Positions 1 through 64,000 of a stretch of DNA of 64,000 nucleotides are shown in pieces; the first letter of the stretch is position 1; each line of letters begins with the position of its first letter. The translations under genes were made by a program, and so were the position numbers. Source of the stretch: Chondrosia reniformis (Eukaryota > Porifera > Demospongiae > Chondrillida > Chondrillidae); assembly GCA_947172415.1 (NCBI GenBank), contig OX359201.1:1364001-1428000 (forward strand), given 5' to 3'. The notes below the pieces were generated by a model. The model was not told where the DNA came from. It was given only the letters and a program-made list of their open reading frames with translations, and searched no databases.

Positions 1-353
1 AAAGGTTGTTTTTGGGAATTCCCCCTTCACCAGTAAACTAGAAACTTGCAACTGACAAATGACCCAATATTATGGGCTCCCATCATATGGTTGTGGCATA
101 ATAACTGTTTTGAAGACATATGGCAGACTCTTATTTAGCACAAACAGGTGTTTGAAGGTTTTTGTCATCACAGTTGAGTTATGTAGTTAACTGAATGTTT
201 GGATTGCAAGTTATATTATTATCAAGGTGTTTGGTTGATATTAGTATGCATGATTATTATATACCATCTTGCACACATTTTTCAAGACTACATTAACATC
301 CTGTGCTTCTCTTTGTTTACTGTCACTCATTGCACTGTATCCTGATCCTGTAG

Positions 354-3300
354 GGGCCCTTCTTCAATCAACCCAGACACCCAGAAGGTAGCTGAAGAAT
401 AGTTGTACACATTTACTGGATTTGTAATGCAATTATTAACATTTTATCACTTGGTTGATCCAGTGTAATATGTCCAGTGATTAGCCTAGGGGTGGATGTG
501 TACACTTTTAGTTGATAGTGGCAAATGTAGCAACCTCCATCTCATTAATTAATTAGTAAATTAGTTCATTAGCAGCTAAATTAGTAAATTTCTGTGTTCA
601 TGTCGTTTGATTAACAATTTGATTCTTTGTTACTGGCAAGATTTATTACAAATGTTAAATGACTAAAATGGTAAAATGTGTAAATAGATACGTAAGATAT
701 ATTAAATTGCACAATGGATTGCTTGTGGGCATATTTTTAGTTTTCCAATGCTATGTTCTATATACTTTTAGGTCTATGGAGTTTCCTTTCCACTGGTGTC
801 AGTTGAAGATATCGTGAGGTCACAGTTTCTCCTGTTGGACCATTTTGGCATTAACAAGGTTTTCATTCAACTGCAGCATCCATGTTAAGTGTTGACATTT
901 GCCTTTTGAGTAAATAGTAGGACATAGATAAGGATGTGGCTTTCCTTATTAGTAGCAAATATCAGCCAACTATGTCTCCATGTACGCAAATACAGTACAG
1001 TTTATAAATTAATCATCCGAGGCTTAACTGGGCCTGTTTTCATTTAAGAGGCAATAGAAAAGTGATAGCAATGTTATATTTTTTAATAAACCATAGCGTA
1101 CGTAGTTTTAGAGCGGATAATTAGACTGTTAATCGTCTAACAAGCACAGTTATCTGAAGTACTCTAATTTTAGTGCAAGAGTTGCATTAAATGCTACACC
1201 TAATACGTGCAGACTTCAAAGGACAGTGGAACAAGTTGATTCTGTTTGTTCAATGCTGTACTTTGATATGAAGGCTGAAACTCTTCTATCCCCATGAATT
1301 TATTCTCTAGAAGAGACAAGTGACATAGTATTGAAGATTGTAAAATCTTACATTTTAAAATTTCATACGCAAACATGACAACAAGCACATGCAGGGGCAG
1401 ATCTAATTTGTAAGGAGGGAGTGGGTGCTAAGTTATACAGGAATGCAACAGAGATATGAGGTGGTTTGGCTAGTCAGGGCTGCATGGCCCCTCCCCCTCC
1501 CCCTCCCCTCCCCCTCCCCCTCCCCCTCCCCCTCCCCCTCCCCCTCCCCCTCCCCCTCCCCTCCCTCTATGCAGCCCTGCTAGTATTTTGCCAAAAGTTT
1601 GAAACAGTTGTATAAAACTAGCTCCACTCAGAGTAGGTGGTTCACTTTAGTCTTGAGTCTCGACCCAATTTATTGCTCTTAAGATGGTGGGCAGTGTCTT
1701 ATTCCATTTTGGGAAATGATTTGTTATGTTATTCTATAGGTCCATGCTTGTGTTGGGAGCTCATTGGGAGGGATGCAGGCAATTTATGCTGCTGCAGCAT
1801 TCCCAGAACGGGTTGATCGGTATGTATGTACATATGTACATTGGGTAGGTTGAAGCTTGTAATCAGTGAATAGGGTGGCCATGTTTTTCATACATTCCCT
1901 ACTTAGATGCTCTCAGAAGGAAGTATTGTACTTTCCCATTGGTAGCTAGTGGCTAGATTATTGTATACGTATTGAGTGTTGATAATTTGTAATTTAGGTA
2001 TATCCTTTTGTATATCTCTTGAGTATATGTACGTATAATCAATTTGAGAAGAATTTTTATTATTAATCAATTTAAGTAGAATTTTTATAACTAATCTAAT
2101 TGGACTGCATACAGCACATTCTCTTTGGTATTGTTAGGGTTGTTGCCATCTCTGCTGGCCTCAAGGCTCACCCATCTGCCATTGCACTGCGATTTATGCA
2201 ACGTAGGATCCTAATGAGTGATCCCAACTGGATAGATGGAGACTATTACGGCAAGACCTTCCCCAAAGTGGGAATGCAAAATGCAAGGTTAGCATTCATA
2301 ACTTTACCTAATATGGTATTGTCCCAAATCTTAAAATTGCTAATTCTGAAAAGCAAACAAACATATATATTTAACTAGATTGCCGCACCCCTCAAATGTT
2401 TTCTATATAATACGTATGTAATTTGTACTGTATATATATATACGTATACATGTTTGAAGGAGTAAGGAGTACAGTCTATATTTGTTGCAATCATTATGAT
2501 AGTCGGTATAAATTGCAGAGCAATTGCTGATGAACACCTCTGGGTTTAAATGTCCTGTTATTACAATCTGCATGTTGCTGATGCTCAACAAATCACCGAC
2601 TACCATATACATATTGTATATTATGTTTTGTGATATTTTCTACAAAAAAGCAAGAAAGAAGCTTTCCTAAGTTTGGATATTTATATCAATACTGTAGGGC
2701 CCTAGCCACAGTGACTTACAGAAGTGCTCCAGAGTGGGAGACAAGATTCACTGATCGTCGAAATCCCACTGAACCACCAAATTTCTGTGCTGATTTTGAA
2801 ATTGAGCACTACCTCGAGAATCAAGGAAATAAGTTTTGTACCAGTTTTGATCCCAACTCACTTCTTTACATTTCTAAAGCAAGTTGATTACATGCTCCAC
2901 CATGTACGTATATATATTGTATGTTTATAATGATCTCATTATTGTCTTTGAAAGTTTCTTTTGATTGATTCTTTTAAAGTGTTTCTTCCATTTTTATTTA
3001 TATATTCTGTTATGGTTAGTACATTCCTGGGATAATATTATATATGTCACAGATGCATTATACATGTATGTGTTACTGTTAATAAATAAATACACCTTTT
3101 CGGCAGGTTGTTTCATATACAGTACGTATGTACATGTACATAACAGTTGTCTGGCCCAGTGAAGAAGGAGTAAACTCTTGTATCTTCATCCGATCCAAAG
3201 CTCTAACCAGGTTTATTTCCCTATAGGTCTTTTACTCTAAAGTAGATATATATACGTAGCATGTTGCATGAAATATGATGTGTTGGATAATACTATAGAT

Positions 3301-4917
3301 TTCTACCTGCGCTCTGCCACTGAGCTATACAATTGCTCCCTTTATGTGCCTTCCTCTATGTAATATACTAATTAGTGGTGATTCTAATCCATCAGAACAA
3401 GCTGATGGATTAGAGAACCAAACCATCGAATGTCCATACATGCTAATTGTCCATTTTTTATTATTATTATTGTACATATGTATGTATGTATTTTGTTTGT
3501 AATCATGGTGTGCTTTATTATACTGTAGGCCATGGACTTGTTTAACATGTCTGATGGTTACTCTTCTATGATGGAAGGAGTTAGTAGAGTTCAGTGTCCT
3601 GTTCTGGTAAGGATTAATACTACGCAATAAAGTTATATGCCTTCTCCACATTAGTAGCTATACATTGTACTTACAGTACGTATATAGGATAATGTAGCGC
3701 CCCTATATTGTTTTCAGAAATTATGTTAATGTATGACTTCCTATTCGTAACCTTGTTTATCTGTCAAAAAATGGCGGACGCTCGGCTAGCTTTCGTTTTC
3801 TAGCTTAAAATTAGCTTTCTGTTCCTTAGCGTAGAACATTGAACAAACAAAATGGACTTAAAAACCACCCTTACTAATACTATGTAACGTAAAGCTTGCG
3901 CAAAAATGTTTTCTGCGAGATACGGCCTTGAAATTGACGGCAATCAAGCAACAACTGGAATCAGTTAACCGGATATCTAAGAACCAGCAAGTATTTCCAG
4001 TTTTTTAAACTCGAAATACTTGTTTTTTATACGTATTAATTCTGTAGTTCATTGTGCATATATATATAATATCGAGTTCAAGAATACATGGAATATTGTA
4101 GTAGTATACATACTGTATGTACATCAGGGTATAATTGTGCAATACGTATGTACCAAACAAATTTATGTGTACTAGTATATAGTGATGTACGTATGTACTG
4201 TATTTACATTTGCACCTATGTATATGTAGGTTATGGGAGTTGTGTCGGACATTTTGTTTCCGGTTGTGCAACAGAGAGAAATGGTTCACCTACTAAGAAA
4301 AAGTGGAAATGCAAAGGTGGTCTACTATGAACTGGATTCTGTCTACGGACATGATACCTTCTTAATTGAAGTCAACAGTGTTGGTTCTGCAGTGAAGGTT
4401 AGCTACTGTAACTAGTATCTAGTATAATATATGGAACAGTGTATATTTGTTATCTATCATAACACATAATAACCAGTATCAGAAAGTAGTAGTCTCTTTG
4501 TATGAATTTTTATACATCATATACATACACCGTGGCATATGTTAGTACAGTAATTGTATCACAATATTGATGATGTAACAATTAGTGTAGGAGGCAGACT
4601 TTGTTTGATACATACTTGTAGACAGAGTGTGTACGTACATATATACACAAGTACGTACATGTATACTATATATAGAGCAATATATATGTACCTTATAAAA
4701 TTTTAATCAAATGACTATAAATTTATGAATGGAGTGTATGTAGTATATATAAATGTGCCCAAGCCTGTTACTTGTGTAGTAAACTATCTTCTTGCAAATT
4801 CTACTCAACTTCTACATGATAAGTACATATTATCTACATACGTGTCTCCTATGTATCTATTTATAGGGTCATCTTGAATCCACCCTGTTTATCCCACAGC
4901 AAGAGGAACAAGTTTAA
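354..4917 (+). CDS. Homoserine O-acetyltransferase (MetX)-like alpha/beta hydrolase, 5' end outside window
   Basis: MetX-type enzymes transfer an acetyl or succinyl group to homoserine in methionine synthesis. Eight exons are visible: 354-387, 772-858, 1740-1819, 2138-2287, 2698-2878, 3529-3606, 4230-4397 and 4867-4917; all phases match. The first visible exon encodes [11 protein letters not shown], a hallmark MetX stretch. Exon 3 carries the nucleophile elbow GSSLGGMQA (catalytic Ser). Exon 7 holds SDILFP (catalytic Asp) and YGHDTFL (catalytic His), so the triad looks intact. The N-terminal exon or exons lie before base 1. The intron after 2878 starts with GCAAGT rather than GT. It runs toward the minus-strand Ig gene, with 144 bp between stop codons. 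Animals normally lack this pathway, so this is either ancestral retention or transfer from bacteria; the introns show it is a resident eukaryotic gene and not contamination. Function is inferred from motifs only. Confidence 0.85.
1475..1579. repeat. Small TIR element filled by a (CCCCCT)n microsatellite
   Basis: The ends CAGGGCTGCATGG and CTATGCAGCCCTG are inverted copies. The interior is almost pure CCCCCT on this strand. It lies in a MetX intron. A second copy with the same ends but a different interior is at 56344-56488. Confidence 0.7.
3142..3235 (+). repeat. Fragment of a high-copy interspersed repeat
   Basis: It contains the family signatures GTCTGGCCCAGTG, CTCTTGTATCTTCATCC and GGTTTATTTCCCTATAGG. 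Other copies lie at 17850-17960, 18150-18240, 18672-18905, 54662-54925, 59255-59325 and 59700-59890. It lies in a MetX intron. Confidence 0.55.
3690..3995. repeat. Probable interspersed repeat in MetX intron
   Basis: This GC-richer block within the 3607-4229 intron ends in a stretch (CAGTTAACCGGATATCTAAG and flanks) that recurs, diverged, at 16331-16400. The shared stretch is the only evidence that it is a repeat; the family is not recognised. Confidence 0.35.
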
Positions 4918-5061
4918 TAAATTATATTAATATTTACTTAATTTCATTTTCAATTTTTCAACAATTGTTTCAATACTATGCATAAAGAAATGATAACACT
5001 TTGTAACTCCATACAGATCTAACACCAAGGGCATACATACATGCATACTCAAAACTACGTT

Positions 5062-8000
5062 TCATTTTTTTAAGTCTTCAAGGACATGTAAAACTTCAAA
5101 GTTAGGCTGGTTGTACTTTGGATTTACTAATGGCTGCATCTGTATAATGTATACAATACATTTACCACACAAGTATACAAGTATAAACATATATAAATAG
5201 TATATGTCACTCAGTGACTGAATAATCTATGATTAATAATCATCTGTGCAGCATTAATGCTATATAACCAGATGATGTTATAATTAACTCAAGCTTTTAA
5301 ATCAGTTATGTTTGCTTTAGAAACAATAAAATTTAATTATTATGGTGATCTTAATTGATTTTAACATATTGTATATACTTATAATCATTTCAAAGTAATG
5401 CAATAAAACTCCATACACAGAACTTACAGGTCTACAGTACATAGGTACGTACCAATGACATAAACCAACTCATTACCATGGCAATGGGGTGTAAATATCT
5501 GTATACATTCTCATTAAGGGTACAAATATCTATTATAACAGCAAGTCTGCAGAACACTTGAATATATATATATACATCTAGTATATAGTACTCTCAGTAT
5601 ATAACAATATACATACAGTACATAGTACCTCAAGATATAGTACATGTATATTGTACTCTTGGTGATACTCACCTCAGTATTATTATGGTCCTTCTGTTGT
5701 TTCAACTTAAAACAAAGAACAAGAATGACGAGAATAGACAGACCTAGCAATACCAAAAGTACCATTCCACCATTTACAAGGTATATGATTAGAAAATCTC
5801 TCTGAGAATCACTCGTGTTGTTATGAGGTCCATCATAAGAATGCACAGATATGGGATACCCAACCTCCAAATAACAAAGAAAGTTGGATGTGAAGAATTC
5901 ACATGTGTATATGCCTGGAGTATGGATGGTAGCTAAGCAGGAATAGGTCCCGTCAGCATAGTCCTTAAATCCTGTAATTGTGATATTATCCCTACAGGAT
6001 GAATGACGACTACATACACAACAATGTTGCTGTGAGGGAAGGTCAGAATGGAAAGGCCTGTAGCAGATACGACTGAATGATTCGGTGCGATAAGCATCAG
6101 TGGAACTGCACTGCAAGGTCGCTGTGCCAGTTTGGTCTAGTGTGAGGTTCTTAATTGTCTGGTGAATAGAAGGTCTTGGCTCTGGCTCTCCTAAGTCTAT
6201 TATACGGAAAATACAAAGACCAATTTATATACAGAGCCATGTAGCTTGAAACATTCATGAACATGTATCTAGCACTATAGTAATACTATAGTTATAAAAC
6301 CAAATAATTGAGATCATCTAAAAAGGTTTGTATTAATGCACACAACAGTCAAAAAGTATACACAGTACAAATCTGGCCAGTCTCATATATTCACTTATAT
6401 GGGTATGACATGATCAGTGTTATGTAACTGTTCAATTCACTTATTATAAGGCTATACTAATATACAAATTAATTCACTAACCACTTTTCCATTACTAGCT
6501 ATATCATTATATTATATGTACGTACTATTATGTAATGTACATACGTATGTATATAAATTAGCATAGCTGTATAGAAAACAAGAAATTAAAATTAAAACTA
6601 TTGCTACTTTCAATTTCATACAAACAAGCACTATACAGTAATTTTGGGTCAGTTGTCCAGACCAGACGTTGCAAATGGTAATTCGCAACTATACCATTTG
6701 AACAAACTTTCACTAAAATGACGTCATCATGCATGCGTTGATAACCTTTTACGATTAACGATTGCAATGCCCAGTGGACAACTGACCCAAAAAGTACTGT
6801 ACTCCATAAGTCTGTCTCAATGGACTTTACTTACTAACTCCATTGGAACCTATATGATTAGTCAAGTTAACAAAATTATATACATTTCAACCCTGACAAT
6901 CCAATCACCTGCTGTCTAATGAAGCCAGATAAATTCTCTATGTAGGTCACGTAGATAACTGGTTTATAATTACACTCAATCCTCCCTTATCCGGGCACCT
7001 TGGGACCAGGCACTGTCCGTAACTCAGAAAACTTGAAGAGTATAGCTGTTTTATATACAAATCATGTAAGGGATGATGCTTGCTGTGTGAGGAAAATGAA
7101 TTTCAAAATCGACTTCACACTTCGCAGCTGGACTAGTTAACTATTATTCACATTCTTGGCGATCAATAAAATCAGTAAACCCTTCAAAAATCAGCCTTCA
7201 AAAATCGCCATGAACGCAACCGTTGTCATTGCCATTTTGTTTACTTGCTGACTCGGCAACCACTTCATGCTGCCCGGTAGAGGGACGTGCCCATATCTGG
7301 GGCATCCGGATAAGGGAGGATTGAGTGTAGTAGGTTCAACTATGTATCCTAGTTGAGTATTAATGCACATTCCATATACGTATAATAATAACTTTGGAGC
7401 CGCCTTCAAGGAAGGAGGTTGAAAGTGGTGAGGCCTAAGCCGCACCAGCTGTTGTGTTTCGGACGGCCTTGATAATAATACTAATAATAATAACTTTGGA
7501 GCCGCTCTAGTCCATTGATTAATTAGGCTGCAGGATTTCATATATATTTCACACTTGTTTTTCTTTTCTGTTTTCATTATTATTATAATAATAATTTTAT
7601 CCACTCATTGTCAGGTTAATTTTATGTTAATTCAGTATTTTATTTTCGTGATTAGTTTTTCTCGCTTCATTTATTTATTGTACCATTAATTATTATTATT
7701 ATAATAATAATAATAATAAAAAAGGAAGCACTAGGCCAAGCTGGTCCCATGAGTCAATATATAACAAATATTTATATATATTATATAGTATATATATACC
7801 TACCAATTTCTACAATTCTATTGACACGAACACTTCCTAATATGTTCTCAGCTTTACAGGTGTAGATACCAGAATAAAAGTCAATGTCCTGAAGTGCATC
7901 AAAGCATAGAACCTATATATACAGTTAGAAAGTGAATTGAAAGAAATGAGTTATTGGTTAATTCTGCTATAGTGCACTGGTATTATAAATTATATACAGA

Positions 8001-10010
8001 TAGCTGTATTGCACAATATACAATTGTGTTTCCGGTATACAACACATGAAAAATTTACATCATTAGAAAGTTTATTCTAAGCAGAGATCAATCATAAGTT
8101 ACAAAGTTGCAGATTATGGGAAGTATATAACCTTGTTCTGACAGCTAGAATATTAGCTACGTATAGAGCATATCAGCTAGTATATATTATAGAGCATATA
8201 TCAGCTAGTACATATTATAGATTATATTAGCTAGTATATATTATAGATTATATTAGCTAGTATATATTTCGAACTAGTACGTAATTAGTCCATTAGCTGC
8301 TCCATACCATAAGCAATGTAATAATAGTAGGTGGAGTGGGTGCAGACATGGAATGTTTAAATGGCCTGCAAAGCCAAAATATAAACTGCATACATTAATA
8401 TTTAATTGCTGATTGACAAAGGCTTTCCATATCATTTCACACATAGATAAATATTAAACGTATAAGTACATACGTATATAGCTATATATGTAGTGGTGAT
8501 GGAAAAACGCACTTAGCCCTGTATATATAGAGATACTTTTCTATCTAAAAAGGCTCATTTCTGGGTTTTTGAGCACCTATATACGTATAACCTCCATTAT
8601 ATCCTGTAATGCCTCAGAAGCCATGGGTTAACCTATACATCTATATATATAGTATATTGTAACTTGCACTGTATATACGTGTATAATATATAAACCTTTC
8701 AAATATAAAGATATTCATAAAGGGGTGTTATTGCACTTACAGTTTTCTATGAAAGAGCAATTATAAACAATGAAATAACAAACCAAATATCTGAATATCT
8801 GAATCATAACAAACACACTCTTTTTCAACTCTCAGTAGATATCTTACTTGTCCATGGTTCCCTGCTGGAATTTGAAAAATTTCACTACTATTTTGTATTG
8901 CTATTACTTGCTCTGTCAGCCAACTTTTAAAGCTCCAAGTTATAAGAGGTTGTGGAAAGCCAGTGGCGTTGCAGTATATACACTGTACACAAGTATGCAC
9001 TACACTCCCCAACTCAAACCTCCGAGGGGAAAAGTACAACATGCCATCAATGTTGTAAACTGCTTCTGAAAAATTAACAGGAACTACAAGAGGGTAATGT
9101 AGAAACAATATAACTAAAATCCTATATAGGAACATGTGTAGCCAGCACAGAATAGTACATAACTATAGAGTAATTCATTGGCCTGCAAATATGCATCTAG
9201 CAATAGTTTATACATCTAAGTAGATGAAATGATAGGGGGTAATTTTAGTTGCGTTCATTATGAAAGATAAGTTTATTGGAGCTATCAGCAACAAAATTGA
9301 GCTAGATTGAACGTTTCGACCCGTTACTGCTGATGAAGACCTAAGGGTCGAAACGTTCAATCTAGCTCAATTTTGTTGCTGATAGCTCCAATAAACTTAT
9401 CTTTCATCTAAGTAGATGAATATAGAATTATCTATATACACAGTTTATGATACTTCTAGATACTTTTTAATATACAGGTACAGTATTGAACATACTTCAT
9501 GTACACATATATACACAGGACCTTATAATACCAATAATTCCCTAGTGGTCGATTTACATAATTGGTTCACACACACTGGCGCCTGCATTATTCTAGACTC
9601 ATTGTTAGCTCCTTACCAGGGCTGTCTACTTTAAGAACAAAACCTGCCGATAAAGCATTACATTTACAAGTATACACTCCTTTATCTTTGACACTAAGGT
9701 TCTTCAACAGGAGTACTTCTCCGTGCCTCCCTGTCACCTCGGCGCCATTGAGTTCCCAGTTATATTCGTCACACAGCAAATCTCCACTGTTTTTCGGACA
9801 ACTTAGGGTAACATCAAATGATATTAAACCAATACAGACTACGCTTTCTTTCCAACTACTCAAACAATACGACGTACTAATACTACTACTTTGGGTAAGA
9901 CAGTCTACGGTGTCTAGTTGATAAAATAAGAGTACAATACTAATAAGTGCTACACCTATACTTCTACGCTTTAATTTTAACATTAGCTCAGCAGTTCGTA
10001 GATGAGTCAT
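5062..10010 (-). CDS. Ig-domain transmembrane receptor with short NPxY tail, no death-fold domain
   Basis: Exons on the minus strand are 9617-10010, 8784-9083, 7804-7912, 5673-6196 and 5062-5139, giving about 467 residues. Starts are possible at 10043, 10010 or 9983; all precede one hydrophobic signal segment (GVALISIVLLFYQLDTVDC). Ig domain 1 shows the C...W...D.GVYTCKC pattern. Ig domain 2 spans exons 2-3 and ends in SGIYTCKAENILG. Exon 4 encodes a cysteine-rich membrane-proximal domain (CCVCSRHSSC), then a TM helix (GGMVLLVLLGLSILVILVLCF). The tail is about 40 residues and includes NPKY, an NPxY type motif known in other receptors to bind PTB domains or drive endocytosis. It is paralogous to the Ig-Death and Ig-CARD receptors downstream but lacks an effector domain, so it may be a decoy or co-receptor (inference). 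The exon 2/exon 3 junction does not keep phase with a GT donor, so that border is uncertain. Confidence 0.75.
6641..6793. mobile_element. MITE with about 19 bp terminal inverted repeats
   Basis: The left end ATTTTGGGTCAGTTGTCCA is mirrored by TGGACAACTGACCCAAAAA at the right end. It is about 150 bp long, non-coding, and lies in an intron of the minus-strand Ig gene. Confidence 0.8.
6971..7329. mobile_element. pogo/Tigger-like MITE
   Basis: The terminal inverted repeats begin TACACTCAATCCTCCCTTAT and are nearly perfect across about 24 bp. The CCCTTATCCGG core and TA ends resemble pogo-group (Tc1/mariner superfamily) non-autonomous elements. No transposase is seen inside. Confidence 0.75.
7384..7515. 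repeat. Repeat tail with duplicated segment and TAA-rich ends
   Basis: The segment ATAACTTTGGAGCCGC occurs twice (7388-7403 and 7491-7506), separated by a GC-rich block, with AAT/TAA triplet runs nearby. This resembles the 3' tail of a non-LTR element, but no coding part is visible. Confidence 0.4.
8165..8275. repeat. Short tandem repeat, about 27 bp unit
   Basis: The block AGCTAGTATATATTATAGA(TTATATT) is repeated about four times, imperfectly, in an intron. Confidence 0.6.
9260..9407. mobile_element. Foldback element, perfect 63 bp arms, with hammerhead-like motif at its centre
   Basis: The left arm (9260-9322) is the exact reverse complement of the right arm (9345-9407), with a 22-base loop between them. 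The loop and right arm together contain CTGATGA, a GACC/GGTC stem and GAAAC (9330-9354). It lies in the first intron of the minus-strand Ig gene. Perfect arms mean it is recent or is homogenised by conversion. Confidence 0.8.
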
Positions 10011-10116
10011 TTCTTCGCTTGACCGCGCGGTACCTACCCCCACAAGAACGGAAAATCAATGGGTTGTATCACGTGATCGTAAACCTACAACGTGATTCTA
10101 ATGAGAATTTGTCGAT
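10011..10116. promoter_or_regulatory. Divergent promoter between two Ig receptor genes
   Basis: Only about 106 bp separate the start codons of the minus-strand Ig receptor (10010) and the plus-strand Ig-Death receptor (10117). Any promoter for both must lie here or overlap their 5' ends. No TATA box is evident. Shared control is an inference from spacing. Confidence 0.5.
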
Positions 10117-13100
10117 ATGTCAGATCAAAAGCGAAGCCTACAGCTACAAACAGCTCTATTGGGTCTTTTAATTTATTCACTGAAAGTGACCAGTGATTCA
10201 GGTATTGTATGTCCTCCAAAAAATCCTGGTGAGTCGGGGGCAACTGTCATAGTCTGAAGAGTCTAATATATCTGTGGATAGCTTGTCTATTCAGGTCATA
10301 TTAGCTTGTATTTCGGAACTGCAGCTGGCAATTGTATTATATTATGAGTTTTAGTGTTAGCGGAATTATACATAATGTGTAACTTAGTCTATGAGATTGA
10401 ATAAGGTAGCTTTGTTACGTACGCAGTTTGGCTGAAAGAAGATATATGTAGCCTGGATATAGTTCTGTGCGAAGCTGTCCCAGCTGTTTCATTGACGCTG
10501 ATTTGTGGACCGTGCTCTAACAAAACCATCCCCACACAGTGGAAGTATGTGAATGCAAATAGAACTAAGGATAAAACGACTGGTGATAATGAGCTTGTCT
10601 TACTAGCCTCAGAGATGGACCTTTCATCTGCCGGGTGCTATGAGTGCAAATGTGGGAACGAAGGTCTATTCTTTCGGGTCAATGTAAAGGCTTCAGGTGA
10701 GTAGATCTTATACCCTAAAATTATAAATGAAAAATAAAATTTCCCTATAAGCTTTTGTACAGAGTAGGCATTAGCATGTAGGAAAATGGTGTATTAGTTT
10801 TTTTGTATATCAAAATAAAGAAAAACTATCTTCTAGTGCTACTCTAGGTCTACAATATAAAGCTAAAACATGAAAAGTGAATCAAGTTAGTCACTGAAGA
10901 AGACCCCCAGGGTCAAAATGTCTGACAAACAAGAAGAGACAACAAAATTGCATCTTTAGATGCTCTAAAAATTGAAAGATGATCCTTTCAAAGATATGAA
11001 ATAAGTATTACATATAAATTGTAAAAAACTCCAGACACCCCTCAAAAGATGTTTGGTGTCCAAATTATAACAAATAACAATTATAACAGCCGTGGTATGA
11101 GTGATATATACTCCATCGTTTTTTATCGTTATTTTGGCGGGACTTTCAGGATGGCTCATCTAGCGTCTGGTTGGTTTTGCTTAAACGCTGACGACTTCAT
11201 AGAATGCTCTTGCCCTGACTACTCCAACTGTCCTAAATGTAAGGAGAATTGTCCACTCCCCAAAAGAAACGTCTTAGTTTACCATATTTGGGCAGGGATA
11301 TAACAGGATTTAAGAAGCCGATGCAGTATATAGCTTCTTAAATCCTGTTATATCACAGTTACGAAATTTAAACACAGGCGGTTGCCCTGGCAACAGTGTA
11401 TATAGATAAGCAATCATACTAGTATATCTTATACCCTTATAATTATGTATACAATTATACCTTAGACCTTCCCTAAAAATATATATGTAATTTTTTTAAA
11501 TTTATGTAATTACCTTATTATCCCCTTCAGTATTCTTTATCCTATTGATTTGTAGTGGCCCCAAAATTTGCTGTTAATAGTTATTTAGAGGAAGGATCTC
11601 AACGTATCTATGATATCGTTCCAAAGTTCAAGGGACTTGATCTAGACGGTGAAATGACTTACCCAGTTAATGTATCTATTGTGAACTGTTCCTATAAGAC
11701 GGATGCTTATCCAAGACCTACAGTTACCTGGAAGTATGAAAAGTTGAATGGTGAATTGCACAGTGCCTCCGAGAACCCATGTTTAGTGTCATTTGATTTT
11801 GATCAGGTAAATGAAACAGTAAAAATGTATGTGTCCCTGTAGTTGTCTACTTACTATGTATACATGAAACCTCATTAATTTGAAGCCTTTTGGTCGAGGG
11901 AAAGGCAAATATATACAGTATCTAGGCTGAATATGCCAAATTAAGTAGTTTATCAGGCCCGTATGCAGGGGGTTTGTTGGGTGTGTACGAACCCCCTCCA
12001 GGATCTGTGGTTCTTAAAATTCAGAACCTAACTGTTTTGTAGTCTAAGTCCTTACTGGGGCCTGAAGCATGTTTTTTAGAGTTTTGTTGCTCCGTTCCAG
12101 TATGCTATATGTGACCGTTTACACCGTATTCCACCATGCTATGACATCATCACCATGTTATGACATCATCACCTATCTACTTTTTCAGTAATTGATTTTA
12201 TGTACAATGAACATGTTACATACATTGCATTATTGTTCAAATAAGCATGAGATTTCATGTTACCTATGAAATTGTTTTTTCTTGCACGCTGTTATGACTA
12301 AAGAATTGCTTTATTCAACAAAACACCAAAATATTTTCTTTGCCAATGATTTTTCTTCCCAGAATGTAACCTCCCCTTTCAAAACCTTGCATACGGGCCT
12401 GCTTATTGATGCTGTATTTGCGTGTTACGGTTCCTGTTTCATGAATTTCATTAATGACATTGCATACATATGTTTGCTAACGTTTATATTGCAACTATTA
12501 TCGGTACCCGTACCCATTTGCTAATATAAGTTAAATAAAAACATTCAAAAATGAAGTTAAAAGTAGGGATGGCACTATAACAGTGATTGGCACATCTAGA
12601 AAATCATGAATATACTAGAAGTAGGGATTGATGCGCCCAAACATAGAAGTGATGTGTATAGTTAAGTTTCAGTATGCCACTTCTGCAATGTTAGCCTTAC
12701 CATATGATCACTTTCTTGTTTCGTTACTTTTTCTAGATGTATTGTATTGCTCCTTTTTTCTTGTTTTATTTGTTTTGAAAGTTTTCTTGGCGAAACTAGA
12801 AATAAAGTAGCAGAATAGACGATATAATAGAGAGCTCTAAATTAAAAAATGGCGTCCGAAAAGATCCCAAATTTGATAAGATGTTTTCTACCGTTCTTTA
12901 ACATTCAGTTTAGGATATTAAAGGGTCCATAATCGTTAAGAATACGACTGTATATAGCCCCTGCAAAGCGAATAAGAAATTCGATCGCGGGTAACGCCAG
13001 TACCACAAATATTACTCATTCGGGTTACTTATTTTATATACAGAGAATTTGAAACTTAATTAAAAAATGGCGTTCAAAGAGGCCCTAAATTTGGCACTTT

Positions 13101-16100
13101 CAAAAGTAACACGCTTCGAATGGAGCGCGTTGAAATCTAGGGTAGCCTATTCCCTAGTTCGGAAACATTCGTGACGATTTAGTATTTGTATGTACCTGCG
13201 TAAGTTCGCATGTTAGCGCTAGCTCATTTGAAAAAAGAAGAAGAAAAAATGAGGAATTGCAGAATTTGGCCTATTTCGGTTTAACCACTTTGCGAAGGTT
13301 GTAGAGCATCGTAACATGTTTTGGCGTTTAGAAAAGCATGCAAAAACGACTGCAAACACACGAATGCAACCGAAAATCTGAACGTTGTTGATTTATGAGG
13401 TGTTAATTGATAATACATTGAATAGGGCGGCCATGTTTTTTTTCGGCCACCCTACTTATAGAGTACTACCGTACTCTATGATATATAAAAACGAATCTTT
13501 GTTTAGCCAGCAATTTATGAAAATTTTGTCTTGCATGCATGTGTGAACATTACCCCGCATTTGGTATATTGAATATATAATATAATACAGTGGAATGAAT
13601 ACATTGAAGTATATATATAGAACACAATACTAAATCGAGTTTGTGTTAGTAAACTTCCAATTTTTCATCTTAAGCACGCATTAAGCATAATAATATATAT
13701 AAAGCCTACATTTGTGACCTTATAATCCAAAAAAGTTGTAAGGAATCCCTGAATCACCTATATGTGGAAAGCCCTTAATTTCTGGCCACAGTGGCTTGTA
13801 ATGGATTAGTTTTTAAGGCTACTAACTCTTGTAAGAATGTTTAGACCTTAGAAATATATAAACTGAAATTCCATAAGTTTGTATATACAGAGCTATTATA
13901 TGACCATAGATATATGACCATATACAGTATGTATGTTGTTCATAGGTTTCTATCAGCTCCAGTACACATATACCGTATTATCTCTAATATAAGCCCAGGT
14001 CTCTAATACAAGCCCGTCTCTAATACAAGCCCGTCTCCAATAGAAGCCCACCTTTAAGAGTTATCAAAAAATAGAAGCCCAGTCCCCAATATAAGCCCAC
14101 TGACACACTACTAAAGTACTTATCAAACATGCTGCTCTCTATAGTTTATGTGGAAATTGTCCCAACAAAGTTGATTTACCAATATGAATTGAAGGGTTGA
14201 AAAAATAAAAGCCCAATCTCTTATACAAGCCCAGTCTCCAATAAAAGCCCAGGCTCAGAGGGGTTTGAAAAAATACAAGCCCCTGGCTTATATTAGAAAT
14301 AATACGGTATCTACCAATTTTTAAAGTTTACTTTGAAGTTGTGGTATATGCATGTAAAACTACTTTTATCTACAGGTATTAAATGTTATATTGCCGCAGA
14401 TGAAACGAACCTTTTTAGACATTAGTTATACTTGCAATGTAACAAATATAGCAGGTTTCATAATTGGAAGACAAACCCTTCACTATAATAGTGAGTATTA
14501 CATTTTTACAATATCTATACCATAATTGATACGTACATTCTAAAAGTGTTTCATCGTAATTTATCCAATCACTAGTAATGATTTGTCTATATATCTCTGT
14601 ACATGTAGGTATTAATAGCTACTTTTTTAGACCTCACAGAGCCCAAAGCAGTGGCAATATCACCCTAAAGGAGAAGAATGAAATCAAAACTGGAACTGCC
14701 TTCTGTTCTGTCTATCCAAACCAACTATTGAGCCCAAACAAGCCACAGTATATAATATGCCGTTATGATCCCAGAATAACCATATCAAATGCTAGCTGCT
14801 TGGCCATAAGAAGTGATATTGCGGCAGATGATAAATGTTGTATTTGTGGGGATCCGAAATGTGATGAAACACTTAAATTGAACACAAGTATAGTCTTCTT
14901 GGCTGATTCTGCGGGATATGAAGCGAGGTCATGCAAAGTAGACTCTTTAGGTGTAACTGGTGATTTTCTATGTTTGGCTAAGAAGTTTAAACACAATCTG
15001 ACTGCTCAATATATTGGAAATTTTGCTTTCATTCATGTGGATCCTCCAGAAAACAAAAGTATTTCTTCAAATGAACTGACTATTCCATTGAAATATGCTG
15101 TTCCGGCCATGGCTGGGTGTGGAGTTATTTTTGCCGTGATGATATTAGTAGGAGTTTGCTGTTTTAAACATATTAAGGCAAAAAGACAGAAATATCAATC
15201 TTTAGCCATTAATTCTGTGTGCGATAGTGATCAAGTGTACACCTATAACCTCACAGGTAAAATTAACCACTGTAAACTATAGCACTTTGGTGTAATATAC
15301 GTATATAGTCATTTGACTCGATGTTCATGCAGTTTGTGCTCCTATATTTAGTACATTACCTGTATATAGTTATACTGACTATTGAGTTAAGTATATATAT
15401 GGTTATATATTATTGTATTACTAATACATATGTTTGTTATCGTTGTTTTGTGCCTCATAGGGCAGTTTGGCCCTAGTGCTGGTGAGCATGTTAACAATAA
15501 TATTAATAATATATGCATACTCTTACACTTACTTATACAGTATCTCCTAACTTTAATTCTTATAAATGTAATGTATTTCATTATTAAAATGCTACAGTAT
15601 ATATCCGTTCATTGTGCAGCCATGAATTCTCCCATGTTAAAAGATTTACAGAAGAAGGAATGCCAATTGGAAGATCTGATAGATGTCATTCCTCACTTCA
15701 TGGCGGACTGGCAACTAATTGGACTAAAATTAGATATGAAGACATCAGTCAACAACTTGCGCAACAACGGAAAGGACAACAGAAATAACTGCACTCAACT
15801 GTTTGAAGAGACACTTGAGCAGACAAGCTTGACTTGGGGGAGACTGTTTAAGATTCTTAATGATTTGGGAAAAATCACAATTATCCAACAGATTGAAAGG
15901 GAACTTGTGGAAAAAAGGCATCGTTCTCTGACTCAATCTTCCGCTCAGACCTTTGGAAATGGTGACCCTCAACAAGACAGATCCACATCTGCTGCAGCTA
16001 GAGCAGAGATTGAAGAGCTCCCATTTGACCGGAGAAACACAAAAGCCCCCAGCTTAGTTAACGAGTTTGAAGTTGCTTCTCACACTAATGGTAAAAGTGA

Positions 16101-16188
16101 TGCTAGTGGAAAAGATGGTGATGCAGAGAGTGATTGTGATGGTGACAGTGTAGGATCTGATGCACCTCTCCTATTAACTTCAAATTAA
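10117..16188 (+). CDS. Ig-TM-Death-domain receptor
   Basis: Seven exons keep phase: 10117-10201, 10427-10696, 11556-11806, 14376-14490, 14609-15256, 15461-15481 (7-residue microexon) and 15620-16188; 652 residues. The signal peptide is around LLGLLIYSLKVTSDS. Ig 1 is on exon 2 (C...W...AGCYECKC). Ig 2 is split over exons 3-4 (C...W...ISYTCNVTNIAG). Exon 5 carries a cysteine-rich membrane-proximal domain with CCICGDPKC and a TM helix at about residues 402-426. The last exon encodes a six-helix Death-type domain, about residues 478-560 (LEDLIDVIPHFMADWQLIG, then TWGRLFKILNDLGK), and an acidic Ser/Gly-rich tail. Death domains recruit adaptors by homotypic binding, so this is probably a surface receptor signalling to a death-fold adaptor (inference). 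It pairs head to head with the Ig receptor on the other strand, and its large intron 3 has collected transposons. Confidence 0.85.
10893..10996. repeat. Repeat fragment with hairpin and GACC/GGTC motif
   Basis: It contains CTGAAGAAGACC....GGGTCAAAATGTCTGAC and a following TCTTTAGATGC block. Related pieces lie at 36441-36592 and 56897-56920. Confidence 0.45.
11300..11355. repeat. Short hairpin, about 20 bp arms
   Basis: TATAACAGGATTTAAGAAGC is followed after a short loop by its reverse complement. It lies in an intron of the Ig-Death gene. Confidence 0.6.
11954..12401. mobile_element. MITE with CAGGCCCGTATGCA ends
   Basis: The left end CAGGCCCGTATGCAGG pairs with the right end CTTGCATACGGGCCTG. 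It is about 450 bp, with no coding capacity, and lies in intron 3 of the Ig-Death gene. Confidence 0.75.
12528..13481. mobile_element. Non-autonomous foldback DNA element, copy 1
   Basis: Its body matches, in opposite orientation, the element at 16526-17694. One end carries a partly lost long hairpin (GTAGGGATGGCACTATAACA). The other end is the near-palindrome AGAGTACTACCGTACTCT, with CGGCCACCCTACTTAT just inside it. A GAA-rich run lies in the middle. It has no open reading frame of note. Confidence 0.75.
13971..14309. mobile_element. MITE with TACCGTATTAT ends and internal tandem repeats
   Basis: TACCGTATTATCTCTAATAT at the left is mirrored at the right (ending AATACGGTA). Inside, an approximately 18 bp unit (TCTAATACAAGCCCG) is repeated several times, imperfectly. 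It lies in intron 3 of the Ig-Death gene, 67 bp before an exon. Confidence 0.8.
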
Positions 16189-16525
16189 CTTTTTAATTTA
16201 TATATAATTGTTTTTTGTTGACATTTCACATAGTGTGTATTGTATAAAGGTTTACATGTTCATGACATATTATATGTATACCTTTTATGTACCTTGATTA
16301 GTATATGTAACTGTACGTATGTGAGTGACAGGAATCAGTGAACCGGACATCTAAAACCAGCAAATAGTTCGAGGTGCCCACGAGCTTTTACACCCGAAAA
16401 CTTTATATTTTATATATTAGTAGCTGCAGAAAGTCCAAAACATAAATCGTGTACAATTATACAATTCACCAGCATAATTATACAAATCACCAGTATATAT
16501 ATATAATTAAACAAGTCAACAGTAT

Positions 16526-17694
16526 CATAGAGTACGGTAGTACTCTATAAGTAGGGATGGCCGAAAAAAAACATGGCCGCCCTATCTAATGTATTATCAA
16601 TTAACACCTCGTAATTCAACAACGATAGGATTTTCGGTTATATTCGAGTGTTTGCAGTCGTTTTTGCATGCTTTTCTAAAAGCCAAAATATGTTTCGATG
16701 CTCTACAACCTTCGCAAAGTGGTAAAACCGAAATAGGCCAAATTCTGAAATTCCTCATTTTTTCTTCTTCTTCTTCTTTCTTCTTCTTCTTCTTCTTCTT
16801 CTTCTTCTTCTTCTTCTTCTTCTTTTTTCAAATGAGCTAGCGCTAACATACGAACTTACGCAGGAACACCCAAGTACTAAATCGTCATTAATGTTTCCGA
16901 ACTAGGGAATAGGCTACCCTAGATTTCAACGCGCTCTATCCGAAGCGTGTGACTTTTAAAAGTGCCAAATTTAGGGCCTCTTTGAACGCCATTTTTTAAT
17001 TAAGTTTCAAATTCTCTCTATATAAATAAGTAACTCGAGTTAGAAAAATTGGAGGTACTGCCGCCCCCCGCGATCGAATTACTTAGTCCCTTTGCAGGGC
17101 CTTTATACAGTCGTAGTCTTAACGATTATGGAGCCTTTAACATCCTAATCTGAATGTTAAAGAACGGTAGAAAACTTATTGTACAAATTTGGGATCTTTT
17201 CGGACGCCATTTTTTAATTTAGAACTCTAGCTTATATCGTCTATGAATCTGCTACTTTATTTCGAGTTTTCGCCAAGAATACGTTCGAAACAAATGTTAA
17301 CTAGAAAAAGGGGCAATACAAGTTAAATAAAAACATTCAAAAATGAAGTTAAAAGTAGGGATGGCACTATAACAGTGATTGGCACATCTAGAAAAAGTAA
17401 CGAAACAAGAAAGTGATCATGTGGTAAGGCTAACATTACAGAAGTGGCATACTGAAACTTAACTATACACATCACTTCTATGTTTGGGCGCATCAATCCC
17501 TACTTCTAGTATATCCATGATGCGCCCAAACATAGAAGTGATGTGTATAGTTAAGTTTCAGTATGCCACTTCTGTAATGTTAGCCTTACCACATGATCAC
17601 TTTCTTGTTTCGTTACTTTTTCTAGATGTGCCAATCACTGTTATAGTGCCATCCCTACTTTTAACTTCATTTTTGAATGTTTTTATTTAACTTG
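16526..17694. mobile_element. Non-autonomous foldback DNA element, copy 2, with a 376 bp palindrome
   Basis: The left end is the near-palindrome AGAGTACGGTAGTACTCT. The middle has a long CTT/TTC microsatellite (about 16758-16826). The right end (17319-17694) is a giant palindrome with arms of about 175-180 bp and a loop near 17495-17516. Copies are at 12528-13481 and 33812-34571. The structure is asymmetric: a hairpin at one end and a short palindrome at the other. Confidence 0.8.
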
Positions 17695-17849
17695 TATATA
17701 TACAAACATGTATGAAATGCCACTATAAGGCCTAAGGTTATATAGGCATATATATAAAATATTGAGAAAGAGAAAGATCTAAGGATTCAAGGAATTCGAA
17801 GACTTCAAATTCCCTTGTCACTTATCAATGGTGGTTTTCCTAAAATCGC

Positions 17850-17960
17850 TTATCTGGCCCAGTGGGGCATGCAGAAGAAACAACAGAAGACGTTCAATTT
17901 TATTAGTCTAGTTCTGTATATATATATGTATGTGGGGGAAAATGGTGTCTTAGATTACTC
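17850..17960 (+). repeat. High-copy interspersed repeat fragment
   Basis: It shares CTGGCCCAGTGGGGCA.GCAGAAGAAA and GGAAAATGGTGTCTTAGATT with the other copies of the family. The region 16189-19446 between genes holds only this, the neighbouring copies and the foldback element; no gene is seen. Confidence 0.45.
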
Positions 17961-18149
17961 ATATTGTAACTTGCACTATATACTATAATACCAAATGGAA
18001 AAATGGAAAATCGTGATAACAATTAAGTTGGCAGCTATTGTCTCCTTGTGATATCTGTATAATCTGCTCTACAATATGGCGACGAGTTATACCCTGTTAT
18101 ATATACCCTGTAGCTGCATGGAAATGTTTGTGGGGAATATTTTCATGAA

Positions 18150-18240
18150 AGTCTTAAAAAGTTATTCTGGGAATTCCACCCTTCATCGGTGATCCTGGAA
18201 CCTTTTGTCTTTCTCTTGGTCTTGATCTTTTGTGAATCCA
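18150..18240 (-). repeat. High-copy interspersed repeat fragment, reversed
   Basis: GGGAATTCCACCCTTCATCG is the reverse of the signature GATGAAGGGTGGAATTCC found at 18721-18738 and 54682-54699. Confidence 0.5.
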
Positions 18241-18671
18241 TGGCTAAATCTAGAGGTCTTATTATACACAATTTTGGCACCAAAAAGTGGAATAAGGTGT
18301 TAACTAAGACACATGATGAAACTAATTTTATGAAAGGAATGTAGGTCAAATTGAATTTTGTGTTTAGGGTAGTATATAATCTGGCTTGTACAGGTAAAAC
18401 AGACTCAGAATATATATATATCTATATAGAATATATATATATTACAAAACACACATTAAACAGGTCTATATACCCTTAGGTCTTATAGTATAGTAACATT
18501 TCTTTGGAGGTGGGATAACACTGTATGGGGTAACACAAGATGTCCTTAAGCATACTAGTTACTATATAAGTCTTATGTTGTTCCCATCATGCACTTGTCC
18601 ATGCAAGGCAGCCGCGTATATACTATACCAGCTGGTAGTCTGTTACACATGTTTGTGCAACTGTACATAGA

Positions 18672-18905
18672 GAGCCAAGGATTCAGAAAAAGACAAAGAT
18701 TCCCAGGGTCACTGATCACAATGAAGGGTGGAATTCCAAGAAACAGCTGTCTGGCCCAGTGGAACAGCAGAAGAAAGAAAAGAGATTCCAGGAAATGTAT
18801 ATATCTTCATCCAAAGCTCTCTTCAGGTTTAGTTCCTTATATATATAGGCTTTTTTACAGAGTAGGCATAGCATGTAGGAAAATGGCGTATTAGATTTTT
18901 CATGC
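18672..18905 (+). repeat. High-copy interspersed repeat, near full length
   Basis: In order it shows CACTGATCACAATGAAGGGT, AACAGCTGTCTGGCCCAGTG, a GAA-rich run, CTTCATCCAAAGCTCTC, GGTTTAGTTCC, and GCATGTAGGAAAATGGCGTA. No ORF and no clear terminal repeats are seen. It could be a SINE or a degraded DNA element. Confidence 0.6.
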
Positions 18906-19446
18906 GTGGAAAGTTACAAGTTATCTGATGCACATGTGTGATCATGTGATAATCCAGCGGAGAACCATGCATGGATGAGTATACAGTCATCAAGTTCAAC
19001 TCCTTGCCCAATAGGATAAACACCAGCTATATACTACCAGTAGGTTAGTGGATTGATTATGGTTTAGAATGGACTGCTAACAAAGGCTTATTGTAGTGTG
19101 GGTCAGTCTAGCATGCTAGACCCTTCTCCAGGTCTTGGGGCATTAGTATTATAGCTAAAGTGTTAATTATAAAACACACTTCACTGATGAGCTCCAAGAA
19201 TTTTAAGGATGCAGCATTTGTGTGGCTATGTGTGGTTCTGATTTCCTACTATTGCAGGATTCCTTAACTTGGCTTTACTTATCATAACCAGATCAATTTC
19301 CCACTGCGTTCTTGGAACAACCCTTGCCGTGAGTTTTCTCCATATAATAACATATGGATTCACTGACTATAAATAAGATGGGTCATACAGCTCAATGTAT
19401 ATAAAAAACTTATATAGCAAATTCTCAGTGACCTAAGCCTTGAGTC

Positions 19447-22400
19447 ATGGTACTCACTTCTGTGTCTCGTCAGCCATTGCTCCTAACTCTAACAGTTATC
19501 CTTCTAGAGTTGGCTGCAGCCTCTCACTTCAGAGGAGCCAGCATCCAGTGGAAACCAGTGGATCCAGTCAACTTTGATGGAATGGTGAGTGCATATTTTA
19601 TCAGCACTGCACTTGAGTTATGTAATCTGTGTGTCAATCTCTCAGTGGAGTGTACCACAAAAAGCATTCTGGAAGTTCTGGTACACACATTACACCCCTA
19701 AACCAATAATCCTCATTGACAATCAGAATCGACATTCCGGGATCCCATATTCAAGTATATAGCTCAGATGTTTTTTGACATTAGATTTCAGTCCTTCACT
19801 AGTAACCAGAGAAAACGAGTACTGCACCTACCTGCAAGTCGTCATATGTGCAGACAATAATTTCAACATCATTTGCGCTCCATATCACCATGTCATTTGA
19901 CTATCTAAAATATCACCTGCATTCCTCCATATCATTAACAATCCATCTCCAAAAGTAGTTTCGACCCTGTTCAAATGCGAATCAAAATTTTGGCAGTGTA
20001 GCTAGGGGTTGCATCAATATTCTTGGATATGTGGAGTGCTGCCATTGCATATTGGAGAGACAGCCTTCTCCAAGTCTGTCAGTAACAACATTATAACAAA
20101 ATGTCAGACATCAGACCTTACCCTGGATAACTTGTCAAAACTGGGAAAATTAAAATTAAAGTGAATACAATATGTTTGAATACTCCATCTGAATCTGCTG
20201 CTTTGAGTAGGGCATGCAATGATATTGATGTGGCGTGACATTGACCATATCAAACTTCGGAATCCAAACTAAACTGGTAACGATACAACAGTGGCTGAAT
20301 TATTGTACCTTTCAGTTGAAATATAATCAAATTGCCTTTTGCAATAATTATCTATGCATGGCATACACTTCTATACACAAATCTTATAATGAAATATAAC
20401 ACGTTGTTCATACGTTTGCAACTAATGTGTATGCTCTCTGTAACTTGTTCATGTAGGTTGTGTTTACCCATCGCATTGCTTGGAGAAGAAGCCATGATGA
20501 TGGAGGATCTTGCGACACCAACACAATTACAAAAGGAAACAGCCTTGGCATGCGCAGTGGCACTTTGAAGTGTAAAATAAGCTGTTCAGGAGACATTGGA
20601 TCAATGCAGTATCAATGCACTGATTTTAATGTAGCAGATGACTGGTCAGCTGGACAAGGCAGCAATAGCTATAGCTTTAATAACTTCACAAATACATATT
20701 TTGAAGCTTCGTAAGTGACTTACACTATTGCTCTAATACTGTTGCCTTGCAATTGACTACACCAGCATATAACTAGCACATGGAATGGGATGTACGTACT
20801 CAATCTTTTAAATAAGCTGCTCTTTAAACATGATTATATATTCAAGTACATATCTAATATAAGGGGGTTAAGGGTTTGTTCACATTACCATACACTTACA
20901 AGTGAGTTCATGTGCTTTCTGGAATTGGAGGTTGTTCATGCAAATTTATATCTATTTTCTGTATACACATCCTCTGTTCAGCTTCGGAGGTGGCAACTGG
21001 ATTTCACTGTTACCACCTGGAGGTACACTTTGGGAGATTCGTGTCAAAGGGAATTTTACCCCAAGATCAGACAATGGGAGGATCAACTCATCACCAGTTA
21101 CTGTTTTTGCTCCAGTTACAAAATTGCAGCGTGGGCGTACACACAATATTACTGTACCAGGTATGTATGAAGCACAACAGCTGATCCATGAAATTGTATA
21201 CACATATACGTATACGTACGTATATATACTTCATATGGCACATGCATGCATGTTGCAATATTAAAGATTCTGTTAACTGTCAACTCACCACAACTGTGTG
21301 AACTGTGTAGCTATATCATTTGTCATTAATCCCTGATGAAGGTAGCTGAAATTACTACGAAACGTTGGATGAAAAAATCTGTTTTAATTGGCTAGTGATA
21401 GTTTGAATCTAAATCATGATTGATGAACCTAGCCACACAGGCTTATTCAATATAATATATAATTAAAACTTTGGCTAGTGTCGTATATATATATATATAC
21501 GGAATAAGAATAGATTGTCCTATCCACTCAGGTCATATGTATTGTGGACATATTGCTATTGCTACATTGTTCAAGTGCATGTTGACAATGTACTGTACTA
21601 CTACAAACTCTGTATATGTTATACGTATGCATATATATTAACTATTTGCACAGTATTGCTTCTTGTTTTTTGAATCACATTTCAACTTCTTTGTACTGCA
21701 AACTTCCCTGCAGTTTTTGATCCTGATGGAGATATTGTTAGGTGCAGATGGGCAGAGTCTGCTTTAGGAGAATGTGCAGGTGTGTGTCGTGCCTTTCCAG
21801 CCATTCTTGATGGAGTGAGTTTCCGTATGCATATTTCTCAAATCTCAACCAATCAATCAATCAATTCTAGAAAGGATATAAAATCTAGATCTCCTATTTA
21901 TATATGAAGGAGGTCATCCTATGTAGTTAATATATATATACATAGCATTTATATATATTTATTATATGTATATTATTATAGTTAATCAAAATTGTTTATC
22001 CATTTCAATCTGGCTCAACCTCGTGGATGTATTCCCTCTACTTCTGCTAGCCTAAGGATTTCTCAAATAAATATTGTAAAAATGATGTACACAATATTCA
22101 TGCAAACAACCGATTGTAATATTCCATACTGTATACACTCTGCTGTATGTATGGAATATCCATACATGAAATGCCATGATGATCACTGATATTTAATTAG
22201 GTCACAATACTTTGTGTTGTGCTGTGTGTAATTAGGAGAACTGCAGGTTCACATATACTGCAAGTAGAGATGAAGCAATGGGATGGTATGCAGTGGCTCT
22301 TCAAGTGGAGGACTATATCTCAACAAATGACAGTGTACCAATGAGTAGTGTACCAATTCAGTTCCTTGTAAATATTGTTGAGGAAGTAAACGGTTCTCTT

Positions 22401-25400
22401 CCAGTTTTTGTGGGAGATACTCCTGAAGATAGTACCTCCATTAATGTTGCTGTAGGAAGCACTTTCAAACTACGAATAACTGCAAGAAGTGGAGGAGAGG
22501 GTTCAAGGTATTGCATAACTACATGCATTCAGAATTTGAATCATATACCATTAAACTAACAAAATACAAAATTAATATACACCTATTTTGATGAGAAGAA
22601 ATCATTTGTCCACCAACTATATACAGAATGTGTTTTCTCTTTCTCAGCATTATGGGAATCTCCACTCAATCTCCACCTGGTCTGTTGAAAACTGATCTCA
22701 AAGTTGATAATACTAGTCAAAATTCTTATATCGATGTGACCTGGACTCCATCAGCTTCACAACTTGGACCAAACTTCTTCTGCTTCTCTGCCACAGATAG
22801 CTCGGAGTAAGTGTTCATGAAAAACCTGTTATGTATATACTGTAAAGCCCTTAATATTAGTGCACCATTAATGTTAGCGAAATTAGTGATCATTCGCTAA
22901 AATTTAAAATGTTTATAATTATGCATGCGCAGTAGTGTGGAGCAAGTATTTACAACAAAACACTAAATTTAATGGACACTAATTAAAATGCTAAATATAA
23001 TGTTAATATTAATGGTTTTACAGTGTAGTTTCTCCATAGATTGTACAATTGTTGTTATATTTATCTGAACCTTGTCCTTCATACGCCTTTTATAATATAT
23101 ATAGACTTACTTCGCCGCGGCGTTGCATAATCTTGGTAGTCGAAGGTGAGTATCAGATTGATATATATAGTTTGTGACTCTGACATGCACTTTAGCTTAT
23201 ACTGGAACCTCATCTGTCAACATATGTCGTATTGGCATGTTTTAGAAATGATAGGCCTTTACATATATTAATTCAAAGTCTATATATTATAACATGACAA
23301 TGAGATTAGACCAACTAATGCATATCATTATAGTTTGGAGGACTGCTATATAGGATGTGTTCGTATATAACTGTGATACATTCCTCCAAAGTGCATTCAA
23401 AAGTGATACCATTAGTAGTTAGGGGAAATTATAAGCCACCATTACACTGCTAAGGGTCACATAAGCTTAAGGTTTGCAATCATATTTAATTTTATCCATA
23501 TGCATGTGTACTATTATACCTAGCTTGCCAATTGCAATCAAAGGGTTTGAGCAATAAATATCAATTATTGGTACTGAATTCATCATTTCTTGCAATTTGA
23601 TTTATTTCTGTTTAGTGATTAATGTGAACCCTTTGAGTGGACACAGAGCTGGTGGCAGCATCATCACTGTGACAACTTCAGGCACTTTCAGGCTGCAGTT
23701 TACTGACAAGCTAAACTGCATTTTTGATGATATACCTGTAGCTGCAACTTATGAGAATGAAACTACAGCTACATGTGTGATGCCCCTGATAAACAACACA
23801 GGGATAGTTCCTTTTGTCTTTGAAGTGGAAACAAGAGAGAACAGGGTTTTGGTACCAGTTTCTAAGGACTTTGAGTCTCGTGAGTGCACAACTTTGTATA
23901 CTGATGGCACACACTTTACACTTATACCTCGCTGCTATGAGTTACTACATTTAATATTTTTTATGGTTCCTTCATTTCAGTGCCCTGTAAGCTAACCTCC
24001 ACACCATTGATATCACCAAGAGGAGGTAACATGCTTGGAGGTACTCCAATCACCATCACCATTGACAGTCAATGCTTGAAGGAAATAACTGGCACACTAC
24101 AGTGTGTGTTTAATGGCACTGAAGTGGCACCAGCCTTTGCCTTAACAACAAATGAAAACCAGATCCTTTGCTCCACGCCAATGTTTGACAGAACTGGAAG
24201 GATCACCTTTGAACTCAGGGCTCAAGTTAAGACTAATAGGACACTGTCTTTGTCTGATACCTTTTATCTAGGTGAGTATTTTATTTGTGAGCATATAAGT
24301 ACAGTTATAATTGTATTGCCTGTGTCCAACATATAAATATATAGTTGTGCAATTTACAAACATATTGAAAAGCAAATCTTTTTCAATTGTTTCTGTAATC
24401 CTCTTCTAGTGCCTCCATATCAGTCTCATGAAGCGAGTGTACTTAATGTGACCACGCTACTTATAGACAGTGACTTCAGGCTTAGCTGGAGTAATAATTT
24501 CTCTGCCGATGTAACACCAAATATCCAGTCAGACATACTCCTCCACATAATGCCATATAAAAGTGAAGAAGACAGCAAATGGATTACACATACTATTCGT
24601 AAAGGTTCTGCAAGAAGTCCCGAATCCATATCTCATGGGAGAGATATTGGTCGCTTTGTGAAAGGTAGTCGAATAGTTTCTGGAATTTTTGAGGTGGTCA
24701 CTAACGTAACTGGACTATCCACCACTGACAGCTTTAGTTTTAGCAGGTGGACAGGTGTATACTTGATAGCACCTCAGATGCTGTCATCATTGAGTCACCG
24801 CATGGAACTGGGCTCCCTATGTAACGTAACAAGTCCTGGTGGCACTGTTCAGGTTCCTGCTTGTCCCATAACAGAATTTAGGGCTCGTCGTTTCAACAGT
24901 GGATTTAATGAAGAAAAAGTGGTATCTAGCAAGGAGGCAATGTACAGTAAACAGTATTACAGCTACCTGCATCAATCGAGCAAATCCTGTTTTGTGCAAT
25001 TTGAGTCACAAGAACCAAGGTGAGAGAAATCTTGCTTGAATTCTGTTCTATATGCAGCCTGAGACAGAATTTGAGGTATACATATTATAGAGTTAAACTT
25101 GGTGGGTTGAGAGTCAGGAATTTGTTAGGTATTCCTCTGTGGATATTTTATGTGTGTCCAGTGTATTATATCTACAGGGAATCCTTGAAATATATTTACG
25201 TATATATTAAACATCCATGACTCTACAATGTCATGTATATATATTTGCAAAATTAAGTGTGTTGGTATATACGTACTCTAACAATCATGCAGTACTGTGG
25301 TGCAACAATGCTGCTATGACAGCAATGGAGTGTTGCTGGCTGATGCCAATGAAGCTCGCCTAAGCATTGGTACTCCTATGTATCAGGACATCTCCACAAT

Positions 25401-28400
25401 GGTAGCATACTATAGAGACACCGTGCTGCCGTTTGTCTTCTGCTGCAAGGAGGGCATCACGACAGGTCAATCCCCATCACAGTGCAGTGACTTCCAAGCT
25501 TTGCTGCCTACCAGCAATGGAGGCAGTAATGTCCAAACTGCAGTGTCTACTAATAATGGAACTAGAGGCATCCAAAAACAAAGAACACGCAGATTTTTTT
25601 CCTTTTTTTTCAGATTTGCGTTTTCATGTGAGTGGTGAACATACTTTGATGTTGTCAAGCATCAAAACACTGTATGGCATCTTTATTGACACCATGCACA
25701 TATTGTGATATCATGTCCTTATATATGAGACATTTTGAATTATATACATAGATGGCTCCTTGGTTATGAAATCTGCAAACATATTTTTCAATGATATCGA
25801 TAGTTCACTGTTGTTATATATCCATCTGTGATGTTGGATGTTTAGAAACAAGTCTACTATATACGTATATCCCCTTTTCTCTATAGTTTCTATAGGTATT
25901 ACATTTGGTGACCCACACATTGTGACCTTGGATGGACATCAATACACATTTAATGGTAAAGGGGAATACATCTACCTTGAAACAATTGATGGCAGTTTCA
26001 TTTCTCAGTGCCGTCTGGAGCAGGCTGTGGGGAGAGATGGTAACAAAACACAGGCGACTGTGTTCACTGCTATTGTAGCCAAAACAAACATCTCAGATGT
26101 AGTCCAGATGGAGGTTATCAATGGTAATGAGATTGAGGTTCACGTGAACGGAGTGATGCTGGACTTTTCTATTACTTTATATCAGCAGTATGTGGGAATT
26201 GCAGTTACTCAACAGCTCAATGGCACTGTCACTGTGAGCTTTGTGGGAGGCTATTTCATGGAGGTGGGAGCAGAGAATGGCATACTCACCCTCATTAAGT
26301 TGTCTCTTCCTGAGGGCGCAAGAGGAAAGACACAGGGCCTCTTGGGGAACTATAATGGCAATGCTTCAGATGACTTCATCGCCAGACATGCATCTGACCC
26401 CCTTCCTGTGGGTTCCACTGTGGAAAAGATCCACAATGATTTTGGATTAACTTGTGAGTTTGATCTCTTGAGGTTCTTAGAGATAGCAAAGAGGGAGAGT
26501 GAGTGGACAGGTATATACTCTATTAGAAAGATGTGGACAAGCATGCAATAAGTATATATAGCAGCATGCAGGTTCTAGTGTTTGTAGTGCAATAATAATA
26601 ATTTAGTGTAAAAATATATATTCTAAGTATATACGTATGGAGTCTTAGAGATATGACACTCATTAAATGATGCTATAGCTACAATGAATTTGAAGTGGAG
26701 CTGTTTATATGCTTTATACAGGGATTCTCATGTCTAGTGAAGAGAGCTTGTTCTATTACAAAGACACTGTGAAGTGGAGTGATTTTCATGATCCAGAATT
26801 TATTCCCACTTTTAATCCCAAATTCATGGATCCAGAACTGGAAACACAAGCCACAGAGCTGTGCAATGGCAACAAAGCATGTCTTTTTGATGTGGCAGCA
26901 ACTGGTCGATTGGATATGGGGAACTCGGCTCTTTTGGCAAAGGAAGAGCAAAATATAATTGCCAGTTTGTCAGTCCCTAGTAAGTTGATGTGGTTGTGTG
27001 TTGTGTGAGCAAGCAGGGGTAATTGGGTGAGCACCCGCGTCTTATTCAGTAATCATGAGTGCATGGTTTTGTTCTGAAAGTGGGTGTATGTATGCATATA
27101 CATGTGTGTAATGTGCATGTCTGTCAATACATGTGCATGTGTGCATGTGTGTCATCTCTTTGCTCTTCTTCACTTCAGTTGTGTGTGATCCTTCATGTGT
27201 GATGGGTGTCTGTGTTTCTAATGACACTTGCCAGTGTGCTGACGGATACAGTGGGCCTACATGCAACATTCCAGGTAATTTCTCTGCATGCATTATGTAA
27301 CATTAATATGGGCCTCTGCTTGCATATATATACGTATATTAGTTTCTCTACACCAGCATATAGCTATTTCTATATATAATAGGCCTGCTGTGCCTGCTAT
27401 ATACAATATATATATATATGCTGGAAAATATCCTTTTAGGTTTATCAAAGTCCAATATTGGTTATATAATAAAACGTCTTTGCTTTCATCTCATCATGAA
27501 TAATCTCTCTGCTGTGCAGTGTATTCAGTATGTGGCCGAAATGTGTTTCAAAATGGAAGCACTTGTAGGCGGTACATTCTTCTGGGAAATATTACATAAT
27601 ATTTACCAATTAACTCAAAGTCTATTATAACATGACAATGAGATTAGTTCTAACTAGTGCATATACGTAGTTTGGAGGACAGATAAGATTTTTAACTGTG
27701 ATAATGTTATTCTAGTACGTAGATTTTAGGCTCCTCCAAAGTGAGGGAAGTGTAACGCTCCTCCAAAGTGCATTCAAAGTCATACCATTGGTAGTTTGGG
27801 GGAATTATAAGCCACCATTACACTGCTAAGGGTCACATAAGCTTAGGGTTTCAATCATATTTAATTTTATCCATATGCATGTGTACTATTATACCTAGCT
27901 TGCCAATTGCAATCAAAGGGTTTGTGCAATAAATATCAATTATTGGTAATGAATTCATAATTTCTTGCAATTTGATTTGTTTCTGTTTAGTGATTAATGT
28001 GAACCCTTTGAGTGGATACAGAGCTGGTGGCAGCATCATCACTGTGACAACTTCAGGCACTTTTAGGCTGCAGTTTACTGACAAGCTAAACTGCATTTTT
28101 GATGATATACCTGTAGCTGCCACTTATGAGAATGAAACTACAGCTACATGTGTGATGCCCCTTATAAACAACACAGGGATAGTTCCTTTTGTCTTTGAAG
28201 TGGAAACAAGAGTTTTGGTACCGGTCTCTAAGGACTTTGAGTCTCGTGAGTGCACAACTCTGTATACGTACTGATGACACACACTTTTCACTGTATACAC
28301 ATAGCTGCTACGAGTTATTACAATTAATATTTTTTATGGCTCCTTCATTTCAGTGCCCTGTAAACTAACCTCCACACCATTGATATCACCAAGAGGAGGT

Positions 28401-31400
28401 AACATGCTTGGAGGTACTCCAATCACCATCACCATTGACAGTCAATGCTCGAAGGAAATAACTGGCACACTGCAGTGTGTGTTTAATGGCACTGAAGTGG
28501 CACCAGCCTTTGCCTTAACAACAAATGAAAATCAGTTCCTTTGCTCCACGCCAATGTTTGACAGAACTGGAAGGATCCCCTTTGAACTCAGGGCTCAAGT
28601 TAAGACTAATAGGACACTGTCTTTATTTGATACCTTTTATCTAGGTGAGTATTTTATTTGTGGGCATATAAGTACAGTTATAATTGTATTGCCTGTGTCC
28701 AACATATAAATATATAGTTGTGCAATTTACAAACATATTGAAAGGCAAATCTTTTTCAATTGTTTCTGTAATCCTCTTCTAGTGCCTCCATATCAGTCTC
28801 ATGAAGCGAGTGTACTTAATGTGACCACGCTACTTATAGACAGTGACTTCAGGCTTAGCTGGAGTAATAATTTCTCTGCCGATGTAACACCAAATCTCCA
28901 GTCAGACATACTCCTCCACATAATGCCATATAAAAGTGAAGAAGACAGCAAATGGATTACATATACTATTCGTAAAGGTTCTGCAAGAAGTCCCGAATCC
29001 ATATCTCATGGGAGAGATATTGGTCGCTTTGTGAAAGGTAGTCGAATAGTTTCTGGAATTTTTGAGGTGGTCACTAACGTAACTGGACTATCCACCACTG
29101 ACAGCTTTAGTTTTAGCAGGTGGACAGGTGTATACTTGATAGCACCTCAGATGCTGTCATCATTGAGTCACCGCATGGAACTGGGCTCCCTATGTAACGT
29201 AACAAGTCCTGGTGGCAACATTCAGGTTCCTGCTTGTCCCATAACAGAATTTAGGGCTCGTCGTTTCAACAGTGGATTTAATGAAGAAAAAGTGGTATCT
29301 AGCAAGGAGGCAATGTACAGTAAACAGTATTACAGCTACCTGCATCAATCGAGCAAATCCTGTTTTGTGCAATTTGAGTCACAAGAACCAAGGTGAGAGA
29401 AATCTTGCTTGAATTCTGTTCTATTTGTAACCTGAGACAGAATTTGAGGTATACATATTATAAGATTAAACTGAGTGGCCCGGGTTGGGAGTCAGGAATT
29501 TGTTAGGTATTCCTCTGTGGATCTTTTATGTGTGTCCAGTGTATTATATCTACAAGGAATCCTTGAAATATATTTACGTATTATACATCCATGACTTTAC
29601 AATTTCATGTATATATATTTGCAAAATTAAGTGTGCTGGTATATACGTACTCTAACAATCATGCAGTGCTGTGGTGCAACAATGCTGCTATGACAGCAAT
29701 GGAGTGTTGCTGGCTGATGCCAATGAAGCTCGCCTCAGCATTGGTACTCCTATGTATCAAGACATCTCCACAATGGTAGCATACTATAGGGACACCGTGC
29801 TGCCGTTTGTCTTCTGCTGCAAGGAGGGCATCACGACAGGTCAATCCCCATCACAGTGCAGTGACTTCCAAGCTTTGCTGCCTACCAGCAATGGAGGCAG
29901 TAATGTCCAAACTGCAATGTCTACTAATAATGGAACCAGAGGCATCCAAAAACAAAGAACACGCAGATTTTTTTCCTTTTTTTTCAGATTTGCGTTTTCA
30001 TGTGAGTGGTGAACATACTTTGATGTTGTCAAGCATCAAAACACTGTATGGCATCTTTATTGACACCATGCACATATTGTGATATCATGTCCTTATATAT
30101 GAGACATTTTGAATTATATAGATGGCTCCTTGGTTATGAATTCTGCAAACATATTTTTCAATGATAGGTCACTGTTGCTACAGTATATATCAATCATTAA
30201 TGTTGGTTGTTTAGAAGCAAATCAACTATACGTATTTATATCCCCTTTTCTCTATAGTTTCTATAGGTATTACATTTGGCGACCCACACATTGTGACCTT
30301 GGATGGACATCAATACACATTTAATGGTAAAGGGGAATACACCTATCTTGAAACAATTGATGGCAGTTTCACTTCTCAATGCCGTCTGGAGCAGGCTGTG
30401 GGGAGAGATGGTACCATAACACAGGCGACAGTGTTCACTGCTATTGTGGCCAAAACAAACATCTCAGATGTAGTCCAGATGGAGGTCATCAATGATAGTG
30501 AGATTGAGGTTCACGTGAACGGAGTGATGCTGGACTTTTCTATTACTTTATGTCAGCAGTATGTGGGAATTGCCGTTACTCAACAGCTCAATGGCACTGT
30601 CACTGTGAGCTTTGTGGGTGGCTATTTCATGGAGGTGGGAGCGGAGAATGGCATACTCACCCTCATTAAGTTGTCTCTTCCTGAGGGTGCAAGAGGAAAG
30701 ACACAGGGCCTCTTGGGGAACTATAATGGCAATGCTTCAGATGACCTCATCGCCAGACATGCATCTGACCCCCTTCCTGTGGGTTCCACTGTGGAAAAGA
30801 TCCACAATGAATTTGGATTGTCTTGTGAGTTTGATCTCTTGAGGTTCTTAGAGATAGCAAAGAGGGAGAGTGAGTAGACAGATATATACTCTATTAGAAA
30901 GATGCGGACAAGCATGCAATAAGTATATATAGCAGCATGCAGGTTCTAGTGTTTGTAGTGCAATAATAATAATTTAGTGTAAAAATATATATTCTAAGTA
31001 TATACGTTTGGAGTCTTAGAGATATGACACTCATTAAATGATGCTATAGCTACAATGAATTTGAAGTGGAGCTGTTTATATGCTATATACAGGGATTCTC
31101 ATGTCTAGTGAAGAGAGCTTGTTCTATTACAAAGACACTCTGAATTGGAGTGATTTTCATGATCCAGAATTTATTCCCACTTTTGATCCCAAATTCATGG
31201 ATCCAGAACTGGAAACACAAGCCACAGAGCTGTGCAATGGCAACAAAGCATGTCTTTTTGATGTGGCAGCAACTGGTCGATTGGATATGGGGAACTCGGC
31301 TCTTCTGGCAAAAGAAGAGCAAAATATAATTGCCAGTTTGTCAGTCCCTAGTAAGTTGATGTGGTTGTGTGAGCAAGCAGGGGAAATTGGGTGAGCACCC

Positions 31401-33084
31401 GCGTCTTATTCAGTAATCATGAGTGCATGGTTGTCTTCTGAAAGTGGGTGTATGTATGCATATACATATGTGTAATGTGCATGTCTGTCAATACATGTGC
31501 ATGTGTGCATGTGTGTCATCTCTTGGCTCTTCTTCACTTCAGTTGTGTGTGATCCTTCATGTGCAAATGGTGTCTGTGTTTCTAATGACACTTGCCAGTG
31601 TGCTGACGGATACAGTGGGCCTACATGCAACATTCCAGGTAATTTCTCTGCATGCACCATGTAACATTGTATATATATATAATGGGCCTCTGCTTGCATA
31701 TACGTACGTATGTTAATTTCTCTACACCAGCATATAATATTGCTATGTCTTTATATAATTATGCTGGAAAATATCCTATTAGGTTTATCAGAGTCCATGC
31801 ACAGTGTTTAAAATACTTCTTTGCTTTCATCTCATGAATAATCTCTTTGCTGTGCAGTGTATACGGACTGTGACCAAAATGTGTGTCAAAATGGAGGCAC
31901 TTGTATGCAGCATATCTTTGAGTACACATGTGAATGTCCTCCAATGTACAGCGGGCCTTTCTGTGAGGATGGTGAGTATACTAGCATATTTACATATATG
32001 CATAACTGTACATGTAGCTGCAGTATTCTTCACTTTCCCAACGTATGTATTGTAACCTTAAGGGTTTATGTGATGAAGATCATTTATTGATATTGAATTC
32101 ATCATTTCTTGCAATGTTGAATGCAACATTCTTCACTTTGTTTCACTTCCCTATAATATATAACTTTGTTACACTTTCCTATATATATATAACTTTGTTA
32201 TACTTCCCTATATATAACTACAACTACCCATGCTACAGGTTCCGATGCCCAACCTCAGAATATTGGTGCTATAGTAGGAGGTGTGCTGGGTGCTGCCATT
32301 CTTTTAGCTTCAGTGGGGTTGTTACTGCTACTAATCAAGAGTGTGGTAAAAGATTGTAAAGCAAACAAACTGTTGTGAGTTTCCTCATCACCTATACTCC
32401 AGCATGGCCTGTCGGATTATCTATGCACTTTCTATGGATGGATATCTGGATGCATCATTATATGCATCACTATATACTGCAAAGTGTCATAGTATGCTGC
32501 ACGTCTTGCTTATATATGAGCCTGTGGTATATAGAATTTGTGTAATCCTAGCTAATTATGTGCACTTTGTAATGTACTTCACAACTTACTTGTCTGAACA
32601 ATTACTTTCAGGTAGCTAACAAGTCAAAATAGTGATCTGCTCTCTCATCCACCCCCTCCTCTACTCTTTACTTCTTTCTGTGTTATATAGCTCTCTCAAG
32701 TATGACACAGCTGATCAACAGAGCACTCCTGCAGGAAAAGGTATGACATTGTTACAGTAGCAACTTGTATATAATAGTCAACTCCTGTATAGCAGAAGGT
32801 AGCTAGTGTTTCATCGCATCCTACTTTGCCCAGAAACGTTTGCATGTATATATATATGCTGCTCCCTATTCCCACAGTTAATGTTATTATATATATATAG
32901 GCAGTTAGCTATTACAATTCCATTTCCATCACTATTACATTGTATTTCTCTATTGCATTTTCAACAATTTCCATTGCAATTCAACATTCATCACTGTTAT
33001 TCAGTTATTACATGATAAGTCATTTCTTTTCAAATCTCTCCAGCTTCAGATGAATTCCTCAAGATTGGCGACACAAAAATGTAA
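19447..33084 (+). CDS. SUSD2/MUC4/mesh-type adhesion protein with duplicated IPT-IPT-AMOP-VWD-EGF block
   Basis: Twenty-five phase-consistent exons give 2099 residues: 19447-19584, 20457-20710, 20982-21160, 21714-21814, 22236-22507, 22648-22806, 23105-23145, copy 1 (23616-23879, 23981-24271, 24410-25019, 25293-25627, 25896-26453, 26722-26979, 27179-27274), copy 2 (27991-28245, 28354-28644, 28783-29392, 29667-30001, 30267-30824, 31093-31350, 31543-31638), then 31858-31971, 32239-32374, 32691-32740 and 33044-33084. It begins with a signal peptide and an unnamed region starting HFRGASIQW. Each block has two IPT/TIG folds (NPLSGHRAGGSIITV; SPRGGNMLGGTPITI), an AMOP region (QQCCYDSNGVLL), VWD (FGDPHIVTLDGHQYTFNGKG), a SUSD2/MUC4-like segment (SLFYYKD) and an EGF. 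A second EGF, TM helix and 45-residue tail follow copy 2. All junctions of the block are phase 1, so the duplication keeps the frame. Likely cell adhesion or barrier function. A two-gene model is possible but less simple. Confidence 0.8.
22839..23023. mobile_element. MITE with ACTGTAAAGCC-type ends
   Basis: ACTGTAAAGCCCTTAATATT at the left is mirrored, with mismatches, by AATATTAATGGTTTTACAGT at the right. It is about 185 bp and lies in an intron of the adhesion gene, just after the donor at 22807. Confidence 0.65.
23265..27570. repeat. Tandem duplication, unit 1 (about 4.3 kb)
   Basis: This block and 27611-31905 match nearly base for base, introns included. The left border is near TTAATTCAAAGTCT and the right border is inside a second EGF exon, after CACTTGTAG. 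The high intron identity means the duplication is recent or maintained by conversion. Confidence 0.85.
27520..27600 (+). pseudogene. Truncated EGF exon at the duplication breakpoint
   Basis: It follows a good acceptor (CTGTGCAG) and reads VYSVCGRNVFQNGSTC, matching the intact EGF exon at 31858-31971. Similarity then stops at the duplication junction and a stop follows 10 codons later (RRYILLGNIT). If spliced in, it would end the protein early without a TM segment; skipping it keeps frame. Confidence 0.6.
27611..31905. repeat. Tandem duplication, unit 2 (about 4.3 kb)
   Basis: This is the partner of 23265-27570. Differences are few: for example, a 9-base loss in the first IPT exon (28201 region) and scattered substitutions in the VWD exon. 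Confidence 0.85.
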
Positions 33085-33811
33085 AGCATAATTATGGGCT
33101 ATATGTATATATATAGTATATATATATAGACTAATAGAATTAAATTAAAGAGATCAGGCATTTATATTCCTATTGTTTACACTATATTCTTGTAGAAAAA
33201 TGTTTAATAACCTCCAATTCGCCATATTGCTAAACACACTAATGCAGCATGCAGTGACCATTTAGATTTTATGGCTCTGTAGTGAGATAGTGCATGTGAC
33301 AGTCAGATGACAAGGTTACTTGCCTGCTTGCACACTATATTATAAATTAAGAAGCAATAAAATAATGTGGAAAATATATTGTGGCCACAAAGTACTCGGG
33401 ACGCAGCCAACCCAATTTCAAATATTAATTTTACACATGTATGTAGTCCTATATATATAGTGGCTGGCTGCTGCATGTACGTACATAAGTGATGTGAATG
33501 CACTTATATATAGGTATACAACAAAACAAGAAGTTATATAATATATTGGCAATTGTTTGTGTCTCCTAGCTGGCTGCATAGCATGGCATGGCATATATTA
33601 TATATGCAAAAATGGCAGATTTATAGCTAGAAACGCGGAAAACTAAAGGCTAATATAAAATGTCGATATTTGGCAAAGAGTACAGCTCAGACAGATAGCG
33701 GAGATATGATATCGCTTAAAATCAAAAGTGCGTGTTCCTTAGGGGACATGAAAGGGCAGGAGTAATTAATATGATGATGATATGGAATTTCCCTTGTTGG
33801 AAATAATATAA

Positions 33812-34571
33812 CTAGAGAACAATAAAAATCTTCTACAAAAATAGTGAAGATGTAGGGATGGCACAAAAAGCACAGAAACAAGAAAGGGATGTTACACAGT
33901 GAAGCATTAGCTATATATGCATGAATCATACAACACCCTTGCTTGTAGGATTCATGCATAGCTAATGCTTCACTGTGTAACATCCCTTTCTTGTTTCTGT
34001 GCTTTTTGTGCCATCCCTACATCTTCACTATTTTTGTAGAAAAATTTTATTGTTCTCTAGTTTCTGTACTTTTTATGGAGCATAAGCTAGGAATTCGTTG
34101 TATTTTAAACCACTTTGGTTTTGCAATTTTCGACTGATTATGACGTCATTAAAATGGCGAATTTATTGAATCCTTGACTCTTGGGCCACGAAAACCGTCA
34201 TGCTCAATAATGAAGTAATCGCTCTCGCTTCTACAAAAGAATACAGCGCGGAAAATTTAGAGTATTTTCGCTTTAGAAGTACGTAGTCCGAAAGCTTGTT
34301 TCCTTTTTTAGTTATAGCGAGCGAAGAAGATGAAGATGAAGATGAAGAAGACAAAAATTGGAATTTTTAAGTTTATTATTTCGCCAGCGGGACATATTCG
34401 CTTGCCTTTAAGGTCTATTTAGAGTATGTATATGGTATATTTAGCTATACATAGCCTTCTTTTGTCGATTTCCGGCCTATTTCGGGATTTTGCTCCTATA
34501 CCGATGTATGGGGAAAAAACGAAAAAACCCGCGTCATCCCTACTTAGGGAGTACTACCGTACTCCCTGATA
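33812..34571. mobile_element. Non-autonomous foldback DNA element, copy 3
   Basis: A long palindrome (33812-34060, arms over 110 bp) is followed by a body with a GATGAA microsatellite (about 34328-34350) and the end palindrome GGGAGTACTACCGTACTCCC. The layout and the TAGGGATGGCAC motif are shared with 12528-13481 and 16526-17694. It lies 117 bp upstream of the first Ig-CARD gene. Confidence 0.75.
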
Positions 34572-34687
34572 CGATTAAATATTAAGGGAAATCCTGGGTG
34601 CGGGTAGTAACCATTATCGAGGGGATGTCCATGTAGAATCACTCACGTGCACCTGACTTTCACAGTAAGTGGAGATCGCAGAAGTTC

Positions 34688-37600
34688 ATGGGTACAAAGT
34701 TAAGTCTTTTGATAAATTTAAACTTTTTCCTGGCAACATGTCACTTCGGTTTCGTGACGGCCTATGGAGAGTGCACTAATACGACCGGTGGTAAAGTCTG
34801 TTCTTTTCCAGCAGAACATACGCCGTCAAACCTGTGTAAGACTTGTACGGACGACGTCCATTTCTCTTTTAAATTTACATTGCTAGATAATCGCATATAC
34901 AGCTCGCACTGTAATAATTGTCATTAACTATACGCATGTGTTTCCTTTTAACGCCCTTCGCTACATAGATTCGAAAGTCTGTAGCGACGGAGAAAGCGGA
35001 ATTACGTTCTTTTGTGAAGCAGTTACTGATGTTGAAATGGACTTAAATGCTGGGGATTGCAGTGCTCAACCGGATAATATTTCTTGGTGGTATAGTTCAA
35101 ATTCTGGGACTACCTGGAGTAAAGTGGGAAAGGGCGGAATGAAACAATTGGACCTTCCAGCAAAGGAAATGACGAATAAAAAGTCAGGATGTTATAAATG
35201 TAATTGTACGAATGCCATTAAAGACACATATTTTAATGTTACTGTTAAGGAACCAGGTGAGTAGTACATTAATACATCTACATATTATGTACTACAATTT
35301 GCAATGAAATATGTAATCATGGTAATCCCCTCATCCTTCCTATTTGCAACCTCTGGATATAGTGGAAATATAATATTATTATGTTTTGCTGGGTAAGTAT
35401 ACAATACCTTTTTGGTCATATATATTTACTACTTGGAATTGCTTATTAAACACAGCTATATCATATTGCCAGAGCAATGAGCTAATGGGGGAAGGGGGAG
35501 GGCTTATCCTACCTATACAGCGTGAATTGCCAATTAATTGGATATATGATGTGTAGCTATATATGGGGTATAAATCAGTTACAGCCCAAAGCCCATATAT
35601 GAAGCCAGGGTGGATATACATGTATAATACACCTTTATCTTTTTCTAGTTTCTCCTAAACTCTTGGTATGTCACAATGCCAGTACTGGATCTAACAATTT
35701 CACCTTGTGCCCGCAGCCTTTGGAGCCACATTTGAATAGGAGTTCAATTGGCATCATCTGCATCCATGCAAATTCCACCGGTTATCCAGAAGTTGCATAT
35801 GAGTGGGAGTATAGCAGTTCTGAGACAGACTGGAAGTATGTTAGTATGATCCAGTTAGCTTGTATCTTTTCACCAATTGATGAGACATCTAAAGTCCATG
35901 TGAGTTTGCAATGCTTTAAAGTATATTTTTATGATTACTTGCATTATAGGAGTGTGACCAGCTGTGTATCAGGTACATACCCTTGAGATAAATGGGACTG
36001 TTGTTGTATGGTATATAACATTATTAGTTATCATAACAAACCGCTAAGGTCACTTACGTACAATGATTTGTAAACCTGATTCATTAGAGTTTATATGTAA
36101 ATTATACTATTTTAATCACTGAAAATGACTGCTGACTTGTTCTATATACTGTGTACATAATAATATATATGCAATGCTTGATGTTGCCAGACCAGCTATG
36201 CATGATTTTAACCTCATTACGTGTGTGCCACTGCACCATGCTTTTTATATAGAATGAAACTGCATGCTTTGTGCCTACTTGTGAAAATTACAAAGTAGAT
36301 GTGATAATCAATTATAAGTGCTCCATCAGCAATTTGAATGGATCAATTACAGTCTATCAGACTATGAATATCAGTAGTCTTGGTGGGTTTAATTATTAGA
36401 TATCGATAATAAGGAATTCTTTTGATTGCATCAAACCTATCTTTCAGATGCTTTATCTTTCATCTTTTGAGCATCTAGTGACAAAAGACGAGTCACATGA
36501 AGAAGACCCACCATGGTCAAAACATCTGACAACTTTTCATAAACAAACTGCATACATTTTTAGATGCTCAAAAGGGATGAACCATCTGAAGGATGAATTT
36601 ATAATTATTTATAGAAAGAACTTTCTGAATGATATTGCCTAATTATAAATCTGGATATTTTCATTACTTTTTATTTAGTAAGAGATAACATCTGGTTTAT
36701 CCGTCCTGACTTTCATGGAACATTTGGTGACATTCTACTTAAAAGAGTAAATAGCTTTTATAAAGCTGACGTAATAACTGCCGCCTTTTCAGAGAGTGAT
36801 AGTCCAGTTTTGTATACATTTTGTTTTCTACCTGAAGATGTAGCCAAGACAATATCTTCTGATGACGAGATAGTTTGTTGGTTTGCCAGGTCTGACCTTA
36901 ACAATAAATTTAAGCAGTACTGTAACTGTCAATGTCCATTAGCACCAGATCACTCAAGGGTACAAAAAAGCAGAAACTGTGACATAGATGAAAAATCTAA
37001 AGTAGCACTTTCAACAACTGAGTTTACTGACAAATTAGGTCTGGTAAATGTTGCTTGTCAAGCAAATTACACCTCCTCTTCCTTCAAGACCATCAAAGGT
37101 GTTGCAATTGGACAGCGTGTCATAGAATCAAATGTATATTCAGCCCCCCAATTGCTAAGCAGTTTTGTATTAAAAATGGAACCGAAAAAGGAAAAGGTTT
37201 TGAACAACATAGATTGGGCAATGATTGGATTAGCTGGAGGTCTATTACCCGGAATTCTATTAGCAATTCTATGTTTTTGCATCATTTGTATATGTATTTA
37301 TCAAAAAAAAGGTAAGTATATATTACAGTATAATTAACTTACTAAATAATGTAAGTGATATAAATTTTGTAATACTTCTTTTCTGACCAGCCTCTAAAGG
37401 AAAAAGCCCAAATATTGACCAAGATAAAATTTATTGTAAGTTAAACATTGATTAAGTTATTACAGATTATTCAAACATATGTATTAATTACGTATTAATT
37501 GTATATAGACCAAAGCACTGAATCTGAAAGTACACCTTTAATTACAGAGGGTAAAAGCGGTGAGTTATTCATGCATACATATAGTATCAAAGTTAATTCT

Positions 37601-38590
37601 TGGGCTTATCAATGGCAATAAATTGAATTATAAACATATCTTTTTCATATAAGTCCTCATTAGGTATGTATATGTTACGTTTATTATATTTATAGAAAAT
37701 AAGGGATCAAAAACAGATAATGTGAATATTCCTAAACCAAGAGTGGTGTTTCATGACACAGAGAACAGTGATCCGATTGAAGAAGTTCTTCAATCCTCTA
37801 CTTCAGAATCTGCTCAAAATGATTCAAGAGTAATTTTCAATAAGACAGTAGTGATTAGATCAAGTAGAAATTATATATTCAGATTAAGTGACATTTCACA
37901 AGGTACACTTGACCTCAAAGTGGTGGCCCAATTGCAAGGTTTGTATATAGCTGTATGCATGCATGCATGATTATAAAACATCCCATATATAATACAAATT
38001 AAAATCTATATTTAATTGTATATAGACTATGATTTATCTTTGACTGGTTCAATGAAAGACCTATCAAACTCTGTTAAGAGGGGGAAAGGTATAATATAAC
38101 TACTTAAGCATGACATTTCTAATATCATTTCTAATATTAACTTATATTCAAAACTGTATTGTTTATATATGTACGTAACACATATATGCTACGTATATAC
38201 AGTATACTCTACTGTTTTATACATAATTTAGAGCTAAAGCAGAAAGTGAAGGGTAAAGCATCTGATATACTAAGGGGCTTGATATTGGATGCCCACATGT
38301 GTGCTCTTATAGAACAGGCAGGTCTCTTGAATGACGATGAGTCAGAAAGGCTGAAACATATGCTATCAGTAAAAAAGGAGCCACGTCAAGATATTGTAAC
38401 CTACTTCCGTTTGGTGATGGATAAATGGCCACTCGGAGTGTACCATTCTATGATTAAAAAACTTTGTATAGCCTTGCGTAATCATGGTGATATGTCAAAT
38501 AGAATATTGGGTGATCAACTCTGGAGAGACCTGGATCTTTCTTCAAGTGCCACAAGCAGTGACGAATTTTATGATGCCAATACTCATTAA
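34688..38590 (+). CDS. Ig-TM-CARD receptor 1
   Basis: Ten phase-consistent exons give 721 residues: 34688-34790, 34969-35256, 35649-35899, 36253-36382, 36679-37311, 37391-37435, 37509-37559, 37696-37938, 38026-38088 and 38232-38590. There is a signal peptide (LLINLNFFLATCHFGFVTA), then Ig 1 on exon 2 (SGCYKCNC) and Ig 2 over exons 3-4 (CIHANSTGYPEVAYEWEY, then YKCSISNLNG). Exon 5 has a cysteine-rich membrane-proximal domain (YCNCQCPL) and a TM helix (AGGLLPGILLAILCFCIICI). Four small cytoplasmic exons follow, then a last exon with a six-helix death-fold domain that fits CARD best (MCALIEQAGLLNDDESERLK, then YHSMIKKLCIALRNHG). Exon phases match the next gene, its closest paralogue here. The CARD suggests coupling to CARD adaptors or caspases, which is inference. 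A Death or DED assignment cannot be fully excluded by eye. Confidence 0.85.
36441..36592. mobile_element. Small inverted-repeat element in receptor intron
   Basis: TTTTGAGCATCTA is mirrored by TAGATGCTCAAAA, and CTTTCAGATG by CATCTGAAGG. The middle holds TGAAGAAGACC...GGTCAAAACATCTGAC. A related short hairpin is at 60361-60416. Confidence 0.6.
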
Positions 38591-38739
38591 ACTCTTTTAA
38601 TAAGTGTACTTAGTGACTATATCCTGGTTCTTATAATTATAATTATTATAATATGTGAGCAGTTTCTATGTGTAAAATAGAGAAAAGAAACTAATGTATA
38701 GATGTGTTAACCAAATGTTTACTGTTAGACAGCTGGGCG

Positions 38740-39125
38740 AAAAGATAAAATAGAGAAGAATAAATGGATGTTGATGGTGTGCGTGGACTTGCAGAAAGCA
38801 TACGACAGAGTGATACTATGACAAGTGTTGGAGGCATACGGAGTATAGATCAGAATGTATGCTATAGATCATGATATGTAACCATAGATCCTGATCTATA
38901 AATATACAATTCATGTATCATGATGTATGATTATAGATCGTGATCTATCATATATCACATTTTTGATCTTTTTTTCTACAAATGGTGCCCCATAGTTGGT
39001 GAGGGGAGACTGTGGGCAGGCAATGAGATTTCATGTATGTGAGCTGCAACATTTGTGTGAGAGTACTAGGGACTGGTTTGGAGTAGAGCAGGAACTGAGG
39101 CAAGGCTGTGTAACGTCCCCTTAAA
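38740..39125 (+). mobile_element. LINE reverse-transcriptase remnant
   Basis: Bases 38775-38812 read VCVDLQKAYDRV, the conserved RT motif of non-LTR retrotransposons. A second piece after 39000 continues in RT-like sequence (CVRVLGTGLE) with stops. An ATAGATC/GATCTAT-rich block (about 38840-38960) interrupts them. It is dead and sits between the two Ig-CARD genes. Confidence 0.65.
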
Positions 39126-39290
39126 CCAATTTCCGGTCTGATGCAGTAACATCGGACAGGAAGTTTATAAATTTAATACAGCTAATCCTATATAGACTGA
39201 CATCTTGGTTGAAGGGATTGACGAGTGTATATAGGTAAAGGCAGGCAGGATAAAGGATAAAGTATTTATTAAACTATCATCTTCGCCATC

Positions 39291-42200
39291 ATGATCAATG
39301 TCGCCATCATTGTGGCTATCGTCGTTGCTAGCTATAGCCTAGGCCTGTTACCATTCTTCTCCAGATCTCTGTGTACTATAGCGTTTATGCTCCCTGCAAC
39401 GGAGAAAGTAACATGTGAAGGCTCACATAAATATGGTGAGACCACTCACATTTGTGCCAGTATATATCGATCTGGTCTGCATGAATTTACCTTTTTACAG
39501 AGGATATCCCAAACATGTGCAGCAAAGACGTCGCGAAGTGCGAGGCCGCTGTAAACATTACTCTTGAGTTGGAAATAGGCGTGTGCCCACCTGGAGTATG
39601 GATAAAGTGGTTTCGTTTTGATACCAATCAAAACGCATGGAAAGAATTGTCTGAAAAAACTCTCAATAGTGGTACAGTCATTTTTTTTCCTCCTAATGAG
39701 GTGTCTACTCATATGACCGGCTGCTACAAAGCAAACTGCAGTTACGATGATGAACAGCTTGCGGAGTACTTTAATCTTGTCGTAAAGCCAGCAGGTATGT
39801 ATTACGTACGAAGAACTTAATCATAGTGAACAACATATATACGCATATATACCCTAAGGTTGATCTGGAGAGCAGGATTTGCCAGCTGTGTAACTGTGGT
39901 GCAATAGAGGACTCCACTCATTTTATTACAACCTGTCCAGCTTTCAATCATATAAGATGTAATCTTTTTGCTGAATGCTCACTTTTATCCCCTAACTTCT
40001 ACTCTTACCCAAGTATCCAAAAAAACCACTTCATCCTAACATACCCAAATCAAAAGATCTCAAATTATATTTACAGTATGTACATTCATCGTAAATCTCT
40101 CACTCATTCTCACTAATTTTTGTTCCATAAAGGTTTTGTAATACATACACCCTCCCTGCATGGCCCTGGAAATGTATACCCCCTGCTAGTGACTTGTAAA
40201 CCCACCATGGGTTGGGCTATTTCTGACTGATTTTTTTTTTCAGAATAGCATGTCACATTAATAAAAATCATTATTATTATTATTATATACAGCAACGTAC
40301 GTATACGTAGCCATATGCACGCACCTGCTACGCTAAGAGTGGAATAAATATGCATCCAAGTGTCATTTATGCATGTGGTACCTTTTATAGTGCTCCCAGA
40401 ACCAATTGAAATGATAAAGGTTGAGAAACACGAAAAACCTAACACATTCATATTGAAAAATATCAAGCCAGTATTCAAGAAAGGAAGTAGTGGTGAAATT
40501 TGCATTAATGCTACCAGCATTGGTTGGCCTACTCCTAAATACGAGTGGTTTATCAAGCATCATGAGCAGGAAGATGATAAGTATATAAAAATAACTAACA
40601 ACTTGGCATGTACTTATGTTAAGGTAAGTTCCTATAATGCAGTTGTATTATACCTTCCACATGCACAATGTAAAGTAGAGTGTTATGTAATATAGCTTCA
40701 TGCGCACATGTAATTTGTGTTTGTTTAATTTTTGTGGTTTGTAAATGGGTGAACCTTTTAATCTGGGAGTTTCCCAGGATAACTAACTTTTAATGATATT
40801 CATTGATTTGAGTGGGTGTACGTCGAGCAGGTATATACCCTTCACCTTCTTGTGAGAAAATATCTGCAATATAAATGTATTCATTAGCTGAAAGCTGATA
40901 TAAGCTACTTGTTAATAGGATATTAGCTAGCTGTATAACCTCAATAATTAATGATTATTGAATATACCTGTAGACTCCAGAAAGTGCTTGCTTCATAGTC
41001 ACATGCAACAACTATAAAGAGGATCATATAATGGATTTTGAGTGCAAAGTAACCAACATTGCTGGCAGTATAACAATCAGGGAAACACTCAATCTATCAA
41101 GATTAAGTAATTAATTGATGTGTTGTATATAATATATCATGTGTGCTTTATAATTACTGCATAAACTGTCACATTAACTAATTATAAATGTATAGCTAGA
41201 AAAGCAATATGGCATTTCAGTTGTTATGTTGTAATGAGTCTCTCTGATTGTGTGACTGATTTTTTTACATATTAGGAACTCAGAGTCCATGGTTCATAAA
41301 AGGTGTCCCAAATATCCAAAGTCAGGGTGATATTACCTTAGACAAAAGCAATGGCCTTTACAAAGGTACTGCACACTGTGCAGCCATTGGCAGCCGGCTT
41401 CACCATGAAAACGCTATGAGTTATTTTGTCTGTGAAGTAACAAAGGATGCCATAGCAAAAACTTTACCCTGTTTGTTATATAGACAGTTAACTAATGCCT
41501 GCCTGCAATGTCCTGATAACCCTGGTATCAAAGTAACAGCTCCTGATAACACCTATAACCTTTCTTATGAAAAAATACCTGATGATGAAACTGGTACTGT
41601 TGCAAGTTGTAAGATGTCATATGCTACAAGAAATAAAGAAAAAAGTAATAGAGTGTTCATGTGTATAGCTGCTGAGAATAATAAAGCTACTGATAATTCA
41701 GATTCAGATTCCTTTCCACAAGAAATTGCAATTTTTTCATTTAATTCAACTAAATTAAATCCATCAAATATTATTAGTGCAATTGTTGGAGGAGTACTTG
41801 GAGGCCTAGTTGTACTTTATATAATAATTATCAGCGTGATCTACATAATCAGACGGAAAAGGATTACTCCTAGCAGTAAGAACACTATATATATATGTAT
41901 GCACATGTGCATAAAATACGTATAATAATAATATACCCGAGTTGCTTCCATTGTGTGTATTTTTAAATCATTGCATGCATGTTTAATTTATAAATTATGC
42001 ACCATGCACTTTCACATGTAAGATTCTAACTGTTTCCTAAATAATTAAGATATACGTGATATGGGTGTTGTGCATGGATTGTAAAAGAATGTTTATAATT
42101 ATATATTAAATATTAATTTCTTTGTGATGTAGCACCAAGTATTCCTGGGACTCCTTCAACGATCGCGAGTGATCGTGATGAAAGAGGTAAAAATCATTGT

Positions 42201-42941
42201 AACAGAAGAATACTTATATGTATATACATACTGTAACATTTAATGGAACCTTGTCTTTTCTGAATGTATATTAATAGAAACTATTTCTAGCAGCTATGGA
42301 TCAACAGATTCAACTCTACCATTATCCAGTTACAGTGAGCATTGAATATATACGTATAGGCATAACATGTAGTTCTGCTTATATAATAATCATTAATTAA
42401 CTTTTTAATAACTATATTTCTCTGATCTATCCATGCAGCCTCATCAATAAGTGATACATCTGAAAATACAAAACTAGGGGAAGGTAATTAAATTATTAAA
42501 TTTATATAATCCTTTTGCATATAAGTTACCTTTTAGGGGCAGACCCACTAGTTTTTTTAATTCAAAACACCTGTTTTGTTTGCAGAACTACGAGTCATAG
42601 TAAACAATGCAAGATGGCAGAGACTCGTAAAAGAAAATCTCTACATTGATTGTGATATGATGGCTAAAATGAAGGAGAAATGTCTTCTAAATGATGAACA
42701 GTATGTAAGGCTGCTGGATATGATACGAAATAGGACTGAGAAACAAGACATTGCAAATGCCTTTTTGAATATTATGGAACAAGATTGGTCAAGAAATATT
42801 TTCCTTGAGCAGTTAAAAACGTTAACAAAAATCCTCAGTGAAACAGAAGACAGAGGAAACAAATACTTAGTTAAAAAATTCCAACAAAAACTTAATGATC
42901 ATGGGATACACAACGAACTGAGTACTAGTTCAAGTTATTAG
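39291..42941 (+). CDS. Ig-TM-CARD receptor 2
   Basis: Nine phase-consistent exons give 638 residues: 39291-39435, 39501-39794, 40391-40623, 40974-41106, 41276-41875, 42133-42186, 42278-42334, 42439-42483 and 42586-42941. The N-terminus is hydrophobic (NVAIIVAIVVASYSLGLL). Ig 1 is on exon 2 (WIKWF, then TGCYKANC). Ig 2 spans exons 3-4 (YEWFIK, then FECKVTNIAG). Exon 5 has the cysteine-rich membrane-proximal domain (CLLYRQLTNACLQC) and a TM helix (IVGGVLGGLVVLYIIIISVI). Three Ser/Thr-rich microexons lead to a last exon with a CARD-like domain (MMAKMKEKCLLNDEQYVRLL, then FLEQLKTLTKIL). The sequence aligns with receptor 1 through the LLND motif and spacing. The two look like an old tandem duplicate: same order, phases and direction, but diverged in sequence. 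The ligand is unknown. Confidence 0.83.
39836..40290 (+). mobile_element. LINE 3' end with ATT tail
   Basis: Bases 39862-39945 read ICQLCNCGAIEDSTHFITTC, the CCHC-type C-terminal knuckle of many LINE ORF2 proteins. A 3' UTR-like part and an ATT triplet run at about 40268-40287 follow. It is 5'-truncated, as is usual for LINEs, and lies inside an intron of Ig-CARD receptor 2. Confidence 0.7.
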
Positions 42942-44842
42942 CCATGATGACTTCAGTGACTGCAGTATACAAGCAATTATAACTGCATGATTTCAACCAT
43001 ATAAACACATTTTATATATAATATATATAATTTTATATATACCTGATAAGATTGTATATAATTGTTATAATATACGTAGCTGTCAATGATAGTGCAACTT
43101 GTATAATACATGTACGTATGTATCAAAACAAATACTCATCGAATTGCACAAATGCACTATTGCGCTATGTTTGGCCTGCACGAGGGAATCACTGGGGTAT
43201 ACTTGCTGGTTTACTGTTCTTATAGTGGTCAATTTATCAGTACAAGCTGCAGCTGATAAACAGAGACTAAGCCTCTTTCCAGTGGGAGGGGCCTCTTATT
43301 GATCATGAGATAATAACAATAATTATAAATTTTACCTGCACAATGACAAGGGGAAATGACCACATCATATATATATATTATTTTGAAATTCACAGAAAAT
43401 CAAGTGATGCTGACGTCTTGTAAAAATTAAAGATTCTGGGTCTCATGATCAATTATAATGAAATATCAGTATGAATGAGTCCTGGTATGCTACTATATAT
43501 AGAAATGTAGCTACCCCAATTAAATTAGAAGGGGTTAATCCATGGGCCCGGGTGGATTTCTAGCAAAAATATGGTTTATGAATCTGTGTTGTCTATATAT
43601 ATACGCCATGCCTGCATGTAGTCAGGGTATAGTCTGGGATATACGTACGTATACTAAAAACTGGAATAGAGATATATCAATGAATAATCAAAGTGATGTA
43701 ATGAATTTGAAACCACAAGTATACGTATATAATCAATTATAAAGAGGAAATTATACATATATATATATATGTAAAGTAGCACAGGCTGAATTGCTGGGCA
43801 TACGTATATATAATGTCAAGATCAGTTAGGTGCATGGTGCTCAAAGATTTGTGAATTTAACCCTGATATACTGTATATAGGCCCTTTAGCTATATGAATT
43901 TTCTTTCCAAATTCAAATACCTAAGCATTACAATGAAATTAAAATTTATACGTACTGTATATCTGTATATCTGTTCAAAAAAGTTAGGCCTTGATCTGTA
44001 ACATGTCACCTAAAAAAGATTATAAGACTTGTAAGAAGAGAAAAATGGAGCAATATATATTATAATATTGCCTAAAGGATATAGGACCTATAGACATATA
44101 ATATATTATAGTTAATTTATCATTATTTTAGGTAAGCATGCATGAGTGTGTATACGTACGTACGTATGTATGAATTTAATGTATTATTTATTTACTCTCA
44201 TAATTTGAATTTAGGATAGCAATTATATGTCATCATTACATCATGAAACATAATATGTCATATAAAGGCTTAATCCTCATTTTTGTAGCAAATGGCCTGA
44301 AAGGTTCAAGGGATGCTCTTTGCATGGTTCCCATCAAATGTATTGCCCTTGGTTTTACTCATTACACTCATTATGAGTCATGAGTGGACTGTATATGAGT
44401 GAATCCAGATATACTAGTACTGCAAATAACATAATTAGTTATCTAGACTTCTACTAGACTAGTTGTTTTGATAGTATATATGGTGCAATGTTCCATTGGT
44501 GCAGATGGTAGTATATAGTCCCTCAACATGCGGTATTTAGTAATGTGTGGGGCTCGCTCAGGCTCACCCCAATGAAGCCATATACAGTGCTATTTCCTAC
44601 GTATATTGTGTGGTAACCAATTTCCTGTAGTGTCTTCTCATTATACTTCAATATGTTAATATTATATACAAAGTGAGCGGTATAATTAATGATTACAGTT
44701 TCTGTATATAACATAACCACATTGTATATATTAAACAATACTAAAACAAATTGCATGCTTTTATATACATAACAAATGAATTCCTTAATCATAAGAATGT
44801 ATACAAAAGTTGCACTGCTATCAAGTTAATTACTTCAGAGTC
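42942..44842. other. Intergenic region without recognised genes
   Basis: AT-rich DNA with short TACGTA-type runs (for example 44155-44171). Open frames are short with no family motif. Nothing further can be supported. Confidence 0.6.
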
Positions 44843-44849
44843 TATAAAA
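44843..44849 (+). promoter_or_regulatory. TATA box
   Basis: TATAAAA lies 45 bp before the ATG at 44894, which fits a start of transcription near 44870 and a short leader. It argues against the upstream in-frame ATG at 44810. Confidence 0.6.
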
Positions 44850-44893
44850 GCAGCATACTCAGCTCCTATTCCATATATGCACTGCCAAAGAGA

Positions 44894-46627
44894 ATGAATT
44901 TTAAAGCTGTGAACCTGCAGCTTATAATGCCTTTTTTGGCCATAATTTTGCAATTGATGCTTTCAGCAAATGCCTTCCACTTTCAAGGATGCTACAGTGA
45001 TTCAGATGGAAGCATACTACAAAACCCAAGTACTGTGAGCCAATCCTTCTCTGACAATCTCAACAGTGACTGTGCTGAGTTCTGTAAGGATGAAGGGTTT
45101 GCTGTTTCCACCACTAATGGTCCATCATGCTACTGTACCAACACCCTGCCGACTCCTATCATATTCTCACCAGGAAACCCAAATGCTGGTGGTGCGGGAG
45201 GCAGGTGTGTTACTCCATGCCCTGGTACTGCCTTGGCTAAATATGGATATTCCAGAGATTGTGTTGATGATGAATGCTGTGGTGGTCCTACTGCCTATTC
45301 TGTATACCTAGTTGGATCTATCGATGCCTTGCTACAATTAGAAAGAAGAGTAGTTCAAGGGCTAATGTCAAATGATCATTTATTAATCAATCATCTTTTT
45401 CCAGAAATTGGCCAACAGGAAATAGTTAACGGTTGGACACAGATAATGAGTGATGGGAGTTTTACTTCAGGTGTAAAGTCCTTCACAGCTGCTTCTGGTA
45501 TTACAGGGCGTCAACCTGAACTCTCTGGTGAGTTAGTATATGAGGAGAGTTATGGAAATTTTTACAAGCTAGATGTTGACTTTGGGCAAACCTGTACAAT
45601 TACGGAGCTCTCACAGAGGCTTACTGGTCAGAATTCACACACTGCTTCATTGTACTTTGTCTATCGAAATGATGAAGATGTGACCATCAGATACAGGCAT
45701 TACGGTGATTCTCCAATTGATAGTACTACATATACATCTGATACAATTGATGGCGGACTTGAAGGAGTGAGGAAGTTAATGTTGGGTTATTTAGGCCAAC
45801 AAAAGTTATACCTTTGGGAATTCAAGGCCAAAGGTACTTGTAATTTCGGAATTGATGTAGTTGCCTCTGGTAGGACTGCGGATAAAGATGGAGTGCAAGG
45901 AATTAAGACATACCATCTGAGCTACAATTCTTATACCAATATCGAGGAATTGAGCAAGACAGGAGTTGAACCAGATGTAAGGCAACTCACCATGAAAATT
46001 CAAAATATGGAAAAGGTATTGAAATATAATGATCCTGTTCAAGAAGCTCCACTTGGTTCTAGTTATGAATGCACCCTTGCTAGTGGTGAATCTGATTGTT
46101 GGGGGGTATATACAGTTTCATTGCTCGTTGGTGAAACCTTCACAACATCAGCTGGTATTAATATTGGAACAACAGAAGGCTCAGAAGTTTCTTACAACTC
46201 ACTTTTTTTAAATGCAAAAAACATATTTTCGCTTCCTATTGGATATAGTCTAGCATTTGAATACTCCACATCGGAAACTAGTTCAGGCACTACTGCATTC
46301 AGAATTAATTCACTGGGGCAAGCAGGTGAACGGGTTTTAGTTTTCTTCACAGAATCTTACACACCCACCACTCTTAGCTGGAGAGCTACCATAAGTGCTT
46401 CTGGTGCTGTTAGAGTGACAATAAATGGAATCGAAAAGGAGCTTGATCTTACAACTCTTCTGACCACCAGTCAACGTAATTTCTTTGCTCTTGGATCTAT
46501 TGATTTTGAGAAGCAGCATGTCATCACTTCACACGTTGAAGTTAGGTATGCCAATGGCAACCTTGTTAATAGTGATGAGGAAGATAGGCCTGTTACTACA
46601 GACGCTGAGGAGACCTGGGATATCTGA
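44894..46627 (+). CDS. Secreted WSC-domain protein, intronless
   Basis: This is a single-exon ORF of 577 residues from ATG 44894; the frame is open from 44810, but the TATA box at 44843 and the signal peptide (IMPFLAIILQLMLSANA) favour the inner start. Mature sequence begins with a WSC domain (FHFQGCYSDSDG, then CAEFCKDEGF, SCYCTN and GGRCVTPCPG), a cysteine-rich fold that binds carbohydrate in fungal and animal proteins. The remaining 440 or so residues are Ser/Thr- and Val-rich with few cysteines and look beta-rich, but I do not recognise the family. There is no TM or GPI-type C-terminus; it ends TDAEETWDI. Lack of introns stands out among multi-exon neighbours and may mean retroposition or horizontal origin (inference). 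Likely secreted. Confidence 0.75.
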   Translation: MNFKAVNLQLIMPFLAIILQLMLSANAFHFQGCYSDSDGSILQNPSTVSQSFSDNLNSDCAEFCKDEGFAVSTTNGPSCYCTNTLPTPIIFSPGNPNAGGAGGRCVTPCPGTALAKYGYSRDCVDDECCGGPTAYSVYLVGSIDALLQLERRVVQGLMSNDHLLINHLFPEIGQQEIVNGWTQIMSDGSFTSGVKSFTAASGITGRQPELSGELVYEESYGNFYKLDVDFGQTCTITELSQRLTGQNSHTASLYFVYRNDEDVTIRYRHYGDSPIDSTTYTSDTIDGGLEGVRKLMLGYLGQQKLYLWEFKAKGTCNFGIDVVASGRTADKDGVQGIKTYHLSYNSYTNIEELSKTGVEPDVRQLTMKIQNMEKVLKYNDPVQEAPLGSSYECTLASGESDCWGVYTVSLLVGETFTTSAGINIGTTEGSEVSYNSLFLNAKNIFSLPIGYSLAFEYSTSETSSGTTAFRINSLGQAGERVLVFFTESYTPTTLSWRATISASGAVRVTINGIEKELDLTTLLTTSQRNFFALGSIDFEKQHVITSHVEVRYANGNLVNSDEEDRPVTTDAEETWDI

Positions 46628-48108
46628 AAGCGTAATTAAAGGTTGCTCTGCATGGTCTGAACAATTTAGGCTGGTAGATATAGTTTAAACTCATTAATTT
46701 ACTTTAGCAAGGAAATAGACATGATCAACTGCAGAACAGCCAACAAATAGTGTAATCATATATTCAATACAATTTGCAATCAGTATTATTGAATTATTAA
46801 GACTGAATTGAGTACTTATAATTACTTGTGTGTTTTGCGATAGTTTGTTCTTCTACGTATAAAAACAACATGGATTCGTAGTAATTGTAGATTTCTTGTG
46901 AACATATACGTATATGGTTGTCATATTACTGATGAAGACCTACGGGATGAAACATTCTATTCCAAAGATCTAATATTGCTCTTGCTCAATAACCTTTAAA
47001 CTTGTCATATACATATTAAGCCTTTTCTGTTTATAATGGCAATCTCAATTCTTCATGATAGCAACTGAACTTTGCTGTAAGGTAAGATATGCCTTCAAGG
47101 ATTGAAACAATTTTGAAATGCTGTGGTTTGTAGCCTAAAAGCAAGCCTGTCAGGAAGGGCTTTGTACATAGACCTAATCCTCTGTAATTTATAAACACTT
47201 ACAAGAGCCTTATATATATAGCATCAAGAGTAAAAGATAAGAGTGTGCAACTACACTTCCTTAAAAATGACATATTACTGTGTCACAAGTAGGCATGGAA
47301 ACCGTATTAATATTCCTATGTCAAGAATATTAATATCATACTATACCTACGTACACGTGATGAGTTAAAATGTAAAACGAGTAAAATGCTGCTAATCCAT
47401 GTGGATATGCAGTTGTACACACTTACGCATCTCTTATGTACTCCTGATAGCATTGAATGCATTCAAACACACTATGAGGCTACCACCTAATATACATACG
47501 TACGTACATATAATACAATTATTATGCATATTGTCAAAAAATTTGACTGAACATATATTCTGTATTACTTGGCTTAATTGCTATGTTATAAGATACACAT
47601 ACACGTACAGCAGTCATAATACATCCATAGAAGCTAATACAGATGATAGCGCACGAGCATAAGCCTTTGGATTGTTGTAGTATAAGCAGTTATTGGCACA
47701 TGTGTCTGGTCCACTGGACCACATGTCATGGTGACACATACACAGAGGAGGGGGAACTAGCTGTCTTGCCTTCATTCTTTGTTTTATCTTCTCACGCAGT
47801 CCATCAATAAATCTTTATTTGTATATAAAAATATAAGAAAACAAACCCCTTTATAGGTTAATCTATCAATTAAATTTAATGTACGTATGCATAATGCATT
47901 GCACATACAGTATATACGTACGTATGAATAAACGAAGTGATGATCAAACTACAAGTAATTACGTGAACAAAGGAAGTTACATAAGGGCTGTACAAAGGCT
48001 ATGATGATAAACCAAATTCACTGGAAATTATTACGCCAAACCAGCCAAGTGACCGCAGTCGAATCTTGGCTGGGGGACCGAAGTCCTATTTAATTGGCAA
48101 CCAGTGAT
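46628..48108. other. Intergenic region with one decayed repeat tail
   Basis: A decayed CTGATGAAGACC...GATGAAAC motif lies at 46929-46953, followed by an AATAAcct-like tail. A hairpin of AATATTAATA type is at 47303-47335. No gene is seen. Confidence 0.5.
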
Positions 48109-51100
48109 TCATTCAAGACTGAAGCTTTGGCTGTAAATGTTCCTAAGGCTAATTGTAACATCTCTATATTACCAGACTACTAGTTTACTGATTATCACTT
48201 TCATTATTCATATCAACATATGGATTAGCTTTCTTACATACGTATGTACCTGTCTAATTCCTTCTCTTTTTGGATTCTTTTTTTGTGCTCTTCTTCAGAA
48301 ACTGTGACCTTCCATCTAATTAGTTTTCTCTCCTCTTCTGCCAACTGAGAGGCAGTTAGACTCTCTGGGGAACTTGCCGTTTCTCTGTTATCTCTTTCAT
48401 TAGCCAGTCTGAGAATTTCTGCCTCTTCCTTGAATTTCTCCTGTTGTCTAACCTCTCTGACCTTTTCTCTCTCCACTGCAGCATATGCCTTTCTGCATAC
48501 AACCAACTGTTGCACAAGCTAAGTACATATGTAAGAGTGGTTTTGGATGCGTATGTATGTATGTATGGTATAGACAGTTAAAATGTTTGAAAATTTCAAT
48601 AATTCTCTTCAACGATTTTAGGCTAATCTGAAAACTAAAGATTATATTTGTGTGTGAAAAACCACAGACTACAATCTTTATAACTTCACATACCTAAGTC
48701 AATTGAAGCTGCATGAGACTCAGACACTTGTATACTTACATGACCGTTTAACCATATCTATACATGACCTTTTAACCATCAACACTGGCGTATTTATACG
48801 TATTTATGTAATCCAATGATTGCGATCGGTTTGCAACTAGACCAGCGTGTCAATTAGAGAGATTTGGCCACATTCGAGATTGGCTTCTATTTCAGAATAG
48901 CCCAGCTGACCCCCAGCCTCTAAACGTGACCCGGCCTTTATTTGAGCCAGGCCTCTATATACAGACAAATACAGTAGTCCAATGATAGTCTTACCCTTTC
49001 CTTTAAGGCTTTGTCACTGTGTGGTATCCATTTTGATGTAGCTAACATGTCATTTTTGACACAATTGCTGTGTGGGAACAAGCTACTGCTGGAGGTGTCA
49101 CCTTCTGAGAGACAAACACTCTGCTGGTCTAAACTGCTGTGAGATGTCAAAGCAATTTCTCTTTCACTAGACATACAAGCAGAGCTAAACGAAGAGCAAC
49201 TTTCAGTAATATCAGAAATCTGAAGGTTTTGTGGTGCCTCGGTAGTCTTAGGGTCTTTGCTATTTTTGTTCACATCCCACCATCTTGCACCAGGTAAGAC
49301 ATCCTAGGGTGAGAGTTAGCAGAGGTACACACGCATGTACGTAGGAACCACATAGTTACATAAGTATTGGCGTTACATTACTGCCATGTCATGGTGATTT
49401 ATGGCTACATAATATGTACGTATATTTAAAATCAAACCACAAATGTTAAGTCTATATTTACATTAGGGAAGTAGAAAATAACTGAATTGACCATGGTTGG
49501 GTTATCGGCTACAGGCTCTAAATATTATATTATGTAGTACGTATGTAAGTACGTAGTTGATAAATTGTCGGTCTCACTAGTAACTACAGTGGAATGTCAA
49601 TTATCCGACAGGCGGCAAATGTCAAGTTTTTAATCGAGGGAAAGAACTATTCTTTTCTCTTCATAGTAGCCATTTTACAATTGCACAACAACTTTGCCAG
49701 AAAGCAATTAAGCACACCTGTTTCAGTTAATGAATTTAGCTAAAAAGCCAATATCAAGTCAAAATCAGTCAAAGCGAACGTTTTTTCTATGCACTCGGAT
49801 AACTGAAGTTCCACTGTATGTATATATGTACAAATGTTCACTCACATCCATTTCCTGTTCTTTTCTGCTCAGAAGTTGCTTCTTTGCTAAGTATCTCTGA
49901 TTCTATTTAAACACCAAACACATGAAGACATATAAATATGTTCATATAACCAGAAAGGCAGGCCTACGTATAAGTACGTTATAAAGAGCAAATCATCAAA
50001 ATTTACAAAACTTTCAGGATGTGTTTTGTGGATGTCTGTGAATGCTGACACCAAGTTTCAACTTCATATCTGTCCATTTTGCAGCACAAAATGTACGTAT
50101 ATTACATTCTGTTGTACAACCTTAATAATAGAGTGATTCCTTTGGACGATTGAGCACACCGACAAGTCACTTTATTAATTTTAATTCAATGCAATGTTTC
50201 GCCTATCACAGGCTTCATCAGGCACACAAATATTATCTATACAGCATGCCCAATAAATTTCACGATAGTACGTATGGCGAGAGATAGGACAAATATGTAT
50301 GAGCAAACATCAAATGTTCTACAAAATAGATTGACAACATGGTTAATGCTGCATATCCCTTGTATGTACGTACGTACCTTTACATTAGGAGCTGTTTTAC
50401 TTGCCATAAGGCAGGCATCCTCTTTTGTCGCAGGAAATCTCCTAGTAGACCTTGCTGCCAACTGTTGAGGATGCTGAGACTGTGCAGCCTGCAGTAGCAC
50501 TCTCTCCTCTCTTCTAGCCTTAACATGCCAAGATAAAAATAACATTCTTCATTATACTATACTATGTACGTACGTACGTACCTATGTACATACATACATG
50601 GGTGTGTACTTGTAAGGGTAGTTGTGTATACATAACAGTATTTGTTGTACGTAGGTACATAAGTGTATTGTATGCATGAATAATCTAATACACATATGAA
50701 TAATCTAACAAATAGGAGATATTATTATGCAGTTTTAGCTAACAATGTGCTTGTAATCTACAGATCATTGCAAAATGAAGAAAAGGATAATGAAGATATA
50801 AACCCAATCTTAAAGATTTACTTACTTACGTATGTGATTCATTCAATTCAATTCAAACCATTAAATTAGGTATCCAAAGTATGTATGAAGATTTCTACTT
50901 CACAGCCCTATTAGATATTGGTATCCTTAACCATGAGTAAAGTTGCACTTACTATTTTTCGAACCAGCTTTCCAAGTTTCCTTTGTTTGTCTACTTCCTT
51001 CTCTTTCACTCTCTGTTTCACTTCCTTCTGAAAGTTGTTCAACCTGTGCCCTCTTTCAATTTGCTTCATGGTAATAAAGTGCTCGGCTAGCCTTGCTTCT

Positions 51101-51635
51101 TCCTTTAGATTAAGCATAAAGGAAGAAAACATTTTACCATATAAATAGATACACCAATTCATGCCCCAAAGAATTGTAAATTATCATGTAATAGACAATC
51201 TATGTCTCAATCAGTCTAATACGTACAATCTTAATTTAGCATGAGCAGAAAACGTGTAACACTCCAAATTAAAGATCATCTAAATGCAGAGAATCAAGCA
51301 AGCTACGTTGTTCCTTTGTTCACAGAGCAGTAACGAGTCACGAGTAACTAAAATCAGACATTTTATAAACTCTTAGAATTGTAGATACCTACACACTGGC
51401 AAACACTGACCAATATTCAGTGATTTATCATTCAGAGAAACAACATCTTTGAGTCTAGTATAATCGAAATGATTTTTCGAAAAAAGGCGAGAAGATAAGT
51501 TCTAGATAAACAACTCACCACTGCATTTTCATCGGAAATGTACTCCTGTTTAATCTTTACTGGTACCAACTCGGGAACTCCATTGCAAGCTGAAACAAAC
51601 TTTCCCAAATTCCTCTTGTATTTCAAGTCCTCCAT
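48109..51635 (-). CDS. Coiled-coil protein, CCDC15-like
   Basis: Seven minus-strand exons keep phase: 51519-51635, 50953-51102, 50378-50518, 49846-49902, 48995-49303, 48250-48518 and a predicted last exon 48109-48163; 365 residues. It is dominated by charged helices: EARLAEHFITMKQ...RLNNFQKEVKQRV (exon 2), and a second Glu/Lys/Arg-rich coiled coil (exon 6). Between them is a Ser-rich segment with CLSEGDTSSSSLF. The FQKEVKQRV stretch and its setting resemble vertebrate CCDC15 (EALKHFQKQVKYRV), a centrosome/cilium-related protein, but the similarity is limited to this block. The start codon is 56 bp from that of TBC1D23 on the other strand. No signal peptide or TM. The last exon is short and less certain. 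Confidence 0.65.
49585..49818. mobile_element. pogo-like MITE
   Basis: Ends TACAGTGGAATGTCAATTATC and GATAACTGAAGTTCCACTGTA are inverted copies flanked by TA, as in pogo/Tigger elements. It is 234 bp in an intron, ending 27 bp from an exon. Confidence 0.75.
50196..50221 (-). ncRNA. Hammerhead-like motif in a repeat tail
   Basis: On the minus strand: CTGATGA, A, GCCT-loop-AGGC, GAAAC. The layout equals 9330-9354 and 21333-21363 but with different stem letters, so pairing is kept. No partner strands for stems I and III were checked, and activity is unknown. Confidence 0.35.
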
Positions 51636-51691
51636 TTTGTTGACAGGTTTCCATACCAACGTGGAAATTCTAAAAAATGAAGCAATTAAAA
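51636..51691. promoter_or_regulatory. Divergent promoter of CCDC15-like and TBC1D23 genes
   Basis: Only 56 bp separate the two opposite start codons. There is no TATA box. The arrangement implies a shared bidirectional promoter or overlapping 5' UTRs. Confidence 0.6.
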
Positions 51692-54600
51692 ATGGATGCC
51701 GCAGTTGGTCGGCAGGAAACAATGGAACACAACAAGGTAAACCAATCCGATGGCGGCTCAGAGGGAGAGATGCAAAAAGAAAACGAAAACAGTGAAAATT
51801 CAGATGGCGATGCGTTACTTGATGAAGCAACTCCGTTGTCACCATCTAAGTTAGTCAACTACGTATATATACGTATCTAGTTTCCTTTGACAGGTCGTAC
51901 TACCTGCAAACTCTTCAAGTGTAAAGATAATGAGAGTCGGAGCGTCGTATACTTGACACTCAGCTCTGTAACATGTGACCTATCTATCTATTATGAAGAG
52001 TGTTACAGTACGTATGTAGACTACTTCCCCAAATCTACTGTTCTTACGCAAGTCTTCTACAAACGTACCTATTTCGTTCCCAGAGACTATTGGAATATAC
52101 AGTACGTATATTTCAGTGGTGAATTAGTCTACTGGAACTTCGTGAATGTTCTAAATTGGATTGCTTGTAATTGTTTTTATCATAGATTATACCCACTCAC
52201 TGTATCCAATCTATGCTTTTAGTGTATTTTTTGTCTTCTTTCTCCCACTTTCTCCCCCGTAGTATCGATATGGAGGCTGTCAAGACCGCCATCAAAGGAG
52301 GCTCAGATGTGGCTACCATACGCAGCTTATGCAACGGACAGGCTATACCCGCGGAAATAAGGCGACACTTTTGGAAGGTATTGGTGTAACATTAATTCTT
52401 ATTCAGATACTCGCAAATAAACTGTATCCATGAACAATCTAGAACATCACATTACAAAAATTTATTGCCTTCATGCCTACATATAAAGCTAAGCCATGTT
52501 CCTTAAATTTACTCACCGAAATAGCTATATTTTTAGTTGAAGATACAAGTTATGTAAGTATATGTACATACGTATGTACGTATGTAGATGTATCATCTGT
52601 GTGTTTTAGCTAGTATGTAGTGCTACAGGAAGTTACAGAATACCTCTTTGATAAAATGTTTACTGAAACCCCCTTCATCAAAAGATTCACCAATAGCTAC
52701 GTAGCTGTATGGAGTCCAAAAGAGCTGTTCTTTCAGATGCTGTTATATGGCATACATATGTACATACATAATATTGTACATGCATTACATCTAGGCTAGG
52801 CTAAGTACAATGGTTAAGATTGTTATTTGACTGAACATAAGAATAATCAATACACCATTTTTCTTACGTACATGCTATACAGTACAGTGTCACCTAGATA
52901 ATCTGCCACAATTGGTACAAGGAAAAATATGGCGGATTAGTGGGGTTGGTGGATTAGTGAGATTGGCATTTGAATACCTTTGATTATCGTATACGAATTG
53001 CGACTTCCGTTCCCGATGTGACGTCACGATGAAACTGGAATGCGTGGGTGATTATTTGACAAATGGCTGTTTTTGTACATCTAATTCAGAGTAAAAGGCC
53101 TATAGAGAACTAAACCTACGTATGAGAGTTTCATGAAATGATAAGGGTTGTTTGTTGTGCTCATAAGAGAGCTTCATGTACGTACATTTAAAAAGCGTTG
53201 ACCACATAATAGTACGTATGTATGCGTTCCTTATTTTTGTGGTAGCAGTGGTGAATCCATCATAATGGAATAGCCCCAGTGAATATGGTACACTTTCCTT
53301 TGTCTACACATTGACCCATCAATATGTCCTAGTCCTTTATAGTGTACATACGTACGTATGAGTTGAGAAGTACATACATTGTTTAGTCTTATATTCATCA
53401 TATTGTAATGCGATCTATAAAATCCCATTAGTGTTGCCTAGTAGAAGATCAAGTTTTAAGTGTCTACAGACAATTGTATATATGAAGTTCACGCAGTATC
53501 AGGGGATTGGTAGCTACCACCAAAGATCTACACTGCTTTCTTCTGTATCTTGTACATGTGTACATACGTATGTGTGCTTTGTGTAAATAGATTAAGTCCA
53601 GACTTGTTTGTATACACAAGAGTTTTGTATGCAAACATGTTTCTTGAAAATAGCTTACTATGTGCGCACGTATATAGAATACACATATTGTAGTACGTGG
53701 ACAAAAACTGATATGTAATTGTTACTAAACTTGTTAATATTCTTGTAGGAGTGTTTGGGTGTGTCTAAGAAGCAGGATGCGATTGGTGATTGGAATGGAC
53801 CACTAGATGTGGAGCTCCAGGAGGTCATACATGGTGATTGTCAACAGATAGCAGGTTTGTACCCTTTGAAGGCCATTATGAAATGTACATATACGTATGT
53901 ATATACATATTGTGAGCTCACTTACTGATAGCATACGTATGTACATACGTAGTTGTAAGAGGTTCACCCAAAATCTTTTAATTTAATTTTTATCTCAAAT
54001 TTCTTATTTACATACGTACATCTTTATCCAAAGGTGGGCTTTCCCTAAGTTATGACCTCTAGGAAATTATATTTGATCTTCGTATTCATTCCATTATACA
54101 TTTCCTTAGTCTCATCATGTATGTTAATCATATGTACATACATTTGTATATAACGTAGAGTAGCGAGTATTTAATCCACGGCATCGTATCATCAAAATAT
54201 ACATATATACGGATTACGAAGGTGGAAAACACCTTTAAATATGCAATTGAGGCGAGAAAATAATGGTGGATTAGGCGGTTTGGCGTATTAAGCGGGGGCA
54301 GATTATCCAGGTTACACTGTATGTACAATACGTATGTATAGTATCTCCTGTATCAATGCTGATATTATATCTACATACAATACATACGTATGTACATATG
54401 CGTAGCTACTTTGGAGAGTGAGCCTTGTGGTGGTATTGTAGTTCCAGCTGCCCTGATGGAGACCATTATCACATTTTATTGCAAATCCCGTAACACTAAA
54501 TATCCGGGAGATGGTGGCTACGCTGAAGTACTCTTGCCATTGATTAAGACTGGGATGACCAAGACAGACATTTACAACTGTTTCTATACCATTCTCAACA

Positions 54601-57600
54601 GATATATTCCAAGGTACCCACGTACGTATGTAGATATCCATCGTGTACATGTACGTACATATCCCAGGCCCCGAGGGTCACTGATGAAGGGTGGAATTCC
54701 CAGTGGAAAAAAAGAGAAGAAAAAGGAGAAAACTCTTGTATCCTCATCCAAAACTCTCACTAGGTTTAGTTCCCTATAGGCTTTTACTCTAGCTTAGCAT
54801 GTTCAAGATTATACATACGTACGTATACGTATATGTGTACGTACGTACATACGTACATATGTGAGATATGTAGACATGAAAAATCTAATACACCATTTTC
54901 CTACATGCTATGCCTATTCTGTACATGTACTCTTTAGTGATGTACGTACGTACATGTGAATAATCTAAAACCTTAATATAATTTTTATATAAATGTGTTT
55001 TCTACCGTGTTCCCCTTCTGCAGGGACTGTCGACCAGGGACTCCCCCCTACCATCTCTTCAGGTTGCTCCTCCTCTATCATGATCCTGGGCTCTGCTCCT
55101 ATTTAGACACACACAAACTCACCCCCGATGAATACCTCCAACCTTGGGTAGGTATAGTTGGATAGTGTGTGTCTGACAATCCTTGCTGAGGTTTCTTTAA
55201 GAGGGTAGGGCAGGGCAGGGTATTTGGCCCTATTGCAAATTTTAGGAAGCAGCATTTTGAAGTATACGTATGTATATAAATTGAACTGGGCTATCCTAGA
55301 CTGGTACCATCATATACGTATTTTGGATGGTATTTTCTAAGAGAAACTACAATTGAGTATTGGAAATGAACTTTGTTTTGTTTTGCAATTAATTGTAAGC
55401 ATGTTTCTTCAGTTCTTACTCTAATATGCGTAAGTACAATACATAAGTACGTAGGTATTTAGAAGAATTACTGGTCAAGCAAGCACTAACTTTAATTAGA
55501 GTTATTGGATATCATAGGTCTTCCTTCATCACACCTGGAAGTATGGCTTCATGGCCAAGGAAAATTTAACTTTAGAACAAGTTAATCATTAGCTTGCTAT
55601 CACTTACGTACATATGTACATACGTACGTATGTTGTACGTATGTGTACATTTTTAAAATTGCTATACACTGAACTTCTGTCATACACGACCTCATCAAAT
55701 GACATTTAATTTTGAACACAAATGTATGAATCCTTTATTGTTAAGTGTGCTAAATTGAATATATAGCTATTATTATACAGTACATACATACGTATGTCTT
55801 TGTAACACTACCTGTAAACAAGCCAATTAATTGTTGTTTAAAGTTGTGATGTATGCCTGCTTCTATTACACTGCAGATTAGAAGTTTGTTTGTCTCGAGC
55901 TGTAAACATGATGTAATAGCTGGTTTGTGGGATGTCTACTTTTCAGAAAGAGACCCTTTTCTAGTGTTTTTCCTTGCTCTTGTCATGATCATCAATGCAA
56001 AGTATGATGTACATCATGAGTGCATGTGTTAAGATCTTAAAATCTTATACTGTCACTTACATACGTACATACGTATGTATATGTGCTCATGTCTATGACA
56101 ATGCAGATTTATGACTGTATGTAAGTTTGGATGGTAAATCACGTACAAATGAACACTACACTGTTTAATTTCCTGTGTGTTTGCATACATACGCACGTAC
56201 ATTGAAGCTGTATGCTCTCCCTTGCCTCATAGGGAAGTCCTAATGGAGTCACCAGACATGTCCCCTAAGCAAATGAAAGGTACATATGTACTACTGCCTA
56301 TGCCTCTGATTTGATGCATGTTTACGTATGTATGGAACACATGCAGGGCTGCATGCAGAACTTGGAGCTAAGGGGCAAAATGAAAATTTTCAAAATTTAG
56401 GGGGGCAATGATATGAGGGTATTGAAGGAGTTTAGGGGGTTTAGGGGGGGGGCAAAACCAATCCTAGCGCCCCCTCTATGCAGCCCTGTATACAATGCCA
56501 ATCCTAATGAGTGTCCGCACATACTGTAACCACTTTAATACAGAACCACTTTTGGCTTCCTAAGTGTGTGAACTGCAACTTAACCTTGCTTGTTTTAGAG
56601 TTGCTATCAAGTCTGCCTGACCATGTGTCAGCTGATGACATTGAGGATTTCTGTTCACTGGCACAGTACTACTCCAACAGGACACCTCAGTCCTTTAGAA
56701 AGGTGAGCCATTAACGTGTACCACGAGTGTTTTAACTAAGTCACTTCAGAAACCAGATTTATGCTCCCCGTTTTGCCTACAATATACATACATACATATA
56801 TACCATACATATGAAATAGCAATTTAAGGCATTTGTAATGAATACAAGAGATAGATACGTAGATAATTGAGCTGCAGATAATGCGTACGTATGTAGTTGA
56901 AGAAGACCTGATGGTCAAAATGCTTTGCTCATGCACTCCTCAGGAGACTAGAGATGATTGGGATAAAATCCAGAGTCATGTGTATGTTGAGGAAGTTATT
57001 GTACGTACATGTTCATTCCTATAATTATATTTTGTAATAGGATTTTCATACATTACTGTTTGGAATGTCAAGAGGACCAACCTTTGTACCACTCTCTCAT
57101 GCCCTCTGTCTGCCTGTTTCTTTGGGGGAAGTGCTAGAGAGCCTGAATCAGGATGGGACCATTGGTATTAAGTACTACATAGTGGACTCTAGACCTATCA
57201 GCCATTTTAGCAAAGGACACTTACCTGGGTCCTTTCACCTTGATGCAAATTTAGTAAGTCTATACCCATATTGGAAAGTTTTAAGCATGATAGTTTATGT
57301 AATTGTATATACGTACGTACATATGTAAGTATGTATTTACAAGCTTTTTTGAGATAGCTTAATAGCCACTCTACCATTGACCAATGGCTGAGTGTTATTT
57401 CACATATGTTTGCAGTTTCTTCATTCCCCAAAGGACTTCATGGTAGCAGCCAATCGTGTGTGTGAACGCATCAAGTCACAAAATCAGGATGGAGGAGAAC
57501 ACTTGTGTTTTCTCAGCACTGGCCGGGAGAATGAAGACCAATATGTTAACATGGTAGTAGCCAAGTTTCTACAGAACTCTGTACCCTTTGTTAGTGTGGC

Positions 57601-60243
57601 TCAAGGAGGATTTGTAGGTATATCCATCCACCCATACACCCATCCATCCATTAGTCCATCCATTTATCCATCTGTCCATCCATTTATCCATCTGCCCTTC
57701 CATTTATCCATCTGTCCATCCATCCATCCATCTGTCCATCCATCCATCCATTAGTCCATCCATTTATCCATCTGTCCATCCATTTATCCATCTGCCCTTC
57801 CATTTATCCATCTGTCCGTACATCCACCCATCAATATCCATTTATCCATCTGTCCGTCCATCCACCCATCTGTCATATGCCTTGTAATATACGTACGTAC
57901 GTACCTTCTTCACAGAGTTGCTGGAGTTGTTAGGAGATAGAGCACCAAAGATTTTGGAAGACTATGATGAGCATTGTAAGCAGATCCTCACTTCTGAAGA
58001 GGATGACATCAACCACTCATCATCAGCTAGTAGGGAGCAGACACCAGTAAGTAGTCAGCCACTGCTATAAAGTTGTTCATTGTCTTACCGGGTTGATCAT
58101 AGCTACGTACGTAGCTTAATAAGTGCAGTTTAAAGTCAGGTAACATAAACAGGTAATATAACAATGTAAACATACGTACATGTACGTATGTTTACATTAT
58201 ATTTATAATCTAAAAGCCTTTGTTTAACCTGCATTATTCCTTTATCCAGCATCGCAGTCACTCAGATTCTGACAGTGATACTGGTCAACTGAAGACAGCT
58301 TCTTCTTGGGGAATTCAGCAAGGCGCTAGACTCTACACGTCATTGGCTTCTGGGATGAAGGAGAAGTCAAGTAGACTAACCCAACAACTCAAAAAGTTTG
58401 TATATGAAAGACAGAAGCCAGAAAGGTAAGGATAGCACTTAATGTCCATTATGCAATGTGTTTTACGTGTCTATATTAATACATACGTACATACACTTAC
58501 GTACATACGTATGTAGGAATAATTTAACACATTATTTTTCATCATACTACATCTACATACTTTAGAGTAAAAGGCGTATAAAGAACTAGATCTATAGTAG
58601 CTTATCAAGCACGGAGGCACTTCTAGCAATAAGTCTCCCTTTACATGTATTAGTATACAAAAATAGCCTATTAAGGTATAATTGTGTCACTGTAGTCATT
58701 AAAGTCACAATGATTTCCCAATCAACCTTTGTGGGTATACGTACAGTAGTTTATAGCTACATTTCAGACTAGACTGCAGAGTGCCCTTGAGCCCCTTCTG
58801 GTCTTCCTTGTAGGCACGTCAGCAGCAGCGATAAGAAGGGAAAGCGATATAGGAACCATCCCAATGTGTTTAGTATAGCTGATGAAGATGATGATAACGA
58901 GTTAGGTTAGTAATGCAATCACAAACATTTGCCTACGTATTACATAATGATAATCAAACCGTAATTATAATTATTATTTTCAAATGAAATAGTACAAATG
59001 TGTCAAACCAGTTTTATTATCTTCCCAAAAGTCTAGGGGGACGAATGCTTCCCACCTGTTCCCCCTTCTATGTAACCCTGATATCGTTGGACTTCTTCAT
59101 TGCCTCCATTGGGCCAGGCAGCTGTATGAACAATTTAGAACACCATCTTCCAAAAAATTATTAGTATCATTCTTATAAAGCTAAGGAAACATAAAGAGGG
59201 TAGACTTAAAAACACAATTTTCTTAATTTAGTTACTTGGGGCACATCTAAAGAGCCTTTGATAAAGATATAATTGGGCTTCTTCTCTTTCTTCCTCCATT
59301 GGGCCAGACAGCTGTTTCTGCATTGGTAATATGTAAAATGTACATACATATCTTTACTTCTGCCATTCCTTCTTAGAGGACAATTCACTCAGTTCCGAGG
59401 ATGAGGGACTGAACAAGATGGTTAGCATTGAAGCATTCCTTAAAGGAGATGAAGTTATTGCATCTTTTCCTTCAAATGAACTGAGAGAAGGTGGATTTAC
59501 GTCTCCTAGGTATGCATGCATGTACATAGCATTATGTGATGGATACATACGTATATATGTGTTAGTTCACTCATAAAGGGTATATACGTATATGCTCATA
59601 TATTACTACACTGCATGTACTTATACGTACATACATATGTATGATGAACGAGTAGTGTTTATTATGGGATTGATGGTTATTTCTGCTTTAGACACAAAAA
59701 CAATGAAAACACCATTTTCCTACATACATATGTACTACATCTGCTTTACAGTGAAAGGCCTATAATAAACTAAATCAAGTGAGAGCATTGGATGAGGATA
59801 CAGGAGCCTCCTCTTTCTTCTTCTGCTCCACTGAACCAGACAGCTCTTTCTGGGAATACCACCCTTCATCAGTGATCCTTAAAATCTTTCTCAAATTCCC
59901 TTGAATCCTACACTTACATTTTAATAAGCCTAATATATGTACGTATCTTTGGTGTATTTAATTTAGTTATCTGGTCTTGACCAAGAATAAGCTGATCATC
60001 CTAAGGGAATGTACTGATCGAACAGGGTGGGCTCGTGTGAAGTTCAGTCATCCTTTGAGATCCATAATGAAGATCACAATGAAAAAGAGGCAACCGGATG
60101 TCATTACATTCAAGTATGGGTCCACCATGGGAGACGATGTACATTTGACTGGTCAACAAAAGTTTCAGATTCCACAAACATCAAAAGCTACTACTGCTAT
60201 TAAGAATCAAATAGAAAAGATAGTTTCACAGCCTAACAGCTAA
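51692..60243 (+). CDS. TBC1D23: TBC1 domain family member 23
   Basis: Fifteen phase-consistent exons give 736 residues: 51692-51849, 52263-52377, 53749-53854, 54406-54613, 55024-55147, 55877-56001, 56233-56279, 56599-56702, 57041-57253, 57416-57617, 57916-58046, 58250-58425, 58814-58905, 59377-59509 and 59967-60243. TBC1D23 bridges golgin-captured endosomal vesicles at the trans-Golgi to the WASH complex. The N-terminal TBC domain shows [26 protein letters not shown] and [12 protein letters not shown]. As known for the family, the catalytic Arg/Gln finger motifs are not evident. A rhodanese-like domain follows ([34 protein letters not shown]). The linker [13 protein letters not shown] and the C-terminal PH-like domain (DVITFKYG) close it. 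An in-frame ATG at 51677 would add five residues. Several introns carry repeats. Confidence 0.95.
52884..52909. repeat. pogo-like terminal inverted repeat, left-type
   Basis: ACAGTGTCACCTAGATAATC matches the reverse complement of the end at 54294-54320 (ACAGTGTAACCTGGATAATC). The sequence after it (GGCGGATTAGTGGGG) is also seen near 54270. The TBC1D23 exon 53749-53854 lies between them. Confidence 0.55.
54220..54320. repeat. pogo-like element end, right-type
   Basis: It ends in the inverted copy of 52884-52909 and contains GGTGGATTAGGCGG. It is either the 3' end of a separate element or half of a split one. Confidence 0.5.
54662..54925 (+). repeat. High-copy interspersed repeat, near full length
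   Basis: GGTCACTGATGAAGGGTGGA, an AGAAG-rich run, TCTTGTATCCTCATCCAAAA, AGGTTTAGTTCCCTATAGG and, after an inserted TACGTA tract, CACCATTTTCCTACATGC. It lies in the intron after TBC1D23 exon 4. Confidence 0.6.
56344..56488. mobile_element. Small TIR element, CAGGGCTGCATG ends
   Basis: CAGGGCTGCATG at the left pairs with CTATGCAGCCCTG at the right. The interior is G-rich (runs of G near 56400 and 56445). It is kin to 1475-1579. Confidence 0.7.
57621..57873. repeat. CCAT-based minisatellite
   Basis: Repeats of TCCATCCATCTG/TCCATTTATCCA fill most of the intron and begin only four bases after the exon end at 57617. They are higher-order repeats of about 32 bp. Confidence 0.85.
59255..59325 (-). 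repeat. High-copy interspersed repeat fragment
   Basis: TTCTTCCTCCATTGGGCCAG ACAGCTGTTTCTG is the reverse of the family core CAGCTGTCTGGCCCAGTGG. Confidence 0.5.
59700..59890 (-). repeat. High-copy interspersed repeat, near full length, reversed
   Basis: It reads as the reverse of 18672-18905: CACCATTTTCCTACATACAT, AAGGCCTATAATAAACTAAA, CTTCTTCTGCTCCACTGAAC, CAGACAGCTCTTTCTGGGAA and CACCCTTCATCAGTGATCC. Confidence 0.6.
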
Positions 60244-60360
60244 TGCTATCTTGAAATTTTATAATTCCTTAACACATTACAGCATTGTCTAGATTGTTTT
60301 ACATATGTAAGTCTTATTGCAGGTAATAATTATTATTATAACAATTTAAGTTATCTTAAT

Positions 60361-60416
60361 GAGATGGTTAATCTTTAGCCTTTTGAGCGTCTAGAGACTA
60401 AAGATGAACCATCTCA
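60361..60416. repeat. Hairpin, GAGATGGTT arms
   Basis: GAGATGGTTAATCTTTAG is mirrored by CTAAAGATGAACCATCTC around a GAGCGTCTAG loop. It is related to the element at 36441-36592. Confidence 0.6.
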
Positions 60417-60892
60417 AAGATAAGTTTGATGCAGTTAGAAGAAAATTAGTTATACAATATGTTAGTTGCATCTCAGGGTTAGCTGGCCGTGAGCCCTATA
60501 TTCAGTGTACATGTTGCTATGAAACACTTCTACTTAATCAGCAAATACTTATAAGTGAGTATAACAGCATACATTTCGTAATTGCATGCATTTTGTAACC
60601 TTAGAAGGACTAAAATTGATTTTTTTCTAGAGAACATGCACCCAAAACCCATATTATATAGATGATTCCACACTATATCGTATGTGCCAGAATGAACATT
60701 GGTGTACTAAATATGTTTGCCCCTTCATTTCTATTATCATCATTTCCCTCTTGCTAAATAGTCTGAAAGTAACACTGCAATGGATTTACGTATAATGATT
60801 TGCCTACATAGCTACTTTAGGCCTAAATAAACTACACACTGAGGTGTTAATTAATGTAGTTCCTATGTCTTGAGGTTAGGTTAATTGGAAAA

Positions 60893-62029
60893 TCATTCTG
60901 GATCTTCATGTTTGCACACTAGATCAGCAATGACTGGCTCAAATAGGGTCTTCCAGTGATCCCCGAAATCTTCAATAAATTTAGGATCATACTTGTGTGC
61001 AGCTTCAACGGCATCACAGCAATTTTCATAGGTGAACTCGCATTTGTTTTCTGGCTTGTATGATCCATATTGAGCCTTTTTGCAGTAGAACTTGCTGAAA
61101 TTGGTGGAGTCCTCCGTTGCATATTCAATAGCCCTCCTAACAAAAAAGTCACTAGTGGCTTGATCTGCAGCTACAAAGTTTTTGCTACGTAGTTTCCAGT
61201 AACGGTACAATTTCCAGTCGCTCTTGTCCCAGGCCTCCCAACTCTCTAGTGACCCGTCATCAGAAGGGATTCTTATGACCATATTGCAAGCATCTTCAAC
61301 TCCGGTTCCTGACAAGTCAATGATTGCTCGGTTTCCATTCAAATCATATGCCATGCTGTTAGCTGTAAATTCCAGGGTGTCTGGCTCACCAAGGATAATG
61401 AACCAGTTAGAGAGGTCCATCTTGTTGGTGGTGCCAACATAATCATCATTTCCGAGGCCCAATGTGTACCATCCAGGTTGCCAATTACAGTTACTCTCTC
61501 CCCAAGTACTCAGGCAGATGTTGTAAGCCTTATCATACCAACAGGACAAGTCTACATCTGCATCATGTGGTTTTCGGCCAATGAACTGGTCACGGACAGC
61601 ACCTCCAAGAATGTAGGTCAGACATCCGTTATCTCTGAAGGTTTGGAGCACGTCATCTACCGTGTCCCCATCCAGTCCTGGTACAGAAAGAGCCAAGAGT
61701 TCATTTATGCCTTTAGTCACTAATCTGGAACGGTAAACTTTTACACGATCTGGTTCCCAAAGGACTATTTCATCCTCAAATCCAGGTGGATTCTTGAGTT
61801 GTGACTTTTTTAATTCCCTTATTCTATAGCAGGCACGCTCTTGGCCGCCTCCTGATGCTCTTCTCTCTCTTTCTTGTCTCTCCCACATTTGATCAACTTC
61901 TACTGGATCCAAAGGAATGTTGATAAAGGTTCTTGAGGGCGTAAGTCTCTTCACTTTGGGTACTGCCTCTGCGGCAACCAGCAAGGCCAGAACAGTAAGA
62001 CTGCACAACAACCTCATTTTGTGGTACAC
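60893..62029 (-). CDS. Secreted protein with CCA-adding/poly(A)-polymerase-type nucleotidyltransferase head
   Basis: This is one intronless ORF of 378 residues. A signal peptide (MRLLCSLTVLALLVAAEA; second Met at 62017) is followed by a basic, possibly cleaved stretch (PKVKRL). Residues 139-160 read YILGGAVRDQFIGRKP then HDADVDL. This is the class II nucleotidyltransferase signature G-G-x-V-R-D followed by D-x-D, which binds the nucleotide and metal ions in tRNA CCA-adding and bacterial poly(A) polymerases. Conserved cysteines in the C-terminal half (CWYDKAYNIC, NCNW, FTYENCCDA) fit an extracellular disulfide-bonded protein. The normal CCA enzymes are mitochondrial or nuclear, so a secreted form is unusual. 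A TATA box lies at 62070-62077. It may be an extracellular nucleotide- or RNA-modifying enzyme, or a domain reused for binding (inference). Confidence 0.7.
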   Translation of the reverse strand: MYHKMRLLCSLTVLALLVAAEAVPKVKRLTPSRTFINIPLDPVEVDQMWERQERERRASGGGQERACYRIRELKKSQLKNPPGFEDEIVLWEPDRVKVYRSRLVTKGINELLALSVPGLDGDTVDDVLQTFRDNGCLTYILGGAVRDQFIGRKPHDADVDLSCWYDKAYNICLSTWGESNCNWQPGWYTLGLGNDDYVGTTNKMDLSNWFIILGEPDTLEFTANSMAYDLNGNRAIIDLSGTGVEDACNMVIRIPSDDGSLESWEAWDKSDWKLYRYWKLRSKNFVAADQATSDFFVRRAIEYATEDSTNFSKFYCKKAQYGSYKPENKCEFTYENCCDAVEAAHKYDPKFIEDFGDHWKTLFEPVIADLVCKHEDPE

Positions 62030-62069
62030 AAATTGGAAGTATATACTGCAGACTCTTTAGATACCAAGG

Positions 62070-62077
62070 TTTATATA
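62070..62077 (-). promoter_or_regulatory. TATA box
   Basis: TATATAAA on the minus strand, about 40 bp before the first ATG at 62029 of the secreted nucleotidyltransferase-like gene. Confidence 0.55.
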
Positions 62078-63106
62078 CTATGTACAGCTGTATATGGTTT
62101 ATGATGGTCTGGGGTTTTCCTACCATTTAATTGGCCTGATTTTCACGCTCATTTTATCAATTATCTTTGGGGTGGTAGAGCCATTATATGTGTGACTATA
62201 TGCATATTATATATTGTGTAGACACAAGTCATGTATAGCTTTATTGTACAGCTAGCTACACTGTATATACATAATTATGATATTCAATTTTTAACTGCAA
62301 TTCTATATACACTAATATTAATCTACTCTGTATATAGCCAAAGTGTAGGTACGTATATATGTGATCTTTAGTTTTTTGTGTGGAAATCGAATGGATTTAC
62401 TTGTTGCCCCAAATAATCAATTATACATACTTATATCATCACTTACCTAAAAAATACACCAAATTATTATCATGCTTTATATGTACGTATAGAACCTGAG
62501 ATTAAATAAATGTTCAATGAATTGCATTTACATATGTGCATTGTGCATCTTCTCAAAGTATTATGTATAAAGTTGGTGACATCTGATCATATAACACATA
62601 TTGTGGTCATTGTTATATATTTCCCAGTATTTTAGTCTCTGAGCCCTTTCCTATGCCACTACTAACCAGAGGCAGTCACTGGCTTAGGAAGGGGCTAGCT
62701 GTGCATCATGGCTGATTCTTATGATGTGTATATTATTTCACTTATTTATTATACTGAACCAGAAGACATATACAATTATAATTTGGACATTTAAATTTTG
62801 CTTCATTCCTGGTAATGTATAATATACAATGCAGATTATACATCAATTTGTATACTTTTACCAAATTAATTATAGTCTGCAAAATACATATCAAATTTAT
62901 GGGCCGCTTTACTTAAATGTTTACATTTAAATTTGCTTCATTCCTGGTATATATAGTGGCCAGTCATGATATATAGGCCAATATACCTTCTGCCACTTTT
63001 TAAAGAATGGCTTCAGTAGGTTATTTGTATGCCATTGCGTAAGATTACACTCCAGGCAACTTATAATCATACATATTTAAGACAATGCGTAATACATATT
63101 AACAAA
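62078..63106. other. Intergenic region between divergent genes
   Basis: AT-rich DNA with no gene seen. A direct repeat (ACATTTAAATTTTGCTTCAT and neighbours) occurs at 62788-62815 and 62922-62948. Confidence 0.5.
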
Positions 63107-63412
63107 ATGGCTACCCGAACTATGGATGACGAAAATACCGTTTCGGAAACGGTCACTGTTACGGAGGAAAAAGAAGTAAGACGACTCTAAGCGTTCTAGT
63201 ATATAGAAAGTTTTAGAAATCTTGTTATTTGAGTGTCTTAGCTACATATCCAGGAGAATGAATTCAAGTCGCGAACGTTCTACGGCATCACATTTCCCTA
63301 TATGCTATGTAGAATTTGGTTCTTAAGTTGAGAAAACCGAAGACAGATAAAGAAGTCAAATGGAAGGAAGGAGTAATTGACAACGAATTTATGGGCAAGA
63401 AAACTTCAAAAT
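63107..63412 (+). CDS. PPP1R11: PPP1R11-like (inhibitor-3) 5' part; 3' end not in window
   Basis: PPP1R11 (inhibitor-3) binds and inhibits protein phosphatase 1. Exon 1 (63107-63175) encodes MATRTMDDENTVSETVTVTE, matching the vertebrate SETVTETTVTV start. Exon 2 (63313-63412) encodes LKLRKPKTDKEVKWKEGVID then NEFMGKKTSKC, matching [20 protein letters not shown] then EHMGRRSSKC of the human protein. The basic KVxW PP1-docking motif is present as KEVKW. The next exon should start with CCIYEK-like sequence, but none is seen up to base 64000. 51 codons plus one base are visible here, of about 120 expected. Confidence 0.85.
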
Positions 63413-64000
63413 GTAAGTTTTACTTGAATGATTCCAGTCATGATCAATTATACTCCGTACTTCGACCTTTATACTATTGTACGCAACACATCAGCCATTC
63501 CATACTTAGGGAATTTTAGGAGTTTAAAATGTAGCAGAATTTTTAATTAGGCCTCTGTTTTCCCATAAATTGGAGATAACTTCCATTGGACTGTACTAAA
63601 TACAAATGTTCAAATTGGCATGACAACATAAAAGTAGCATATTCTAGATGTCCTAATAAACTCAGTGATGGTAATCGATGGTAATCATTTTCTTTAATTA
63701 ATTTACTGATTTGTGATGTTTTGTCAAGCCTGCTCACAAATGGACACACTTACAGCGGCTAGCTGACTTTATATATAAATGATTGATACGGCTGATCTGA
63801 TGATTGATTAACTGGACAGGCACATGAAGGCAGTACTTGTTTTTGAATCCTATTTGGTCATTTTCACTTTTTCCTTATACTAAAAATGGCTGCCCTTAAA
63901 ATAGAACGAAATTACGTAGCAACATAAGATATTACTTTGCATTTTTTATTTATTCATAATAACCATGCAGTAGTTTGTAGTAGTTTAATGTTTTTGTTTC

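Follow-up and report, generated by a model that had tools for sequence, protein, structure and literature searches.

Four genes, here called g1 to g4, are present in the window (the whole 64-kb stretch of Chondrosia reniformis DNA that was analysed) and encode putative receptors with a common plan, in which a signal peptide, called by eye, is followed by two Ig domains, a cysteine-rich domain, a single TM helix and a tail (Table 1). The original prediction of four receptor genes built in this way was confirmed at the sequence level, each gene being found where it had been placed, with an open spliced model and blastp homology to the others; g1, which was expected to end in a short tail, does so, 37 aa beyond the TM in the exon model. 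The exon models were assembled by hand from the sequence, with splice sites picked to fit; all 26 introns (four in g1, five in g2, nine in g3 and eight in g4) have GT..AG borders, and the reading frame is open throughout. Since the sites were picked to fit, the models give an open, phase-consistent path and are not a proof of splicing.

Intron phases are the same in the four genes, namely 1 between Ig1 and Ig2, 0 within Ig2 and 1 between Ig2 and the cysteine-rich domain; the last exon is entered at phase 1 in g2, g3 and g4, and the tail exon of g1 at phase 0. Comparison of the proteins by blastp gave E values of 2.8e-33 for g3 and g4, 2.5e-16 for g2 and g3, and 1.6e-14 for g2 and g4; g1 matched g2 at 1.8e-7, g3 at 0.003 and g4 at 0.028. 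Judged by this similarity the four genes are clustered, strongly diverged paralogues (22-32% identity), and tblastn revealed no clear fifth copy within the 64-kb window. The first two genes are arranged head to head and the other two head to tail; the short gap between the start codons of g1 and g2 is possibly a shared promoter, which would allow their joint expression.

Table 1. Features of the receptor cluster, with positions in the window
Feature	Position	Strand	Description
g1, short-tailed receptor	5062..10010	-	5 exons, 446 aa; 37 aa tail
g1 exons	9617-10010, 8848-9083, 7804-7912, 5673-6196, 5062-5139	-	hand-built model
g1 TM helix	5709..5765	-	aa 391-409; Kyte-Doolittle mean 3.27 over 19 aa
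Gap between g1 and g2 start codons	10011..10116	.	106 bp, divergent genes
g2, receptor with Death-like tail	10117..16188	+	6 exons, 652 aa
g2 exons	10117-10201, 10406-10696, 11556-11806, 14376-14490, 14609-15256, 15620-16188	+	hand-built model
g2 TM helix	15109..15165	+	aa 415-433; Kyte-Doolittle mean 2.57
g2 Death-like domain	15661..15903	+	Pfam Death match within last exon
g3, receptor with CARD-like tail	34688..38590	+	10 exons, 736 aa
g3 TM helix	37242..37298	+	aa 461-479; Kyte-Doolittle mean 3.08
g3 last exon, CARD-like	38232..38590	+	homology to g4 last exon
g4, receptor with CARD-like tail	39291..42941	+	9 exons, 638 aa
g4 TM helix	41794..41850	+	aa 442-460; Kyte-Doolittle mean 2.92
g4 last exon, CARD-like	42586..42941	+	predicted structure and PDB fold matches

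The window contains other features besides the receptor genes. Between the g1/g2 and g3/g4 pairs lies a tandem duplication of ~4.0 kb (23382-27373 and 27759-31746, 95.6% identity), and TIG and VWD domains are encoded in this region. Inverted or self-palindromic repeats (12742-13483/16523-17321, 17316-17697 and 33810-34062; 89-97% identity) resemble small non-autonomous transposons, and one arm is located within intron 3 of g2. A long single-exon frame at 44882-46627 gave a WSC match of 27.0 bits, against a Pfam cut-off of 27.8; on the minus strand, the frame at 60893-62056, with a start that by eye is signal-peptide-like, matched the poly A polymerase head domain above the cut-off (profile positions 1-23 of 126), a nucleotidyltransferase-like motif being odd in a secreted-looking protein.

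Ectodomains and cytoplasmic tails

The Ig domains are recognized by Pfam in g1, where Ig_3 (3.2e-10), I-set (2.6e-9) and Ig_5 (1.5e-6) are above the cut-off and cover both domains; in g2 the Ig_3 match is under the cut-off (E=0.0093), and Pfam gave no Ig match in g3 or g4. Profiles built from all four proteins, g1 included, matched PDB Ig proteins, with carcinoembryonic antigen at 5.8e-11 for Ig1 and neuroplastin at 1.4e-7 for Ig2, and a profile from g3 and g4 alone found no Ig protein in the PDB. The Cys and Trp columns are conserved in the Ig alignments of the family; Ig1 of g4 is without the usual YxC cysteine and keeps the adjacent one. Since g3 and g4 alone give no Ig match and the four-member profiles contain g1, the Ig identity of these two proteins is one by homology. 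The claim of two Ig domains in each receptor is thus upheld by the g1 matches and by the four-member profiles, but g3 and g4 are not matched by themselves. As far as can be judged from sequence, all four proteins belong to the immunoglobulin superfamily, g3 and g4 by homology and by the conserved Cys and Trp columns only. For the cysteine-rich membrane-proximal domain, the profile search of PDB sequences produced no meaningful match, the proteins retrieved being unrelated and the best E 0.54.

The tail of g2 had been predicted to be a Death domain. The Pfam Death family (PF00531) matches its last exon over nearly the whole profile (2-85 of 86) with E=0.0015, but the score, 19.1 bits, is under the cut-off of 22.6, and E is 0.052 when the whole protein is searched. 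None of 10 control sequences (nine shuffled, one reversed) gave a Death match, the best E to any family being 0.017; on the other hand, an evidently spurious NCBIfam match to the g4 exon scored E=0.0012, so that a value around 0.001 is not proof of a Death domain in g2. The single-sequence model of this exon was poor (pLDDT 58.9) and its fold matches were uninformative, the FAS Death domain being at rank 14 of 14 with E 9.7; profile comparison with the tail pair of g3 and g4 gave a probability of 0.9%, that is, no detectable kinship. On the near full-length match, the g2 tail is a predicted Death domain.

Most known animal CARDs are found in cytosolic sensors and adaptors. The last exons of g3 and g4, for which CARD-like domains had been proposed, are homologous to each other (tblastn 2.0e-4 and 6.8e-4; 28% identity). 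Pfam CARD matched neither of them, a profile of the two tails found no CARD among the PDB sequences, NCBIfam gave for the g4 tail weak matches to unrelated bacterial families only, and PADLOC returned nothing for the tails of g2, g3 and g4. The AlphaFold2 model of the g4 exon, obtained from a two-row alignment, has a pLDDT of 84.9 and a pTM of 0.74 (the five models span a pLDDT of 66.0-84.9); it contains seven helices, the first two of which represent a split first helix (2-5/8-17), and a split first helix is a feature of CARDs. When this model was compared with the PDB by Foldseek, 9 of the 25 matches had CARD titles (ranks 1-5, 7, 9, 11 and 12), including RIG-I, CARD8, NLRC4, SP100 and ARC, and none of the 25 was named as a Death, DED or pyrin domain; another CARD is probably present at rank 23, in the CED-4/CED-3 chain. 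The nine CARDs superpose loosely on the model (rmsd 3.4-9.8, TM-score by target 0.14-0.62), and the top TM-score by target, 0.72, was obtained with 6k9f, an entry whose whole title is “unknow protein 4”; three de novo designs and other unrelated helical proteins are also present in the list. No single match is significant, the best E being 0.57; given this value and the loose superposition, the support for a CARD is the consistency of the match list. What stands of the proposal is the predicted fold, with CARDs at the first five ranks, and not a match at the sequence level, either in Pfam or in the PDB; the predicted structure of the g4 last exon is a confident helical bundle with a split first helix, and its best PDB match is not significant. 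The tails of g3 and g4 are described here as predicted CARDs, this call and that of the g2 Death domain being made with moderate confidence. Possible sorting or tyrosine motifs were noticed by eye in the tails of the family.

Alternative readings of the tails and of the family

The tails of g3 and g4 might instead be other helical bundles that matched CARDs by chance, as the high best E value, the loose superpositions and the presence of unrelated helical proteins, three de novo designs among them, would allow; however, the first five ranks are all CARDs, over a third of the list (9 of 25) carries CARD titles with no other death-fold domain of the Death, DED or pyrin kind named, and the first helix of the g4 model is split as in CARDs, which makes this reading rather unlikely. 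As to whether the tails are joined to the receptors, the frames that contain the last exons of g2, g3 and g4 run without a stop over 265, 149 and 126 codons, each stretch including some intron, and these lengths were matched in 0, 0 and 1 of 2000 mononucleotide shuffles, respectively (300 bases added on either side, three frames). AATAAA/ATTAAA hexamers are present in the introns preceding the tails (at 5337 in g1, 15583 in g2, 37617 and 37998 in g3, and 42105, 42487 and 42495 in g4) and downstream of g1 (4918) and g3 (38759), and none is found within ~310 bases downstream of g2 and g4; short isoforms are therefore possible. The intronic hexamers, together with a stop which read-through would meet 8 codons (the split one counted) beyond the TM exon of g2, could also indicate that the last exons are separate genes or alternative ends, the receptors being plain Ig surface proteins; yet the junctions into the last exons are GT..AG and phase-compatible, and in g3 and g4 a series of short cytoplasmic exons (45-243 bases) runs into the last exon, with sites picked to fit in both cases, and we regard such a separation as highly improbable.

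Other alternatives leave the architecture as it is and change its role. UNC5 netrin receptors share with g2 the theme of an Ig ectodomain and a cytoplasmic Death domain, and the family could consist of dependence-type adhesion or guidance receptors in which the Death domain would serve survival and not immunity. UNC5 proteins are, however, defined by TSP1 and ZU5 beside Ig and Death, and the Pfam list of g2 comprises Ig_3, Death and ig only; with TSP1 and ZU5 not found, membership of this family was rejected, and the CARD-like tails do not fit an UNC5-like role, which is very unlikely. Membership of the Ig-TIR/IL-1R group was rejected as well, a TIR match being found in none of the four proteins (Pfam, E up to 10, HMMER filters on). 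Clustered Ig-type surface receptors with varied tails, as at this locus, are also known from Hydractinia (Alr) and Botryllus (fuhc), clusters that are not known to include death-fold tails. By analogy, g1 to g4 might form a polymorphic self/non-self locus similar in role to Alr and fuhc, with tails that would kill or reject on mismatch. The clustering of strongly diverged Ig paralogues (22-32% identity) and the presence of both short and signalling tails are in favour of this, and rejection often involves cell death; but among the literature matches listed (title and start of abstract) none ties such receptors to sponge allorecognition, and the comparison is one with a single haplotype. Allorecognition of this kind, which would in part use the mechanism preferred below and differ from it in the ligand, seems unlikely.

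Comparison with known receptors and proposed mechanism

The statement of the original prediction that Ig-TIR receptors are known in sponges agrees with three reports (PMC6208332, PMC7308585, PMC12909245). Similarly to those of Amphimedon, Aplysina and Dysidea, which have been proposed as innate receptors, g2 to g4 combine Ig domains outside with a predicted cytoplasmic signalling domain (PMC6208332, PMC7308585); unlike them, they show no TIR match and have Death- or CARD-like tails instead. The further statement, by which Ig joined to CARD would fall outside the standard animal architectures, has to be qualified, since Table 5 of PMC6208332 contains a Dysidea avara gene, TR154561_c0_g1, described as “Gene containing Ig domains and a CARD domain”, which was upregulated (logFC 10.5) 1 h after exposure to microbial molecules. 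This gene resembles g3 and g4, with their predicted CARDs, in having Ig and CARD within one sponge gene, and the combination has thus already been published, if only as an entry in a table; the likeness is with the description in that row, which is silent on a TM helix, a cysteine-rich domain, clustering and Death-tailed sisters (PMC6208332). For D. avara, 39 CARD domain genes and 128 DEATH domain genes are given (PMC12909245), and a figure legend on Halichondria panicea puts CARD and IG among receptor domains (PMC8242945). In amphioxus, TNFR-caspase and other “direct connection” hybrids likewise lead from surface recognition straight to a cell-death domain, but differ from the receptors described here in ectodomain, effector and host (PMC2575513).

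No description of a receptor cluster that combines Death, CARD and short tails was found among the literature matches listed, in a coverage without most subscription journals, and the occurrence of Death-like, CARD-like and short tails in one paralogue cluster looks new. Pattern searches with the CARD pair in viral contigs (50 matches, 0 confirmed) and with the cysteine-rich/TM exon of g4 in genome contigs (160 matches, 0 confirmed) say little, the collections being viral and prokaryotic.

The reading that we prefer, and hold to be moderately probable, is that this paralogue family comprises single-pass surface receptors that signal by clustering their death-fold domains, in the manner of the sponge Ig-TIR receptors but with another domain in place of the TIR. 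The ectodomain would bind a ligand, whether microbial, from the matrix or on a cell surface, and binding would cause the receptors to cluster; the clustered CARDs or Death domains would then recruit partners with the same kind of domain, candidates being CARD caspases or CARD adaptors and MyD88/IRAK/FADD-like Death proteins, and the output would be NF-kB-type or cell-death signalling. The short-tailed g1 could act as a decoy, an adhesion partner or an inhibitory member. From their architecture, an immune or self-recognition function may be proposed for the four proteins. Since g2, g3 and g4 all enter the last exon at phase 1, exon shuffling could exchange tails with the frame intact. A more speculative extension, put forward only tentatively, is that the locus works as a set of tail cassettes, in which one Ig family exchanges phase-1 last exons (Death, CARD or none) and couples the same class of recognition to different death-fold pathways, possibly in sponge self-recognition with paired activating and inhibitory members.

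If the preferred reading is true, Ig-CARD and Ig-Death receptors would link recognition at the cell surface to caspase or NF-kB signalling with no layer of adaptors in between, and such direct wiring would occur in the sponges, a phylum reported to be without canonical TLRs (PMC7308585). The cluster would then be a natural set in which the type of ectodomain is roughly constant and the tail is varied, so that the evolution of receptor wiring may be tested within a single family.
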